Below the pieces are notes generated by a model. The model searched no databases. It was given only the letters and a program-made list of their open reading frames with translations, and was not told where the DNA came from. This document shows positions 1 to 64,000 of a stretch of 64,000 bases of DNA, one piece after another. Source of the DNA: Achromobacter sp. Root83 (GTDB lineage: Bacteria; Pseudomonadota; Gammaproteobacteria; Burkholderiales; Burkholderiaceae_B); the NCBI RefSeq assembly GCF_001428845.1, contig NZ_LMIU01000023.1, forward strand, positions 1-64,000. The letters run 5' to 3'. Position numbers and translations under genes: made by a program. Positions within the stretch are counted from its first letter, which is position 1; every line of letters begins with the position of its first letter.

Positions 1-315
<315 letters not shown>

Positions 316-421
316 GGCAAACCCTTTCACCTTCTCTTACCCAAACCCTTCGAAACCAAGGCCTGGGGAAACTTACAACCTTCTTTGCGAAGGCCGCCCA
401 GTTCCCTAGGCCTTACATTGC

Positions 422-448
422 AAATCCAGGCAAACAGCGCCTGGATTT
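422..448 (-). other. Perfect hairpin in the tRNA-Tyr/tRNA-Gly spacer
   Basis: AAATCCAGGC and GCCTGGATTT form a perfect 10-bp stem around a 7-base loop, inside the 146-bp spacer between the tRNA-Tyr and tRNA-Gly genes. No long T tract follows on the minus strand, so it is not a typical terminator. It may be a processing signal or a partial attenuator in the tRNA-tuf transcript. The spacer holds no credible gene. Confidence 0.6.
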
Positions 449-461
449 AGGTATGGGTCTC

Positions 462-548
462 TGGTGGAGGAGGTTGGATTCGAACCAACGTAGGCGCAAG
501 GCCAACAGATTTACAGTCTGCCCCCTTTAACCACTCGGGCACCCCTCC
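462..548 (-). tRNA. tRNA-Tyr (anticodon GTA)
   Basis: An 87-base class II tRNA with a long variable arm on the minus strand: acceptor GGAGGGG pairs imperfectly with the CTCCTCC side, the anticodon loop is CTGTAAA, the T-loop is TTCGAAT and CCA is encoded. It is the first gene of the tRNA-tuf operon and begins 15 bases after the predicted -10 element. Confidence 0.97.
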
Positions 549-563
549 AGCGGAGAACTTGAG

Positions 564-592
564 ATTATGAACACTTTCAAATCCGCTGTCAA
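564..592 (-). promoter_or_regulatory. Sigma70 promoter of the tRNA-tuf operon
   Basis: On the minus strand a consensus -35 TTGACA (587-592) is followed after exactly 17 bases by -10 CATAAT (564-569), immediately upstream of tRNA-Tyr. The near-perfect match fits the high expression expected of a tRNA/EF-Tu unit. Confidence 0.85.
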
Positions 593-658
593 ACCATTCG
601 GACGAAATCTTCAAAATTTCTGTTCTGCCAACGCGTTTCCGCGCAGAGGGGGCGAAGC

Positions 659-1822
659 TTACAGGTTTCCGTGAACGGCTGCACGAAAAAGCGCAGAATA
701 TTTTTCGGCCGTGTATGCCACGGGGTTGGTTCCGGCGGACGCATCCTCGATAGCCATGCGCCCCACCCGCTCCGCCTGGGCCTCGTCGATGCCGATATCG
801 GCCAGCGTATGCGGGATGCCGACGGCCTCGCGCAGGCCGAGCACCCAGTCCAGGACCGCGGCCGGTCCGGTTTGCGGCAAGCCCAGGTAACGGGCCAAGG
901 CCTCCAACCGCGGCGCCACCGCCTGCTGGTTCGCCTTCAACACATACGGCATGAGGATCGCATTGAGCATCCCGTGATGCGCGTCGTAAAGCGCGCCTAG
1001 CGGATGCGCCAGCGCGTGCATGGCCCCCAGCCCCCGCTGGAATGCGGTGGCTCCCATGCTGGATGCCACCAGCATCTGCTGGCGGGCCTGCACATCGCGG
1101 CCATCGGCCACCGCCTGCGGCAGGTATTCCTTGATCAGGCGCATGCCTTCGACGGCCACGCCAGCCGCCATCGGATGAAAGAACGGCGAACAGTAGGCCT
1201 CTAGATTGTGGGATAGCGCATCCATGCCGGTGGCCGCGGTGACCCTCGGCGGCAGGCCGACGGTCAGCTCCGGATCCAGAATGACGATGGAAGGCAGCAT
1301 GCGCGCGTGGAAGATGATGCGCTTTACCTGGGCGGACTCATCGGTGATGACCGAGGCCCGGCCGACTTCGGAGCCCGTGCCGGCGGTCGTCGGCACGGCG
1401 ACTACCGGGGCCATGCCGGACTCATTCACGCGAAGGTGGTTGTCGCCGATGTCTTCGAAGTCCCACAGGGGCCGCGTCTGGCCCGCCATCAGGGCGATGG
1501 CCTTTGCGGCATCCAGCGCGGACCCGCCGCCGAATGCGATCACGCCGTCATGGCGGCCCTTGCGATAAGCCATCACCCCGTCGTCGACGTTGCGACCCGT
1601 GGGATTGCCCTTGATTTCATGAAACGTGCCGCAGTCCAGGCCGGCCTCGCGGCAAGCAAGCACCGCATCGCCCACCATTGGCAGGGAAGCCAGAGCAGGA
1701 TCCGTGACCAGCAAGGGGCGCGCCATGCCAAGTTGGCGGCACCAATCGGGCAGCTCCCTGACGCGGCCGGGGCCGACCTTGATGGCGGTGGGGTAGTTCC
1801 AGTTGACTGAAGGCACGGTCAT
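659..1822 (-). CDS. Iron-containing alcohol dehydrogenase
   Basis: A 387-residue member of the FucO/AdhB-type iron alcohol dehydrogenases, which interconvert alcohols and aldehydes with NAD(P). The nucleotide site shows GGGS at residues 98-101. The metal ligands of the family are all visible: D201 and H205 (GMDALSHNLEAY), H269 (AMHALAHPLG) and H283 (DAHHGMLNAI). Length is normal for the family. It follows an aldehyde dehydrogenase and a glutamine-synthetase-like ligase on the same strand (24-bp gap to the former). That context suggests an alcohol-to-aldehyde step on a modified amino alcohol, although the substrate cannot be read from the sequence. Maleylacetate reductase is a related alternative. 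Confidence 0.9.
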   Translation of the reverse strand: MTVPSVNWNYPTAIKVGPGRVRELPDWCRQLGMARPLLVTDPALASLPMVGDAVLACREAGLDCGTFHEIKGNPTGRNVDDGVMAYRKGRHDGVIAFGGGSALDAAKAIALMAGQTRPLWDFEDIGDNHLRVNESGMAPVVAVPTTAGTGSEVGRASVITDESAQVKRIIFHARMLPSIVILDPELTVGLPPRVTAATGMDALSHNLEAYCSPFFHPMAAGVAVEGMRLIKEYLPQAVADGRDVQARQQMLVASSMGATAFQRGLGAMHALAHPLGALYDAHHGMLNAILMPYVLKANQQAVAPRLEALARYLGLPQTGPAAVLDWVLGLREAVGIPHTLADIGIDEAQAERVGRMAIEDASAGTNPVAYTAEKYSALFRAAVHGNL

Positions 1823-1846
1823 GGTTTGCTTCCCGAATTCGTCGTT

Positions 1847-3235
1847 TCAGATATTGCGCAGATGAAAGGACTTGGCTTGCGTGAGCGGCTCGTACCCGAC
1901 GGCCGACAACGATACGCCCCGCCCCGAGTTCTTGACCCCCGTCCAGGCAAGCGCCGGGTCGAGGTAATCGCAGCGGTTCATAAAGAAGGTTCCAGTTCGG
2001 ACTTGCCTGCCGATATGCAGCGCGGCCTCCTCGTCCTGCGTGAACGCCGCGGCGGTAAGGCCATACGGGCTGTCGTTCATCAGCGCGATGGCTTCCTCGT
2101 CGGTGTCGACCGGCATGATTCCAACCACCGGGCCAAAGCACTCGTCGCTCATGACGCGCATGCGGTGGTCGACTTGCGTCAACACGGCCGGCGCCACATA
2201 AAGCGAGCTTTCACTCGCTTCTGTGAAATGTGAAGGATCAATCATGTTCTTGGCGCCGGCCGACACCGCCTGGGCAATGACACCCCGTATCTCGGCGGCG
2301 GCGCTCGCGCGCACGACCGGACCCAATGTGGTGTCCGCGTTCAGCGGGTTCCCCAGCACATAGCCTTGAGTCAAGGCGGTCGCGCGTTCGACGAATTCCT
2401 CGTACCGCTTGCGCGCCACATAGATGCGCTGGATACCACAGCAAGACTGGCCAGAATTGAAGAACGCACCGTCCACCAGCGTCTCCACGGCATGACCGAT
2501 CCGGGCGTCGGCTCTGACGTAAGCGGGATCGTTGCCGCCCAATTCAAGGCCCACGCCGATGAAACGCCCGGCGGCGCTTTCCTCGATGACTCGACCACCC
2601 CGCACCGAGCCGGTGAACGACACATAACCGATCTCGGGCGCTCGGATGAGCCGCTGCACGGTGTCATGGCTGGCATGCAGATACTGGAACACGCCTTTCG
2701 GCGCGCCAGCTTCGCGAAACGCGCGGTCCATCAGTTCCGCGCACAAAGGAGTCTGGTTCGAATGCTTGAGGATGACGGCATTGCCCGCCATCAGGGCGGG
2801 CACGACGCTGTTCACAGCGGTCAGCAAGGGGTAGTTCCACGGCGCGATGGTCAGGGCTACGCCAATCGGCTCGCGGCTTATGAAACGCGTGAAGCCCGCC
2901 TGCGCGGCCACGGACACAGGCGCGAGCGCTTCGCCCGCGATTGCGATCATGTGGCGCGCTCGCGCCTCGAAGCCGGCCACTTCTCCCGGCGTGTAGCGCA
3001 GGGGCCGACCCATCTGGATCGTGATGGCGCGCGCGATCTCGTCCTTGGCGGCCACGAAACGGTCGACGGCCTCCGATACGATGCGCCCCCGTTCGACGAC
3101 GCCCAGGCCGTGCCAGGCTACCTGAGCGCTCTGCGCGTTGGCCAGCGCTTGCGAGACTTGCGCTTCGCTGGCGTAAGCGCGGCGAACGACCTCGCGGCCG
3201 TCGATGGGACTGATGGTGGTAAATTCCTGGGTCAT
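1847..3235 (-). CDS. NAD(P)-dependent aldehyde dehydrogenase
   Basis: A 462-residue aldehyde dehydrogenase superfamily member oxidising an aldehyde to a carboxylate. The general base E231 lies in GLELGGNDP and the catalytic cysteine C265 in FFNSGQSCCGIQR; the coenzyme-site motif SFTGS is at 206-210. It is slightly shorter than the usual 475-500 residues but shows both ends of the fold. It sits between the GS-like ligase upstream (30-bp gap) and the iron alcohol dehydrogenase downstream, as expected for consecutive steps. Among better-known relatives are PuuC and succinate-semialdehyde dehydrogenases; the exact substrate is unknown. Confidence 0.92.
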   Translation of the reverse strand: MTQEFTTISPIDGREVVRRAYASEAQVSQALANAQSAQVAWHGLGVVERGRIVSEAVDRFVAAKDEIARAITIQMGRPLRYTPGEVAGFEARARHMIAIAGEALAPVSVAAQAGFTRFISREPIGVALTIAPWNYPLLTAVNSVVPALMAGNAVILKHSNQTPLCAELMDRAFREAGAPKGVFQYLHASHDTVQRLIRAPEIGYVSFTGSVRGGRVIEESAAGRFIGVGLELGGNDPAYVRADARIGHAVETLVDGAFFNSGQSCCGIQRIYVARKRYEEFVERATALTQGYVLGNPLNADTTLGPVVRASAAAEIRGVIAQAVSAGAKNMIDPSHFTEASESSLYVAPAVLTQVDHRMRVMSDECFGPVVGIMPVDTDEEAIALMNDSPYGLTAAAFTQDEEAALHIGRQVRTGTFFMNRCDYLDPALAWTGVKNSGRGVSLSAVGYEPLTQAKSFHLRNI

Positions 3236-3265
3236 GGCGGCCTGAGCAAGCGGATTGGATGGGAT

Positions 3266-4651
<1,386 letters not shown>

Positions 4652-4708
4652 GCTCGTTCACCTTGTGACTGAAGCGTTGCGTTGAACTGCGGGCAGGCGG
4701 CGCGCGAT

Positions 4709-5515
4709 TCAAGTCATGGCCGCCCCCAGCACCCGCATCGCCTGGCGATGCAACTGCGGCGTGGCGGCCGCGACCACGCGGCCCTGCGATTCGAGGCTGA
4801 GCGGCTGCCCCGACCAGTCAGTAATGATCCCGCCCGCGCCTTCGACCACGGGCATCAGCGCCAGATAGTCGTACGGCTGCAGCCCGGCCTCGACGACGAG
4901 ATCCACATGGCCGCTGGCCAGCAGCCCATAGCTATAGCAGTCCCCGCCGTAGCGGCGCATGCGGACCGCGCGGGTCAGGGCGTCGAACGCGGCCAGTTCC
5001 GCGCCTTCGAAGATATCGGGGGACGTGGCATACAGGATGGCCTGGCGCAATTCGGCACAGGCACTGACGTGGCATGCTTCCCCGCCGAGCCGCGAGGGGG
5101 AGTCCGCGGCGCCGAGCCAGCGCTCATCCAGCATGGGGATATCGATCACGCCCAGCACCGGCTTGCCCCGATGCAGCAGCGCCAGCAAGGTGCCCCACAG
5201 CGGATTGCCGGAGATGAACGCGCGAGTACCGTCGATGGGATCCAGCGACCAGACGAACTCGGCCTCGGCATGAGAGGCGCCGAACTCTTCGCCGAAGATG
5301 CCGTGATCGGGGTAGTGCGAGGCGATGGCCCCGCGCAAGGCCGACTCGACCTCCCGGTCCGCCTGTGTAACGGGGCTGGCGTCCGCCTTGGTGTCCACCG
5401 CGAGCGGATGCCGGAACCATTTGCGCGACAGGGGCCGCACGCGGTCCGCCATCGTCTGCGCGAACGAGGAAAACGCAGCCAGTTGCTGTCTGGTCAAGGC
5501 CGAAGAAGTTTGCAT
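4709..5515 (-). CDS. Inositol monophosphatase family phosphatase (histidinol-phosphatase-like)
   Basis: A 268-residue member of the Mg-dependent, lithium-sensitive phosphatase family. Metal-site motifs are visible: DREVE near residue 50, GEEFG, SLDPIDGTRAFISG (the DPIDGT box) and GGDCYSYGLLASG with a later QPYDYLALMPVVEGAGG. The sequence is closest in feel to HisN-type histidinol-phosphate phosphatases, but inositol or other sugar phosphates are possible. The start MQTSSALTR at 5515 was chosen because it has a GGGAG site upstream and the frame before it looks non-coding. It is 57 bp upstream of the GS-like gene on the same strand and could share its transcript. Confidence 0.85.
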   Translation of the reverse strand: MQTSSALTRQQLAAFSSFAQTMADRVRPLSRKWFRHPLAVDTKADASPVTQADREVESALRGAIASHYPDHGIFGEEFGASHAEAEFVWSLDPIDGTRAFISGNPLWGTLLALLHRGKPVLGVIDIPMLDERWLGAADSPSRLGGEACHVSACAELRQAILYATSPDIFEGAELAAFDALTRAVRMRRYGGDCYSYGLLASGHVDLVVEAGLQPYDYLALMPVVEGAGGIITDWSGQPLSLESQGRVVAAATPQLHRQAMRVLGAAMT

Positions 5516-5646
5516 GGATGCACTCCCGGGATTTTTCCAGTCTAGACACCTTGCCGCGAATTTACAAACATAGCCGGAACCGCGGTCCAGGCCGGGCCCT
5601 ACGGCCGCGGGCGGTAGCGGGGAGCGTCGCGCCCCCGCTTTCTCCG

Positions 5647-6648
5647 TCAATCCAGCGAGACGCCGGCGATCTTCACCATCTCCGCCCAATACGCCGTGTC
5701 CTGCTGCAGGCGGGCCTTGAATTCGGCCGGGGGACTGCCCACCGGACGACTGCCGCCGCTGTTGATCTTGGCGATCACGGCGGGCGACTTCATCGCCTGG
5801 TCCACGGCCTGCGCCAGATAAGCGATGCGGTCGGCAGGCGTGCCCGCGGGCGCGAACAGTCCATACCAGTCATCCGACGTGATGCCTTCCATGCCAGCCT
5901 GCTGCAGCGTCGGAGCCTCCTTGAAGATGCCCACGCCGCCGCCATGACTCATCGCAAGAATGCGCAGCTTGCCGGCGGTCACCATGGGTTCGGCCGACGC
6001 GGGCGAGGTGATCAGCATGTCGACGGTGCCCCCCATCAGATCGGTGATGGCCGGCGCGGCGCCGCGGTAGGGCACATGCACAAGCTTGACCCCCGTCTTC
6101 TGCGACACGAGCGCGCCCGTCAGATGGCTCATGGTGCCGTTGCCGGGAGTCGCGAAGGTGATGGTGCCCGGCTGCTTGCGCGCCGCCGCCAGATAGTCGT
6201 CCAGGGTCTTGTAGGGGCTTTCGGCGCGCGACACCAGCACCAGCGGCGCGGACGTGATCTGCGAGATCGGCGCGAAGTCCTTCAAGGGGTCGAAGCCCAC
6301 ATTCTTGTAAAGACGCGGATTGACGGCCATGACGCTGGTCTGGGACATCACGAGGGTGTAGCCATCGGGTTTGGCGCGCGACACCTGCGCCGTGCCTACG
6401 TTGCCGCCCGCGCCCGAGCGATTTTCCACCACGACGCTCTGACCCGTGATGGCGCTGAGCTCCTGTGCGATCAGGCGCGCCGCGCCATCATTGCCGCCCC
6501 CGGGCGGAAACGGCGACACCACGGTAATGGCCTGCTTGGGATAGTCTTGCAATGGCGCGAGCGCCTGCGCGTGGGCGGCGCCCCCCCACAGCAGGCCGGC
6601 CATCGCCACGGCAGCGGTCCTGCAAGCATTCAATGCATGTTGCTTCAT
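5647..6648 (-). CDS. Bug/TctC-family periplasmic solute-binding receptor
   Basis: A 333-residue Bug protein, a family strongly expanded in Bordetella and relatives that binds carboxylates in the periplasm. The N-terminus is a signal peptide (basic MKQHALNACR, hydrophobic stretch, cleavage after GGAAHA). It is followed by the family motif YPKQAITVVSPFPPGGGND. The start at 6648 has a GGGGA ribosome site. No membrane subunits are adjacent, so it is an orphan receptor that may serve a distant TctAB pair. It lies between the sulfur operon and the phosphatase/GS-like genes; the ligand is unknown. Confidence 0.9.
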   Translation of the reverse strand: MKQHALNACRTAAVAMAGLLWGGAAHAQALAPLQDYPKQAITVVSPFPPGGGNDGAARLIAQELSAITGQSVVVENRSGAGGNVGTAQVSRAKPDGYTLVMSQTSVMAVNPRLYKNVGFDPLKDFAPISQITSAPLVLVSRAESPYKTLDDYLAAARKQPGTITFATPGNGTMSHLTGALVSQKTGVKLVHVPYRGAAPAITDLMGGTVDMLITSPASAEPMVTAGKLRILAMSHGGGVGIFKEAPTLQQAGMEGITSDDWYGLFAPAGTPADRIAYLAQAVDQAMKSPAVIAKINSGGSRPVGSPPAEFKARLQQDTAYWAEMVKIAGVSLD

Positions 6649-6721
6649 CTGGATTTCCCCTTGTGTCGGCAGCCGGATACTCGGCCGTCCATTCATTCCG
6701 GTTCGCCATGAACCGTCCGCA

Positions 6722-6745
6722 CCCCGCCGGCAAATGCCGCCGGGG
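6722..6745. terminator. GC-rich hairpin downstream of the rhodanese gene
   Basis: Two 10-base arms (6722-6731 and 6736-6745) pair at 9 of 10 positions around a four-base loop in the 152-bp gap between the rhodanese gene and the Bug receptor gene. There is no T tract, so a role as factor-independent terminator is doubtful; it could end or attenuate the sulfur operon. Confidence 0.35.
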
Positions 6746-6800
6746 CGTATTGATCAGGTTGAAGCGTGTGTTGCGCCGCGGGCCAGCCGCAGCGGCATCG

Positions 6801-8399
6801 TCAGTGCCCGGGGAACCGGTACGCCGCGCGTTCCCGGTCGTCGATCTGCTTGGTCAGGTTGGTCTCCCAGGCCAGATATTGGCGCGCCGCGGCCTTGTTG
6901 CCGTCATGGCGGTCGTGCACGAAGAACAGGTAATCGATGCACTCGCCATCGGCCGGGTCGGCGGGCGTGGATTCGAGCGCAATGCCGTGCGCCGACCAGC
7001 TTTCCGGCGTGCCGGTATTCGCCTTGATGTCCGTGATCCCCAATGCCCGCAGGTCGCCGGCGGCCCAGGCTGCCAACGTGGCGTCTTCGGCAAGCAGGAC
7101 GACGGGACGCGCGGCGTCCAGCGTCAGGCGGTCCAGGCGCGGGCGTATGGACCAGCGCGCGCCGGCTATGTGCTTGGCGCGATAGCGCATGCTGGGGCGG
7201 ATGTCGATGGCTTGTGCGCCCTGGGCCAGCGTGTCCGCCAGCGCGGCATCCGACAGCAGGGTCAGGGCCGGCGCTTGCGCAGCTGGCACTTCGTGGGCCA
7301 GCGCCGCAAGCACCCCCTCTTGCAAGACGCAGGCGTCCCATCCCATTTGTCTGAGCCAACTGGCGACGACCGGTGCCCGCACGCCTTCGGCGTCGAATAC
7401 GACAATGCGCGCGCCGCGCACGGCCAGGTATTGGTCGGTTGCCTGCACGAGCTGGCCGCCCGGCGTGTGCTGCGCCCCGGGCAAGGACCCTTGCTCGAAC
7501 TCTTCGGCGCTGCGGACATCGCAAAGGAAAGTGCTGCGCGCCGTGTCGCGCAGCCAGGCCTGTACCTGGCTGGCGTCGGCCATGGGCACGCCATGGCGTT
7601 CGGCCAACCGGGCGGAGCGCCGCGCCAGCTCGGGTATGTCCGCCGACGCAATGTCGTCACCGTAGCGGCGGCGAGCGCCGTGCTCCAGTTGCAGGTCTTC
7701 CAGATACCATCCCTGCGTGCCGTTCTCGAGCGCGTAGACGGGGTTGGGGACGCCCAGGTTGATCAACGTCTGTGCGCCGATGATGCTGCGCGTACGGCCC
7801 GCGCAATTCACCACGATCGTGGTGTCGGGACTGCTGGCCAGCGTGTGGGCGCGCAGCGCCAGTTCACCGTTGGGGCAGCATACGCCGCCTGGAATGCTCA
7901 TCTTCTGGTATTCCGCGTAGGGCCTGCCGTCCAGGACGATCAGGTCATCCCCGCGCCGCTGGCGCTCGGCCAATTCGCGGGCGCCAATGCGCGGGGTGTG
8001 GAACACTTCCTCGGCCAGTTCGCCGAACGTCTTGCTAGGCACGTTCACACCCGCGAAGACGGCGTAGCCCGCCTGCTGCCATTGCGCAATGCCGCCCGTC
8101 AGACGATGCACCTGGCCGTAGCCCAACGCGCTCAGCGCGCCCGCCGCACGCGCCGCCGTGCCGTCGACACCGCCGTTGTCGTAGACCACCACCCGCACGC
8201 CGCGGCGCGGCGCCAGGCGCGCGATGTCCAGCTCCAGCCTGCTGTAGGGAACGGGTGCGGCGTAGAACAGGTGCGACTCGCCATATTGGCCATGCTCGCG
8301 TACATCCAGAAGCGCGATCTCACTGCCGTCGTGCAGCCATTGCTTGAGCGTATGCGCATCGACGTCGGTGTAGGGGTGTTGGGTGTTGGGGTGCGTCAT
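6801..8399 (-). CDS. Four-domain rhodanese-like sulfurtransferase
   Basis: A 532-residue protein made of four consecutive rhodanese modules. Rhodaneses carry sulfane sulfur on a loop cysteine. Only module 2 keeps it: C199 in VVNCAGRTRS. The same position is D74 in module 1 (VVVYDNGG), D335 in module 3 (VVFDAEG) and a non-cysteine in module 4 (VVLLAED), so three modules look catalytically inactive and may be structural. No signal peptide is seen. The ATG overlaps the stop of the upstream PLP-enzyme gene by ATGA, implying translational coupling. Context with a lyase and a thiol dioxygenase suggests handling of sulfur released from thiols. Confidence 0.93.
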   Translation of the reverse strand: MTHPNTQHPYTDVDAHTLKQWLHDGSEIALLDVREHGQYGESHLFYAAPVPYSRLELDIARLAPRRGVRVVVYDNGGVDGTAARAAGALSALGYGQVHRLTGGIAQWQQAGYAVFAGVNVPSKTFGELAEEVFHTPRIGARELAERQRRGDDLIVLDGRPYAEYQKMSIPGGVCCPNGELALRAHTLASSPDTTIVVNCAGRTRSIIGAQTLINLGVPNPVYALENGTQGWYLEDLQLEHGARRRYGDDIASADIPELARRSARLAERHGVPMADASQVQAWLRDTARSTFLCDVRSAEEFEQGSLPGAQHTPGGQLVQATDQYLAVRGARIVVFDAEGVRAPVVASWLRQMGWDACVLQEGVLAALAHEVPAAQAPALTLLSDAALADTLAQGAQAIDIRPSMRYRAKHIAGARWSIRPRLDRLTLDAARPVVLLAEDATLAAWAAGDLRALGITDIKANTGTPESWSAHGIALESTPADPADGECIDYLFFVHDRHDGNKAAARQYLAWETNLTKQIDDRERAAYRFPGH

Positions 8400-9586
8400 G
8401 AGATTCGAAGGGAACGGAGAGGTTGGGCGAGCGCGGACAGTCCGGACTCGAGGTCGGCAATGAGATCCTCGGGATCTTCCAGGCCCACGTGCAGGCGCAG
8501 CATCGGGCCGCGCCGCACGCTGTCCGGCAGGGAGCGCGACGTGAGGCAGACCGGGATCACCAGGCTTTCGAAGCCGCCCCACGATGCGCCGATGCCAAAG
8601 AGCCGCAGGCTGTCGATCAGGCGTTCGGCATCGGACTCGGTATAGGCATCGGCCAACTCGACCGTCAGCAAGCCGTTCGCGCCGCTGCAGTCACGCAGCC
8701 AGATCGCGTGAGACGGATCGCCGGGCAATGCGGGGCAAAGCACGCGGGACACTTCGGGACGCGCCAGCAGCCAGTGGGCAAGCTGCAGGGCGCTACGGGC
8801 ATGCTGCGCCATGCGCAGCGGCAGCGAACGCATGCCTCGCAGCACCAGGAAGGCATCGTCGGCGCCGACCGTCTGACCGAAATCGATCGTGGCGCGCTCC
8901 AGCGGACGCCAGGCGCGTTCATTGGAGACGACCGCCCCCATCATCACATCGGCATGCCCGCTGAGGTATTTGGTTGCCGCCAGGATGGAGATATCGGCCC
9001 CGAGCGCGAGCGGGTTGTGTACCAATCCGGACGCCCAGGTGTTATCCACAGCCAGCCAGCAATCGTGTTCGCGCGCGACTGTGGATAACTTGGGGAGGTC
9101 CGGCATCTCATAGGTCATCGATCCCGGAGACTCGGCGTAGATCATCCGCGTGTTGGGCCGGATCAAGGCCTCAATGCCGGTGCCGTCGGGCGGGTAGTAC
9201 GTATGCTCGATACCCAATCGGACCAGATGTTCCGCGCAGAACCGGCGCACCGGCTCGTAGACGGCATCGGTAAGCAGCACATGGTCGCCCGCGCGCAAGT
9301 AGGCGAGCAGGACGGTGGCTATGGCGGCCTGCCCCGTTGGGTACAGCTTGGCGCGAAAGCCCTGCTCCAGCTCGATGAGCGCATCTTCCAGCGCATGCGT
9401 GCTGTCGGTGCCGCGGGCGCCGTAGGACGGCAGCCGCTCATGCTCGCGGCGCGCCCGCGTGTCGCGCCAGGCCTCCACGCTTTCATAGACATAGGTGCTG
9501 GCGCGCGTAACCGGGGTGTTGACCCAGCCTTTATGAGGGCGCCCTGCACGCAGCAGGCGCGTCGCGGACCGATAGGGCTTGTTCAT
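8396..9586 (-). CDS. metC: Cystathionine beta-lyase type PLP enzyme
   Basis: A 396-residue member of the Cys/Met-metabolism PLP family. The PLP lysine lies in ILAATKYLSGHADVMMG, and SYGARGTDSTHALEDALIELEQG matches the N-terminal region of cystathionine beta-lyases. Members cleave C-S bonds in cystathionine or related thioethers, releasing a thiol and pyruvate. The start MNKPYR at 9586 lies 2 bases past the stop of the dioxygenase gene; there is no strong ribosome site, so it probably relies on coupling. Two exact DnaA boxes lie inside the gene (9042 and 9080). The symbol is by family resemblance only; another C-S lyase activity is possible. Confidence 0.87.
   Translation of the reverse strand: MNKPYRSATRLLRAGRPHKGWVNTPVTRASTYVYESVEAWRDTRARREHERLPSYGARGTDSTHALEDALIELEQGFRAKLYPTGQAAIATVLLAYLRAGDHVLLTDAVYEPVRRFCAEHLVRLGIEHTYYPPDGTGIEALIRPNTRMIYAESPGSMTYEMPDLPKLSTVAREHDCWLAVDNTWASGLVHNPLALGADISILAATKYLSGHADVMMGAVVSNERAWRPLERATIDFGQTVGADDAFLVLRGMRSLPLRMAQHARSALQLAHWLLARPEVSRVLCPALPGDPSHAIWLRDCSGANGLLTVELADAYTESDAERLIDSLRLFGIGASWGGFESLVIPVCLTSRSLPDSVRRGPMLRLHVGLEDPEDLIADLESGLSALAQPLRSLRIS
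9042..9050 (+). promoter_or_regulatory. DnaA box (exact TTATCCACA)
   Basis: Exact match to the strong DnaA box, inside the cystathionine-lyase gene and facing a second exact box 29 bases away. Confidence 0.55.
9080..9088 (-). promoter_or_regulatory. DnaA box (exact TGTGGATAA)
   Basis: Exact box in inverted orientation to the one at 9042, also intragenic. Confidence 0.55.
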
Positions 9587-9588
9587 GA

Positions 9589-10176
9589 TCAGCGGCGCGT
9601 CTGTACGCCAATGGGCATGACCTTGCACGTGCCGGTCTCCAGGTCGAAACCCAGACGCTCGTTCAGTGTTTCCAGCGCGCGCCCGTACATATGCAGGTGG
9701 CGGATGACGCTGTCGCCCTGGATCTCGACGGCATGGATGTCGTCCGGCATCAGCGCGATGCCGGCGCCGGGGCCCACCACGACGGTGCCGGTCTTTTCCA
9801 GCTTGCCCACGCCGGGCACGGAGCCGTCATCGGTACGGTCGTAGACATAGTTGTATTCCACGCCCTCGACGGCGGCGATACAGGCCCAGGTGGTGTGATT
9901 GTGCGGCACGATCTTTTTGCCCGGACGCATCACGTTCAGGTAGAGCGCATAGCTTTTGTCTGCGTCTTCGGCGATGAGGTAACGCGCCTGGCGCTCTTCC
10001 CCCTCCGGCGCCGGATAGCGGTCGGCGGCCCACCATGCGGTGTTGCCGGCCAAGGCCACGAGTTCATCCAGAACCGTTTGGAGGCTGTCGCGGTTCAGGC
10101 CCTTATTTCCTACAGTTTTTTTAATATTTCCAACCGCGCTGTCGATGCCGGCCTGTTGGGGATGTGCTGTGCTCAT
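9589..10176 (-). CDS. Cysteine-dioxygenase-like cupin (thiol dioxygenase)
   Basis: A 195-residue cupin resembling cysteine/3-mercaptopropionate dioxygenases, which oxidise a thiol to a sulfinate with non-haem iron. Likely iron ligands are H92 and H94 (PHNHTTWAC) and H148 (DDIHAVEI). C99 is seven residues after H92, the spacing of the cysteine that crosslinks to tyrosine in mammalian CDO, and Y164 (HLHMY) could be its partner. The Ser-His-Tyr triad of CDO appears as His-His-Tyr (H160, H162, Y164). It is the first gene of the sulfur operon and is divergent from a LysR regulator. Whether cysteine, mercaptopropionate or another thiol is used is not decided by the sequence. Confidence 0.85.
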
Positions 10177-10263
10177 TCTGTGTTTCCCTCGTGATTCATG
10201 AGTTATTGCACTTACTTTATCGCCCGGGCCCTACGCCAACAATTTAAATTGGCTTAACATTCC

Positions 10264-10278
10264 ATTAGCATTACTAAT
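10264..10278. promoter_or_regulatory. Candidate LysR operator in the divergent promoter region
   Basis: ATTAG-N5-CTAAT is a perfect dyad fitting the T-N11-A rule for LysR-type regulators. It lies in the AT-rich 153-bp gap between the thiol-dioxygenase operon (minus) and the LysR gene (plus), the expected place for a site controlling both. Confidence 0.5.
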
Positions 10279-10329
10279 ATTTTGGGTATTCCCTTAGCCG
10301 CTTTCCTCGGCCTTTATTGAGTGTCTGGC

Positions 10330-11205
10330 ATGCGTAATCTGGATCTGGACCTGCTCCGCACGCTGACGGCGATCGCCCAGCATGAAACGTTTTCCGAGGC
10401 CGCCAACCGCTTGCACAAGACGCAGTCGGCCATCACCCAGCAGATGCAGCGGCTGGAATCCATGATTGGCCTGCCCCTGTTCGAGAAACAGGGGCGTAAC
10501 AAGCTGCTGTCGTCGCATGGGCGGCGACTGGTCGAGTACGCGCGCCATATGCTGGCCATCAACGATGAAGCGCTTCGCGCCTTGCAGGACGGGCAACTGG
10601 AGGGGGATCTTCGGCTAGGCGCCCCGCTGGACGTGGCAGACACCATACTGCCCACCCTGCTCACCCACATCGCGCGCTCTGCCCCGCGCGTGAAACTGGA
10701 AATTCGCGTGGACCGCAGCCCCTTCCTGATGGATGCGCTGCGCGCCGGGGAAATCGACCTGACCATTTCCACCCGCTTCGACCAAGACTTCGAAGGCGTC
10801 GCGCTACGCACTTCGCCCACGGTGTGGTTGGCGTCGGCCGACTATGTGCATGACATGCATGCGCCGGTCCCGCTGGTGCTGGCCGATGACCCCAGCATCT
10901 TCCGCCGCCTGGCGCTCAACGCACTGGAGCAGGCGCGCGTACGCTGGCACACCAACTACGTGGCGCCCAATCTGGTGGGGATAAAGGCCGCGTTGCGGGC
11001 CGGTCTGGGTGTGACGGCCCGCAGCGTGGAGCTGCTGGGACCGGAAATGCGCGTGCTTGGAGAAAAGGAAGGGCTGCCGCCGCTTCCGGACGTGACGTAC
11101 TTCCTGTGGATAAGGCGCGACCTGATCAATCCGCTGACGCGGCAGGTCTACGACATGCTCAGGACCAACCTAGGGCTGGCACAGCAAGGCGACGCGACGG
11201 CATAG
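10330..11205 (+). CDS. LysR-family transcriptional regulator of the sulfur operon
   Basis: A 291-residue LysR-type regulator. The N-terminal winged helix-turn-helix reads LLRTLTAIAQHETFSEAAN followed by KTQSAITQQMQRLESMIG, and the C-terminal part is a periplasmic-binding-protein-like effector domain. The start at ATG 10330 was preferred; a GTG nine bases earlier is in frame. The divergent arrangement with the dioxygenase-lyase-rhodanese operon suggests it activates that operon in response to a sulfur compound. An exact DnaA box (11105) lies near its 3-prime end. It converges on the asparaginase gene with only 16 bp between the stops. Confidence 0.92.
   Translation: MRNLDLDLLRTLTAIAQHETFSEAANRLHKTQSAITQQMQRLESMIGLPLFEKQGRNKLLSSHGRRLVEYARHMLAINDEALRALQDGQLEGDLRLGAPLDVADTILPTLLTHIARSAPRVKLEIRVDRSPFLMDALRAGEIDLTISTRFDQDFEGVALRTSPTVWLASADYVHDMHAPVPLVLADDPSIFRRLALNALEQARVRWHTNYVAPNLVGIKAALRAGLGVTARSVELLGPEMRVLGEKEGLPPLPDVTYFLWIRRDLINPLTRQVYDMLRTNLGLAQQGDATA
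11105..11113 (-). promoter_or_regulatory. DnaA box (exact TGTGGATAA)
   Basis: Exact match inside the LysR gene. Confidence 0.5.
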
Positions 11206-11221
11206 CCGTCACGGCAGGCTT

Positions 11222-12226
11222 TCAATAGCGGTCGAAGATCTGCTGCAGCGCGGTGGGATCGCGCGTGACGGACAATGCCAGCATCAGCAGGATCCGCGCC
11301 TTCTGCGGATTCAGGTCGCGCGCGGCCACAAAGCCCAGGCCGGCATCGTCCAGTTCGACATCCCGTGCGACAAACCCGCTGCCGGTACGGCTGGAGCGCA
11401 CCACGGCCACGCCATCGTCGGCCGCGCGGCGCAACCCCTCGATGGCCAGGTCCGTGGCATTGCCGTCGCCCACGCCAGCCAGCACGATGCCGTCGGCGGT
11501 GCTGGCCAGGAAATCGATCAGGTCCGCTTGCAGATTGGCGTAGGCATAGACGATGTCGACGCGCGGCCAGCCGGCCTTTTCCAGCAATGCGAGTGAAAAC
11601 TCGCTTTGAGCGGTGTGCGTGGTGGTGTTGCGGGAGTAGAAGCATGGCGCGCCGCCATGCATGACGCCGGCGCGGCCACGGTTGGGCGAAGCGAAGGCGC
11701 ACAGACCCGCGCTGGCAATCTTCTGGATCTCGCGCGCGTAATGCACGTCCTCGTTCATGACGACCAAGGGACCGCGCCCACGCGCATCCGGGTGGCTCGC
11801 GAGCGCTACCGCGTTGTACAGATTGGCGGGACCCTCGGCGCCCAGCGCGGTGGCGGGACGCATGGCGCCCACCAGCACGACGGGCTTGTCGTGACGGATC
11901 ACGAGGCTCAGAAAATACGCCGTTTCTTCAAGCGTATCCGTCCCGTGCGTGATCACGATGCCGGCCACCGACGCGTCCTGGCAGAGCATGTCGACACGGA
12001 TAGCAAGCGCGTGCCATACGTCGTGCGTCATGTTCTGGCTGCCAACATTTGCGACCTGCTCGGCGCGGATCTCGGCGATGCCCGTCAATTGCGGCACCGC
12101 CGCAAGCAGGTCGTTCACGGAAAATGAACCCGCCTTGTAGCCTGCGGCCGTGGCGTCGGACTGGGCGCCCGCGATCGTGCCGCCCGTGGCAAGCACCGCG
12201 ACAACGGGCAGGCCGCGTTCAGGCAT
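11222..12226 (-). CDS. L-asparaginase (bacterial-type, likely cytoplasmic)
   Basis: A 334-residue asparaginase/glutaminase hydrolysing asparagine to aspartate and ammonia. The two catalytic threonine motifs are present: T17 in ATGGTIAG and T96-D97 in ITHGTDTLEE. Length fits both the periplasmic and cytoplasmic types. No signal peptide is seen before the first motif, so a cytoplasmic enzyme is likely unless the start is elsewhere. Its ATG overlaps the last 8 bases of parB, so it is translated at the end of the mnmG-parB operon, an unusual place for this enzyme. Confidence 0.9.
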   Translation of the reverse strand: MPERGLPVVAVLATGGTIAGAQSDATAAGYKAGSFSVNDLLAAVPQLTGIAEIRAEQVANVGSQNMTHDVWHALAIRVDMLCQDASVAGIVITHGTDTLEETAYFLSLVIRHDKPVVLVGAMRPATALGAEGPANLYNAVALASHPDARGRGPLVVMNEDVHYAREIQKIASAGLCAFASPNRGRAGVMHGGAPCFYSRNTTTHTAQSEFSLALLEKAGWPRVDIVYAYANLQADLIDFLASTADGIVLAGVGDGNATDLAIEGLRRAADDGVAVVRSSRTGSGFVARDVELDDAGLGFVAARDLNPQKARILLMLALSVTRDPTALQQIFDRY

Positions 12227-13139
12227 CCACGACTCCGGACAGTCCTTGGCGCTCCAGCAGGGAATTCAGGTGTTCCCAGCCGTGGAAGTCGATCACGATC
12301 TGGCCTTTTTCCTTGGCGCCGACCTTCAGCGCCACACGCGTGCCCAGATGGTCGGACAGGGCCTCTTCAAGTCGGGTGAGGTCGCGCGAGACACCGTTGG
12401 CCTTCTTGCGGGGCGACGCGGCGGACTCGGCTTCTTTGGCGGTCTTGGCGACAAGTTTCTCGGCCTCGCGTACCGACAGGCGGCGCGCGATGATCTGATT
12501 GGCCAACTGGATCTGCGTTGCGGCATCCACGGCCAGCAGCGCTCGTGCGTGGCCCATGTCGACATCGCCGGCCAGCAGCATGGTCTGCACCGGTGCGGCC
12601 AGATTCAAGAGGCGCAGCAGGTTGCTGGTGGCCGACCGCGAGCGGCCGATGGCCTGCGCGGCCTGTTCGTGCGTCAGGCCGAACTCATCGAGCAGGCGGC
12701 GCACGCCGTGCGCTTCTTCCAGCGGATTCAGGTCTTCGCGCTGGATGTTTTCAATCAGCGCCATGACAGCCGCGTTTTCGTCGGCCACTTCACGCACCAG
12801 TACCGGCACTTCCTTCAGGCCGGCCAACTGGGCGGCGCGAAAACGCCGTTCGCCCGCGATGATCTCGTAGTGGCCTGGTGTGGCGTCGCCAAGCGCGCGC
12901 ACAAGAATCGGCTGCATGATGCCTTGCGTGCGTATCGATTCGGCCAGTTCGCCCAAGGCGCCCTCGTCCATGCGCGTGCGCGGCTGGTACTTGCCTGCGC
13001 GCATCTTCGAGATGGGCAAGGTGGATGGCGGACCCTCGGGCTTGGCCGCGGCCTTGCCTATGTTGTCGATGACAGGCGCGTCCGCGCCCAGCAAGGCGTC
13101 CAGTCCGCGACCCAATCCCTTGGGTTTCTTGGTGGCCAT
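12219..13139 (-). CDS. parB: Chromosome-partitioning protein ParB
   Basis: A 306-residue ParB CTPase that loads at parS sites and spreads to form the partition complex. The N-terminus has the typical basic start MATKKPKGLGRGLDALLG, which recruits ParA. The CTP-binding box GERRFRAAQLAGL and ENIQREDLNPLEEA follow, then a helix-turn-helix (THEQAAQAIGRSRSATSNLLRLL) and a C-terminal dimerisation domain. An AGAGGA site precedes the ATG. Eight parS sites lie about 4-6 kb away at 17477-18966. It is separated from parA by a GNAT gene rather than directly following it. Confidence 0.97.
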   Translation of the reverse strand: MATKKPKGLGRGLDALLGADAPVIDNIGKAAAKPEGPPSTLPISKMRAGKYQPRTRMDEGALGELAESIRTQGIMQPILVRALGDATPGHYEIIAGERRFRAAQLAGLKEVPVLVREVADENAAVMALIENIQREDLNPLEEAHGVRRLLDEFGLTHEQAAQAIGRSRSATSNLLRLLNLAAPVQTMLLAGDVDMGHARALLAVDAATQIQLANQIIARRLSVREAEKLVAKTAKEAESAASPRKKANGVSRDLTRLEEALSDHLGTRVALKVGAKEKGQIVIDFHGWEHLNSLLERQGLSGVVDA

Positions 13140-13182
13140 AGTTAAATCCTCTTTCCTTCTGTTTTTGTATCCCGAGCCAGGC

Positions 13183-14007
13183 TCAGGCGTCCGTCTGCTC
13201 GGCGGGCAGACGGTACCAATACGCGTAACAGTCTTTGAAACCGTAGCGGCCATACAAAGCACGCGCGGCGGTGTTTTCCGGCTCGACCTGCAAATAGGCC
13301 GTCTTGGCTCCGCCGGCGGCACCTTCGGCCAATAGGTGTTCCACCAGGACGGCGGCGTAGCCTTTGCGCCGCTGTCCCGGGTCGGTGACGATATCGAACA
13401 AGCCAAGCAGGTCGTCGTCGCGAACGGCCAGGCCCGCGGCAACGCACTGCCCTGCCGCGTCAATGGCAAGCACCGGCTGGATATCCACAGCCAGTCCCAG
13501 CAGACGCGCCTGGTGTTCACCGATGTGCCCGGCCGACGAACCGCGCATGGCCCCGACCGCCGCCGCGAAGCGTCCGGCATCGACATTCTTGAAATGCAGA
13601 TCGCCCCTGGCGCAGGTCCGGGGGGCGAGCGGCGTGCTCATGACTCGGGTCTCACCGGTGAAGGTATAACCGCGGGACTCCAGCTCGGCGTCGAGCGAAA
13701 AATCGGGGCCGATGGAGGTAATGCGCAACACCATGGGCAAGCCATGGCGCGCATACAACGATGAACAATACGCCAGGCGCTCGTCCAAAGGACGTGTGGA
13801 TAACCCCAGCACATTTACACTGCGCACGCGCCTGGCAGGCGACGGCGCGAAGCGCACCAGCCAGCCATCATAAAGCACCTGCGCGTTGACCGCCGTAGCG
13901 TTCAGCGCGGCCTCTTCGAGGCGCGCGCGCAGGGCGTCGCGCGCCTCGGCCTGCGGCGTGCTGCTAGCGTGCGTTTGTGTCGGGGAAAAGAGCGCGGTGA
14001 CGGACAT
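13183..14007 (-). CDS. GNAT-family acetyltransferase inserted between parA and parB
   Basis: A 274-residue protein whose C-terminal half is a GNAT fold: LLGLFDIVTDPGQRRKGYAAVLVEHL is the acetyl-CoA motif and NTAARALYGRYGFKDCYAYWY the terminal strand-helix. The N-terminal 110 residues may be a second, degenerate GNAT-like half. It lies 10 bp after parA and 43 bp before parB on the same strand, so it is part of the partition operon. The substrate is unknown. An exact DnaA box (13795) lies within it. Confidence 0.88.
   Translation of the reverse strand: MSVTALFSPTQTHASSTPQAEARDALRARLEEAALNATAVNAQVLYDGWLVRFAPSPARRVRSVNVLGLSTRPLDERLAYCSSLYARHGLPMVLRITSIGPDFSLDAELESRGYTFTGETRVMSTPLAPRTCARGDLHFKNVDAGRFAAAVGAMRGSSAGHIGEHQARLLGLAVDIQPVLAIDAAGQCVAAGLAVRDDDLLGLFDIVTDPGQRRKGYAAVLVEHLLAEGAAGGAKTAYLQVEPENTAARALYGRYGFKDCYAYWYRLPAEQTDA
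13795..13803 (-). promoter_or_regulatory. DnaA box (exact TGTGGATAA)
   Basis: Exact match inside the GNAT gene of the par operon. Confidence 0.5.
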
Positions 14008-14017
14008 GAGTTACGGC

Positions 14018-14818
14018 TTACTTCAAGTCCTTTCTGACGCGCTCTATCATTTCAGCGCCGAACGAGATATACGCCTGGGCGCCGCGTGACGCGCGGTCAT
14101 ACACGACACCCGGCATACCGTAACTGGGTGCTTCCGCAAGGCGCACATTGCGCGGCACCACCGTCTTGAAGACCTTGTCGCCAAAGTGAGATTCGAGCTG
14201 CGCGGACACTTGCTGTTGCAGCGTCATACGCGGGTCGAACATCACGCGCAGCAATCCGATGACGCGCAGGTCGTCGTTGATGTTGCGATGGACGCGCTTG
14301 ATGGTGTTGACCAGATCGGAAAGCCCTTCCAGCGCGAAATACTCGCACTGCATCGGGATGATCACACCGTGGGCCGCGGCAAGGCCGTTAAGCGTCAGCA
14401 GCGACAACGTGGGCGGACAATCGATCAGCACGAAGTCGTATTGGCTGGCGATGGTGTCGAGCGCGGTCTTCAGTTGGCGTTCGCGCTGATCCATCTGCAC
14501 CAGGTCGATCTCGGCGCCTGACAGCTCGCGGTTGGCGGGCAACACATCGTAGCCGCCCGACTCCGATTTCACGCGCGCCTGTTCGATCGACGATTCGCCA
14601 ATCAGCACCTGGTACAGATTCGACTCCAGCGAGTTCTTGTCGATACCGCTGCCCATCGTGGCGTTGCCCTGCGGGTCCAGGTCCACCAGCAACACGCGTT
14701 GGTTATGCGTGGCAAGGCCTGCCGCCAGATTGATGGCGGTTGTCGTCTTGCCTACTCCACCCTTCTGGTTGGCGATGCAGAACACGCGAGCGGATGTGCT
14801 GGGGGGTATGTTATTCAT
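14018..14818 (-). CDS. parA: Chromosome-partitioning ATPase ParA
   Basis: A 266-residue ParA/Soj ATPase that drives segregation of ParB-parS complexes over the nucleoid. The deviant Walker A box KGGVGKTTT has the signature lysine K19 and the P-loop K24; VLLVDLDPQGNATMGSG is the next conserved block and FVLIDCPPTLSLLTLNGL is Walker B. There is no long N-terminal DNA-binding extension, so it is of the short chromosomal type. The ATG at 14818 overlaps the rsmG stop as ATGA, and the GNAT gene follows after 10 bp. Confidence 0.97.
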   Translation of the reverse strand: MNNIPPSTSARVFCIANQKGGVGKTTTAINLAAGLATHNQRVLLVDLDPQGNATMGSGIDKNSLESNLYQVLIGESSIEQARVKSESGGYDVLPANRELSGAEIDLVQMDQRERQLKTALDTIASQYDFVLIDCPPTLSLLTLNGLAAAHGVIIPMQCEYFALEGLSDLVNTIKRVHRNINDDLRVIGLLRVMFDPRMTLQQQVSAQLESHFGDKVFKTVVPRNVRLAEAPSYGMPGVVYDRASRGAQAYISFGAEMIERVRKDLK

Positions 14819-15504
14819 AGGGTTCCTTGACTGCGGCGCATCCAGATCAGACAGCGTTCTGCTTGCAGCTCCGGCACGTGGAGCGGCTGAATATGGTCGA
14901 CTTCCCATTCCCCGCGCGCATGCAGCGCCTGAATTTCTTCTTCGGGGACCTTGCCCTTCATGGCGACGAGGGTACCATTCTTGGCTACGTGGCGACCCGC
15001 GAGTTGCGCAAAATCATCTAATGATGCAAAGGCTCGCGACGTGACAATGTTGCACTCGGCTAAATCCAGCGTTTCGATGCGAGCATGCCGCGCGTGAAGA
15101 TTGGGCAAGGTCAAGGCACCGCTCATCTGTCGCACGAATGCGGTTTTCTTTTCGACGGCGTCGATACAAGTCACCGACCAGAGGGGCCGCATGATCGCCA
15201 GGACGACCCCAGGAAGGCCCCCACCCGATCCCACGTCGTAGACCTTGGCCGCCGTATCGGGCGCAGCCAGCGCGTCGCTGAAGGGCTTCACGGCAGCCAT
15301 GCTGTCGAACAGATGCTGGACCAGCATCTGCTGAGGATCCCGTATGGCGGTCAGGTTGTAGGTGCGATTCCAGCGCTGCATCTGCGCCAGATAATTGAGC
15401 AGCTTGGCCATCGATGCATCGTCGGCGTGCAGGCCCAGTTGCTCGCATGCGCGAGTGAGTCGGCCGGCCATGTCCGCGCCGGCCTGATTGGCGGGTGCGC
15501 TCAT
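14815..15504 (-). CDS. rsmG: 16S rRNA m7G527 methyltransferase RsmG (GidB)
   Basis: A 229-residue SAM-dependent methyltransferase that makes m7G527 in 16S rRNA. The SAM site [19 protein letters not shown] and [15 protein letters not shown] are clear, followed by [12 protein letters not shown]. It overlaps mnmG upstream and parA downstream by four bases each (ATGA), so the three are translationally coupled. Confidence 0.96.
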
Positions 15505-17420
15505 GCCGCTTGTTTGCGCGAGCCGTAATGCAGGCGCTTCAGGTGGATAAGCAGCAACGAAATTGCAGCGGGGGTGACACCGGAAATCCGCGCCGCCTGA
15601 CCGACGGTCTCGGGACGGTGCGTCTTGAGCTTCTGGCGCACTTCAAAAGAGAGGCTCGTCACGGCGTCGTAGTCGACATCCGCCGGAATGGCCTGCTGTT
15701 CGTGGGCGATTTGCTTTTGCACCTCGTCCTGCTGACGCGCGATGTAACCGGCGTACTTGACCTGTATTTCGACCTGTTCGGCCAAGACCTCGTCCGCCGT
15801 CACGCCTGGACCGGCAAGCAGCGAACCATCCGCATTGCGGGTAGTCATCAGAGCTTCATATGAAACATTGGGGCGTTTCAGCAGATCTGCTAGTGAGTAC
15901 TCACGTTCAATTGCTTTGCCCAACAACGGTTCCGCGACTTCCTGCGGCAGCAGGCGTGGATTCACCCATGACGTTTTCAGGCGCTCAACTTCGGCGGCGA
16001 CGGCGTCGCGTTTACGATTGAAGGCGTCCCAGCGCGCGTTGTCCACGATGCCAAGTTGCCGGCCGATCTCGGTCAACCGCAGATCGGCGTTGTCTTCCCG
16101 CAGGCTCAGACGATATTCCGCGCGCGACGTGAACATGCGATAGGGTTCCGTCACGCCACGCGTAGCCAAGTCGTCCACCAAAACACCCAGGTAGGCTTCG
16201 TCGCGCCGAGGAGTCCAGGGTTCGCGTCCCAGGGATTGCAGCGCGGCATTGACACCGGCCAGCAGCCCTTGGGCTGCGGCTTCCTCGTAGCCCGTGGTGC
16301 CATTGATCTGACCGGCGAAGAACAGGCCGTTGATGGCCTTGGTCTCCAGCGTGCTTTTCAATCCACGTGGATCAAAGTAGTCGTATTCGATGGCATAGCC
16401 GGGGCGCATGATGTGCGCGTTCTCCAAACCCGGCAGGGAATGGATCAGGTCCAACTGAACGTCGAATGGCAGGCTCGTCGATACGCCATTCGGGTAGACC
16501 TCGTGCGTGTCCAGCCCTTCGGGTTCCAGGAAGACCTGGTGCGATTCCTTGTCGGCGAAGCGATGGATCTTGTCTTCGATGGAGGGGCAGTAACGCGGGC
16601 CGACGCCTTCGATGACGCCGCTGTACATCGGCGAACGATCCAGGCCACCACGGATGATGTCGTGCGTACGGGCGTTCGTGTGGGTAATCCAGCACGGAAG
16701 CTGGCGCGGGTGCATGCCGGCGTTGCCCATGTAAGAAAACACCGGAATCGGATCCAGATCGCCGGGCTGTTCTTCCAGGATGCTGTAGTTGATCGTGCGG
16801 CCGTCGATGCGCGGGGGGGTGCCCGTCTTAAGGCGCCCTTGCGGAAGCTGCAGTTCCTTCAGGCGCTGTCCCAGGGATATCGAAGGGGGATCGCCGGCAC
16901 GGCCGCCGGAATAGTTTTGCAGACCCACGTGAATCAGGCCATTGAGGAAGGTGCCTGCCGTCAACACCACGGTCTTGGCCCGGAACTTCAAACCAACCTG
17001 TGTCACAGCACCGACCACCCGGTCGCCCTCCACCGTCAGATCCTCGACGGCCTGCTGAAACAGCCAAAGATTAGGCTGATTTTCCAGACGGCCGCGGATC
17101 GCCTGTCGATAAAGCACACGGTCTGCCTGCGCGCGAGTCGCACGCACAGCGGGCCCCTTCGAGCCATTCAGAATGCGGAACTGTATCCCCGCTTCGTCCG
17201 TCGCCAAGGCCATCGCGCCACCCAGGGCATCGACCTCTTTAACAAGGTGGCCCTTGCCAATTCCGCCGATGGACGGATTGCAAGACATTTGGCCTAGGGT
17301 CTCGATGTTGTGCGTCAGCAGCAGCGTCCGGGCGCCTGCACGGGCTGCGGCCAACGCCGCCTCGGTGCCGGCGTGGCCGCCACCAACGACGATGACATCG
17401 AATTCGCGGGGATAGTCCAT
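15501..17420 (-). CDS. mnmG: tRNA uridine-34 modification enzyme MnmG (GidA)
   Basis: A 639-residue FAD protein that works with MnmE (30775-32127 here) to make 5-carboxymethylaminomethyl-uridine at tRNA wobble positions. The dinucleotide-binding motif [18 protein letters not shown] is at the N-terminus; [22 protein letters not shown] and [17 protein letters not shown] are family blocks. Length is standard. It is the first gene of the mnmG-rsmG-par operon, reading away from the parS/oriC candidate region, as gidA often does next to oriC. Confidence 0.98.
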
Positions 17421-17476
17421 GATTGGGGGGAAGTAGAAGAGAGCGTTCGGTGCTCATTATAGAGGCAGGGATTGCA

Positions 17477-17492
17477 TGTTTCACGTGAAACA
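17477..17492. other. parS: parS site 1
   Basis: TGTTTCACGTGAAACA, the exact palindromic consensus for chromosomal ParB, 57 bases upstream of mnmG. It may also let ParB affect the mnmG-par promoter. Confidence 0.95.
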
Positions 17493-17603
17493 TGTTCCGT
17501 TGCGGCATCTAGGTCAAAGATCGAATTCCCTTGTTGAGATTTGACCGTGCCACCGGCGGCTGGGGGTCCAATATGTCGGCATCTGCCGCTGTTTCGGGGT
17601 TCA

Positions 17604-17619
17604 TGTTTCACGTGGAACA
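17604..17619. other. parS: parS site 2
   Basis: TGTTTCACGTGGAACA, one base from the perfect palindrome. Confidence 0.95.
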
Positions 17620-17657
17620 TGGTTATTGTTGACCGGACCAAAGACGGCGAAGGGGGA

Positions 17658-17673
17658 TGTTTCACGTGGAACA
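17658..17673. other. parS: parS site 3
   Basis: TGTTTCACGTGGAACA, 54 bases from site 2, just before the hexanucleotide repeat. Confidence 0.95.
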
Positions 17674-17712
17674 TTACGCGTAACGTTCGTTGGCGAGACG
17701 TGCGCAGGTAGT

Positions 17713-17775
17713 CGGGTGCGGGTGCGGGTGCGGGTGCGGGTGCGGGTGCGGGTGCGGGTGCGGGTGCGGGTGCGG
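17713..17775 (+). repeat. Hexanucleotide tandem repeat (CGGGTG), about 10.5 copies
   Basis: Ten uninterrupted copies of CGGGTG plus a partial one, between parS sites 3 and 4. Any frame through it would encode a simple two-residue repeat, but no credible gene spans it. Such arrays usually vary in copy number between isolates. Confidence 0.97.
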
Positions 17776-17963
17776 TTATCGGTGTGCCGCTGTCGTGACG
17801 GCATACTCCGGCGCCTCTTGGGCGCCGCTAGCCGTCGTGGGTACGCACGATTCCCAACGAACGCCCGGATGGCTCAAGCCATCAAGCGATTCCAAGGCTG
17901 TGTCATTGCTGGGCTAATGGCCAATACAGCTTCAGAAAATGCCCTCTACCCTCGCGCCGCACA

Positions 17964-17979
17964 TGTTTCACGTGGAACA
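17964..17979. other. parS: parS site 4
   Basis: TGTTTCACGTGGAACA, 69 bases from site 5. Confidence 0.95.
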
Positions 17980-18032
17980 ACGCAACTTCCGATTGTCAAT
18001 TTTTTCCTCACGGAGGTCCTTCTAGGGGCACA

Positions 18033-18048
18033 TGTTTCACGTGAAACG
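18033..18048. other. parS: parS site 5
   Basis: TGTTTCACGTGAAACG, with one departure at the last position. Confidence 0.92.
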
Positions 18049-18342
18049 TCACATGAGCATCGCCAACCCACCGAGTTCGCTACTAACAATTCGCCTACGG
18101 CCTGTTCGCCCAAGTGTGGAAACCTTAGGCATCGCACTGGACGACGACAAATACCGTGCGGCGTACACTCAGCACGCCCGCAACGCGCAGCCCGTCCACA
18201 GACGCTACGTTTGCCTGGGAGAAACGGCCTCACTCCAAAAGACTTCACCCCCGAACATACAGCCTGACCAGGGCGGGTCATCCCAGCCGATTCTTCTATC
18301 GTCCATAGGAGAAGGCCTCGGCGGGCGACAACGGAGGCGGCA

Positions 18343-18358
18343 TGTTTCACGTGGAACA
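18343..18358. other. parS: parS site 6
   Basis: TGTTTCACGTGGAACA. Confidence 0.95.
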
Positions 18359-18407
18359 TCATCCTCGGTGAATGAGAAATTGTGCGTTCACGGAAACGGC
18401 TTTGCGA

Positions 18408-18423
18408 CGTTTCACGTGAAACA
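18408..18423. other. parS: parS site 7
   Basis: CGTTTCACGTGAAACA. A degenerate half-match (GTTCACGGAAAC) lies about 10 bases upstream of it. Confidence 0.92.
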
Positions 18424-18826
18424 CACCACAACCAACCTCGCTTCAATGGCTTCGAGCGGAGGGGTAGCGCTATTTCCGCACGGTTCGTCTCGAAAGGCTC
18501 TCACTTTCTTCCTTAATCCGACAACAGCCCCATTTTCAGAGAAAGGTAAAAATTGAGAAAAATATCGATTTATTCCACCCTACCCTACCCTATGCCCAAA
18601 AAAAGACCTTTTTCTTTCTAGGTGGGGCGAAGAGAGCAAAGGTTGGACCATCACTTTTCGAGATTCACCCCAATCAACTGATTGCGATAAGTACGCGAAC
18701 AGTACTCCGGTGCGCAAGCGGGCCAAATAACCCCGTCCCAGTATGAGTTCCGCTGCATAGAAAGTGATCAGATGGCCACCACGTCAGCAACCGTTCCGAC
18801 GTCACTCTCTTTACTGAACACCGGGC

Positions 18827-18835
18827 TTATCCACA
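18827..18835 (+). promoter_or_regulatory. DnaA box (exact TTATCCACA) in candidate oriC
   Basis: Exact box about 250 bases from the AT-rich stretch; a one-mismatch copy (TTATCAACA) follows at 18907. Confidence 0.75.
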
Positions 18836-18950
18836 GATTCAGCAGGGATGGCAGTCATAGGGAAAACTGGCGATTTTGGGATAGCGTGTGGAAGTTACGC
18901 ACACATTTATCAACAGAGACCCACCACCCCACGGATTTGTCAGGTCCGGA

Positions 18951-18966
18951 CGTTTCACGTGGAACA
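18951..18966. other. parS: parS site 8
   Basis: CGTTTCACGTGGAACA. It lies among the DnaA boxes, so the centromere and the candidate origin overlap. Confidence 0.93.
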
Positions 18967-19259
18967 ACTCTGGGGATAAGTTAAGCGATCACTGAAGCAG
19001 AGCCATGCAACGTAATCCATGCTGCAACACTCGACTTCAAAAGCCCTTAGCGGAACACGCAGAAATGCTGCTCGCCATCCAGCGTGCGTTAGTGGTGAAA
19101 CGAGATATCCACAACGCTGTGCACCCGGAGTTGAAATCAGGTGTGGGGAGTCCATCGCCTCAAGCCGCGCGAACGGCGCGTTCATGCCGGGGGCCACTGA
19201 TCCCGGGGGAACTCCATATCCGTGACTGAGTCAAACCGCCCACGAAAAGGGCTGGGACA

Positions 19260-19268
19260 TTATCCACA
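19260..19268 (+). promoter_or_regulatory. DnaA box (exact TTATCCACA) in candidate oriC
   Basis: Second exact box of the cluster. Confidence 0.75.
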
Positions 19269-19707
19269 GTGTTGTTCCGTCAACTGACCGCACTGTCGCT
19301 CGCCAGATCTGAATAAGCGGTTTGCTTGACCCAACAATTATCTTCCTCGGACTGCCGCCGACGCGCCATCATCCATATGGCCGAGGAAGGCGCCGTATTG
19401 GTAAACCCTGTGGAAAAGTGGTGGGCGGGTGGCGGGTACGCCATGGGCGTAAAACAACTGACAGCCGGCCGCTACGTCCATCAGCGCTCCCGCGATTGGA
19501 CAAATGCCGCGACCCGAAAGATGGATCTTGGCCGTCTATCCCCATTTCTATCCACAGGCACAGTCCCCTTATTTTGACTACTCAAGGGTGTAATTCTGTG
19601 CATAACCGGGGTGGGGATATCTTTGTGAACAACAACGCCCAACGCGCCTTGAAGCAGCCTGAAAATCACCGTAAGCATCTGCCGCCCGCTTAGGAAGAGC
19701 GCGTAGG

Positions 19708-19731
19708 AAAAGCGCCAAAACAGGCGCTTTT
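19708..19731. terminator. Bidirectional factor-independent terminator in the origin region
   Basis: AAAAGCGCC and GGCGCTTTT form a perfect 9-bp stem with a 6-base loop, A-rich on one side and T-rich on the other. It could shield the origin region from transcription arriving from the cspA side. Confidence 0.7.
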
Positions 19732-20006
19732 AGCTAGTTTTCCCTGGGAAAAGCGATCTTTCTACTAAAACCGGACAGGTATATCCAATATCGCCGGGCA
19801 CGACTGGATCATTAAGAAAGGGAGTTTGGATAAGCAGGAAAACTGTGCAAAACTCGCCATCGACGGGGACATATGCTTCATTATTGCGCATCAAAATCCA
19901 CGGCCTTGGAAATAATTGTCCACAGACTTATCCAAGGCTGGAGAGTGTGTTAGTAAGCACTAACTTTCATCTCGCACCAGCTGAAAATAATGGCGGCCCA
20001 AACGAC

Positions 20007-20041
20007 ACAACGCCCCAGACCCGAAGGTCTTGGGGCGTTGT
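20007..20041 (-). terminator. Terminator hairpin of cspA (third of three hairpins)
   Basis: A 15-bp stem with one bulged base (ACAACGCCCCAGACC against its complement) and a CGAA tetraloop. It is the outermost of three consecutive hairpins after the cspA stop. Confidence 0.7.
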
Positions 20042-20060
20042 AGCCAGGTCTAACCTGGCT
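20042..20060 (-). other. Second 3-prime hairpin of cspA
   Basis: AGCCAGGT and ACCTGGCT pair perfectly (8 bp) around a 3-base loop, abutting the terminator stem. Confidence 0.6.
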
Positions 20061-20062
20061 GA

Positions 20063-20082
20063 CGGGAAATTGGGATTTCCCG
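20063..20082 (-). other. First 3-prime hairpin of cspA
   Basis: CGGGAAAT and ATTTCCCG pair perfectly around a TGGG loop; the stem begins two bases after the cspA stop codon. Confidence 0.6.
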
Positions 20083-20084
20083 AT

Positions 20085-20291
20085 TTAGAGCGGGCGAATT
20101 TCGGCCGCTTGAGGTCCTTTCGGACCATCTTTAACTTCGAATTCGACTTCCTGGCCTTCGTTCAGGCTGCGATAGCCGCGGCCCTGGATGGCGGAAAAGT
20201 GTGCGAAAACATCGGTGCCACCAACATCCGGCGTAATGAAACCGAAACCCTTGTCAGCGTTGAACCACTTAACTTTGCCCTTCTGAGCCAT
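20085..20291 (-). CDS. cspA: Cold-shock protein (CspA family)
   Basis: A 68-residue single cold-shock domain that binds single-stranded RNA and DNA. RNP1 is KGFGFITP and RNP2 is VFAHFSAI, preceded by the usual [12 protein letters not shown]. The 223-bp gap upstream of the start (20292-20514) should hold its promoter and a leader; no gene is seen there. Three stable hairpins follow the stop codon almost without a gap, an unusually structured 3-prime end. It lies next to the candidate origin. Confidence 0.96.
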
Positions 20292-20514
20292 TTTTTCTAG
20301 CGTCCTGTAATTAACTCGAGATGCAATGAATCAAGGACGCCGTGCGAACTGAACGATCGGTGCAAAACCTATGTTCCCGCTTGCCGCCAGTGCGGCAGAC
20401 CGGGTCTGCGCGCTGCTTGAATCACCTGCGGAATCAGCATACTCATCCGGCATTACAGACTCATATAGTTGTTTACCCCAATGTCGTATTTTTCAGACTG
20501 GAATCGCAATACCG

Positions 20515-21561
20515 CTAGGCGGAATTCCCCTGCCGGCGCGCCAGAAAGCCGTAGATGGGACCAGTGACGATCACCACGAAAACCATGCGCGTGACGTGGA
20601 ACGCGGTCACTACCGGAACGCCCAGCTGAAGCACTTTCGCGGTGATTGCCATCTCCGCGATCCCGCCTGGCGTCGTCCCCAGAATCAAGGTGGGAATGGG
20701 CGCCGCCGACCACCAGGACAGAACTGCCCCTACCCCAAACGCCAGCGTCAATGCCAGGACCGTGAACCCCGCCACGGCGGCAATGAAGCGCGGCGCCGAA
20801 TGGAAGAAATCCGGCCGGTAGCGATCGCCTAGCGACCAGCCGATCAAGAGCTGGCCAATCTTTGGAACGTAGTCGGGCAAGGCGGATAGCTCAATGCTGG
20901 ACGCCGTCAGGACCATGGCGACAAGCATGGGTCCGAGCACCCACGGGTTCGGCAGGCGCAGCCTCATGAAGGCCATGCCGCCGACGCAGGTCAGCGCAAT
21001 CAGCGCAGCCAGTCCCAAGCCATGCACGTCCTTTGGACCCGGCACCGTGGGATCCAGCCCGGCCACGCCCCACCATTGAAAGATGAACGGGACGGTCACC
21101 ACCACCAGCAGCACCCGCACACTGTGCGCCGTCGCCACGCGATCGATGCGCGCCCCATGGCGTTCCGCCAGGCTGGCCATCTCGCTTGCACCGCCGATCG
21201 CGGAAGAGAACCACGCCGTCTTGAAGTCGACATCGGTGTACCGGCGCAGGATCGCGGTTCCCATGAACGCCAGCGCGACCGCGAAGAACATGCCAACAAG
21301 AATCGGGCCGGCGTTGCTGCCGATATGGCCGATCACCTGCGGCGTGAAATACAGACCCAGCGACGTGCCGATCACCCACTGCCCGCCATTGCGCGCGGGC
21401 CTTGGACACGCCGTGCCCAGCCCGCCGATCCGCGTGGCGGCGGTCAGAAGCAGCGCCCCCAGCATCCAGGGCAAGGGCATGTTCACCCACACCGCCAGCA
21501 ACGCGCCAATCAGCGCAATCCCGAAACCGCCCGCCACCCGCACCAGCATGTTCTGAACCAC
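20515..21561 (-). CDS. AbrB-family membrane protein (putative transporter)
   Basis: A 348-residue, strongly hydrophobic protein of the AbrB/YbgK-like integral membrane family, not the AbrB transcription factor. Its two internally similar halves are visible, each with a PNPWVLGPML or LPWMLGALLLT segment and a glycine-rich loop (SSAIGGASEMA and LGTTPGGIAEMAI). About ten membrane segments can be drawn. A GTG at 21561 or an ATG at 21549 could be the start. Function is poorly known; transport or export of small molecules has been proposed for the family. Confidence 0.85.
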   Translation of the reverse strand: MVQNMLVRVAGGFGIALIGALLAVWVNMPLPWMLGALLLTAATRIGGLGTACPRPARNGGQWVIGTSLGLYFTPQVIGHIGSNAGPILVGMFFAVALAFMGTAILRRYTDVDFKTAWFSSAIGGASEMASLAERHGARIDRVATAHSVRVLLVVVTVPFIFQWWGVAGLDPTVPGPKDVHGLGLAALIALTCVGGMAFMRLRLPNPWVLGPMLVAMVLTASSIELSALPDYVPKIGQLLIGWSLGDRYRPDFFHSAPRFIAAVAGFTVLALTLAFGVGAVLSWWSAAPIPTLILGTTPGGIAEMAITAKVLQLGVPVVTAFHVTRMVFVVIVTGPIYGFLARRQGNSA

Positions 21562-21661
21562 AATCCCGTCCGTGTTGGAACCACATGAAAAACGAATTAT
21601 GAGTTAGTGGGATACTTACGAGAACTTTCCTTGCCCATCAGCGTTCACCTTCGCATCCAAC

Positions 21662-22828
21662 ATGATCCGATCCAAACTCCCCGACGTCGGCACCACCATC
21701 TTCACCGTGATGAGCCGCCTGGCCATCGAGCACAAGGCCATCAACCTGGGACAGGGCTTTCCAGACTTTGATCCGGATCCCGCACTGTGCGCGCTGGTGA
21801 CCAAGGCCATGGCCGAAGGCCACAACCAGTATCCGTACATGCCAGGCGTCGCGCCGCTGCGCGAAGCCATCGCCGCCAAGACGCGCGAACTCTACGGCCA
21901 CGCCTACGACCCCGAGACCGAAATCACGGTCACCAGCGGCGCCACCGAGGCGCTGATGGCCACGGTATTGGCCGCGGTCGGCGGCGGCGATGAAGTCGTC
22001 GTCATCGAACCCTGCTACGACTCTTATCTGCCCGCGATACGCCTGGCGGGTGGCACGGCTGTGCCAGTGCCGCTGCGCGCCCCCACCGAGGCTGATCCCT
22101 ACTACCGCATCGACTGGCAGCGGGTACGCGACGCCATCACGTCCAAGACGCGCCTTCTGATGCTGAATTTCCCGCACAATCCGACTGGCGCCGTACTGGA
22201 AGAAAGCGACCTGGACGCGCTGGAGGCGATTGTCCGCGACACCGGCGTGCTACTCGTGTCCGATGAAGTCTATGAACACATCGTGTTCGACGGCAAGCCG
22301 CACGCCAGCGTGGCGCGCCGCCCGCTGCTGGCCGAACACGCGTTCGTGATCTCGTCGTTCGGAAAAACCTATCACACCACGGGCTGGAAGATCGGCTACT
22401 GCTGCGCCCCGCGCCACCTGAGCGCCGAGCTACGCAAGGTTCACCAATTCATGGTGTTCACGGTTCCTTCGCCGATGCAGTTTGCGTTGGCTGAATTCAT
22501 GCGTGATCCCAAACCTTATCAGGATCTGCCGGCCTTCTACCAAGCCAAGCGCGACCGTCTTTCGCAAGGCCTGGCCAAAACACGTTTCCGCCCCCTTCCA
22601 AGCCCGGGCACGTTCTTCCTGCTGGCCGACTACAGCCACATATCAAAGCAGAACGAAGCCGATTTCGCGCGGGATCTGACCGTCAAGCATGGGGTGACGG
22701 TCATTCCTGTATCAGCGTTCTATCGGCAGCCCGATGCGCCGGAGTCGAATCATCGCATCGTGCGTTTCTGCTTCGCCAAGAAGGACGCAACGCTGGATGC
22801 CGCACTTGAAAGACTGAGCCAGGTTTGA
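21662..22828 (+). CDS. Class I aminotransferase (methionine aminotransferase type)
   Basis: A 388-residue fold-type I PLP aminotransferase. The PLP lysine lies in VISSFGKTYHTTGWKIGY, NFPHNPTGAVL carries the conserved Asn-Pro-Thr-Gly and SDEVYEHIVFDG the conserved Asp-Tyr. The sequence INLGQGFPDFDPD with NQYPYMPGVAPLREAIA resembles YbdL-type enzymes, which prefer methionine and keto-methiobutyrate, but the substrate is an inference. It is transcribed alone and converges on the tctA terminator. Confidence 0.9.
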   Translation: MIRSKLPDVGTTIFTVMSRLAIEHKAINLGQGFPDFDPDPALCALVTKAMAEGHNQYPYMPGVAPLREAIAAKTRELYGHAYDPETEITVTSGATEALMATVLAAVGGGDEVVVIEPCYDSYLPAIRLAGGTAVPVPLRAPTEADPYYRIDWQRVRDAITSKTRLLMLNFPHNPTGAVLEESDLDALEAIVRDTGVLLVSDEVYEHIVFDGKPHASVARRPLLAEHAFVISSFGKTYHTTGWKIGYCCAPRHLSAELRKVHQFMVFTVPSPMQFALAEFMRDPKPYQDLPAFYQAKRDRLSQGLAKTRFRPLPSPGTFFLLADYSHISKQNEADFARDLTVKHGVTVIPVSAFYRQPDAPESNHRIVRFCFAKKDATLDAALERLSQV

Positions 22829-22894
22829 TGTTGTACAAAAGCGAGTAATCACTCGTATAAAGAAAATTCGTGCCCAAAGGCGGCGCATGAAAAG

Positions 22895-22916
22895 AGGGGC
22901 GCCAGACGGCGCCCCT
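22895..22916 (-). terminator. Factor-independent terminator of the tct operon
   Basis: GGGGCGCC and GGCGCCCC pair around a 4-base loop (9-bp stem with the flanking pair); on the minus strand TCTTTT follows. It lies after tctA and also faces the aminotransferase gene. Confidence 0.8.
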
Positions 22917-22981
22917 TGAAGTTTCCGGCGTTGATTCAACATCTGGCCCGCTGCCGCTTTGGCGTCATGGCCAGCACGACA

Positions 22982-24508
22982 TCAAACCGGTCCAGCGGCA
23001 ACCTTTTTGGCTGCGCGAATCCGGCGCATGATCTGCGGCAGGATCACGACCGCGGCCGCTCCCGACCACAACGCGATCGACACCGGGCTGGCGAACAGCA
23101 CGCGCACATCGCCATCGGTCATCGACAGCGCCCGGCGCAGGTTCTGCTCCATCATATTTCCCAGCACCACGCCCAGCACCAGCGGCGCCATCGGTACGCC
23201 CAACTTGCGCAGGAAATAGCCGATCGTTCCTATGCCGGCGACCAGCAACAGGTCGAATGTGCCCGCATTGATGGCATACACGCCGATGTAGCTGATGCAC
23301 AGAATTCCCGGCACCATCAACCAGCCCGGCACCGACAACACTTTGGAAAAGAACCGCACCAGCGGCACGTTCATGACGAACAGCAGAACGTTGGCCACGA
23401 ACAGCGATGCAATCAGGCCCCACACCAGTTCGGGCTTGGTTTCAAAGAGCACCGGGCCCGGCGTGATGTTGTAGAGCGTCAGCGCGCCCATCATCACCGC
23501 GGTGGTGCCTGAACCCGGCACGCCCAGCGTCAGCATCGGCACAAAAGAGCCGATCGCCGAAGCGGTTGCCGCCGCTTCCGGCGCGACCAGGCCGCGCATG
23601 TCGCCCTTTCCGAATTTGGCTTCGGGATCCTTGGCTTCGATGATGCGTTTTTCCTGCGAGTACGCCACGGCCGCGGCCACGCTGGCGCCGGCTCCGGGCA
23701 GCACGCCCACGCCGAAGCCCACCAGCGCGCTGCGCACGACGCTCCACCAGGTGAACGCCATCTCTTTCAGGTTGAACAGCTTGCGGCCACTGGGCTTGAC
23801 CTCGACGCTGTGGCCCCCCATCACCTTCTCGAGCATTTCCAGCATCTCGCTGACCGCGAACAACGCGATCACCACCACGACGAAATCGATGCCGTCAGCC
23901 AGATGGACGGACTCGAAGGTGTAGCGATACACGCCCGAGTTCGCATCCACGCCGACCACGGATATCGACAGACCGATCATCGCCGCCAGCACGCCCTTCA
24001 CGGGCTGTTTGCCCAGCAGGCTGGTGAGGCAGCAGAACGCGAATATCATCAGCACGAAATACTCGGCGGGACCAAAGGCCAACGCCCATTTCGCCAGCAT
24101 CGGCGCCAGCAGAATGATGCCCACGACCGAGACAATCGCGCCGAAGAACGCCGACCAAGCCGACAACGACAGCGCCACGTTGGCGAGCCCCTGGCGGGCC
24201 AGCGGATAGCCGTCCAACGTGGTCATGATGGCGCTGGCCTCGCCGGGCACGTTCAGCAGGATGGCCGTGATGCGGCCGCCGTACTCCGCTCCCACGTACA
24301 CGGCCGCCAGCAGGATCAAGGCGGTTTCGGGTGGCAGGTTCATGGCGAAGGCAATCGGTATCAGCATGGCCACGCCGTTGACCGGCCCCAGCCCAGGCAG
24401 CACCCCCACCATCGTCCCGATGAACGAACCGATCGCCGCCACCAGGATGTTCGTGAACGAAAAGGCGACGCCAAAGCCAATCGACAGATGATCAAGAATG
24501 CCGCTCAT
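22982..24508 (-). CDS. tctA: Tripartite tricarboxylate transporter, large membrane subunit TctA
   Basis: A 508-residue protein with about 12 membrane segments, the core permease of the TctABC family that imports citrate-like carboxylates. Family motifs GTMVGVLPGLGPVNGVAMLIPIAF and GSFVPMLTLGVPGSGTTAVMMGAL are both glycine/proline loops. The start MSGILDHLSIGFG at 24508 overlaps the tctB stop by ATGA. It is the last gene of the tctDE-CBA run. The equivalent in Bordetella pertussis is named bctA and serves citrate uptake. Confidence 0.95.
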   Translation of the reverse strand: MSGILDHLSIGFGVAFSFTNILVAAIGSFIGTMVGVLPGLGPVNGVAMLIPIAFAMNLPPETALILLAAVYVGAEYGGRITAILLNVPGEASAIMTTLDGYPLARQGLANVALSLSAWSAFFGAIVSVVGIILLAPMLAKWALAFGPAEYFVLMIFAFCCLTSLLGKQPVKGVLAAMIGLSISVVGVDANSGVYRYTFESVHLADGIDFVVVVIALFAVSEMLEMLEKVMGGHSVEVKPSGRKLFNLKEMAFTWWSVVRSALVGFGVGVLPGAGASVAAAVAYSQEKRIIEAKDPEAKFGKGDMRGLVAPEAAATASAIGSFVPMLTLGVPGSGTTAVMMGALTLYNITPGPVLFETKPELVWGLIASLFVANVLLFVMNVPLVRFFSKVLSVPGWLMVPGILCISYIGVYAINAGTFDLLLVAGIGTIGYFLRKLGVPMAPLVLGVVLGNMMEQNLRRALSMTDGDVRVLFASPVSIALWSGAAAVVILPQIMRRIRAAKKVAAGPV

Positions 24509-24942
24509 ATCAGGTTCTCCAGCATTCCGCCCGGCAGGACCACGTCCAGCACCTTGTCGAAAAGCACGAAAAAGAAAAGGCTCATGACGACGCCACCGAT
24601 GGCGCATTTGACCCAGCCACCCCCGAACAGGCGGCCCACAAAGACCGTCATCAGGGAAGTGGCGATGACAAAGCCCAGCCACTGGAACAAGAAGGCATAC
24701 GCCGCCGCGAACGCAACCATCAGCGCGATGCGCGCGTTGGCGCCCGGCGGATTGGCTTCGACAGCATGGCCGCCCTTGTAGACCAGCCACAGCCCGCACA
24801 AGCCGATGATCAGCGCCAGCAGCAGCGGGAAGGCGCGCGGGCCAACGGGTTCATAGGCGAACGGGGCTTCGATTCCCCATCCGGCCACCGTCATGAAGGC
24901 GGATAACGCCAGGGCCGCAATGCCCAAGATTCGATCGTTCAT
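24505..24942 (-). CDS. tctB: Tripartite tricarboxylate transporter, small membrane subunit TctB
   Basis: A 145-residue protein with four predicted membrane segments (for instance ILGIAALALSAFMTVAGWG and FPLLLALIIGLCGLWLVYKGG), the size and layout typical of TctB. It is needed with TctA for uptake. It lies 117 bp after tctC and overlaps tctA by four bases. Confidence 0.92.
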   Translation of the reverse strand: MNDRILGIAALALSAFMTVAGWGIEAPFAYEPVGPRAFPLLLALIIGLCGLWLVYKGGHAVEANPPGANARIALMVAFAAAYAFLFQWLGFVIATSLMTVFVGRLFGGGWVKCAIGGVVMSLFFFVLFDKVLDVVLPGGMLENLI

Positions 24943-25059
24943 GATCCACTTTTCCGTTGTAGTCGCGCCGTGCGGCGCAGCGATCCCTGTCCGCCGCCGG
25001 CACGGCCGGCGGCGGACAGGCCCAGGTGGGCGAGAGATCGAGAGGGACAGCCTTGAGGC

Positions 25060-26058
25060 TTACTTCTTCACCAGGCCGAACGAGTCTGCCAGTTCGCCGT
25101 ACTGCTTGACCTGGTTTTTCACGTAGGCGTCGAGTTCGGGGCCCGTCTTGTTGAACGGGAACAGACCCTGTTGCTGACGCAATTTTTCGAACTCGGGCGC
25201 GGAGGTGGCCTTGTTGAAGGCGTCGACCCAGAACTGATAGTCGCTATCGGACACCTTGGGACCCACGTAGAAGCCGCGGATGATGGGCCATACGATGTCG
25301 TAGCCTTGTTCCTTCGCGGTGGGCACCGACCCCAGCTTGCCCGGCAGGCGCTGGTCGTTGAACACGGCCAGCACGCGGATGGGCGCACCGCCTTCCAGCA
25401 TCGTGAATGCTTCCGCCGCATCGCCCATGTAGGCCTGGATATGCCCGCCGCGCAGCGCGGTCACGGCCTCGCCGCCGCCTTCGAACGCCACGAACCGCAT
25501 TTTCTTGAAGTCCACGCCCGCAGCCTTGGCGGTCAGCGCAGCCTTCATCCAGTCCTGGCTGCCCACGGTGCCGCCGGCGCCAAGCACGATCTTGGTGGGA
25601 TCCTGCTTGAAGGCGTCCATCAGGCTCTTCAAATCGGTATACGGGGAATCGTTGCGCACGACGGCCACGCCGTAGTCCGTACCGATGGCGGCCAGCCAGC
25701 GCACGTCGTTGACGTTGTACTTGCCGAATTTGCCCTGGGCGAGGTTGAGCAGTGAGCCACCCGAAAACGCGACGATCGTGCCCGGTTCGTTGGGATGCTG
25801 GGCGACGATGTTGTTGTAGGCGACGGCGCCGATGCCGCCGGGCATGTAGACGATGCGCATGGCGTTCTTGAGCGCGCCGCTCTGCTTCAGGCCTTCGGTG
25901 GCCAGGCGGCAGGTCAGGTCGAATCCACCACCCGGCTGTGCCGGCGCGATGCATTCCGGACGGCGGGGCTCCTCGGCGGCGTGGGCCGCGCCCAGGGACA
26001 GGGTAATCGCGCCAAGCGCCGCGACAGCGGCCAGGCGCAGCTTCAGACTCGTCTGCAT
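25060..26058 (-). CDS. tctC: Tripartite tricarboxylate transporter receptor TctC
   Basis: A 332-residue periplasmic receptor of the Bug/TctC family. The signal peptide is MQTSLKLRLAAVAALGAITL with cleavage after GAAHA. RRPECIAPAQPGGGFDLTCRL has two cysteines typical of citrate-type TctC receptors. In B. pertussis the orthologue BctC binds citrate and also signals to the sensor kinase, a role that may hold here given the adjacent tctE. The start at 26058 was chosen for the signal peptide. Confidence 0.93.
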   Translation of the reverse strand: MQTSLKLRLAAVAALGAITLSLGAAHAAEEPRRPECIAPAQPGGGFDLTCRLATEGLKQSGALKNAMRIVYMPGGIGAVAYNNIVAQHPNEPGTIVAFSGGSLLNLAQGKFGKYNVNDVRWLAAIGTDYGVAVVRNDSPYTDLKSLMDAFKQDPTKIVLGAGGTVGSQDWMKAALTAKAAGVDFKKMRFVAFEGGGEAVTALRGGHIQAYMGDAAEAFTMLEGGAPIRVLAVFNDQRLPGKLGSVPTAKEQGYDIVWPIIRGFYVGPKVSDSDYQFWVDAFNKATSAPEFEKLRQQQGLFPFNKTGPELDAYVKNQVKQYGELADSFGLVKK

Positions 26059-26176
26059 TTTTGCGTCTCCAGGATTTATAGGTCTAGGTATGGCTGGAAG
26101 CGCCCTCAGGGCAATCCGTGCGCGTCGGCGGCTCCAGTGGACGCAACCGTACAAAATCAAAGCTTTCCACAACCTT

Positions 26177-27664
26177 TCAATTTCGGCCGTTTTCGTGACG
26201 CGCCGCAGCATTCCGCTCCAAACCCAGGGTAAACACCAACGCTGCTCGCAGCCCCGGTAGCGGAACCCGGTTCTCCAGGACCAGGCGGGCGCCCAGCATT
26301 TCGGCAATGGTGCCCACGATCGCCAGGCCCAGGCCAGCGCCCGGCTTGTTCTTGCCTGCCGCGCCCCGGCGGAACCGGACGCAGGCCCGGGCGATATCCT
26401 CGGCGGACATGCCGGGGCCGTCATCCTCTACGACCAGCCGCGCTTCCCCGGCTGCGACCTGGATCCTTACGGTGACCACCCCGCCCGTGGACGCATAGCG
26501 GATGGCGTTATCGACCAGGTTGCTGACCGCTTCCCGCAGCAGCCACTCGGCTCCACTGACCGCCACGGGTCGCTGATCGGCTTCCAGGCCGATATCGAGT
26601 TGCCGGCCGCGGGCGCTGGGAAGCAGTCCCCGGATGACCCCGTCAGCCAGGTCCACCAGATCCACGGGTTCGGGGGTGAATCCACCTTCGGCCAGGGAAG
26701 CGTCCTTGGCGCGCGCCAGGGCGAGCATCTGGTTGGTGGTGCGTACGGCCCTGTCCAACCCCTCTTGCATCGCCAGAAGGGCTGTACGGACCTCCTGGGG
26801 GTCTGTTTCGCGCAGGGCATATGCCGTCTGGGTCCGCAAAACCGACAATGGCGTGCGCAACTGATGCGATGCGTCGTCCAGGAACTGGCTTTGAACCCTC
26901 CCCAACGCCGCAAAACGGGCCATATGGAGATTTACGGCGGCAACCAGGGGTAGGACCTCACCTGGCATGTCGGAAGCGCTCACGGGGCTTAAATCGTCCG
27001 CGGAACGTCCTTCGACCTCCTGGCGGAGCCGGACGAGGGGACGCAAGGCCATGAAAACGCCCAGCACGATCACCAGAACGCTGATCAGGATCACTGCCAG
27101 GTCGCGTTCCACGGAACGCACCAGCACCTTGTGGAGAAACGCCTGACGGCTTTCCAGCCCTTCGGCCACCTGCACGATGACCCGTCCCCCTTTGTTCGCG
27201 TACAGCGGCGGATCCATGGGCCGAGCCAGGGCGGCAACCCTGACCGGCGACCCCTGGTAAGTCGCGTAGAAAAACCGCGGTTCGCCGGAGACCAGCGGCT
27301 GGTCCGGCATGGGCAGGTCGGCGTGGCCGATTTCGGCCAGCCCGTCCTCTGTCGCGACCCGGTAGAAAACGCTGCCATTGGCCGTGAGCTCGAAAAATTC
27401 CAGCATCAGGTATGGCTGCTCCATGGCTAATCCACCGCTGGCTGTGGATATGTTGTGGTCGATCGCGCGCAGCGCTCCAGAGAGCGACCGGTCGTACGCA
27501 CTGTCGACCTGGTTGCGCAATTGGTGGTTCGACAGCCACAGGGCGCCCATCATCACGAAGACGAGCGTAGGAATCAGCCACCAGAGCAACTGGCTTTTCA
27601 GCGTCCGATTTCGTTTTTTCGTCGCAAAAAAAGCGTTTTTTTTCGGACTTCTAGTTGTCAACAA
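26177..27664 (-). CDS. tctE: Sensor histidine kinase TctE
   Basis: A 495-residue membrane kinase. A first membrane helix spans about residues 25-45, a periplasmic sensor follows, and a second helix lies near 188-208. H267 in FLDDASHQLRTPLSVL is the phosphorylated histidine; NLVDNAIRYA, VEDDGPGM and GAGLGLAIV are the N and G boxes. There is no ATG near the N-terminus: two adjacent TTG codons (27664, 27661) follow a GGAG site and are the likely start, giving a 14-bp overlap with tctD. Three homopolymer runs (T6, A7, T8) sit in the first 25 codons. It probably senses citrate, alone or through TctC. Confidence 0.92.
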   Translation of the reverse strand: MLTTRSPKKNAFFATKKRNRTLKSQLLWWLIPTLVFVMMGALWLSNHQLRNQVDSAYDRSLSGALRAIDHNISTASGGLAMEQPYLMLEFFELTANGSVFYRVATEDGLAEIGHADLPMPDQPLVSGEPRFFYATYQGSPVRVAALARPMDPPLYANKGGRVIVQVAEGLESRQAFLHKVLVRSVERDLAVILISVLVIVLGVFMALRPLVRLRQEVEGRSADDLSPVSASDMPGEVLPLVAAVNLHMARFAALGRVQSQFLDDASHQLRTPLSVLRTQTAYALRETDPQEVRTALLAMQEGLDRAVRTTNQMLALARAKDASLAEGGFTPEPVDLVDLADGVIRGLLPSARGRQLDIGLEADQRPVAVSGAEWLLREAVSNLVDNAIRYASTGGVVTVRIQVAAGEARLVVEDDGPGMSAEDIARACVRFRRGAAGKNKPGAGLGLAIVGTIAEMLGARLVLENRVPLPGLRAALVFTLGLERNAAARHENGRN

Positions 27665-28328
27665 GGTTCTCCAGGCAGTAGCCCATGCCTCGCATGGTCA
27701 CGATCTGAACGCCGGTTTCCGCCAATTTTTTGCGCAATCGGTGAACCAGGACCTCGATGGCTTCCAGGTTGATGTCCGCATCGTGGGTAAGGATGCGGTC
27801 AAGAATCTGCTGTTTGTTGATGGGTTCCCCGCTTTTCTGAATGAGAACCCGAAGCACCGCATGTTCACGTGGGGATAACTGCAAAGGCTGTCCGCTGACC
27901 GTGAATTTCTGCGCGGAGGTTTCAAAAACCAGGTTTCCCAGCGCAAGGCGCGGATGTTCACGCCCGCGACTGCGGCGAATGAGCGCAATCAGCCGGGCCT
28001 CGAGTTCTTCCAGGACAAACGGTTTTGGCAGGAAATCGTCCGCTCCCTGGTGAAGCGTTCCGATTCTTTCGGCCAATGAATCGCGCGCGGTCAGGACCAG
28101 CACCGGCGTACGGTCGTCTCGCGCGCGAATCTTCGCCAGCAAGGTATGGCCGTCCATGCCCGGAAGTCCGAGATCCAGGATGACCGCGTCGAATTCTTCA
28201 ATTGCCAGCCGTCTTTCGGCAACCAGTCCGTCATCGGCCCATTCGACGACAAAGCCGGCATGCCTGGCCAGGCTTCGGGCAAGCCAAAGGGCGAGTTCGG
28301 CTTCGTCTTCGATCAGAAGGATACGCAT
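27651..28328 (-). CDS. tctD: OmpR-family response regulator TctD
   Basis: A 225-residue response regulator. The receiver domain has the acidic pair E7-D8, the phospho-acceptor D52 (VILDLGLPGMDG) and K at the PKPF motif. The C-terminal winged helix ends with the RLRKKL-MRGMGYCL type segment. Overlap with tctE points to one two-component unit activating tctCBA just downstream. In Salmonella tctDE is divergent from tctCBA; here all five genes run in one direction. Confidence 0.95.
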   Translation of the reverse strand: MRILLIEDEAELALWLARSLARHAGFVVEWADDGLVAERRLAIEEFDAVILDLGLPGMDGHTLLAKIRARDDRTPVLVLTARDSLAERIGTLHQGADDFLPKPFVLEELEARLIALIRRSRGREHPRLALGNLVFETSAQKFTVSGQPLQLSPREHAVLRVLIQKSGEPINKQQILDRILTHDADINLEAIEVLVHRLRKKLAETGVQIVTMRGMGYCLENLVDN

Positions 28329-28425
28329 GGACGCAGTCCGGGGGGCAGTGGCTGGGCGGAATGGGAAAGCATGTTTGGCTTTTCCTTTATTTCTCTTTAT
28401 ATAAAGACTAATGATTAATAAGGCC

Positions 28426-28434
28426 TGTGGATAA
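28426..28434 (-). promoter_or_regulatory. DnaA box (exact TGTGGATAA)
   Basis: Exact box at the edge of an AT-rich tract, upstream of tctD. Confidence 0.6.
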
Positions 28435-28606
28435 CTACCTTAACCTTGAAAACCTCTTTTTTTTCATCAGCTTGCGAAGCTTTTTGCCTGTGCACGAACT
28501 CTGTGTGGGAAAAAAGCTGAAGTTGGACAAGATTTTGGACCCTATCCAAAACCCCCGCTTGTTCAACTAGGCTCCACAACATGTGCACAACCTGCCGCCT
28601 TAGGAG

Positions 28607-28615
28607 TTATCCACA
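28607..28615 (+). promoter_or_regulatory. DnaA box (exact TTATCCACA)
   Basis: Exact box in the same intergenic region, opposite orientation. Confidence 0.6.
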
Positions 28616-28817
28616 GGCCATTTCTGGGGAACGGGGCTTCGAAGCGGCACTTTTACCCCAAAAATCGACGCTGCGCCCACCCTGTTTTTTGCCCTTTCAG
28701 AGGGTCCTGGAGGGCCTGTGAGGCGTTGTCAAAACCAGGTATTGGAGGGGAAGCCAACTCGGTTTGTTTACAGGGGACTGAACAAAAAATGATCACAATC
28801 CGCCGTAGAATCCGTCC

Positions 28818-30194
28818 ATGGCAAGAGATATCGGAATCGGGAAATTCGGGTGGGCTACCCGGTTGAGAAGCGGTTTGCTGGCCGACAAGCTGCCCGTCAC
28901 GTTGTGCATGGCGGCCTTGATGGGCCTGACGGGGGCGCTGGCCACCGTGGTGTTCCGGGAACTGCTGGGCTGGACGCAAATGCTGCTGAGCGGAGGCGAC
29001 ATTCCCCGTGGAATGGTGTCGCTGGCCCGCGGCCTGGACCCCTGGCAGCGCTTCGTGATGCCGGCGGCGGGAGGCGCAATCGCCGGCATCATTCTGCAAA
29101 TGGCGGCCCGATGGCTGCCCAGGCGAGGCGCGGCCGACTATATGGAGGCTATTTCGATTGGCCGGGGCGTGATCGGCTTTCGCCAGACCGTTGCGCGCAG
29201 CCTGTCGTCGATTTTTTCCATTGGATCAGGCGCTTCAATCGGGCGCGAAGGCCCAATGGTCCAACTGGCGGCCATGTGTTCGTCGCTGACGGGCCGCTAC
29301 CTGGTGCTGCCTCCCCGGCAACTGCGGTTGTTGGTGGCCTGCGGTGCAACGGCGGGCATTACCGCCGCCTACAACGCGCCCATTGCGGGAGCGCTGTTCA
29401 TCTCCGAGATCGTGTACGGCGTCATTTCGTCGGCCACGCTGGTTCCGCTGGCCGTGGCGTCGGTGGTCGCCAACATCGTCACCCGTCAGATCCTGCACTA
29501 CGACGCTGTCTTCCATATGCCGCACTTTGAATTCGTGTCGGGCTGGGAAGTGATCAATTATCTTGGGCTGGGTCTGATCGCGGGCCTGGCCGCGCCGCAA
29601 TTCCTGCGGTTCCTGGACCTGTCGCGCGCCGCGTTTCTGCGGCTGCCTTTTCCGCTGTGGGTAAGGATGACGGCGGGAGGACTGGTGGTCGGCGCGCTTT
29701 CAGTGCTGAATCCCGAGGTCTGGGGTAACGGCTACAGCGTGGTCAACAGTATGTTGCACACGCAATGGGCCTGGCAGGCGGTGGCCGCGATTCTGCTGTT
29801 GAAGACGCTGGCTACGGCCGCCAGCGTGGGATCCGGCGCCGTCGGCGGGGTGTTCACGCCGACGTTGTTCGTGGGCGCCGCGTTGGGCGCACTGTACGGA
29901 ACGGGTTTGCACGGACTGTTTCCCGCAGGGGGCTTGTCCGCGGTATCCAGCTATGCCGTGGTGGGTATGGGGGCGCTGCTGGCCGCAACCACTTATGCGC
30001 CGCTGATGTCCATTCTGATGATCTTCGAGATGACGCTCAGCTACGAGATCATGCTGCCGTTGATGCTGGCGTGCATGACCGGCTATGTGGTCGCGCAGCG
30101 CATACGGCCTGACTCGGTCTACGCGAAATCGCTGGCAAGCAACCGGCTTGCGCGGCGTGTTCTGTCAAAGGAGGATAGGCGCGAAAAATATTGA
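28818..30194 (+). CDS. ClC-family chloride channel or exchanger
   Basis: A 458-residue multi-span ClC protein. The selectivity motifs are present: GSGASIGREGP (137-146), where E144 is the gating glutamate of transporters, and GSGAVGGVFTPTLFVGAALG. It ends with a basic tail and has no CBS domains. Members exchange chloride for protons or act as channels, helping acid resistance. It is transcribed alone, away from the tctD promoter; ClcB is the nearest E. coli counterpart in length and motifs. Confidence 0.93.
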   Translation: MARDIGIGKFGWATRLRSGLLADKLPVTLCMAALMGLTGALATVVFRELLGWTQMLLSGGDIPRGMVSLARGLDPWQRFVMPAAGGAIAGIILQMAARWLPRRGAADYMEAISIGRGVIGFRQTVARSLSSIFSIGSGASIGREGPMVQLAAMCSSLTGRYLVLPPRQLRLLVACGATAGITAAYNAPIAGALFISEIVYGVISSATLVPLAVASVVANIVTRQILHYDAVFHMPHFEFVSGWEVINYLGLGLIAGLAAPQFLRFLDLSRAAFLRLPFPLWVRMTAGGLVVGALSVLNPEVWGNGYSVVNSMLHTQWAWQAVAAILLLKTLATAASVGSGAVGGVFTPTLFVGAALGALYGTGLHGLFPAGGLSAVSSYAVVGMGALLAATTYAPLMSILMIFEMTLSYEIMLPLMLACMTGYVVAQRIRPDSVYAKSLASNRLARRVLSKEDRREKY

Positions 30195-30284
30195 GTAAAA
30201 GCTCATATATTTGCCGAAGTCAGGATCCGGGGCGCTGGGCTCAACGATGTAAGCCGTTCGGGCGAGTGGCGCAAATCCATCCCA

Positions 30285-30755
30285 TTATAAAAGGGGCTTT
30301 CGCATGAATACTCGATCAAGTCCGATCTCTCTTGCCCTGTGGGTCTCGATGTACCCGTATCGCCGATAAATGGCGATGTTCTCTGTCATCAACTCCTGGG
30401 TGTAAAGACGGATGTGGGCAAAGCCGGCCTGGCGCGTCACGTCCTCGGCCCATCGCAGCATTTCCCGGCCGTACCCCTTTCCCTGCGCCAAGGTTGATAC
30501 CGCGATGTTGTCCAGCAGCATGCACCCGGCGTCAGGCTCGGGAATCAGCACTATCACGCCTTGGATTCCATCCTGGGAATCCAGCACATGAACCACGCCC
30601 TGCGCCACGCGGGCCGGATAGTCGTCCAGCAGCGGACCGGGCGTGGCGCCGATCCGGGCAATGTAATGCGTGTAGGCGTCCTTGACGATGCGTTCGATCG
30701 CGCCCACGTCGCCGGGCGTCGCGGGCCGGATCCAATGGGGGCGGTTGGTGGTCAT
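30285..30755 (-). CDS. GNAT-family N-acetyltransferase
   Basis: A 156-residue single-domain GNAT enzyme. The acetyl-CoA loop is TLAQGKGYGREMLRWAEDV and the C-terminal NIAIYRRYGYIETHRAREIG is the usual end of the fold. The start MTTNRPHWIRPATPGD was chosen because the domain begins there. The substrate is unknown. It follows mnmE with a 19-bp gap on the same strand and may share its transcript. The 90 bp between it and the ClC gene shows no clear terminator. Confidence 0.9.
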   Translation of the reverse strand: MTTNRPHWIRPATPGDVGAIERIVKDAYTHYIARIGATPGPLLDDYPARVAQGVVHVLDSQDGIQGVIVLIPEPDAGCMLLDNIAVSTLAQGKGYGREMLRWAEDVTRQAGFAHIRLYTQELMTENIAIYRRYGYIETHRAREIGLDRVFMRKPLL

Positions 30756-30774
30756 TGCCGCGGACGACTCCCGG

Positions 30775-32127
30775 CTATTTGCCGATGCAGAAACTGGAAA
30801 AAATCTCGCCCAGCAGATCGTCGCTGGTGAACTTCCCGGTGATGCTGGACAGGCTGTCGTGCGCGATCCGCAGTTCTTCGGCAAACAGATCCAGCACGCG
30901 GTCGTCCTGGCCTGCGTGCTCGGCGGCCAGTTCCAGGTGTTCCGCCGCGTCCTGCAGGGCATGCAGATGGCGCTCGCGCGCAAGCCATGGCGATTCGGCG
31001 CCGGGATTCCAGCCCGCGATCCGCAGCAGTTCGGCGCGCAGCGCATCGAGGCCGGCGCCGCGCTTGGCCGAGACCCCCAGTTCACCTGGCCGGGCGGCAA
31101 AGGGAGCGGACAACAGGTCGAGCTTGTTGAATACCTTCAGCACCGGCGTGCGCGGCGGCAGGCGCGCGGTGATCTGGGCGTCGAGTTCATCGCCGGGCTG
31201 GGTGGCGTCCTGCAGATGCAGGATGACGTCGGCCCTTTCGATTTCCTGCCACGTGCGCGCGATACCGATGCTCTCTACGGTGTCCTGAGTTTCCCGTAGT
31301 CCGGCCGTGTCGACAATGTGCAGGGGAACGCCATCTATATGGATTTCTTGCACGACTTTGTCGCGTGTCGTTCCGGCAATCGGCGTGACGATCGCGATAT
31401 CGTCGCCCGCCAGCGCATTGAGCAGGCTGGATTTTCCTACATTGGGCTGGCCCGCGAGAACGACGTGCAGTCCCTCGCGCAGGATGACCCCCTGGCGCGC
31501 CTGCGCGATCAGCGCGTACAGGTCCGCGGACAGCGCATCGAGCGTGGGGCGGGCCTGATATTTCTCAAGGAAGTCGATTTCCTCTTCGGGAAAGTCCAGC
31601 GTCGCTTCAACCAGCATGCGCAGGTGAATGATGCGATCCGACAGATCGTTGACATGCGCCGAAAATTCGCCGGACAGGGATGCCATGGCGCCTCGCGCGG
31701 CAGCCACCGACGAGGCTTCGATCAGGTCCGCGACAGCCTCGGCCTGGGCCAGGTCCATGCGGTCGTTCAGGAATGCGCGGCGCGTGAATTCACCGGGTTC
31801 GGCCAGCCTCAGGCCCAGGTCGCGGCCCGCGGCCAGACAACTGTCGAGAACGCGGCGCAGCACTGCCGGGCCGCCGTGGCCCTGCAGTTCCAGCACGTCC
31901 TCGCCGGTATAGGAATGCGGCGCGCGAAAGTAGAGCGCGATGCCCTCATCCAGCAATTCTCCGGCTACGGATTTGAACGGCAGGTAGTGCGCATGGCGCG
32001 GTTTCAGATCGCGTTGGAACAGGCGGCGCACCAATTCGGACAGGTCCGCACCAGAAACGCGCACCACGCCGATGCCACCTCTTCCGGGGGCGGTGGCAAT
32101 GGCGGCAATGGGGGCGTAGGCGGACAT
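30775..32127 (-). CDS. mnmE: tRNA modification GTPase MnmE (TrmE)
   Basis: A 450-residue GTPase, partner of MnmG in wobble-uridine modification. The N-terminal folate-binding domain opens [20 protein letters not shown]. The G domain has the P-loop GQPNVGKSS, the IAGTTRD switch and DTAGLRET, and the protein ends in the invariant CIGK. In many bacteria mnmE directly follows yidC; here yidC is at 44818-46497 on the same strand, with about 12.7 kb of other genes between. The start at 32127 avoids a weak extension. Confidence 0.97.
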
Positions 32128-32242
32128 ATCAGGGCGACGGCGATGCGAGAACAATAGGGGAATATAACTGTTGCGCGGCACGTTGTTTGCTGGTTACTGT
32201 GGCCCCGAGGTTCAAAACCCGAAACAACTCTGGGAGATCACG

Positions 32243-33829
32243 ATGGCATCTCGGTTTTCGCGTGTCTTGGCCTGCGGCTCGGCCGCGGTGATATTGGCCT
32301 TTGGCACATTCAGTTCGGCCATGGCCCGCGATCTCGTGATCGCCTTGAAGACCGAGCCATCCTCGATGGATCCGCAGTATCACGCGCTGACGCCCAACAC
32401 GCAGATCTCCCAGACCATCTTCGATACGCTGGTTGCCACGGACGCGCAGTTGAAGCCGCAGCCTTCGCTTGCGGAATCCTGGACCGTGGACGGCAAGATC
32501 TGGACGTTCAAGCTGCGTCCGAACGTGAAGTTTTCGGACGGCACGCCGTTTACCGCGGAAGACGTGGTCTTCACTTATCACCGCGTGCCCAAGGTGCCCA
32601 ACAGCCCGTCGCCGTTCACCCTGTACCTGGGGTCCGTCGAAAAGACCGAAGCGGTCGATCCGATGACCGTTCGTATCACGACCAAGAGCGTCGCGCCGAA
32701 TCTTCTGGTGAACCTGGCGCAATTGCCCATCATGTCCAAGAAGGCCGCGTCCGGCCCGGCGGCCGAGGGCAAGACCACCATGGAATTGAACAGCGGCGAC
32801 GGCCTGATCGGCACGGGGCCGTACAAATTCGTGTCCTGGAAGCGCGGCGCCGAATTCGTGCTGGCCCGCAATGACAACTACTGGGGAAAAAAGCCCGAGT
32901 GGGACCGCGTGGTCTACCGTCCGATCAGCAACGCCGCCGCGCGCGTGGCCGCGTTGCTGGCCGGCGACGTCGACATGATCGAGGATCCCCCAACCGACGA
33001 CCTGCCCAAGCTCAAGGGCGACAAGAAGCTCTTCGTCGAGGAAACACCGTCGGTGCGTGTCGTCTATGTGGCGCTCGACCAGTATGCCGAGCCCTCGCCC
33101 GGCGTCCAGGGCACCGAAAAGAACCCGATGAAGGACAAGCGGGTGCGCGAGGCGCTGTCGCTGGCCATCAATCGCGACGCGCTGGTGGAACGCGTGATGG
33201 GAGGCGTGGCGCTGCCCGCGGGCAATCTGTTGCCCTATCCCATGTTCGGGTCCAGCAAGGAACATTCGAAGGCGCCAAAAGCGGACGTGGAAAAGGCCAA
33301 GGCGCTTCTGAAGGAAGCCGGCTACCCCAACGGGTTTTCGATCACGCTGGGCTCGCCGTCCGGCCGCTACGTCAACGATTCGAAGGTTGCGCAGGCGATC
33401 GCATCGATGTGGACACGCATCGGCGTGAAGACCAGCGTGGATGCCATGGCGCCACCCGTGTTTTTCAAGAATCGTGACAGCTATGCGTTCTCGGCCTATC
33501 TGGCGGGATGGTCCGTGACCAGCGGAGAAATGTCGAATGCGTTGACGTCCCTGCTGATGACGCGCAATCCCGAAGCCGGCCAGGGCACCACCAACCGCAG
33601 CCGTTATTCCAATCCCAAGATGGACGAACTGGTGAAGGAAGCCTCGTCCACCATGGATGACGCCAAGCGTGCCGAGCTGCTTTCCACGGCCAGCAACATC
33701 GCGATGGATGACTTCGCCATGTTGCCGGTGCATTTCGAGCTCTCGGTCTGGGCCATGAAGAACGACATCCGCTATCAGGGCCGTCCCGACCAGGTCACGC
33801 TTGCGCAGTTTGCAACGCTGAAGAAGTAA
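32243..33829 (+). CDS. ABC transporter peptide-binding protein (SBP family 5)
   Basis: A 528-residue family 5 extracytoplasmic receptor, the type that binds di- or oligopeptides, nickel or opines. The signal peptide runs to about residue 30 (cleavage near SSAMA). Conserved blocks include SLAESWTVDGKIWTFKLRPNVKFSDGTPFTAEDVVFT. GGGAG precedes the ATG. It heads a five-gene plus-strand unit with two permeases and two ATPases; the ligand may be the amide cleaved by the M20 hydrolase downstream. Confidence 0.93.
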   Translation: MASRFSRVLACGSAAVILAFGTFSSAMARDLVIALKTEPSSMDPQYHALTPNTQISQTIFDTLVATDAQLKPQPSLAESWTVDGKIWTFKLRPNVKFSDGTPFTAEDVVFTYHRVPKVPNSPSPFTLYLGSVEKTEAVDPMTVRITTKSVAPNLLVNLAQLPIMSKKAASGPAAEGKTTMELNSGDGLIGTGPYKFVSWKRGAEFVLARNDNYWGKKPEWDRVVYRPISNAAARVAALLAGDVDMIEDPPTDDLPKLKGDKKLFVEETPSVRVVYVALDQYAEPSPGVQGTEKNPMKDKRVREALSLAINRDALVERVMGGVALPAGNLLPYPMFGSSKEHSKAPKADVEKAKALLKEAGYPNGFSITLGSPSGRYVNDSKVAQAIASMWTRIGVKTSVDAMAPPVFFKNRDSYAFSAYLAGWSVTSGEMSNALTSLLMTRNPEAGQGTTNRSRYSNPKMDELVKEASSTMDDAKRAELLSTASNIAMDDFAMLPVHFELSVWAMKNDIRYQGRPDQVTLAQFATLKK

Positions 33830-33851
33830 CGCGCACAGCAGGCGGTATCTT

Positions 33852-34826
33852 GTGCTTGCAACGATAGTAAGAAGGCTCCTGCAGACCATCGTCGTCATGC
33901 TCGTCATGTCGGCGCTGGTCTTTGCGGGCATCTACATGGTGGGCGATCCGGTATCCATGCTGGCCAGCCCGGAGGCCACGGAAGCGCAGCGCGCCGCCAT
34001 CAGCGCGTCGCTGGGGCTGGATCAGCCGTTGTGGCGCCAATACCTGATCTTCATGAGCCAGGCGGTGCGCGGTGACTTCGGCAACAGTTTCCTGACCGGC
34101 GAGCCGGCCATGCACCTCATCCTGGAACGCATGCCCGCCACGGTGGAGCTGGCCTGCGTCGCCATGCTGCTGTCGGTGCTGATCGGTGTGCCGCTGGGCA
34201 TTCTGGCGGGCCTCAAACCCAAGGCGGCGGGGTCGCGGGCGATCATGACCGGTTCCGTTCTGGGCTTTTCGCTTCCCAACTTCTGGGTGGGCCTGATGCT
34301 CATCATGGTGTTCGCCGTGATCCTGGGATGGGTGCCGGCGGGTGGGCGCGGACAGACAGTCAGCATCGGTTCCCTGCAACTGAGCGTGCTGACGCTGGAC
34401 GGCTGGTTGAGCCTGGCCCTGCCGGCCGCCACGATCGCCTTCGCCAAGTGCGCCATGATCATCCGCGTGACGCGGGCGGCGACGCGTGAAGCCTTGCCCA
34501 TGGACTACATCAAGTTCGCGCGCGCCAAGGGATTGTCCGAAAGACGCGTGCTGGGCGTGCATCTGCTGAAGAACATCCTGATTCCCGTGGTGACCGTGGC
34601 AGGCCTGGAATTTGGCCAGGTCATGGCGTTCGCGGTGGTGACCGAGACCGTGTTTTCCTGGCCGGGAATGGGCAAGCTGCTGATCGATTCCATCATCAAC
34701 CTGGATCGTCCGGTAGTGGTGGCGTATCTGCTGCTGATTGTCTTTTTCCTGGTCATGTTGAACCTTGTGGTGGACATCATCTATACGGTGCTGGACCCGC
34801 GCGTACGTTTGGACAGCCGCCGATGA
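33852..34826 (+). CDS. Dipeptide-type ABC transporter permease (DppB family)
   Basis: A 324-residue permease with six membrane segments. It has the N-terminal family signature (LATIVRRLLQTIVVMLVMSA) and the ATPase-contact EAA loop near RAATREALPMDYIKFARAKGLSERRV. GTG at 33852 is used as start. It overlaps the next permease gene by four bases (ATGA). Confidence 0.92.
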   Translation: MLATIVRRLLQTIVVMLVMSALVFAGIYMVGDPVSMLASPEATEAQRAAISASLGLDQPLWRQYLIFMSQAVRGDFGNSFLTGEPAMHLILERMPATVELACVAMLLSVLIGVPLGILAGLKPKAAGSRAIMTGSVLGFSLPNFWVGLMLIMVFAVILGWVPAGGRGQTVSIGSLQLSVLTLDGWLSLALPAATIAFAKCAMIIRVTRAATREALPMDYIKFARAKGLSERRVLGVHLLKNILIPVVTVAGLEFGQVMAFAVVTETVFSWPGMGKLLIDSIINLDRPVVVAYLLLIVFFLVMLNLVVDIIYTVLDPRVRLDSRR

Positions 34827-35752
34827 ACACGCCCGCCACCCCCGCCACCGCTGCCGCGCCGCCTTCTTCCGCCAAGGAACAATCGCCCTGGCGCCGTTTC
34901 GTCGCCGATTTCTTTGCCAGCAAGCTGGCCACGCTGGGCCTGGTGATGTTGGTCGCGATCGTGGGCGCCGCGCTGCTGGCGCCATGGATCGCGCCGCAGA
35001 ATCCCTATGATCTGGCCAGTCTGGACATCATGGATTCCAAGCTCAAGCCGGGCAGCGAAAGCGGCGACGGCTCCATGCGCCACTGGCTGGGCACCGATGG
35101 CCAGGCGCGGGATCTGTTGTCTGCCATTCTTTACGGCATGCGCACGAGCCTGATGGTGGCCACCGTGTCCGTGCTGGCTGCCTTTGGCATCGGCGCCACG
35201 GTGGGGCTGATAGCGGCGTATTTTGGCGGGCGCATCGATGCCTTGCTGATGCGGGTTGTGGATATCCAGTTGTCGTTCCCCGCCATTCTTGTCGCCCTGA
35301 TGCTGCTGGCTATCCTGGGCAAGGGTGTGGATAAGGTGATCATCGCGCTGATCGTCGTGCAATGGGCCTACTTTGCCCGCGCGGCGCGCGGTGCGGCGCT
35401 GGTCGAGCGCGGCAAGGAATACGTGGAGGCGGCGCGCTGCATGTCGCTATCCTGGGGGCGCGTGCTGTTCCGCCATGTGCTGCCGAACTGTATGCCGCCC
35501 CTGATCGTGATCGCCACGATCGACCTGGCCCACGCTATCGCACTCGAAGCCACCCTTTCGTTCCTGGGGGTGGGCGTGCCGGTGACCGAGCCGTCGCTCG
35601 GCATGCTCATCTACAACGGCTTCGAGTACCTGCTGTCTGGCCAATACTGGATTTCCTTCTTCCCCGGCATTGCGCTGGCGCTGGCCATCATTGCCATCAA
35701 TCTGGTGGGCGACCATCTGCGCGATGTGCTCAACCCGCGCCACGCGAACTGA
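34823..35752 (+). CDS. Dipeptide-type ABC transporter permease (DppC family)
   Basis: A 309-residue permease of the DppC/OppC group: a soluble N-terminal stretch, a first helix near residue 40 and five more. The loop RAARGAALVERGKEYVEAARCMSLSW is the EAA-type contact with the ATPases. An exact DnaA box (35326) lies within the gene. Confidence 0.92.
   Translation: MNTPATPATAAAPPSSAKEQSPWRRFVADFFASKLATLGLVMLVAIVGAALLAPWIAPQNPYDLASLDIMDSKLKPGSESGDGSMRHWLGTDGQARDLLSAILYGMRTSLMVATVSVLAAFGIGATVGLIAAYFGGRIDALLMRVVDIQLSFPAILVALMLLAILGKGVDKVIIALIVVQWAYFARAARGAALVERGKEYVEAARCMSLSWGRVLFRHVLPNCMPPLIVIATIDLAHAIALEATLSFLGVGVPVTEPSLGMLIYNGFEYLLSGQYWISFFPGIALALAIIAINLVGDHLRDVLNPRHAN
35326..35334 (-). promoter_or_regulatory. 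DnaA box (exact TGTGGATAA)
   Basis: Exact match inside the DppC-type permease gene. Confidence 0.5.
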
Positions 35753-35763
35753 GGACGGGCGCG

Positions 35764-36774
35764 ATGCAGACAAATCCTGTGGAAAAGTCCCTGGCTGCGC
35801 CTTCGCCGATTCTTGAGGTGCATGGGTTGAAGACGCACTTCTTCACGCGCAACGGCGTAGTGAAGGCGGTGGACGGCGTGGACCTGATGTTGGCCGAAGG
35901 CGAAATCCTGGGGCTGGTGGGCGAGTCCGGGTCGGGCAAGAGCATCACCGGTTTTTCGCTGATGGGGCTGCTCGACGAGCCCGGCCGCATCGTCGACGGC
36001 CATCTGCTGCTGAACGGCGAAGACCTGCGCGGTGCATCGCCGGCGCGGTGGCGGCAACTGCGGGGCCAGGAGATCGCGATGATCTTCCAGGATCCGATGA
36101 TGACGTTGAATCCCGTGTTGCGCGTGGACACGCAGATGATCGAGGCGGTACAGGCGCACGGCAAGGCGTCGCGCGAACAGGCTCGCCAACGCGCCCTGCA
36201 GACCCTGACCATGGTGGGCATACCGTCGCCTCAAGAACGCCTGCGGGCCTATCCGCACCAGCTTTCGGGCGGCATGCGGCAGCGCGTGGCAATCGCGATC
36301 GCGCTGCTCAATTCGCCGCGCCTCATCATCGCCGACGAGCCCACCACCGCGCTCGATGTCACGATACAAGGCCAGATCCTCTTCGAAGTGCAGAAACTCT
36401 GCCGCGAAACGGGAACCGGGCTGATCTGGATCACGCACGACCTGGCGGTCGTGGCGGGCCTGGCGGACCGCGTGTCCGTCATGTACGCGGGCCGCATCGT
36501 GGAAACCGGCAGCACCGAGGCAGTCATCAGCCATCCCATGCACCCATACACGCACGGGCTGATCGCTTCCATCCCGACGCCGGAGTCTCGCGGAAGACCG
36601 CTGGTTCCGATTCCAGGCATGACCCCCTCGCTATTGAACTTGCCGCAAGGCTGTGCGTTCCGCGGCCGCTGTCCGCGCGCCACGGAGGCCTGTCTGGCCG
36701 AGCCGCAGCCCGTGGAAGTCCGCCCGGCGCAATGGGTGCGCTGCTGGCACGCTGGAGGTCCGGACATCAAATGA
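35764..36774 (+). CDS. Dipeptide-type ABC transporter ATPase (DppD family)
   Basis: A 336-residue ATPase. Walker A is GESGSGKS, the signature is LSGGMRQRVAIA and Walker B is LIIADEPTTALD. The C-terminal oligopeptide domain has the cysteine cluster CAFRGRCPRATEAC that binds an iron-sulfur cluster in DppD/OppD-type ATPases. It follows the permease after 11 bp and overlaps the next ATPase gene by ATGA. Confidence 0.93.
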   Translation: MQTNPVEKSLAAPSPILEVHGLKTHFFTRNGVVKAVDGVDLMLAEGEILGLVGESGSGKSITGFSLMGLLDEPGRIVDGHLLLNGEDLRGASPARWRQLRGQEIAMIFQDPMMTLNPVLRVDTQMIEAVQAHGKASREQARQRALQTLTMVGIPSPQERLRAYPHQLSGGMRQRVAIAIALLNSPRLIIADEPTTALDVTIQGQILFEVQKLCRETGTGLIWITHDLAVVAGLADRVSVMYAGRIVETGSTEAVISHPMHPYTHGLIASIPTPESRGRPLVPIPGMTPSLLNLPQGCAFRGRCPRATEACLAEPQPVEVRPAQWVRCWHAGGPDIK

Positions 36775-37790
36775 GCGTAGCCGATCATTCCGCCGTTACT
36801 CCCATCCTTGCGTTGCGCGGGGTCGAACTGCGCTTCGTGCAGCCGGTGGATCTGGCCGGACGCATCGCGAACCTGCTGGGCGCGGGCTTGAAGACCCAGG
36901 TGGTGCATGCCGTGGCCGGCGTGGACCTGGAAGTGCAGCCGGGCGAGGTGATCGGTATCGTCGGCGAATCGGGCTGTGGAAAATCCACGCTCGGCCGCAT
37001 TGTGTCTGGCATCTTGCCGCCGACAACGGGCGACGTCTTCTATCAGGGCAAGGCTGTTCGCGCCATGAGCGGCCAGGAGCGGCGCGCCTATGAGCTGGGC
37101 GTGCAGATGATCTTCCAGGATCCGTACGCATCGCTGAACCCGCGCATGCGCGTGCGCGAGATCATCGGCGAGGCGCCCGTGGCGCACGGCCTGATCCCGT
37201 CGCGGGACAAGGCGGATTATGTGGCCGGCCTGATGCGCCAGGTTGGGCTGGATCCGAGTTTCGCACAGCGTTATCCCCATCAATTCTCGGGCGGCCAGAG
37301 GCAGCGCATCGGTATTGCGCGCGCGCTGGCGCTCAAGCCTTCGGTGATCGTCTGCGACGAGGCCGTCGCCGCGCTGGACGTGTCCATCCAGGCCCAGGTG
37401 CTGAATCTGTTCGAGCAGCTTCGCGCGGATCTGGACCTGACCTATCTATTCATCAGCCATAACCTCAGCGTGGTCAGCCATATCTCGGACCGCGTGGCGA
37501 TCATGTATCTGGGACGCGTGGTTGAACTTGCGCCGACCGACACGGTGTTCCAGCGGGCCAATCATCCGTATACCCAGGCCTTGCTGAAAGAGCTGCCTAC
37601 GCTGGTGCCAGGACGGCGCGCGTATCAGCCGATCAAGGGCGAGCTGCCCTCGCCGCTGGATCCTCCGCCCGGTTGTGCGTTCCACCCGCGTTGTCCACAC
37701 GCCATGCCGCGGTGCAAGACGGAACGTCCCCTGCTGCGGGAGATCGCGCCTGGGCAGTTCAGCGCGTGCCATTTGAACGATGCCGGCTGA
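36771..37790 (+). CDS. Dipeptide-type ABC transporter ATPase (DppF family)
   Basis: A 339-residue ATPase completing the importer. Walker A is GESGCGKST, signature [15 protein letters not shown], Walker [13 protein letters not shown]: the residue after the Walker B Asp-Glu is Ala rather than the usual Pro. The C-terminal cluster [14 protein letters not shown] matches the paired-ATPase family. Confidence 0.93.
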
Positions 37791-37889
37791 CCCTGATCCG
37801 AAAAAGGGCTGGACGCGGGATGGGGGGAGCGCGAGAATTCCCGCACGAGCAGGCCATTCCCGCGTGCGCCATCCATCAACCTTCACTGC

Positions 37890-37898
37890 TTATCCACA
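37890..37898 (+). promoter_or_regulatory. DnaA box (exact TTATCCACA) at the start of the M20 gene
   Basis: Exact box that ends three bases before the ATG of the amidohydrolase gene, so DnaA binding could affect its expression. Confidence 0.55.
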
Positions 37899-37901
37899 GC
37901 C

Positions 37902-39101
37902 ATGAAAACCATAGCCGAAATCGAACGCGTACACGGAGACCTCACCGCATTGCGCCGGGATATCCATGCGCATCCTGAACTGGCGTTCCAGGAAACGCGC
38001 ACCTCCACGCTGGTGGCCGAGCGTTTGCGCGGCTGGGGGCTGGAAGTGCATACGGGGCTGGGGAAAACCGGCGTGGTGGGCGTGTTGCGGTCAGGCAGCG
38101 GCAAGAAGACCATCGGGCTGCGCGCCGACATGGACGCGCTGCCGATGCCCGAACACAACCGCTTCGCGCATAAGTCCACGATCAGCGGCCGCATGCATGG
38201 CTGCGGCCATGACGGGCACACGACGATGCTGCTGGGCGCCGCCCAGTACCTGTCCACGCACCGGAACTTCGACGGCACGGTCGTGTTCATCTTCCAGCCC
38301 GCCGAAGAAGGCGGCAACGCCGGCGCCCGCGCCATGATGCAGGACGGCCTGTTCGACAAGTTTCCCTGCGATGCGGTGTTCGGCATCCACAACATGCCCG
38401 GCATGCCCGTCAACCAGTTCGGCTTCCGTTCCGGCCCGACGATGGCATCCAGCAATCGCTGGGACATTGTCATCAAGGGCGTCGGCGGCCACGCGGCGCA
38501 ACCTCATGCGTCCGTCGATCCCATCATCGTCGCGGCCGACATGGTGCATGCGCTTCAGACCGTGATCTCGCGCAGCAAGAATCCGCTGGATCAAGCGGTG
38601 CTGTCGATCACGCAGATCCACGCGGGCGACGCGTATAACGTGATTCCCGGCGAAGCGGTGCTGCGCGGCACGGTACGCACGTATTCGGTTGAAACGCTGG
38701 ACAAGATAGAAGCCGACATGCGGCGCATCGCCACCACCTTGCCGCAGGTCTATGGCGGCACGGGCGAACTGGATTTCGTCCGCGCCTATCCGCCCCTGGT
38801 GAACTGGGAAAAGGAAACGGCTTTCGCGGCGCAGGTTGCCGAAGACGCCTTCGGCGCCGAGAATGTGCTGCGCGACATGCCGCCCTTCATGGGCGCCGAG
38901 GACTTCTCGTTCTTCCTGGAAGCGATTCCGGGCGCCTATCTGTTCCTGGGCAATGGCGACGGCGACCATCGCATGGAGAGCTATCACGGCATGGGGCCCT
39001 GCCAGCTTCACAACCCCAATTACGACTTCAACGATGCCCTGCTGCCGGTGGGGGCGAGCTATTGGGTGAAGCTTGTCGAAGCGTTCATGCCGGCGCCGTA
39101 A
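37902..39101 (+). CDS. M20-family metallo-amidohydrolase (hippurate hydrolase type)
   Basis: A 399-residue M20D hydrolase cleaving N-acyl amino acids or related amides. Metal-site motifs: MHGCGHDGHTTMLLG (the two-histidine site), FQPAEEGGNAGARAMM (catalytic Glu) and FMGAEDFSFF near the C-terminus. It follows the peptide-type importer after 111 bp, so it probably deacylates the imported substrate. A terminator hairpin follows the gene. Confidence 0.92.
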   Translation: MKTIAEIERVHGDLTALRRDIHAHPELAFQETRTSTLVAERLRGWGLEVHTGLGKTGVVGVLRSGSGKKTIGLRADMDALPMPEHNRFAHKSTISGRMHGCGHDGHTTMLLGAAQYLSTHRNFDGTVVFIFQPAEEGGNAGARAMMQDGLFDKFPCDAVFGIHNMPGMPVNQFGFRSGPTMASSNRWDIVIKGVGGHAAQPHASVDPIIVAADMVHALQTVISRSKNPLDQAVLSITQIHAGDAYNVIPGEAVLRGTVRTYSVETLDKIEADMRRIATTLPQVYGGTGELDFVRAYPPLVNWEKETAFAAQVAEDAFGAENVLRDMPPFMGAEDFSFFLEAIPGAYLFLGNGDGDHRMESYHGMGPCQLHNPNYDFNDALLPVGASYWVKLVEAFMPAP

Positions 39102-39139
39102 GGACCGATACGCTATTTGCTTATACGTGTTTTGCGATA

Positions 39140-39164
39140 AAGCCGCGGGCGTTCCCCGCGGCTT
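39140..39164 (+). terminator. Terminator after the M20 hydrolase gene
   Basis: AAGCCGCGGG and CCCGCGGCTT form a perfect 10-bp stem with a 5-base loop, followed by a moderately T-rich tail. Confidence 0.6.
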
Positions 39165-39278
39165 CGTTCCTTATGACGAGAAGCTCTGTTCAAACGCCGA
39201 TAACTTCGTTTGAGATACAAGGCGCGCTTTTCATAATCGACCGTTCCAGACATGCCGCAAGGCGAACCGGAGCGATCG

Positions 39279-40190
39279 ATGTCCCAGAGCAACGCCTTGC
39301 GGCGCGAAGTAGACGCCGCCCCTTTCGTACCCCAGGACCAGTCCTTTGAACTGCGCCCCCTGCCTGGCCCCGTGGGCGCCGAGATCATCGGCCTGGACCT
39401 GTCGCGCGAACTGACGCCCGCCGACTTCGCGCGGGTTCATCGGGCGCATCTGGATCATCACCTGCTGGTGTTCCGCGACCAGCGCATCACGCCCCAGCAA
39501 CATATCGATTTCAGCCGCCGCTTCGGCCGCCTGATGGTCCATGTGCTGCACCAGTTTCATCTGGCGGGTCACCCCGAGATCCTGATCGTCTCCAACATCC
39601 TGGAGGACGGCAAGCCGATAGGCTTGGGGGACGCGGGCAAGTATTGGCATTCGGACATTTCGTACAAGGAACTGCCCAGCCTGGGGTCCTTGCTGCATGC
39701 GCAGGAACTGCCGGCGGAAGGCGGCGACACCCTGTTCGCCAACATGCACCTGGCCTACGACACCTTGCCCGCCGCCCTGCGACATGCGGTGCAGGGCAAA
39801 CGTGGCGTGCATTCCTATCTGGCCCAGTACGGGCAGTTGCAGAAGGAAGGAAACTGGCGCCCCAACTTGAGCGCGCAGCAGATCGCGCAGGTGCAGGAGG
39901 TGGTGCATCCGGTGGTGCGCACGCATCCGGAGAATGGCCGCCGCGCGCTGTTCGTGAGCGAAGGATTCACGACCCGCATCGAAGGCCTGCCGGAAGACGA
40001 AAGCCGCGCCCTGCTGGGCGAATTGTTCGCGCACAGCATCCGCCCCGAACACATCTACCGCCATCGCTGGCAGCCGCATGACCTGGTGTTCTGGGACAAC
40101 CGTTCGCTGATCCATCTGGCGGGCGGCACGCCGGATCATCTGCGCCGCAAGCTCTACCGCACGACGATCGAAGGCGATACGCCTTTCTGA
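39279..40190 (+). CDS. TauD/TfdA-family 2-oxoglutarate dioxygenase
   Basis: A 303-residue Fe(II)/2-oxoglutarate dioxygenase. The HxD iron motif is in KYWHSDISYKELPS, the distal histidine in WDNRSLIHLAGGTP, and RRKLYRTTIEGD includes the 2-oxoglutarate Arg. The start at 39279 has GGAG 6 bases upstream; a start at 39252 is possible. Relatives hydroxylate taurine, alkanesulfonates, sulfate esters or 2,4-D. The SsuABC-type importer downstream makes a sulfonate or related anion the likely substrate. Confidence 0.9.
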   Translation: MSQSNALRREVDAAPFVPQDQSFELRPLPGPVGAEIIGLDLSRELTPADFARVHRAHLDHHLLVFRDQRITPQQHIDFSRRFGRLMVHVLHQFHLAGHPEILIVSNILEDGKPIGLGDAGKYWHSDISYKELPSLGSLLHAQELPAEGGDTLFANMHLAYDTLPAALRHAVQGKRGVHSYLAQYGQLQKEGNWRPNLSAQQIAQVQEVVHPVVRTHPENGRRALFVSEGFTTRIEGLPEDESRALLGELFAHSIRPEHIYRHRWQPHDLVFWDNRSLIHLAGGTPDHLRRKLYRTTIEGDTPF

Positions 40191-40219
40191 AAATGTGGCC
40201 GCCCACGGCGCCCCACCAC

Positions 40220-40228
40220 TTATCCACA
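40220..40228 (+). promoter_or_regulatory. DnaA box (exact TTATCCACA) upstream of the SsuA-type gene
   Basis: Exact box just before the ATG at 40238, overlapping the ribosome-site region. Confidence 0.55.
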
Positions 40229-40237
40229 AGGAACGCC

Positions 40238-41281
40238 ATGCGTTTGTCCTCTGCATTACGGGATCGACTGGTCCAAACCGCCACAGGCGCTGGCCTGGCG
40301 CTGATTCTTGCCGTGCTGGCGTTGGCCTCGCCCACGCCCGCGATGGCCGAAGGGCGCATCCGCATCGCCGAGCAATACGGCATTGTGTATTTGCTGCTGA
40401 ATGTGGCGCGCGATCAGCAGCTCATCGAAAAGCACGGCAAGGCCGAAGGTGTGGATATCTCGGTGGAGTGGGCGAAGTTGTCCGGCGGCTCGGCGGTGAA
40501 CGATGCGTTGCTGTCGGGCGCCGTGGATATCGCCGGCGCCGGCGTGGGACCGCTGCTGACCATCTGGGACCGGACGCACGGCAAGCAGAATGTGAAGGGC
40601 GTGGCGTCGCTGGGCAATTTTCCCTATTACCTGGTCAGCAACAACCCGAACGTGAAGACGATCGCGGACTTCACGGACAAGGACCGCATCGCGGTGCCGG
40701 CGGTGGGCGTATCGGTGCAGTCGCGCGTGCTGCAGCTAGCCTCGGCCAAGCTGTGGGGCGACGCCCAGTTCAACAAGCTGGACAAGATCTCGGTGGCGTT
40801 GCCGCATCCGGACGCCGCCGCGGCGATCATCGCGGGCGGCACGGAGATCACGGGTCATTTCGGCAACCCGCCCTTCCAGGAGCAGGAACTGGCCGAGAAC
40901 CCGAAGGCGCGCATCGTGCTCAATTCCTATGACGTGCTGGGCGGCCCCAGCTCGTCCACCGTGTTGTTCGCCACCGAGAAATTCCGCCGCGACAATCCCA
41001 AGACCTACAAGGCCTTCCAGGAAGCGCTGAAAGAAGCCGCGGCATTTGCCGCCGCCGATCCCGAGAAGGCGGCGGATATCTATCTGCGCGTCACGGGCGC
41101 CAGGCAGGACCGCGACTTCCTGATCAAGGTGATCAAGAATCCCGACGTGCAGTTCAAGCTGCAACCCCAGAACACGTTCGCGCTGGCCGAGTTCATGCAC
41201 AAGGTGGGCGCGATCAAGAATGCGCCGGCTAGCTGGCGCGACTACTTCTTCGACGATCCCCTCACCGCGCAGGGAAGCTGA
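40238..41281 (+). CDS. ABC transporter substrate-binding protein (SsuA/TauA/NMT1 type)
   Basis: A 347-residue periplasmic receptor with a signal peptide (hydrophobic LALILAVLALASPTPAMA). GRIRIAEQYGIVYLLLNVARD and ELTIT-like GGTEITGHFGNPPF regions resemble nitrate/sulfonate/taurine receptors. It is the first gene of a receptor-ATPase-permease trio 47 bp after the dioxygenase gene. Confidence 0.9.
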   Translation: MRLSSALRDRLVQTATGAGLALILAVLALASPTPAMAEGRIRIAEQYGIVYLLLNVARDQQLIEKHGKAEGVDISVEWAKLSGGSAVNDALLSGAVDIAGAGVGPLLTIWDRTHGKQNVKGVASLGNFPYYLVSNNPNVKTIADFTDKDRIAVPAVGVSVQSRVLQLASAKLWGDAQFNKLDKISVALPHPDAAAAIIAGGTEITGHFGNPPFQEQELAENPKARIVLNSYDVLGGPSSSTVLFATEKFRRDNPKTYKAFQEALKEAAAFAAADPEKAADIYLRVTGARQDRDFLIKVIKNPDVQFKLQPQNTFALAEFMHKVGAIKNAPASWRDYFFDDPLTAQGS

Positions 41282-41282
41282 T

Positions 41283-42113
41283 ATGGGCCTGAGCGCCGCC
41301 GCCCCTGTGGATAAGGTTGAAAAGGCCAGGCCCTTGCTGGCTGTGGATAAGGTGTCCATCGAATATAAGACGCGTGAACGGCGCGTTCGCGCGACCCATC
41401 AGGTGAGCTTCGATGTGCACGGCGCCGAGCGCTTCATCCTGCTGGGACCGTCCGGCTGCGGGAAGTCGACGCTGCTCAAGGCGATCGCCGGATTCATCGA
41501 ACCGACCGAAGGGCGCATCGCGATCGACGGCAAGCGCGTCCAGGGGCCGGGCCCGGACCGCATCGTGGTGTTCCAGGAATTCGATCAGCTTCCTCCCTGG
41601 AAGACCCTGCGCCAGAACGTCGCGTTTCCGCTGCTGGCCTCGCGCAAGCTGAGCCGGCGCGAGGCCGACGAACGCGCGATGCACTATCTGGACAAGGTGG
41701 GCCTGTCCGCGTTCGCCGACGCCTACCCCCACACCCTTTCCGGCGGCATGAAGCAGCGCGTGGCCATTGCCCGGGCGCTGGCCATGCAGCCGCGCGTGCT
41801 GTTGATGGACGAGCCCTTCGCGGCACTGGACGCATTGACGCGCCGGCGCATGCAGGAAGAACTGATGGCCTTGTGGGAAGACGTGCGCTTCACCCTCTTG
41901 TTCGTCACCCATTCGATCGAAGAGGCGCTGGTGCTGGGCAGCCGCGTGCTGCTGCTGTCGCCGCATCCCGGGCGCGTGCGCGCCGAATTGAACGCGCATG
42001 GCTTCGACCTGCACAGCCAGGGCTCGGCGGCCTTCCAGGCAGCCGCAAGACGCATCCACGACCTGTTGTTCGATGCGCCCTCGCCCGCGCATGCCGAACG
42101 CGTGGCCGCTTGA
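41283..42113 (+). CDS. ABC transporter ATPase (SsuB/TauB type)
   Basis: A 276-residue ATPase: Walker [16 protein letters not shown]-loop FQEFDQLPPWKTL, signature [15 protein letters not shown], Walker B VLLMDEPFAALD. The Q-loop F-Q-x-x-x-L-P-W pattern is typical of nitrate/sulfonate/taurine systems. Two exact DnaA boxes lie in its first 70 bases. Confidence 0.93.
   Translation: MGLSAAAPVDKVEKARPLLAVDKVSIEYKTRERRVRATHQVSFDVHGAERFILLGPSGCGKSTLLKAIAGFIEPTEGRIAIDGKRVQGPGPDRIVVFQEFDQLPPWKTLRQNVAFPLLASRKLSRREADERAMHYLDKVGLSAFADAYPHTLSGGMKQRVAIARALAMQPRVLLMDEPFAALDALTRRRMQEELMALWEDVRFTLLFVTHSIEEALVLGSRVLLLSPHPGRVRAELNAHGFDLHSQGSAAFQAAARRIHDLLFDAPSPAHAERVAA
41306..41314 (-). promoter_or_regulatory. 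DnaA box (exact TGTGGATAA)
   Basis: First of two tandem exact boxes near the start of the SsuB-type gene. Confidence 0.55.
41342..41350 (-). promoter_or_regulatory. DnaA box (exact TGTGGATAA)
   Basis: Second tandem box, 36 bases after the first. At the protein level both boxes fall in a repeated Val-Asp-Lys-Val codon context. Confidence 0.55.
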
Positions 42114-42123
42114 AGGAAAACGC

Positions 42124-43002
42124 ATGAACAGCACTTACGCCGGGTCGGCCCTGGTCCGCCCCGAGGTGGAATACGACCTTCCGCCCTTGCCCGCGCAGGC
42201 CGCCGAAACGCCGTTGCCGTGGCTCGAACGCCTGTGGCAGCATGCCAGCCTGCGCAAACTCGTCATCCTGGCACTGCTGGCCGGCCTGTGGGAACTGGCA
42301 GCGCGCTATACCGACAATGACCTGCTGCTGCCCGGCGCCTGGCAGACCGCGCAGGCCTTCGTGCAGGGTATCGCCAGCGGCGAACTGCTGGCGCGCGCCG
42401 GACAGTCGCTGCGCGTGCTGGTGCAGGGGTATGTAGCCGGCGTGGCGCTGGCTTTCGTACTGACCACGCTGGCGGTGTCGACGCGGTTCGGGCGCGACCT
42501 GCTGTCCACCCTGACCGCCATGTTCAACCCCTTGCCGGCCATCGCCTTGCTGCCGCTGGCGCTGCTGTGGTTCGGCCTGGGCGAAGGCAGCCTGGTCTTC
42601 GTGCTGATCCACTCGGTGCTATGGGCGCTGGCGCTGAACACCTATGCGGGCTTTCTTGGGGTATCCGAGACCCTGCGCATGGCGGGGCGCAACTATGGGC
42701 TGACGGGGCTGCGGTATGTCCTGCAGATCCTGGTGCCGGCGGCGCTGCCGGCCATCCTGGCGGGCCTGCGGATAGGCTGGGCATTTGCCTGGCGCACGCT
42801 GATCGCCGCCGAACTGGTGTTCGGCGCGTCCAGCGGCAAGGGCGGGCTGGGCTGGTACATCTTTCAGAACCGCAACGAGTTATACACAGACCGGGTGTTC
42901 GCGGGCCTGGCGGCCGTGGTGATCATCGGCCTGCTTGTGGAAAACCTGGGATTCGATACCTTGGAGCGCCTGACTGTCCGGCGGTGGGGCATGCTGCGCT
43001 GA
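42124..43002 (+). CDS. ABC transporter permease (SsuC/TauC type)
   Basis: A 292-residue permease with a soluble N-terminus and about six membrane segments. The ATPase-contact loop is near GVSETLRMAGRNYGLTGLRYVLQILVPAALPAILAGLRIGWAFAW. It completes the receptor-ATPase-permease system and is followed by a terminator. Confidence 0.92.
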   Translation: MNSTYAGSALVRPEVEYDLPPLPAQAAETPLPWLERLWQHASLRKLVILALLAGLWELAARYTDNDLLLPGAWQTAQAFVQGIASGELLARAGQSLRVLVQGYVAGVALAFVLTTLAVSTRFGRDLLSTLTAMFNPLPAIALLPLALLWFGLGEGSLVFVLIHSVLWALALNTYAGFLGVSETLRMAGRNYGLTGLRYVLQILVPAALPAILAGLRIGWAFAWRTLIAAELVFGASSGKGGLGWYIFQNRNELYTDRVFAGLAAVVIIGLLVENLGFDTLERLTVRRWGMLR

Positions 43003-43034
43003 CGCCCATGGCGGGGCATTGCACGGCGGGAAAA

Positions 43035-43064
43035 AAAAGGGGCGATCCAAGGAACGCCCCTTTT
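43035..43064. terminator. Bidirectional terminator between the SsuC-type and catalase genes
   Basis: AAAAGGGGCG and CGCCCCTTTT form a perfect 10-bp stem around a 10-base loop with A and T runs on opposite sides, serving two convergent genes. Confidence 0.85.
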
Positions 43065-43085
43065 CTCATCCGCGCGGCCTGAGGG

Positions 43086-44531
43086 CTACAGGGTCAATCC
43101 CAGCGCGCGGGCCACGCCCGCGGCGTAGGCGGGATCGGCCTTTCTGAAGTGCTCGAGCTGACGACGCTGGATTTCCTCGGGCACGCCGGCCATGTGGCGG
43201 CCGATATTGCCGAACAGCAGTTCCTGCTGCGCCGGCGTCATCAGACGGAACAAGGCGCCGGGCTGCGAGTAGTAGTCGCCATCGACCCGGTGGTTCCAGC
43301 GGGCGGCGGCCTGGCCGTCGAGCGCCAGGGGCGGTTCGCCCGCCGACGGCGTTTCCTTCCATTCGCCCGCGCTGTTGGGCTCGTAGTTCAGCGTGCGGCC
43401 CGCATTGCCATCCACGCGGCCGGCGCCGTCGCGGTGGAAACTGTGGACCGGGCATCGCGGCGCATTCACCGGAATCTGGTGGTGGTTGATGCCGAGGCGG
43501 TAGCGGTGCGTGTCGCCATAGGAGAACAGGCGGCCCTGCAGCATCTTGTCCGGCGAAAAGCCGATGCCGGGGACCACGTTCGCGGGGGTGAACGCGGCCT
43601 GTTCGACTTCCGCGAAGTAATTCTCGGGGTTTCTGTTCAGTTCGAGCACGCCGACCTCGATCAGCGGATAGTCGCCGTGAGGCCAGACTTTGGTCAGGTC
43701 GAAGGGGTTGATGTGATAGGTCGCGGCCTCGGCTTCGGGCATGACCTGCACGTTCAGCGTCCACTTCGGGAAGTTGCCCTGCTCGATGTTGTCGAAGAGG
43801 TCGCGCTGCGAACTCTCGCGATCGTGGGCGACCACTTGCGCGGCTTCCTCGTCGCTCAGACAGGCGATGCCCTGCTGCGACTTGAAGTGGAACTTCACGT
43901 AAAAGCGCTCGCCGTCACCGTTGATGAAGCTGAAGGTATGCGAGCCAAAACCGTGCTGCTGGCGCAGATTGGCGGGAATGCCGCGGTCGCTCATGAGCGT
44001 GGTGACCTGATGCAGCGATTCTGGATTGAGCGACCAGAAGTCCCAGGCGGCGGTGGCGTTGCGCAGGTTGGTTCTGGGGTCGCGCTTCTGGGTGTGGATA
44101 AAGTCGGGAAACTTCAGCGGGTCGCGGATGAAGAAGACGGGCGTGTTGTTGCCCACCAGGTCCCAATTGCCTTCGTCGGTGTAGAACTTGATGGCGAAGC
44201 CGCGAACGTCGCGTTCGGCGTCGGCCGCGCCGCGTTCACCGGCCACGGTGGAAAAGCGAAGAAACAGCGGGGTCTGCTTGCCAACCTGGGAAAACAGGCG
44301 GGCACGGGTGTAGCGTGAGATGTCGTGGGTGACGGTGAATGTGCCGTAGGCGCCGGAGCCCTTGGCATGCACGACGCGCTCGGGAATGCGTTCGCGGTCG
44401 AAATGGGCAAGTTTTTCAATCAGCCAGAAGTCTTCCAGCAGCGCGGGGCCGCGCGGGCCGGCAGTCAGCGTGTTGTTGTTGTCCGGCACCGGCGCGCCCG
44501 AGGCGGTGGTCAGAGGCTTCTTGTCGGTCAT
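43086..44531 (-). CDS. katA: Monofunctional haem catalase (small-subunit, KatA type)
   Basis: A 481-residue clade-3-type catalase decomposing hydrogen peroxide. Catalytic histidine in [20 protein letters not shown], distal Asn in [13 protein letters not shown] with VGNNTPVFF, and the proximal haem tyrosine in [14 protein letters not shown]. The start MTDKKPLTT has a GGGAG site. It stands alone, so it is probably induced by peroxide. Confidence 0.96.
44093..44101 (-). promoter_or_regulatory. DnaA box (exact TGTGGATAA)
   Basis: Exact match inside katA. Confidence 0.5.
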
Positions 44532-44641
44532 TGGCACACTCCCTATGTCATTCCTGGATTGCGCGGGCCGCTGGTGGGGCCGCGCGGCGTTGCAGTTACC
44601 GTCCGGGCTGAACAGAGCCGCCGAACGGTGAACGCAAGGCC

Positions 44642-44670
44642 ATGATAGGAGCGGCGAGAGGCAATGTGAA
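44642..44670 (-). promoter_or_regulatory. Candidate promoter of katA
   Basis: On the minus strand TTCACA (44665-44670) and TATCAT (44642-44647) are separated by 17 bases, about 110 bases upstream of the ATG. An AT-rich stretch starting GATAG lies just upstream (about 44675-44710), where OxyR would bind; its match to the OxyR motif is poor. Confidence 0.45.
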
Positions 44671-44775
44671 GTTGATTGATCTGCCAAAGACAATTAATAA
44701 TAACTATCAAAGCCTGTCTTGGGCATAGAAAATGCTGAGCAGGCCATTCCCCTTTTTTGTGGACGGGCGCAAAAA

Positions 44776-44800
44776 AAAACCGGCCCAGGAGGCCGGTTTT
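44776..44800 (-). terminator. Factor-independent terminator of the rpmH-yidC operon
   Basis: AAAACCGGCC and GGCCGGTTTT form a 10-bp stem with a 5-base loop; on the minus strand nine T follow. It lies 17 bp after yidC. Confidence 0.9.
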
Positions 44801-44817
44801 TCGTACGGGGGCGCCGA

Positions 44818-46497
44818 TCAGCGATTGGCCGCCGCCTCCGCCTTGCGCTGCATGGCGCGCGTGATGGACCACTGCTGTGCGATCGACAGGGTGTTGTTGA
44901 CGCACCAGTAGAGCACCAGGCCGGCCGGGAAGAAGAACATCATCCCGCCGAACACCAGGGGCATGATCATCATGACCTTGGCCTGGATGGGATCCGGGGG
45001 CGTGGGGTTCAGTTTGATCTGCAGGAACATGGTGGCCATCATGATGGCGGGCAGAATGAAGAACGGGTCGCGGACCGACAGGTCATGGACCCACAGGATC
45101 CACGGCGCGCCGCGCATTTCCACGCTGGCCAGCAGCACCCAGTACAGCGAGATGAACACCGGGATCTGGACCACCATGGGCAGGCAGCCGCCCAGCGGGT
45201 TGATCTTCTCGGTGCGGTACATCTCCATCATGGCCGCGTTGAGCTTCTGCTTGTCGTCGCCGTACTTTTCCTTCAAGGCCTGCAGGCGCGGAGCCACCTG
45301 CTTCATGCGGGCCATGGAGCGGTAGCTGGCGGCGGCCAGGGGGTAGAACACGGCCTTGATCAGCACGGTCAGCGCCACGATCGTCCAGCCCCAGTTGCCC
45401 AGGATGGAATGCAGCCAGGTCATCAGCGTGAACAGCGGCTTGGCGATGATGGTCAGCCAGCCATAGTCGACGACCAGTTCCAGGCCGGGGGCGAGCGCCG
45501 CCATGGCCTTCTGGTCTTGCGGGCCGACCCACAGGTGCGAATCGACGCGCGCGGCGGCGCCGGGGGCGATCTCGCCGACGGCTTCGATGCTGCGGGCGGC
45601 GTACAGGTTCTTCTGGACTTCCAGCAGTTCGTTCGTGCGCGGCTTGCCTTGCGGCGGCACCCAGGCCGTGGCGAAGTAGTGCTGAACCACGGCGATCCAG
45701 CCGTTGTCCGTCTGCTTGATGTAGTTGGCCTTCTTCTTTTCGATGTCGCTGAACGTGCTCTTCTGGAACTTGTCCTGTTCCGAGTAGACGGCGAAACCGG
45801 TGAACGTGTGATAGAAGCTGGACGTGTCGGCCGGGTCGTTGCCGTCGCGCTCGAGCTGCAGGTACAGCGAGGGCGTCACGGGTGCCGCGCCGAGGTTGGC
45901 CAGGTCATGGCGCACGTCGATGTCATAGCGGCCGCGATGCAGCGTGAACGTCTTGGTGACCTTCACGCCGCCCGATTCGCCTTCGAACGTGACGACGAGG
46001 TTGTCGCCGGTGAGTTCACGTTCTTGGGACACGAGACGGAAAGGCGTCTGGTGCGTCGGGAAGGTCTGGCCATTGGGGGCGCCGACCACACCGGTCTGCA
46101 CCACATAGTTCAGGCCCGCCGAGCGGTCCAGCAGCACCGTGGGCTTGTCCGGCTGGCCGGTCGCCGGGTACTTCAGCAACTCGGCGCGCACCAGTTGGGC
46201 GCCCATGGTGTCGAACGTCAGGCGCAGCACGTCGGTCGTGATGACGATCTCTTCCGAGCGTGCGGCAGCGGGGGTGGCGGCGCCGGGCACCGCGGAGGGG
46301 GCGCTGGCCGCGGCTGCGGGCGCGCTGGGCACCGAAGGCGTCGCGTTGTTCGCGCCAGCCTGCGATTCGCTCGTGCTGGCCGTGGGCGCGGGGCCCCCGA
46401 ACAGCGACGGCTTGCCGTTATGGATTTGCCAGTTGTTCCAAAGGAGCAACAGCGAAAAGGAAAAAATCATCCAGAGGACGGTTCGTCGGATATCCAT
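44818..46497 (-). CDS. yidC: Membrane protein insertase YidC
   Basis: A 559-residue inner-membrane insertase that assists Sec and inserts small membrane proteins alone. The N-terminal anchor helix (TVLWMIFSFSLLLLWNNW) is followed by an Ala/Pro-rich linker and the large periplasmic domain. The conserved C-terminal core holds RSMARMKQVAPRLQALKEKY, PLGGCLPMVVQIPVF and FPAGLVLYWCVNN. Length is standard for Gram-negatives. mnmE does not follow it; katA does. Confidence 0.97.
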   Translation of the reverse strand: MDIRRTVLWMIFSFSLLLLWNNWQIHNGKPSLFGGPAPTASTSESQAGANNATPSVPSAPAAAASAPSAVPGAATPAAARSEEIVITTDVLRLTFDTMGAQLVRAELLKYPATGQPDKPTVLLDRSAGLNYVVQTGVVGAPNGQTFPTHQTPFRLVSQERELTGDNLVVTFEGESGGVKVTKTFTLHRGRYDIDVRHDLANLGAAPVTPSLYLQLERDGNDPADTSSFYHTFTGFAVYSEQDKFQKSTFSDIEKKKANYIKQTDNGWIAVVQHYFATAWVPPQGKPRTNELLEVQKNLYAARSIEAVGEIAPGAAARVDSHLWVGPQDQKAMAALAPGLELVVDYGWLTIIAKPLFTLMTWLHSILGNWGWTIVALTVLIKAVFYPLAAASYRSMARMKQVAPRLQALKEKYGDDKQKLNAAMMEMYRTEKINPLGGCLPMVVQIPVFISLYWVLLASVEMRGAPWILWVHDLSVRDPFFILPAIMMATMFLQIKLNPTPPDPIQAKVMMIMPLVFGGMMFFFPAGLVLYWCVNNTLSIAQQWSITRAMQRKAEAAANR

Positions 46498-46545
46498 GGT
46501 GCCTACTGAAGTGAATACGGGCCAGCAAAGCCCGCCAGTTTAGCG

Positions 46546-46818
46546 TCAATCGTGCTCGGTGCGGTGGCTGTGGGAGCAGCACGGGGCGTCATTGGTTCCC
46601 TTGGCCGGCGGAACCGGATCCAACCCGCCGGGCGACCACGGATGGCAACGGCCGATGCGCCGGACCGCCAGCCAGAGGCCGCGCCAGGCGCCATGGCCTT
46701 CGATCGCCTCGATCGCGTAAGCCGAGCAAGTGGGAGTAAAGCGGCATTGCCTGCCGATCCAGGGACTCAGGAAAAACCTGTAGAACCGGATCGGGGCAAT
46801 GAGTAGAGCCTTGATCAT
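46546..46818 (-). CDS. yidD: Membrane protein insertion efficiency factor YidD
   Basis: A 90-residue small protein with the family core [27 protein letters not shown] and the three conserved cysteines. The C-terminal tail [11 protein letters not shown] could bind metal. The start overlaps the rnpA stop by four bases; yidC starts 48 bp after its stop. Confidence 0.95.
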
Positions 46819-47186
46819 CGCGCGATCCGCTCAAAGTGAGCGTCCACTTCGGCTCGTGCCGAGCGTTTCAGCGCGGTGAGCGTGGCGGGGGTGACCTTGC
46901 TATGCAGGCGCACGACGTAATCTTTTGCCGGCAACGCCAGGCGCCGATGGCGAAACGCTTCGCGGATGACCCGCTTCAGCGCGTTACGCGTACTGGCGTG
47001 GGCAGCGAACCGCTTGGCGATCACCAGCCCCAGGCGGGCACAGGCATCCTGGCCGGGAGGCAGATCATTGGGAGCCGAGCTCACAATGAAGAACGCCCCT
47101 CGGGCAAGACGCCGGCCTTTGAGGGCGGCGGCGAACTCGGAGGGGCGATGCAGCCGCGCCTCCGGTGGAAGCGTGGAGCGCGGCAT
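46815..47186 (-). CDS. rnpA: Ribonuclease P protein component
   Basis: A 123-residue basic protein, the protein subunit of RNase P that matures tRNA 5-prime ends. The RNR-like box is [26 protein letters not shown] is the adjacent family block. The start [12 protein letters not shown] at 47186 fits the usual length. It follows rpmH by 110 bp. Confidence 0.95.
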
Positions 47187-47296
47187 GGACTGCGGGTCAG
47201 GCGTTTGCGCGGAACCGGAACAGGATTGCGAGAGGTCTTGCAATATGGCCGGTCCGTGCAGATAGTCAGGTTTCCGGAAAACCGGAAAACCAGGAC

Positions 47297-47431
47297 TTAG
47301 ACGGCCAGACGCTTGCGGCCCTTGGCGCGACGGGCGCTCAGGATGGCGCGGCCAGCGCGGGTTTTCATGCGCACGCGAAAGCCATGGGTGCGCTTGCGGC
47401 GGGTAACGGAAGGTTGGTAGGTACGTTTCAT
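47297..47431 (-). CDS. rpmH: 50S ribosomal protein L34
   Basis: A 44-residue, very basic protein read directly from the minus strand: it begins [18 protein letters not shown] and ends KGRKRLAV. The length and sequence are those of bacterial L34. It heads the rpmH-rnpA-yidD-yidC operon and is divergent from dnaA. Confidence 0.98.
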
Positions 47432-47544
47432 GGACGATCCACAAAAAGAACAAAAGTCAGAAGGGACCTGCCCGGAGGGTTCCAGGTCGCGAAGTTCAGA
47501 AGCGGGTATCTAAAGAGCAACTTTTGCGTAGCATTCTTGCGTCA

Positions 47545-47591
47545 GGTGCAAAAAACAACCTGTGCGAAAACAACCGGTGCAAAAAACAACT
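47545..47591 (+). repeat. Three tandem 15-16-bp iterons upstream of dnaA
   Basis: Contiguous copies GGTGCAAAAAACAACC, TGTGCGAAAACAACC and GGTGCAAAAAACAACT. Each begins with a sequence one mismatch from the relaxed DnaA box on the minus strand, so they may be low-affinity DnaA sites. Confidence 0.85.
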
Positions 47592-47610
47592 CGTGTAGAC
47601 GGGGCTCTGG

Positions 47611-47647
47611 ACCGAGAATTTCTTCTCGGTGCTCTGAGAATTTCTTC
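47611..47647. repeat. Palindrome and 12-bp direct repeats upstream of dnaA
   Basis: ACCGAGAA and TTCTCGGT (47611-47630) form a dyad with a four-base centre. GAGAATTTCTTC occurs at 47614-47625 and again at 47636-47647, 22 bases apart (two helical turns), as for cooperative protein binding. Confidence 0.7.
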
Positions 47648-47850
47648 CCAGGCGACCTATTCAGCAAAGCTAAAAACCGGACAATTGACCAGCGAGGCAT
47701 CAATGAAGACACCACTTTCTGGCAAGCCCGGCTAAGCTCTCTGTGAAACCTTCTGACAGACAGAATTCGGAAAAGCCCACCATTTCAGCAAGTTTTCCCT
47801 GTCTTGTCAAACAGTTAAGCCAGGCAAGTGTAGACGCTTGCGCCCTACCC

Positions 47851-47859
47851 TGTGGATAA
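47851..47859 (-). promoter_or_regulatory. DnaA box (exact TGTGGATAA) upstream of dnaA
   Basis: Exact box just before dnaA; DnaA commonly represses its own gene through such a site. Confidence 0.75.
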
Positions 47860-47903
47860 CCCGTGCCCAGGCAAGGTAGAATCGAGGTTTGAATAAGAGC
47901 GAC

Positions 47904-49361
47904 ATGAAAGAATTCTGGCAGACCTGCGTCAGTCGTCTTGAGCAGGAACTCCCCCCCCAACAAATCAGCGCGTGGATACGGCCGCTGGTCCCGCTTGCGT
48001 ACGACGAAACGCAGGCGGTGCTGCGCGTTGCCGCGCCCAACCGCTTCAAGCTGGATTGGGTGCGGAAGAACTTTTCCCACCAGATCGAGGCGTTGGCCGC
48101 GGAGTGGTTCAAGCGACCGGTACAGGTCCTGTTCGAGTTGCCTTCCCATGGAGCCGCGCCGCGCATGCCCGTCGCGCCCGTGCGTGCGCAGCAGCCCGAG
48201 CAAACCCACCTGTCCGCTGCATCACCCTCGGGCGGCGCGCCGCCAGTGAACGTCACGGTATCGTCCGCCCCGCCCCCTCCCGCGACCACCGTCGCGGCGC
48301 AGGCAGTGAACGCGGATGCGGCCAATATCGTGTACGAGCGCTCGCGCCTGAACACCGACCTGACGTTCGAGAACTTCGTGACGGGTAAGGCCAACCAGCT
48401 CGCGCGCGCCGCCGCGCTGCAAGTGGCCGAGAACCCGGGCACCTCCTACAACCCGCTGTTCCTGTACGGGGGCGTGGGGCTGGGCAAGACTCACTTGATC
48501 CACGCCATCGGCAATGCGATGGTGGCGGCGGGTACCGGGGTGCGCGTGCGCTATGTGCATGCCGACCAGTACGTGTCCGACGTGGTCAAGGCGTACCAGC
48601 GCAAGGCGTTCGACGATTTCAAGCGCTACTACCATTCGCTGGACCTGCTGCTGATCGACGATATCCAGTTCTTCTCCGGCAAGAACCGCACGCAGGAAGA
48701 GTTCTTCTACGCGTTCGAAGCGATGGTGGCGCAGCGCAAGCAGATCATCATCACCAGCGATACGTATCCGAAGGAACTGTCGGGCATCGACAGCCGCCTG
48801 ATCTCGCGCTTTGATTCCGGTCTGACGGTGGCCATCGAGCCGCCGGAACTGGAAATGCGCGTGGCGATTCTGCTGCGCAAGGCGGAATCCGAAGGCGTGC
48901 CCATGCCCGAGGAAGTGGCGTTCTTCATCGCCAAGCATCTGCGCAGCAACGTGCGCGAACTGGAAGGCGCGTTGCGCAAGGTGTTGGCCTACGCCCGCTT
49001 CCACGGCCGCGATGTGCTGACGGTCGATGTCTGCAAGGAAGCCCTGAAAGACCTGTTGTCGGTCTCCAACGGCCAGATCACCGTGGAAAACATCCAGAAG
49101 ACGGTGGCGGATTTCTACAAGATCAAGGTGGCCGACATGTACTCGAAACGCCGGCCGGCCAATATCGCGTTGCCGCGCCAGGTTGCGATGTACCTGGCGA
49201 AGGAGCTGACCCAGAAAAGCCTTCCGGAAATCGGCGATTTATTCGGCGGCCGTGATCACACCACGGTGCTGCACGCCGTCCGCAAGATTTCCGACGCCCG
49301 CGCAAAGCAGGCGGAGCTCAACCATACCCTGCACGTGTTGGAACAAACTCTAAAAGGATGA
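47904..49361 (+). CDS. dnaA: Chromosomal replication initiator DnaA
   Basis: A 485-residue AAA+ initiator that binds DnaA boxes and opens oriC. Domain I (residues 1-80) is followed by a Pro/Ala-rich linker (about 82-140). The AAA+ domain has Walker A GGVGLGKT (189-196) and Walker [11 protein letters not shown] (D252-D253). Domain IV ends with the box-recognition signature [17 protein letters not shown] 47904 is preferred; a TTG 15 bases earlier is in frame. dnaN and gyrB follow. Confidence 0.98.
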
Positions 49362-49363
49362 AC

Positions 49364-50473
49364 ATGCAACTCGTACAAACCACACGCGATGCATTGCTGA
49401 AACCGCTATCGACTGTGGCGGGCATCGTCGAAAGACGCCATACCCTGCCCATTCTTGCGAACATCCTGATGCGCAAGGAAGGCAATAAGGTTGCCTTCAT
49501 TGCGACCGACCTGGAAGTGCAGATCACCACTCATGCCGACTTCGGCGTGGGCCAGGACAACGAGTCCACCACGGTCGCGGCTCGCAAGTTGCTGGACATC
49601 CTGAAGGCGCTGCCGGACACGGGCGACGTGCGCCTGGCGCTGGCGAGCAACAAGCTGTCGGTGCAGTCGGCCAAGAGCCGCTTCGCGCTGCAGACGCTGG
49701 CCGCCAGCGAGTTCCCCACCGTGGCCCAGCCCGAGCAGTGGGACGTCTCGCTGACGATGCCGCAACGCACGTTGCGCCACCTGTTCAACATGGTGCACTT
49801 CGCCATGGCCCAACAGGACATCCGTTATTACCTGAACGGCATGCTGCTGGTGTTTGAACCCGGCCGCGTGCGCGCCGTCGCCACCGATGGCCACCGCCTG
49901 GCGCACTGCTCGACGGAAGCCGACGGCATCGCCGAACGCCATGAAGTGATCGTGCCGCGCAAGACCGTGCTGGAAATGCAGCGCCTGCTGGAAGACTCCG
50001 ACGAGGTGGTCTCCATCGATGTGGCGCCGGGCCAGATCCGCTTCCGCTTTGGCGACGTCGAACTGGTGTCCAAGCTGGTTGAAGGCAAGTTCCCCGATTT
50101 CACGCGTGTGATTCCCACGAACTACACGCGCCACTTCCTGGTTGGGCGCGAAGCGCTCCAGGGCAGCCTGCAGCGCGCCGCCATCCTGACCACGGACAAG
50201 TTCAAGGGTGTGCGCCTGCAGTTGGCGCAGAACCAGATGAAGATCTCGTCTTCCAACGCCGAGCAGGAAGAGGCGCAGGAAGAAATCGACATCGACTACA
50301 GCCATGAAGCACTGGATGTGGGCTTTAACGTGGGCTATTTGCTTGACGTGCTGGCCAACGTGAAAGTCGACAATATCCAGTGGTCGGTCATGCCCGACGC
50401 CAACGCGTCGGCGCTCATCACCCTGCCCGAAGACGACCAGTTCAAGTACGTCGTCATGCCCATGCGGATTTGA
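49364..50473 (+). CDS. dnaN: DNA polymerase III beta subunit (sliding clamp)
   Basis: A 369-residue three-domain clamp that tethers polymerase III. The start MQLVQTTRDALLKPLSTVAGIVERRHTLPIL is the usual N-terminus, and the C-terminal YVVMPMRI is characteristic. AAGGA lies 5 bases before ATG 49364; an ATG at 49358 overlaps the dnaA stop but has no room for a ribosome site. Confidence 0.97.
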   Translation: MQLVQTTRDALLKPLSTVAGIVERRHTLPILANILMRKEGNKVAFIATDLEVQITTHADFGVGQDNESTTVAARKLLDILKALPDTGDVRLALASNKLSVQSAKSRFALQTLAASEFPTVAQPEQWDVSLTMPQRTLRHLFNMVHFAMAQQDIRYYLNGMLLVFEPGRVRAVATDGHRLAHCSTEADGIAERHEVIVPRKTVLEMQRLLEDSDEVVSIDVAPGQIRFRFGDVELVSKLVEGKFPDFTRVIPTNYTRHFLVGREALQGSLQRAAILTTDKFKGVRLQLAQNQMKISSSNAEQEEAQEEIDIDYSHEALDVGFNVGYLLDVLANVKVDNIQWSVMPDANASALITLPEDDQFKYVVMPMRI

Positions 50474-50552
50474 TCCGCGCCCAATTTGTGGGTTTGTGCC
50501 GCTTGCGGGCCTGATGGCTCGTGGGCGGTCCGGCCGCCAGGCCGTTCTTTGA

Positions 50553-53018
<2,466 letters not shown>

Positions 53019-53037
53019 TCGCGAGCATCGCGTTCTT

Positions 53038-53067
53038 CGAAGGCCAGCCCGATCGGGCTGGCCTTCG
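53038..53067. terminator. Perfect 13-bp hairpin after gyrB
   Basis: CGAAGGCCAGCCC pairs perfectly with its complement around GATC, giving a 30-base palindrome between the convergent gyrB and LysR genes. A short T-rich stretch (GTTTCT) follows on the plus strand, so it may act in both directions. Confidence 0.75.
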
Positions 53068-53115
53068 CGTTTCTGGGTCTTGCCATGGGCCTTGCCACGG
53101 GCCTAGGCAGGGCCT

Positions 53116-54048
53116 TCAGCGCTGCGGCCGCGCCTTCAGGTCCGCCATTTCTTCCTGCATGAGTTGATGGGCGTAGCGCGAGAAGACGCTGACCAGACGC
53201 GTGCGCGTGTGGTACGGCGGGTATAGCAGCGCGACCGTGACCGCCACGGCCGGGCTGAATGGCCGGACTTCGACTCCGTTGGCCTCGTATTCCTCGCGCG
53301 CGGCCAGCGGATTGATCAGCGCCACGCCCAGGCCCGCGCCGACCAGGGCGCAGACCGATGAGCCCAGCCCGGCCTCGGCCACCGTATGGCGTTCCACCTT
53401 GGCGGACTTGAAGACCGCGTCGATCCGTTCGCGCAGCGGCGTGCCGCTGGGGAAGGCGATGAAGGGCTCACCCGCAAAGTCCGCCGGCTTGAGTTTTTTC
53501 AGCTTGGTCAGGCGGTGTCCCTTGGGCAGCACGGCCACGCAATTCATCGTCAGCACGGGCTCGACCTGGATGCCAGGCGTCTCGCCCGAAAGCATGGCCA
53601 GTCCGGTGTCGCAGAACCCTGAACTGATCCAGTTGTGCACGGTGCTGGCGTTGCCGGAATGGATGGAGACCATGACGTCCGGGTATTCCGTCTTGAAGGC
53701 CGCGACGATGCGCGCCAGCAGGCCGCCGGCCAGGCGCGGCATGGCGGCCACGCTCAGGCGGCTGGCGCTGAAGGAGCGGATGCTGGCCGCGGCCGATTCC
53801 AGGCCGGCCAGGCCGATGAACGTCTTTTCCACTTCCTGAAAGAAGCGCGATCCGTCCTGCGTGGGGCTCAGGCGGCTGCCGTTGCGGTCGAACAGGGGGA
53901 ACTGGGTGATGGCTTCCAATTGCGCAATTAAGCGGCTAACGTGCGGCTGCGAGGTATGCACGCGGCGCGCGGCGGCGGTCATGGAACCGGTCATCATGAC
54001 GGCGCGGAACGCTTCGATGTGTCTTAAGCCCATCCGTGGAATGGCCAT
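53116..54048 (-). CDS. LysR-family regulator of the amino-acid transport operon
   Basis: A 310-residue LysR regulator. The helix-turn-helix spans HIEAFRAVMMTGSMTAAAR and TSQPHVSRLIAQLEAIT; the rest is an effector domain. It is divergent from the polar amino-acid ABC transporter. GTAT and ATAC half-sites (54058-54071) lie 10-25 bases upstream of its start and could be part of an operator. Confidence 0.92.
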   Translation of the reverse strand: MAIPRMGLRHIEAFRAVMMTGSMTAAARRVHTSQPHVSRLIAQLEAITQFPLFDRNGSRLSPTQDGSRFFQEVEKTFIGLAGLESAAASIRSFSASRLSVAAMPRLAGGLLARIVAAFKTEYPDVMVSIHSGNASTVHNWISSGFCDTGLAMLSGETPGIQVEPVLTMNCVAVLPKGHRLTKLKKLKPADFAGEPFIAFPSGTPLRERIDAVFKSAKVERHTVAEAGLGSSVCALVGAGLGVALINPLAAREEYEANGVEVRPFSPAVAVTVALLYPPYHTRTRLVSVFSRYAHQLMQEEMADLKARPQR

Positions 54049-54219
54049 ATCAAATCCGTATAGAGGAATACCCGATTGGAACTGGATAAAACCATACTGC
54101 TAGTTGATACTTTTTGCCAGCCGCGGGGCTCATCGCGGGACGCGGCGGTTATCCAACAGTCTGGAGCCGCCGATCGTGAACATAAACACGCGCCGCACGC
54201 ACGGCGCCAAGGGAATCAG

Positions 54220-55131
54220 ATGAAAGCACTAGCCGCGATGTCCGTCGCCGCCGCCCTGCTGGGCAGCGCCGCGTCCGCTCACGCCGAAGGTCCCAGCCGC
54301 CTGGACAAGATCCGGGAAACCGGCGTCATCACCCTGGGCCACCCCGAAACCTCGGTTCCGTTCGCCTATCTGGACGGCAACCAGAAGCCGATCGGGTACA
54401 CGGTGGAGATCTGCCAGGAAGTCGCCCAATACGTGAAAGCCGCGCTGAAGCTGCCCAAGCTTGAAGTCCGCTACAACCCGACGACGTCCGCCACGCGCAT
54501 CCCGCTGCTGGCCAACGGTACGATCGACCTGGAATGCGGCAACACCACCAACAACGAAGCCCGCCACAAGCTGGTGTCCTTCGCGCCCACGACCTTCGTG
54601 GCGCAAGTGGTGCTGGTGGCGCGCAAGGACGGCGGCGTGGACCCCAACGACCTGAGCTCCTTCCGCGGCAAATCCATCGCCGCGCAAGCGGGCGGACAGA
54701 CGTTCAAGCTGATCTCGCAACTCAACGCGCAAGGCAATCTGGGCATCTCGATGGCGCCCACCAAGGACACGGCCGAAACCATCCTGATGGTGGAATCGGG
54801 CCGCGCCGCGGGCTCGGCCAACGATGACGGCATCGCCTACGGCGCCGTGGCGTCGTCCAAGAACCCCGATGCTTTCGTGATCGGCACCAAAGGCCTGGAA
54901 ATGGCGCCGTACGGCATCATGGAGCCCAAGGACGACCCCGCCTTCAAGAAGGTGGTGGACGACGCCGTGCTGGACCTGATCAAGACCGGCAAGGTTGCGG
55001 CGCTGTACGACAAGTACTTCAATTCGCCGATTCCGCCCAAGCAGATCAACCTGAAGTACCCGATGAGCGACGCCCTGAAGCGCGCGCTGGCCAAGCCGAC
55101 CGATTCGGGCGACCCCAAGGTGTACGAGTAA
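54220..55131 (+). CDS. Polar amino-acid ABC transporter substrate-binding protein (GltI type)
   Basis: A 303-residue family 3 periplasmic receptor with a signal peptide (MKALAAMSVAAALLGSAASAHA). LDKIRETGVITLGHPETSVPFAYLDGNQKPIGYTVEIC is the family opening; DLECGNTTNN resembles glutamate/aspartate receptors. It is the first gene of a transporter operon ending in a threonine-aldolase-type gene. Confidence 0.92.
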   Translation: MKALAAMSVAAALLGSAASAHAEGPSRLDKIRETGVITLGHPETSVPFAYLDGNQKPIGYTVEICQEVAQYVKAALKLPKLEVRYNPTTSATRIPLLANGTIDLECGNTTNNEARHKLVSFAPTTFVAQVVLVARKDGGVDPNDLSSFRGKSIAAQAGGQTFKLISQLNAQGNLGISMAPTKDTAETILMVESGRAAGSANDDGIAYGAVASSKNPDAFVIGTKGLEMAPYGIMEPKDDPAFKKVVDDAVLDLIKTGKVAALYDKYFNSPIPPKQINLKYPMSDALKRALAKPTDSGDPKVYE

Positions 55132-55229
55132 CGCTGGGTTTGCGCGGGGCGCGGGGCGCTCCGCGGCGCACATCGGGGTAAGGACACCGGCTGCCTGGCG
55201 CGGCCGGTGCCGCGATCAAGGGCACGGGC

Positions 55230-55997
55230 ATGAATTACAACTGGAGTTGGAGCGTCTTCCTGGAGATGTCGCCGGACGGCGTGCATACCTTCCTGGAAAC
55301 GATCCTGATCGGCGTGGGATGGACGCTGGCGCTGGCCCTGACGGCCTGGGTCTTTTCGCTGTTGCTGGGATCCTGGCTGGCCGTGATGCGCACGGCGCAG
55401 TCCCGTCCGATGAACGCCATCGGCGCCACGTACGTGGAGATATTCCGCAATGTGCCGCTGCTGGTTCAGATGTTCCTGTGGTATTTCGTGCTGCCCGAAC
55501 TGCTTCCGCACGCGTGGGGCCTGGCCATGAAGCAGATGCCGCAGCCGTGGGGGCAGTTCGTGCCCGCCGTGCTGTGCCTGGGGTTTTATGGGGCGGCGCG
55601 GGTGGCAGAGCAGGTGCGCGCCGGCATACAGTCCTTGCCGCGCGGCCAGTTCCAGGCGGGCACCGCGCTGGGCCTGACCGAGGCGCAGGTCTACCGCCAC
55701 ATCATCCTGCCTGAAGCCTTCCGCATCGTGCTCCCGCCCTTGACGTCCGAATTCATGGGCACCATCAAGTATTCGTCGGTGGCGCTGACGATCGGCCTGC
55801 TCGAACTGACCGGACAGGCGCGCTCCATGCAGGAGTTCAGTTTCCACATTTTCGAGGCGTTCTCGGCCGCGACGGTCATCTATCTGATCCTCAACGGCAT
55901 CGTCGTGCTGGGCATGCGCATGCTCGAACGCCACGTCGCGGTTCCCGGATTGATCGGTTCGGCGGCCAGGAATGGCCCTGCCGGCCAGGGACGCTAG
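55230..55997 (+). CDS. Amino-acid ABC transporter permease (GltJ type)
   Basis: A 255-residue His/Glu/Gln-type permease. The family loop is RAGIQSLPRGQFQAGTALGLTEAQVYRHIILPEAFRIVLPPL. It starts at 55230 after a 98-bp GC-rich gap, which may lower its expression relative to the receptor. Confidence 0.93.
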   Translation: MNYNWSWSVFLEMSPDGVHTFLETILIGVGWTLALALTAWVFSLLLGSWLAVMRTAQSRPMNAIGATYVEIFRNVPLLVQMFLWYFVLPELLPHAWGLAMKQMPQPWGQFVPAVLCLGFYGAARVAEQVRAGIQSLPRGQFQAGTALGLTEAQVYRHIILPEAFRIVLPPLTSEFMGTIKYSSVALTIGLLELTGQARSMQEFSFHIFEAFSAATVIYLILNGIVVLGMRMLERHVAVPGLIGSAARNGPAGQGR

Positions 55998-56006
55998 GGA
56001 ACCGGC

Positions 56007-56696
56007 ATGGGCAAATTCGATTTCGACGTTATCTGGACCGCGCTGCCGTACCTGTTCCAGACGGGCATGACGTTCACGCTGACGCTGACCGCGCTGGCGG
56101 CGGTGATGGGGCTGGCGTTGGGCACGCTGCTGGCGATGATGCGGCTGTCGCGCTTCAAGGTGCTGTCGGTGCCCGCGGGCATCTACGTGAATGTGATGCG
56201 GTCGATCCCGTTGCTGTTGGTGATCTTCTGGTTCTACTTCCTGGTGCCTTACATCGCCGCGTGGATCGTGGGTTCACCCACGCCGCTGCGGGTGGGGGCG
56301 TTCAATTCCGCGGTCATCACCTTCACGCTGTTCGAGGCCGCGTACTTCTGCGAAATCATGCGCGCGGGCATTCAGTCGATCGCGCGCGGCCAGGTGTCGG
56401 CCAGCATGGCGCTCGGCCTGAACCACTGGCAGGGCATGCGCTACGTGGTGCTGCCGCAGGCCTTCCGCAACATGGTGCCGGCGCTGCTGACGCGCGTCAT
56501 CATCCTGTTCCAGGACACCTCGCTGGTCTATGTGCTGTCGTTGACGGACTTCCTGGGCGCGGCGTCCAAGATCGGCCAGCGCGACGGGCGGCTGGTGGAG
56601 CTTTATCTCTTCGTGGCGGTGGTGTATTTCGTGATTTGCTTCACGGCATCGCGTCTGGTCAAACGGCTGGAAAAGCGCACGCGGGTGCTGCGCTGA
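56007..56696 (+). CDS. Amino-acid ABC transporter permease (GltK type)
   Basis: A 229-residue second permease with the loop RAGIQSIARGQVSASMALGLNHWQGMRYVVLPQAFRNMVPAL. It follows the first permease by 9 bp. Confidence 0.93.
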   Translation: MGKFDFDVIWTALPYLFQTGMTFTLTLTALAAVMGLALGTLLAMMRLSRFKVLSVPAGIYVNVMRSIPLLLVIFWFYFLVPYIAAWIVGSPTPLRVGAFNSAVITFTLFEAAYFCEIMRAGIQSIARGQVSASMALGLNHWQGMRYVVLPQAFRNMVPALLTRVIILFQDTSLVYVLSLTDFLGAASKIGQRDGRLVELYLFVAVVYFVICFTASRLVKRLEKRTRVLR

Positions 56697-56736
56697 GCCG
56701 CCCGTTGCGGCCCCCTAGTCATACACAGGTTCAACG

Positions 56737-57495
56737 ATGCAACTCTCTTCGAATCCCCCGATGATCGAGATCCGGCAGGTCAGCAAGTGGTACGGCGACT
56801 TCCAGGTGCTGGACGAATGCTCGGCCACCGTGCGCCGTGGCGAGGTCGTCGTGGTGTGCGGGCCGTCCGGTTCCGGCAAGTCCACGCTGATCAAGACCGT
56901 GAATGCCCTGGAACCCTTCCAGAAGGGCGATATCGTGGTCAACGGCGTTTCGGTGGGCGACCCGCGCACCAACCTGCCCAAGCTGCGCGCGGTGGCCGGC
57001 ATGGTGTTCCAGCACTTCGAGCTGTTTCCCCATCTGTCCGTGACCGAGAATCTGTGCCTCGGCCAGGTCAAGGTGCTCAAGCGCGGCAAGGACGAAGCGC
57101 GCCAGCGCGCGCTGGCGCTGCTCGAGCGCGTGGGCCTGTCGGCGCACAAGGACAAGCACCCGGGCGAGCTCTCGGGCGGCCAGCAGCAGCGGGTGGCGAT
57201 TGCCCGCGCGCTGTCGATGGACCCGGTCGTGATGCTGTTCGACGAACCCACGTCGGCGCTGGACCCCGAGATGGTCAACGAAGTGCTGGATGTGATGACC
57301 GACCTGGCTGGCGAAGGCATGACGATGATGGTCGTCACCCACGAGATGGGATTCGCCCGCCGCGTCGCCGACCGTGTGATCTTCATGGACGGCGGCAAGA
57401 TTGTGGAGGACTGCCCCAAGGAGCAGTTCTTCGGCAATGTAGAGGAGCGTGCCCCGCGTACGCGCCAGTTTCTTTCCAAAATTCTGCAGCATTGA
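56737..57495 (+). CDS. Amino-acid ABC transporter ATPase (GltL type)
   Basis: A 252-residue ATPase: Walker [17 protein letters not shown]-loop [13 protein letters not shown], signature [15 protein letters not shown], Walker [17 protein letters not shown] and the typical [22 protein letters not shown]. The Q-loop sequence places it with polar amino-acid importers. Confidence 0.95.
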
Positions 57496-57500
57496 AAGCC

Positions 57501-58559
57501 ATGACCCAGCGGAACCCCGCCGCCCTCCCAAGCCCGCCCGTCGACCTGCGCAGCGATACGGTCACCCACCCCACCGCGGCCATGTACGAGCGCATGCGCA
57601 CCGCGCCGATTGGCGACGACGGCCTGGATGGCGACCCCACCGTGCGCGCGTTGGAAACCCACGTGGCAGCCTGCCTGGGCAAGGAAGCCGGGCTGTTCGT
57701 GCCCAGTTGCACCATGGCCAACCTGCTGGCCGTGCTGGCGCAGACCCAGCGCAGCGAGCAGGTGGTGCTGGAATCGTCCGCCCACATGTATACGTCTGAG
57801 CGGGGCGCGGCCACGTTCACCGGCTTGTTCTACCAGGGCGTGTCCGGCGCCGATGGCGCGATGGACCTGAACCGCCTGGAAGACGCGCTGGAGGCCGGCG
57901 GGCACAAACTGAAGACATCGCTCGTGGCCATGGAGACCTCGCACAACAATGCGGGCGGCGCGGTGCTGCCGCTGGACCATATGCAGGCCGTGTACGGCAT
58001 GGCCCGCGCGGCCGGCGTGTCCGTGCACCTGGATGGCGCGCGCCTGTTCAACGCGGCCGTGGCGCTGGGTGTGCCGCCGGCAGACATCGGGCGCCATGCG
58101 GACACAGTGTCCCTTTGCCTGTCCAAGGGGCTGAGCGCGCCGGTAGGCGCGGTGCTGGCGGGCAGCCAGTCCGTCGTGGCCAAGGCGCGCGTGTTGCGCC
58201 GGATGCTGGGAGGCACGCAGCGTCAGTCGGGGATCATGGCGGCGGCGGGCCTGGAAGGCGTGCAGGCCATGGGCGAACGGCTGGCCGAGGACCACGTCCG
58301 CGCACGCCGCCTGAGCGATGGCATCAACCGGCTGGCGCCGGCGCTGACGGCGACCGTGCCGCAAACCAATATCGTGCAGGTCGAGACCGCCGACACCGGC
58401 ATGAGCAATGCTGAGTGGGTCGCGGCGCTTCAGGCCGAAGGCGTGCTGACCCGTCCGTGGGGCCGCACGCGGCTGCGTTGCGTGACGCACCGGCATATCG
58501 ACGACGACGGCGTCGATGCGGCCGTGCGGGCCTTTGCCACCGTGTTGAACGGCCGCTGA
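57501..58559 (+). CDS. ltaE: Low-specificity L-threonine aldolase type enzyme
   Basis: A 352-residue PLP enzyme cleaving beta-hydroxy amino acids to glycine and an aldehyde. The opening VDLRSDTVTHPTAAMYERM, GDDGLDGDPTVRALE and the PLP lysine in SLCLSKGLSAPVGAVL match threonine aldolases. It lies 5 bp after the transporter ATPase gene, so the imported substrate may be threonine, allothreonine or another beta-hydroxy amino acid. Other beta-eliminating lyases of this fold are alternatives. Confidence 0.9.
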   Translation: MTQRNPAALPSPPVDLRSDTVTHPTAAMYERMRTAPIGDDGLDGDPTVRALETHVAACLGKEAGLFVPSCTMANLLAVLAQTQRSEQVVLESSAHMYTSERGAATFTGLFYQGVSGADGAMDLNRLEDALEAGGHKLKTSLVAMETSHNNAGGAVLPLDHMQAVYGMARAAGVSVHLDGARLFNAAVALGVPPADIGRHADTVSLCLSKGLSAPVGAVLAGSQSVVAKARVLRRMLGGTQRQSGIMAAAGLEGVQAMGERLAEDHVRARRLSDGINRLAPALTATVPQTNIVQVETADTGMSNAEWVAALQAEGVLTRPWGRTRLRCVTHRHIDDDGVDAAVRAFATVLNGR

Positions 58560-58597
58560 TTCAGGATATTTTGGGGTGCGCGATGCGATAATGCCGC

Positions 58598-59503
58598 ATG
58601 TCCAGCACCCACCTTTCCCGAAAAGACTATCTCTGCGCATTGGCGGTCGTAGTCATCTGGGGTCTGAATTTCGTTGTCATGAAAGTCGGCATGCGGGGCT
58701 TGTCCCCCATGATGCTGGGCGCCCTGCGGTTCGCGCTGGCCGCCTTCCCTCTCATTCTCTTCGTGCGCATGCCGCGGCTGCCGTGGCACTGGATCGCGGC
58801 CTATGGGCTGGTGCAGGGCCTGGGCCAGTTCGGCCTGCTCTTCACGGCACTGAAGTTCGGCATGCCTGCCGGCATGGCCTCGCTGGTCATCCAGACCCAG
58901 GCGTTCTTCACGCTGCTGCTGGCGGCGCCGGTGCTGCATGAGCACGCGCGGCGCCATCACTGGATCGGGTTGGGCGTGGCCGCGCTGGGTCTGGCGGTCA
59001 TTGCCGGGGGGCGCGGCGAAGGGCCGGACCAGATGACGATGCTGGGCTTCGTGTTGACGCTTGGCGGCGCATTCATGTGGGCCGTGTCGAACATGATCGT
59101 GCGGCTGGCCAGCCGCAAGGCGCCCGGCTACGACCCGTTTGCATTCATCGCCTGGAGCAGCGCCGCGCCCGTGCTGCCCTTCCTGTTGCTGGCGGTGCTG
59201 ATCGACGGCTGGGAGCCCGTGGTGGGCATGGTGACGGGCATGGGCTGGGGCGAGGCGCTGTCGGTGCTTTACCTGGCGGTGCTGGCCACGCTGCTGGCCT
59301 ATACCCTGTGGACGCAGTTGCTGACGCGCCACCCGGCCGCGAAGGTGGCGCCGTTCTCGTTGCTGGTCCCGGTGGTGGGACTGTGGGCCGCGTCCATGGC
59401 GTTTGACGAACGGTTGCAGCCCTTGCAGTGGCTGGGCGCGGCATGCGTGCTGGCGGGACTGGTCATCAACCAGGTCGGCGGACGCTGGCTGCGCACCCGC
59501 TGA
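58598..59503 (+). CDS. EamA-family (drug/metabolite) exporter
   Basis: A 301-residue ten-helix protein of the drug/metabolite transporter superfamily with two EamA repeats (ALAVVVIWGLNFVVMKVGMR and TLGGAFMWAVSNMIVRLA). The first repeat resembles E. coli EamA/YdeD, which exports O-acetylserine and cysteine, but the substrate is unproven. Confidence 0.9.
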   Translation: MSSTHLSRKDYLCALAVVVIWGLNFVVMKVGMRGLSPMMLGALRFALAAFPLILFVRMPRLPWHWIAAYGLVQGLGQFGLLFTALKFGMPAGMASLVIQTQAFFTLLLAAPVLHEHARRHHWIGLGVAALGLAVIAGGRGEGPDQMTMLGFVLTLGGAFMWAVSNMIVRLASRKAPGYDPFAFIAWSSAAPVLPFLLLAVLIDGWEPVVGMVTGMGWGEALSVLYLAVLATLLAYTLWTQLLTRHPAAKVAPFSLLVPVVGLWAASMAFDERLQPLQWLGAACVLAGLVINQVGGRWLRTR

Positions 59504-59582
59504 ATTTCCGCCACGGCTACCGGCCGCGTTTCAACGCTTCGGCGGATCGGACTACGTCAAATTTCCTAGGGACGTTGGCACC

Positions 59583-59879
59583 CTAGAGTTGTTCGAAGCG
59601 GATGTAACGCTTATCGGTGTACTCCCGGCGCGTGGTCATCTCGGTGACGTACGCGCCCGGGGGGCCGCGCCTCAGCCACTCCAACATGTGATCCACCTGG
59701 TCCGGCGTGCCCTGAATCAGGGCTTCCACCGTGCCGTCCAGCATGTTCTGCACCCAGCCCCTCGCCCCCAGCAAATGGGCGCGCCGCACCGTGGCGTGGC
59801 GATAACCCACGCCTTGCACCGTGCCGCTGACGGTGACGTGGACGGTTTCGAGATGGGAATCGGCTTTAGGGTCTTGCAT
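59583..59879 (-). CDS. acyP: Acylphosphatase
   Basis: A 98-residue small enzyme hydrolysing carboxyl-phosphate bonds. VSGTVQGVGYRHATVRRAHLLGARGWVQNMLDGTVEA contains the phosphate-binding loop with catalytic Arg (in GYRH) and Asn (in VQNMLDG). It stands alone on the minus strand, convergent with the EamA gene. Confidence 0.95.
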   Translation of the reverse strand: MQDPKADSHLETVHVTVSGTVQGVGYRHATVRRAHLLGARGWVQNMLDGTVEALIQGTPDQVDHMLEWLRRGPPGAYVTEMTTRREYTDKRYIRFEQL

Positions 59880-60040
59880 GGGATGTCCTTCGGATGATGT
59901 GCCGCGCGCCGCGAGGTACGTAGGCGGAACCGGCTACAGCGGATGGTCTATAGGCCCGGCGGGCTTCGAAGCGATACGTTAGAGCACATGTCAAAACGTG
60001 CCAGCGGAAACGCCCACTACTAGAGCTTGGAGAAGCCATT

Positions 60041-60937
60041 ATGGAAGAGACCAGTTTGTTGTCGGAAGCCGAGACAGCGCGCTACAGGGATCAGGGCTAC
60101 CTAGCCCTGAAGGATATGTGCCCGCAGGACGAAGTGGGGTATATCCGGCGAACCCTGCTCGACCTGTTCGCGAACAAGACCGGCTACAACGAAGGCGCGC
60201 AGTATGACTTCGTGAGCCGGGACGATCCGTCCAAGCCCGCCAAATTTCCTAGCCTGCACGATCCGCGCCATTATGCCCCGGGCATCCTGAAGACCGTGTA
60301 TCACGAGCGTACGCTGGAGCTTGCCCGCCAATTGCTCGGCCCGCAAGCCGCGCTCTACGGCGAGCATGCCTTGCTCAAGCCGGGCCCGCACGGTCCCGAA
60401 ACGCCCTGGCACCAGGACGAGGCCTTCCGGTCGCCGGACTTCATCTACAACGAACTCAGCATCTGGCTGGCGCTGCAGCCGGCCACGATCGAAAACGGCT
60501 GCATGCAGTTCATGCCCGGCTCGAACAAATGGGACGTGCTGGAGCATCGCTCGCCGGGGGGGGACAAGACCCTGCATCCGCTGGAATGCTGCGGTGATTT
60601 TCCGCGCGAGCAGGCGGTGGCCGAGCCGCTGGACCCGGGCGGCATCACCGTCCATGACGCCCGCACGCTGCATTTCACGGGCCCCAACACGTCACAGTCG
60701 CCGCGTCTGGCTTACATCCTCATCTACAACACGCCGCCGGTCTACAAGCCCGGGCGCCGCGAGTTTCCGTGGCTGGAAGGCCGCTGGACCGACAGCCAGA
60801 CGCGCAAGAAGCAATGGCACAAGCGCGGCGGGCTGGCGGTGGACGTGATGCGGCGCCTGCCGGGCGCGCGGCTCACCAGCCCGCGCTGGGTAGCGTGGGC
60901 AACGATACGCGCGGTCAGCAAAGTGTGGCCGCGATAG
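60041..60937 (+). CDS. Phytanoyl-CoA dioxygenase (PhyH) family protein
   Basis: A 298-residue Fe(II)/2-oxoglutarate oxygenase of the PhyH family. Iron ligands: the HxD in PWHQDEAFRSP and the histidine in HDARTLHFTGPN; Arg in SQSPRLAYILIYN binds 2-oxoglutarate. A GGAG site precedes the ATG. The substrate is unknown. A perfect hairpin follows (60987-61011). Confidence 0.9.
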   Translation: MEETSLLSEAETARYRDQGYLALKDMCPQDEVGYIRRTLLDLFANKTGYNEGAQYDFVSRDDPSKPAKFPSLHDPRHYAPGILKTVYHERTLELARQLLGPQAALYGEHALLKPGPHGPETPWHQDEAFRSPDFIYNELSIWLALQPATIENGCMQFMPGSNKWDVLEHRSPGGDKTLHPLECCGDFPREQAVAEPLDPGGITVHDARTLHFTGPNTSQSPRLAYILIYNTPPVYKPGRREFPWLEGRWTDSQTRKKQWHKRGGLAVDVMRRLPGARLTSPRWVAWATIRAVSKVWPR

Positions 60938-60986
60938 GGCTGGGCGTGCAGGGGCCGTAGAGCCCTTGCGCAAGGGGGGCGAACGG

Positions 60987-61011
60987 GGCCGGCAAGCGAC
61001 GCTTGCCGGCC
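60987..61011. terminator. GC-rich perfect hairpin after the PhyH gene
   Basis: GGCCGGCAAGC and GCTTGCCGGCC form an 11-bp stem with a 3-base loop, without a T tract, between the PhyH and lactate dehydrogenase genes. Confidence 0.55.
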
Positions 61012-61143
61012 TCGGCGCGTATACTGGGCGGCGCCGCGCGGCGTTTACGCCTGGCGCGGCGGCAAGGCTGCCCACGGCTGGCGGCCCTGAAGCAAAAAAA
61101 CAAGTCGCAGCTAGCGCACCCCAACCATTCCACAGACCACTCC

Positions 61144-62307
61144 ATGACCGCTAACCTTTCTACGATCACCTGCATCGAAGATTTGCGCGTTGTCGCGCAG
61201 AAGCGCGTGCCGCGCATGTTCTACGACTACGCCGATTCCGGCGCCTGGACCGAAGGCACGTACCGCGCCAATGAAAGCGACTTTCACAAGATCAAGCTGC
61301 GCCAGCGCGTGGCGGTGAACATGGAAGGCCGGTCGCTGCGCACCACCATGGTGGGCCAGGACGTGGTCATGCCGCTGGCGATTTCGCCTACGGGCCTGAC
61401 CGGCATGCAGCATGCCGATGGCGAGATCCTGGCGGCCAAGGCGGCAGCCGATTTCGGCGTGCCGTTCACCCTGTCCACCATGAGCATCTGCTCGCTGGAA
61501 GACGTGGCGCAAGCCACCAAGAAGCCGTTCTGGTTCCAGCTCTACGTGATGCGCGACCGCGAATTCGTGGCCAACCTTATCGACCGCGCCAAGGCCGCTG
61601 GCTGCTCGGCGCTGGTCCTGACGCTTGACCTGCAGATCCTGGGCCAGCGCCACAAGGACATCAAGAACGGCCTGTCGACGCCGCCCAAGCCCACGCTGGC
61701 CAACCTGATCAACCTGGCGACCAAGCCGCGCTGGTGCATGGGCATGCTGGGGACCAAGCGCCGTACCTTCGGCAACATCGTGGGCCACGCCAAGGGCGTG
61801 AGCGACCTGTCGTCGCTGTCGTCCTGGACGGCCGAGCAATTCGATCCCCGCCTGAGCTGGGATGACGTGGAATGGATCAAGCAGCGCTGGGGCGGCAAGC
61901 TCATCATCAAGGGCATCCTCGACGTGGAAGACGCGCACCTCGCCGCCAATAGCGGCGCCGACGCGCTCATCGTCAGCAACCACGGCGGCCGCCAGCTTGA
62001 CGGCGCCATGTCGTCGATCGCGGCCCTGCCGTCGATCGCGGACGCTGTCGGCTCGAAGATCGAAGTATGGATGGACGGCGGCATCCGCTCGGGCCAGGAC
62101 ATCCTGAAGGCCGTGGCGCTGGGCGCCCGCGGCACCATGATCGGCCGCGCCTTCCTGTATGGCCTGGGCGCATACGGCCAGGCTGGCGTGACCCGCACGC
62201 TGGAGATCCTGTACAAGGAAATGGACACGACGATGGCGCTGTGCGGCCGCCGCTCGATCGAGCCCGGCGACCGCAGCATCCTGCTGCCGGGCACGTATCC
62301 GAACTGA
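61144..62307 (+). CDS. lldD: FMN-dependent L-lactate dehydrogenase
   Basis: A 387-residue flavoprotein oxidising L-2-hydroxy acids, mainly L-lactate to pyruvate, with electrons passing to the respiratory chain. The catalytic histidine is in VSNHGGRQLDG; FMN-site blocks include PLAISPTGLTGMQHADGE and WMDGGIRSGQDILKAVALGARGTMIGR. Length fits LldD. A strong terminator follows. Other 2-hydroxy-acid dehydrogenases (mandelate, glycolate) share these motifs. Confidence 0.93.
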   Translation: MTANLSTITCIEDLRVVAQKRVPRMFYDYADSGAWTEGTYRANESDFHKIKLRQRVAVNMEGRSLRTTMVGQDVVMPLAISPTGLTGMQHADGEILAAKAAADFGVPFTLSTMSICSLEDVAQATKKPFWFQLYVMRDREFVANLIDRAKAAGCSALVLTLDLQILGQRHKDIKNGLSTPPKPTLANLINLATKPRWCMGMLGTKRRTFGNIVGHAKGVSDLSSLSSWTAEQFDPRLSWDDVEWIKQRWGGKLIIKGILDVEDAHLAANSGADALIVSNHGGRQLDGAMSSIAALPSIADAVGSKIEVWMDGGIRSGQDILKAVALGARGTMIGRAFLYGLGAYGQAGVTRTLEILYKEMDTTMALCGRRSIEPGDRSILLPGTYPN

Positions 62308-62328
62308 GTCACGCCCCGCGTGGGGACA

Positions 62329-62362
62329 CGGCCCGGACAGCGATGTCCGGGCCGTATTTTTT
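62329..62362 (+). terminator. Factor-independent terminator of lldD
   Basis: CGGCCCGGACA and TGTCCGGGCCG form a perfect 11-bp stem with a 4-base loop, followed by TATTTTTT. Confidence 0.93.
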
Positions 62363-62380
62363 GGGGCGCGCCCCGGCGGT

Positions 62381-63223
62381 TCAAGCGCCGTTGCCGGCTC
62401 CCAGGAACTGGCTGGGGCGACGCAAGGCCGGGTCGAAGGGGTTGATCTGCGCCCCGACGGCGTCGGCCTCGCGGCGCAGCATTTCCACGATCAGGGGCAG
62501 GCGTTCATCGCTGATGCGTTCAAGAGGGGCGGCCACGCTCAGGGCCGCGACGGTGACGCCGTTCGGGTCCTGGACCGGCACCGCCAGCCCCGCGATGTTG
62601 GGAAACACGCCTTGGCCCTGGCTGCGCGCATAACGCAGTTCCAGGCATTCCTTGATGCGCACCCGCATGGAAATCTCGTCCACGAAACCCAGGTGGTGCA
62701 GCCGCGGGATGTTGAAGCGGATAACTTCTTCGCGCTCGGCCTCGGGCAGGCTGGCCAGCAGCACCAGGCCGCCCTGGCCCATGCCCAGCGGCACACGGCC
62801 GCCGATATCGCCCGTGTGCGAGCGCACGGGGAAAGCGCCGTCCACGCGGTCCACGCATACGGCATCGAAGCCGCTGCGCACCAACAGGAAGATGGTGTCG
62901 TTAAGCATGCCGGACAAGCGCAGCAAGGCAGGCCGGTACAGGGTCCGCAGGCTTGACTGGTGATTGCCGGCGGCGGCGGCCAGGGAGAAGAAGGCCACGC
63001 TCAGTTGATAGCCCTTGCTTTGCGCCGGCTGTTCCACCACGCCTTCCTGCATCAGCCCCTGCAGCACGCGGTGCACGGTGGCCTGGGCCTGGCCGGTGCG
63101 GGCGGCGATATCGGTCAGGCGCAGCTTTTCGCCCTTGGCGTCGGCCAGCACGCGCAGCACGGCGAACGCGCGCTGCAACACGCCCAGGCCGCTGGATTCG
63201 TCGAGCGCTTCTGATTTCTTCAT
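62381..63223 (-). CDS. IclR-family transcriptional regulator
   Basis: A 280-residue IclR regulator. The winged helix-turn-helix spans LTDIAARTGQAQATVHRVLQGLMQEGVVEQ, and the effector domain holds RVPLGMGQGGLVLLASLPEAE and VPVQDPNGVTVAALSVAAP. It is divergent from an ABC-transporter operon that begins at 63438 and probably controls it. Start MKKSEALDE at 63223 fits the domain start. Confidence 0.93.
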   Translation of the reverse strand: MKKSEALDESSGLGVLQRAFAVLRVLADAKGEKLRLTDIAARTGQAQATVHRVLQGLMQEGVVEQPAQSKGYQLSVAFFSLAAAAGNHQSSLRTLYRPALLRLSGMLNDTIFLLVRSGFDAVCVDRVDGAFPVRSHTGDIGGRVPLGMGQGGLVLLASLPEAEREEVIRFNIPRLHHLGFVDEISMRVRIKECLELRYARSQGQGVFPNIAGLAVPVQDPNGVTVAALSVAAPLERISDERLPLIVEMLRREADAVGAQINPFDPALRRPSQFLGAGNGA

Positions 63224-63437
63224 TATGTATTTCCGATAATCAAAATATCTAGTCGTATTTTTATCAGGAAATTCGATTGAATGGAAATACAGAACCAAAA
63301 ATTCGATTCTTCGGAAAACCCTAATTGACCCGAAGTTTTGGCCACTTCTAGACTGCCCCATCGAACAAGCCTTCAGGGGCGCCCGAGCGGCGAACACCTG
63401 GCGGCGCAAGGCCCGCTAGGGCTACGGGGTTTGGAAT
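63224..63437. promoter_or_regulatory. IclR/ABC divergent control region
   Basis: A 214-bp AT-rich gap. AAATTCGATT occurs twice in direct orientation (63269-63278 and 63299-63308), 30 bases apart, and GTATTTCC (63227-63234) is inverted as GGAAATAC (63283-63290). These are candidate IclR sites. Confidence 0.5.
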
Positions 63438-64000
63438 ATGTCATTTCTGCGGCTGGACGATGTCTCCAAGAACTACGGCGACCTGCGCGTCGTCTCCGAC
63501 CTGAATCTGTCGGTTGAAAAGGGCGAGTTCGTTTCCCTGCTGGGGCCGTCGGGTTGCGGCAAGACCACCACCCTGCAGATGATCGCCGGCTTTGCCGACG
63601 TGACGCGAGGCTCGATCACGCTGGACGGGCGGGACATCACCCACGCCAAGCCGAACACGCGCGGCCTGGGCATCGTGTTCCAGAGCTATGCGCTGTTTCC
63701 GCACCTGACCGTCACGGACAACGTCGCCTTCGGCCTGAAGATGCGCAACGTGGAACGCGCCGAACGCCAGGATCGCGTGCGCGAGGCGCTGGCGCTGGTC
63801 AAGCTGGACAAGCATGCGGACCGGTTTCCGCGCGAACTCTCCGGTGGCCAGCGGCAACGCGTGGCGCTGGCGCGCGCGCTGGTGATCCGGCCGCCGGTGC
63901 TGCTGCTGGACGAACCCCTGTCCAACCTGGATGCCAAGCTGCGCGAAGAAATGCAGTTCGAACTGCGCGGCATCCAGCGCAAGATCGGGACCACCACCGT
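63438..64000 (+). CDS. ABC transporter ATPase (PotA/spermidine-putrescine type), N-terminal part
   Basis: The first 187 codons of an ATPase that runs off the window. It begins MSFLRLDDVSKNYGDLRVV; Walker A is GPSGCGKTTTLQMIAG, Q-loop VFQSYALFPHLTV, signature LSGGQRQRVALARAL, Walker B VLLLDEPLSNLDAKLREEM. This is the PotA/FbpC/UgpC group, commonly used for polyamines, iron or phosphonates. It is divergent from IclR and probably starts an operon. Confidence 0.93.
   Translation, partial: MSFLRLDDVSKNYGDLRVVSDLNLSVEKGEFVSLLGPSGCGKTTTLQMIAGFADVTRGSITLDGRDITHAKPNTRGLGIVFQSYALFPHLTVTDNVAFGLKMRNVERAERQDRVREALALVKLDKHADRFPRELSGGQRQRVALARALVIRPPVLLLDEPLSNLDAKLREEMQFELRGIQRKIGTTT

Follow-up and report, generated by a model that had tools for sequence, protein, structure and literature searches.

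The window analysed here, the 64,000 nucleotides at the start of contig NZ_LMIU01000023.1 of Achromobacter sp. Root83, carries parAB, mnmG, cspA and, at 47889–49361, dnaA. Between 9042 and 47859 it contains 15 exact copies of the DnaA-box word TTATCCACA. All of them had been listed in a first-pass annotation and were confirmed at their positions, and the window holds no further ones; the contig as a whole has 16, the additional copy being at 70236. Dinucleotide shuffles of the window give a mean of 0.13 copies and a maximum of 1, in agreement with the earlier estimate that well under one would be expected by chance. If one mismatch is allowed, 42 sites are found (4.6 expected), spanning 9042–50847.

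The whole 6.2-Mb genome contains 28 exact copies, 15 of them inside these 39 kb, while the reversed word, used as a control, occurs 15 times across the genome. Sixteen 20-kb stretches (320 kb), hand-picked from further contigs of this genome that are not placed relative to the origin, contain no exact box. Near sites in these stretches number 15, i.e., 3.0 per 64 kb compared with 42 in the window, which extrapolates to roughly 290 weak boxes per genome outside the array. The box density is thus specific to the origin region rather than uniform along the genome.

Two of the copies, at 28426 (minus strand) and 28607 (plus strand), form the inverted pair of the oriC core (28393–28615), with an AT-rich stretch to the left of 28426 that we take to be a trio-like unwinding element. 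The inverted pair occurs in 49 of 81 genomes of the family (31 of 43 genera; 0 for a reversed-pattern control) and is present in Advenella and Pusillimonas; among the matches listed, its length is mostly 187–190 bp. Both boxes are kept in 12/12 congeners, the interval 28400–28450 is 99% identical with a GC content of 0.32, and the core can be aligned with 10 other genera. On this contig, the local GC-skew minimum is at 28697, 0.2 kb from the pair, and the best split, a second measure, is 1.3 kb away. Among 23 genomes, with skew calculated on stretches of 43–144 kb rather than on whole chromosomes, the minimum lies within 0.3 kb of the pair in 13, within 2 kb in 17, and farther away in 6. The fixed-spacing inverted pair and the skew minimum are common to this locus and the mnmG (gidA)-region oriC of the Alcaligenaceae type, but the close adjacency to mnmG is not seen here: the distance is 11 kb, compared with about 1.5 kb in L005, 2.1 kb in L015, and 5.1 kb in L035. 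In a search that may have omitted near relatives, the best matches to MnmG were from Noviherbaspirillum and Oxalicibacterium. The origin appears to be located at the 28426/28607 pair, at about 28.5 kb, and hence the array, extending from −19.5 to +19.3 kb, is centred on oriC. Within 25 kb of oriC lie 15 of the 28 exact boxes of the genome; the enrichment persists after removal of the oriC pair (13 non-core boxes, 0.11 expected), against both shuffles and the reversed word.

The AT-rich stretch between mnmG and cspA (18–20 kb) was first read as oriC, a reading overruled by the family-wide pair at the skew minimum; the origin position in this region is corrected accordingly. What this stretch contains is rather a parS cluster together with additional boxes. 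Upstream of mnmG, eight sites of the form GTTTCACGTG[A/G]AAC, a motif that we take to be parS, occupy 17478–18965; they constitute a neighbouring element outside the box array proper, although the eight sites and parAB fall within its span. The exact boxes at 18827–18835 and 19260–19268 (both plus strand) are situated in the mnmG–cspA intergenic region, which is too divergent for alignment, and all 12 congeners have unaligned exact boxes 8.7–9.9 kb to the left of oriC. The mnmG–cspA stretch is the only cluster-like part of the array, and it becomes denser when one-mismatch boxes are counted: CTATCCACA at 19548 (conserved in 10/11) and TTATGCACA at 19597 (11/11) lie within 19548–19605, and TTGTCCACA at 19916–19924 (plus strand), one base off here, is an exact TTATCCACA in 10/10 alignable relatives. 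Conserved near-boxes, all on the minus strand, are also present within genes for a sensor kinase (ATATCCACA, 27443–27451; 12/12), a response regulator (TTATCCCCA, 27870–27878; 11/12), and an ABC permease (ATATCCACA, 35257–35265; 11/12).

Outside the core, exact boxes occur singly or two together (9042/9080, 18827/19260, 41306/41342), with kilobases between them. At the left end, the box at 9042–9050 (plus strand) in the cystathionine beta-lyase gene is kept in 10/10 alignable congeners, and only 1 of 395 same-phase local windows is equally conserved. A second box in this gene, at 9080–9088 (minus strand), is clade-specific (4/10); G093, a genome of the same genus that lies outside the alignment of 12, has the first box with one mismatch and lacks the second. 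The box at 11105–11113 (minus strand), in the 3′-terminal part of a LysR-type gene, is conserved in 10/10 with its ATA codon kept; it is also present in G093 and missing from the G003 orthologue on another contig. The box at 13795–13803 (minus strand), in a GNAT gene between parB and parA, is conserved in 12/12 congeners, and the gene reads TTA TCC ACA in all 13 genomes, our own included, retaining the rare leucine codon TTA (8 of 1164 leucine codons across 25 genes).

To the right of oriC, a box at 35326–35334 (minus strand) in a dppC-like ABC permease gene is exact in 9/12. The first-pass annotation had two boxes abutting start codons. This holds for 37890–37898 (plus strand; 6/9 exact), which ends 3 nt before the amidohydrolase ATG at 37902. 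The other, 40220–40228 (plus strand; 11/12 exact), is inside a listed ORF (40193–41281), yet it probably belongs to the 5′ leader, immediately ahead of where a gene for a sulfonate-binding protein is likely to start, since AGGAA and an in-frame ATG at 40238 come after the box. An ABC ATPase gene has one box in its first codons (41306–41314) and another 36 nt on (41342–41350), both on the minus strand and both exact in 8/8, the box being constant while adjacent residues vary. The box at 47851–47859 (minus strand) is in the dnaA leader, at an autoregulation-type position, and is kept in 11/11 within a generally conserved stretch. The word at 44093–44101 (minus strand) in the catalase gene was considered as an array member, but it is conserved in only 2/11 and the peptide FIHT is kept rather than the DNA word, so it is probably fortuitous.

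The conservation was assessed in an alignment of 12 genomes of the same genus. For the 13 alignable boxes, 115 of 137 orthologous words are kept, compared with 0.27 for same-phase neighbours, and none of 20,000 draws matches this value, although the latter is not a formal probability, as the relatives are not independent. The eight coding boxes taken alone give 63/81 against 0.238, again with 0 of 20,000 same-phase draws as high, and 91 of 113 non-core orthologous sites are exact. Among 771 repeated 9-mers ranked by conservation, DnaA-box words take places 1, 2, 5, and 6. A per-base profile was made for eight non-core sites, hand-chosen from the 13 aligned so as not to include 9080, 37890, 44093, or the oriC pair; identity is 0.96–1.00 over the nine bases of the box and 0.66–0.94 in the flanks. 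These comparisons support the conclusion that most sites are conserved beyond the surrounding codons, as the earlier proposal of a dispersed array required. That proposal is supported in part, the array being origin-specific and most of its sites individually conserved, but not all 15 boxes belong to it: oriC itself accounts for 28426 and 28607 and the dnaA leader for 47851, a minority of relatives keep 44093 and 9080, and 18827 and 19260 are in the unalignable stretch.

The boxes could instead be relics, or could have arisen by chance from the base composition or codon usage of the origin region, and for 44093 this might hold. For the array as a whole this reading is already disfavoured, and we regard it as scarcely credible in view of the shuffles, the reversed words, the control stretches from the same genome, the conservation of the words, and the rare TTA codon kept in 13/13 genomes at 13795. 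Binding of DnaA to this box consensus is known in other bacteria. That some other protein reads the word is very unlikely, given that the oriC core of 49 of 81 family genomes is built from this very word, which also fits the consensus TTWTNCACA given by Olivi et al. (2025; PMC12371093).

The positions of some boxes raise the possibility that each is a DnaA operator for its own gene, in which case the array would be a group of genes under DnaA control in the vicinity of the origin. The dnaA leader contains 47851, start codons closely follow 37890 and 40220, 41306 and 41342 are within first codons, and exact or near boxes are found upstream of mnmG. Three of the 13 non-core boxes are at gene starts or in leaders, and this location makes a transcriptional role possible for them. 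However, the four well-conserved boxes 9042, 11105, 13795, and 35326 are intragenic, and the arrangement of the genes would put them at a distance from likely promoters; family matches reveal no common function of the host genes. For E. coli, the enrichment is stated by Olivi et al. (2025; PMC12371093) not to result solely from clustered DnaA-regulated genes. As an explanation of the whole array, we consider gene-by-gene regulation unlikely.

Origin-proximal enrichment was observed in all 13 genomes of the genus that were counted, including our own and leaving out G009. In 13 genomes of the genus, box density is 30–37 per 100 kb at 5–20 kb from oriC and about 10 at 20–35 kb, with few boxes in the zone of 0–5 kb; the reversed word occurs once across 1,250 kb of these bins. 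In G003, of the same genus, only 3 boxes are present within 25 kb on the available contig; contigs end less than 25 kb from oriC in G003, G079, G086, and G095, and G037 was treated as circular. Among other genera with the same oriC pair, hand-picked from its carriers (the 32 of 81 genomes without the exact pair being outside the comparison), 12 of 14 genomes have at most two boxes beyond 2.5 kb, and hence the array is not essential to this origin type. The counts around oriC omit G009, G028, G054, G039, G022, and G057. At the same time, boxes close to the origin are numerous in G034, G055, and G028, which are from other genera, and the array is therefore not limited to this genus. In addition to its core, G028 has at least 12 boxes less than 9 kb from oriC, including two that form a second pair, and this counts against dense arrays being special to the genus. 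Judging by these genomes, the array is best developed in this genus and found throughout it, but not restricted to it.

The presence of boxes on both sides of oriC, their scarcity in the nearest 5 kb, and the eight parS sites and parAB within the array would also fit an antenna that concentrates DnaA to help initiation, or an organiser of the origin domain acting with parS/ParAB, rather than a restraint. Sequence does not separate such a role from titration, but related genera that have the oriC pair and lack the array presumably initiate normally, and we consider the antenna or organiser improbable.

The explanation that we favour, and think probable though far from certain, is that the origin-proximal array of single high-affinity boxes acts as a device for DnaA titration. 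The conserved array suggests a built-in DnaA sponge that would help to prevent over-frequent copying of the chromosome. DnaA would bind the array boxes. Because 15 of the 28 perfect boxes are within 20 kb of oriC, forks with an assumed speed of 0.5–1 kb/s would double the number of these sites no later than about half a minute after firing, a time in which 0.6% of the genome is replicated. The sites added so suddenly would take up free DnaA at the expense of both daughter origins, which, in a genome without detectable SeqA, would result in a refractory period in cooperation with Hda-driven inactivation of DnaA. In our genome, Hda has one match over its cut-off, and no match to SeqA was found. 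That DnaA occupies the boxes, that they titrate it, and that a refractory period follows are inferred from sequence, which does not distinguish between titration, gene regulation, and shaping of the origin region. Several observations speak against titration: the weak boxes outside the array could dilute its effect, some array boxes are near gene starts, and some genera have the same oriC pair and no array. The low number of boxes at 0–5 kb from oriC is not predicted by pure titration, and the lack of a clear strand preference, the low count in G003, and the missing exact boxes at 9042 and 9080 in G093 weigh on the same side.

Known systems resemble the array in part. Around oriC of E. coli and Salmonella, boxes are more numerous than expected, are conserved in relatives, and have been proposed to aid titration (Olivi et al., 2025; PMC12371093); for E. 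coli, the excess was detected using degenerate motifs and windows of 2–10 centisomes (centisomes 98 to 5). The oriC-proximal excess and the conservation in relatives are shared, whereas here exact boxes are concentrated in about 0.6% of the chromosome, most are conserved in position, several are inside genes, SeqA has no match, and there is no clear lagging-strand preference (8 of the 13 non-core boxes by hand count). Bacillus subtilis also has DnaA boxes outside the origin, in six oriC-proximal clusters, and deletion of all six is reported to lead to early initiation (Okumura et al., 2012, as cited in a review, PMC5295017), while elsewhere the same review assigns the clusters no significant role in initiation; in contrast, the boxes described here are mostly single and kilobases apart. 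The datA locus of E. coli likewise provides high-affinity DnaA sites outside oriC that restrain initiation, but there five boxes and IHF are brought together in a single locus of about 1 kb (PMC5295017), and no compact cluster of about five exact boxes is present here. In the autoregulated initiator-titration model, only near-origin sites block premature reinitiation by titration at high growth rates, a placement that the authors consider inconsistent with E. coli experiments (Berger and ten Wolde, 2022; PMC9640692); unlike E. coli in that model, the genus studied here appears to have it. A literature search on Bordetella, Achromobacter, and Betaproteobacteria at the level of titles and beginnings of abstracts, with subscription papers mostly outside it, found among the papers listed no description of such an array in this group, which does not prove its absence.

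More tentatively, and with less than even confidence, we suggest that a sponge of single perfect boxes in leaders and coding sequences has evolved in this genus as the main post-initiation block, replacing SeqA, so that near-origin genes would carry words for replication control that are selected as DNA. If true, nature would here offer an example of titration sites placed close to the origin, an arrangement proposed by modellers and deemed absent from E. coli. The conserved boxes also suggest that selection acts at the DNA level on short words within protein-coding genes that are otherwise unrelated.

Whether DnaA titration alone prevents re-initiation has been debated for decades, mostly for E. 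coli, where the question is confounded by SeqA, datA, and DARS. With no detectable SeqA and over half of the perfect boxes within 20 kb of oriC, it becomes testable here; the related genera sharing the oriC pair, mostly with few boxes, offer a natural comparison, and synonymous edits are also possible. An inverted pair of boxes at 75411/75425 on contig 7 was considered as DARS-like; instead, it follows an ORF and folds into a perfect hairpin whose stem measures 18 bp, and for this reason it looks like a terminator-type element.

All 15 exact copies of the DnaA-box word TTATCCACA reported by the first-pass annotation were found in the window where they had been placed, against a mean of 0.13 in shuffled sequences with the same dinucleotides. 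Sites with at most one mismatch number 42 (4.6 expected), and all of them are situated within 9042–50847. The complete genome (6.21 Mb in 28 contigs, the window being the beginning of contig 23) has 28 exact boxes, 16 of them on the window's contig, and 15 copies of the reversed word. An equal density everywhere is excluded, since 16 stretches of 20 kb from other contigs contain no exact box and only 15 one-mismatch sites, or 3.0 per 64 kb.

Between a TctD-like regulator gene and a ClcB-like gene lies an inverted pair of boxes, 28426(−) and 28607(+). Similar pairs are localized upstream of mnmG in Advenella alkanexedens (L005), Pusillimonas (L015), and an Alcaligenaceae bacterium (L035), with box starts 180–181 bp apart, and in the Burkholderiales loci L002, L009, L011, and L030, at 157–159 bp; no exact box was found in 58 of the 80 mnmG loci examined, and further loci have boxes without the pair. 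A pattern search over 81 family genomes recovered the pair in 49 (31 of 43 genera), with a span of 187–190 bp for most among the matches listed, and the reversed pair pattern had no matches in the family genomes. The order-wide figure is 6 of 120, two of the six being family members. Cumulative GC skew of the contig has its minimum at 28697, and a second measure (best split) falls at 27200; in the stretches fetched from 23 genomes, the distance between minimum and pair is at most 0.3 kb in 13 genomes, at most 2 kb in 17, and 4.6–48 kb in the other six. The segment 28400–28450 is 99% identical across 12 congeners (GC 0.32), and the alignment with 10 other genera has an AT-rich stretch, which we take to be trio-like, following the box on the box's own strand. 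Based on the recurrence of the pair in the family, the skew minimum, and this conserved stretch, we place the putative oriC at approximately 28393–28615. The array would then span −19.5 to +19.3 kb, with oriC at its center.

Two separate oriC-type pairs, 0.4–3.6 kb apart, were observed in the family genomes G022, G028, G044, G047, G061, G067, G088, and G090, as if the origin core had been duplicated. The AT-rich stretch at 18–20 kb was rejected as oriC; it is an adjacent region with eight parS sites and many near-boxes. These parS sites (17478–18965) lie between mnmG and cspA, approximately 10 kb from oriC, and hence centromere and origin are separated here. The same region contains a perfect tandem repeat of the hexamer CGGGTG (17713–17775, 10.5 copies).

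Twelve same-genus genomes were aligned to the window, with 82–87% identity where alignable. The box is kept exactly in every alignable congener at 9042 and 11105 (10/10 each), 13795, 28426, and 28607 (12/12 each), 41306 and 41342 (8/8 each), and 47851 (11/11), and in some of them at 40220 (11/12), 35326 (9/12), 37890 (6/9), 9080 (4/10), and 44093 (2/11); the stretch with 18827 and 19260 is not alignable and gives no count. A thirteenth congener, G093, seen in part, keeps 11105, has one mismatch at 9042, and lacks 9080. Compared with same-phase 9-mers within 600 bp, the boxes are kept far more often: 115/137 for all 13 (control mean 0.27), 91/113 for the 11 outside the oriC pair, and 63/81 for the eight coding ones (control mean 0.238), values reached by none of 20,000 random draws for each set. 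The mean conservation of 9-mers across the window is 0.294; of the 771 words aligned six or more times, those ranked 1, 2, 5, and 6 are the DnaA box itself or overlap it. At 8 of the 13 aligned sites, selected for good conservation so that the values are biased upward, identity is 0.96–1.00 over the nine box positions and 0.66–0.94 in the flanks. The weak case is 47851, where 91 of 313 local windows are as conserved and the surroundings are well conserved too.

Several coding boxes can be separated from the encoded peptide. At 41306 and 41342, neighboring residues vary (P or A, K or N; A, R, or L), and the nine box bases are constant. The box at 13795 has a TTA codon in 13 of 13 genomes. TTA is rare: among the 1164 leucine codons counted in 25 genes here it occurs 8 times, twice inside exact boxes and once inside a near-box. 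The ATA codon at 11105 is kept in the 11 alignable genomes, including the source. In G003, a single, more diverged case, the lyase and LysR orthologs are on another contig, in another arrangement and without either box, and ATG replaces ATA. The box at 44093 is probably a chance occurrence, since the peptide is conserved while the word is not.

As for a rival reading, gene regulation by the boxes, the genes holding conserved boxes have unrelated functions. NCBIfam matches comprise mnmG, parA (under the model cut-off), parB, mnmE, dnaA, dnaN, gyrB, yidC, and rnpA, and Pfam matches comprise GidB, TctA, TctB, TctC, and the cold-shock domain.

The 13 genus genomes with usable listings (the source included) carry 3–16 exact boxes beyond the core at up to 25 kb from the pair, compared with 0.1–0.2 expected from the rest of each genome. 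The lowest is G003, where a contig end is close and more boxes lie 27–58 kb away. Box density in the genus, per 100 kb, is 3.9 within 5 kb of the core, 32 at 5–10 kb, 37 at 10–15 kb, 30 at 15–20 kb, about 10 at 20–35 kb, and 4–9 at 35–60 kb; in ten other genomes fetched it is 12 within 5 kb and approximately 0–5 beyond. The zone poor in exact boxes across the genus corresponds to 23.5–33.5 kb of the window (5 kb each side of oriC), where conserved near-boxes lie at 27443 and 27870.

Of 14 genomes with the pair that represent 12 other genera, 12 have 0–2 exact boxes farther than 2.5 kb from the core, the exceptions being G034 (8) and G055 (4). G028, from another genus again and outside this count, has, apart from its core, at least 12 boxes at distances up to 9 kb, including two that form a second pair. 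Since these three have them in number, origin-proximal boxes are not exclusive to the genus, and G028 and G093 likewise speak against exclusiveness of the array; this bears on where arrays occur and leaves the weighing of their possible functions unchanged. The genus stands out by the constant presence, number, and reach of its boxes. The boxes of G034 and G028 may reflect independent gain or loss. In G034 (genus g23; contig 40, 33046–59342) the eight are mostly on one side, and its congener G071 has one; those of G028 (genus g17) are on contig 1, 3036793–3052874.

The suggestion of a dispersed array, not only an origin, holds: the boxes form a real, origin-centered, selected array, and its proposed titration function is a likely one. 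We favor an origin-proximal DnaA titration array and infer DnaA binding and effect; gene regulation and an antenna or architecture role are the rivals. By the time forks are 20 kb from oriC on either side, they would by computation have doubled 15 of the genome's 28 perfect boxes along with 0.64% of its length, taking 20–40 s at assumed speeds of 0.5–1 kb/s. As a simple bound, evenly spread sites would be gained faster than the cell grows only at doubling times above C × ln 2, about 36–72 min here. Hda is present in the genome, and no SeqA match was found there with a model that recovered E. coli as control. According to Olivi et al. (PMC12371093), E. coli also has origin-proximal DnaA-box enrichment, at a coarser scale. 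We regard the array as a variant of such enrichment.

An inverted exact-box pair on contig 7 of the source (75411–75433; locus L164, 2011–2033) forms a perfect hairpin after an ORF, with an 18-bp stem and a folding energy of −27.1 kcal/mol. It appears terminator-like, though the DnaA box forms its stem. Most congeners, as well as G018 and G055, have pairs with this spacing.
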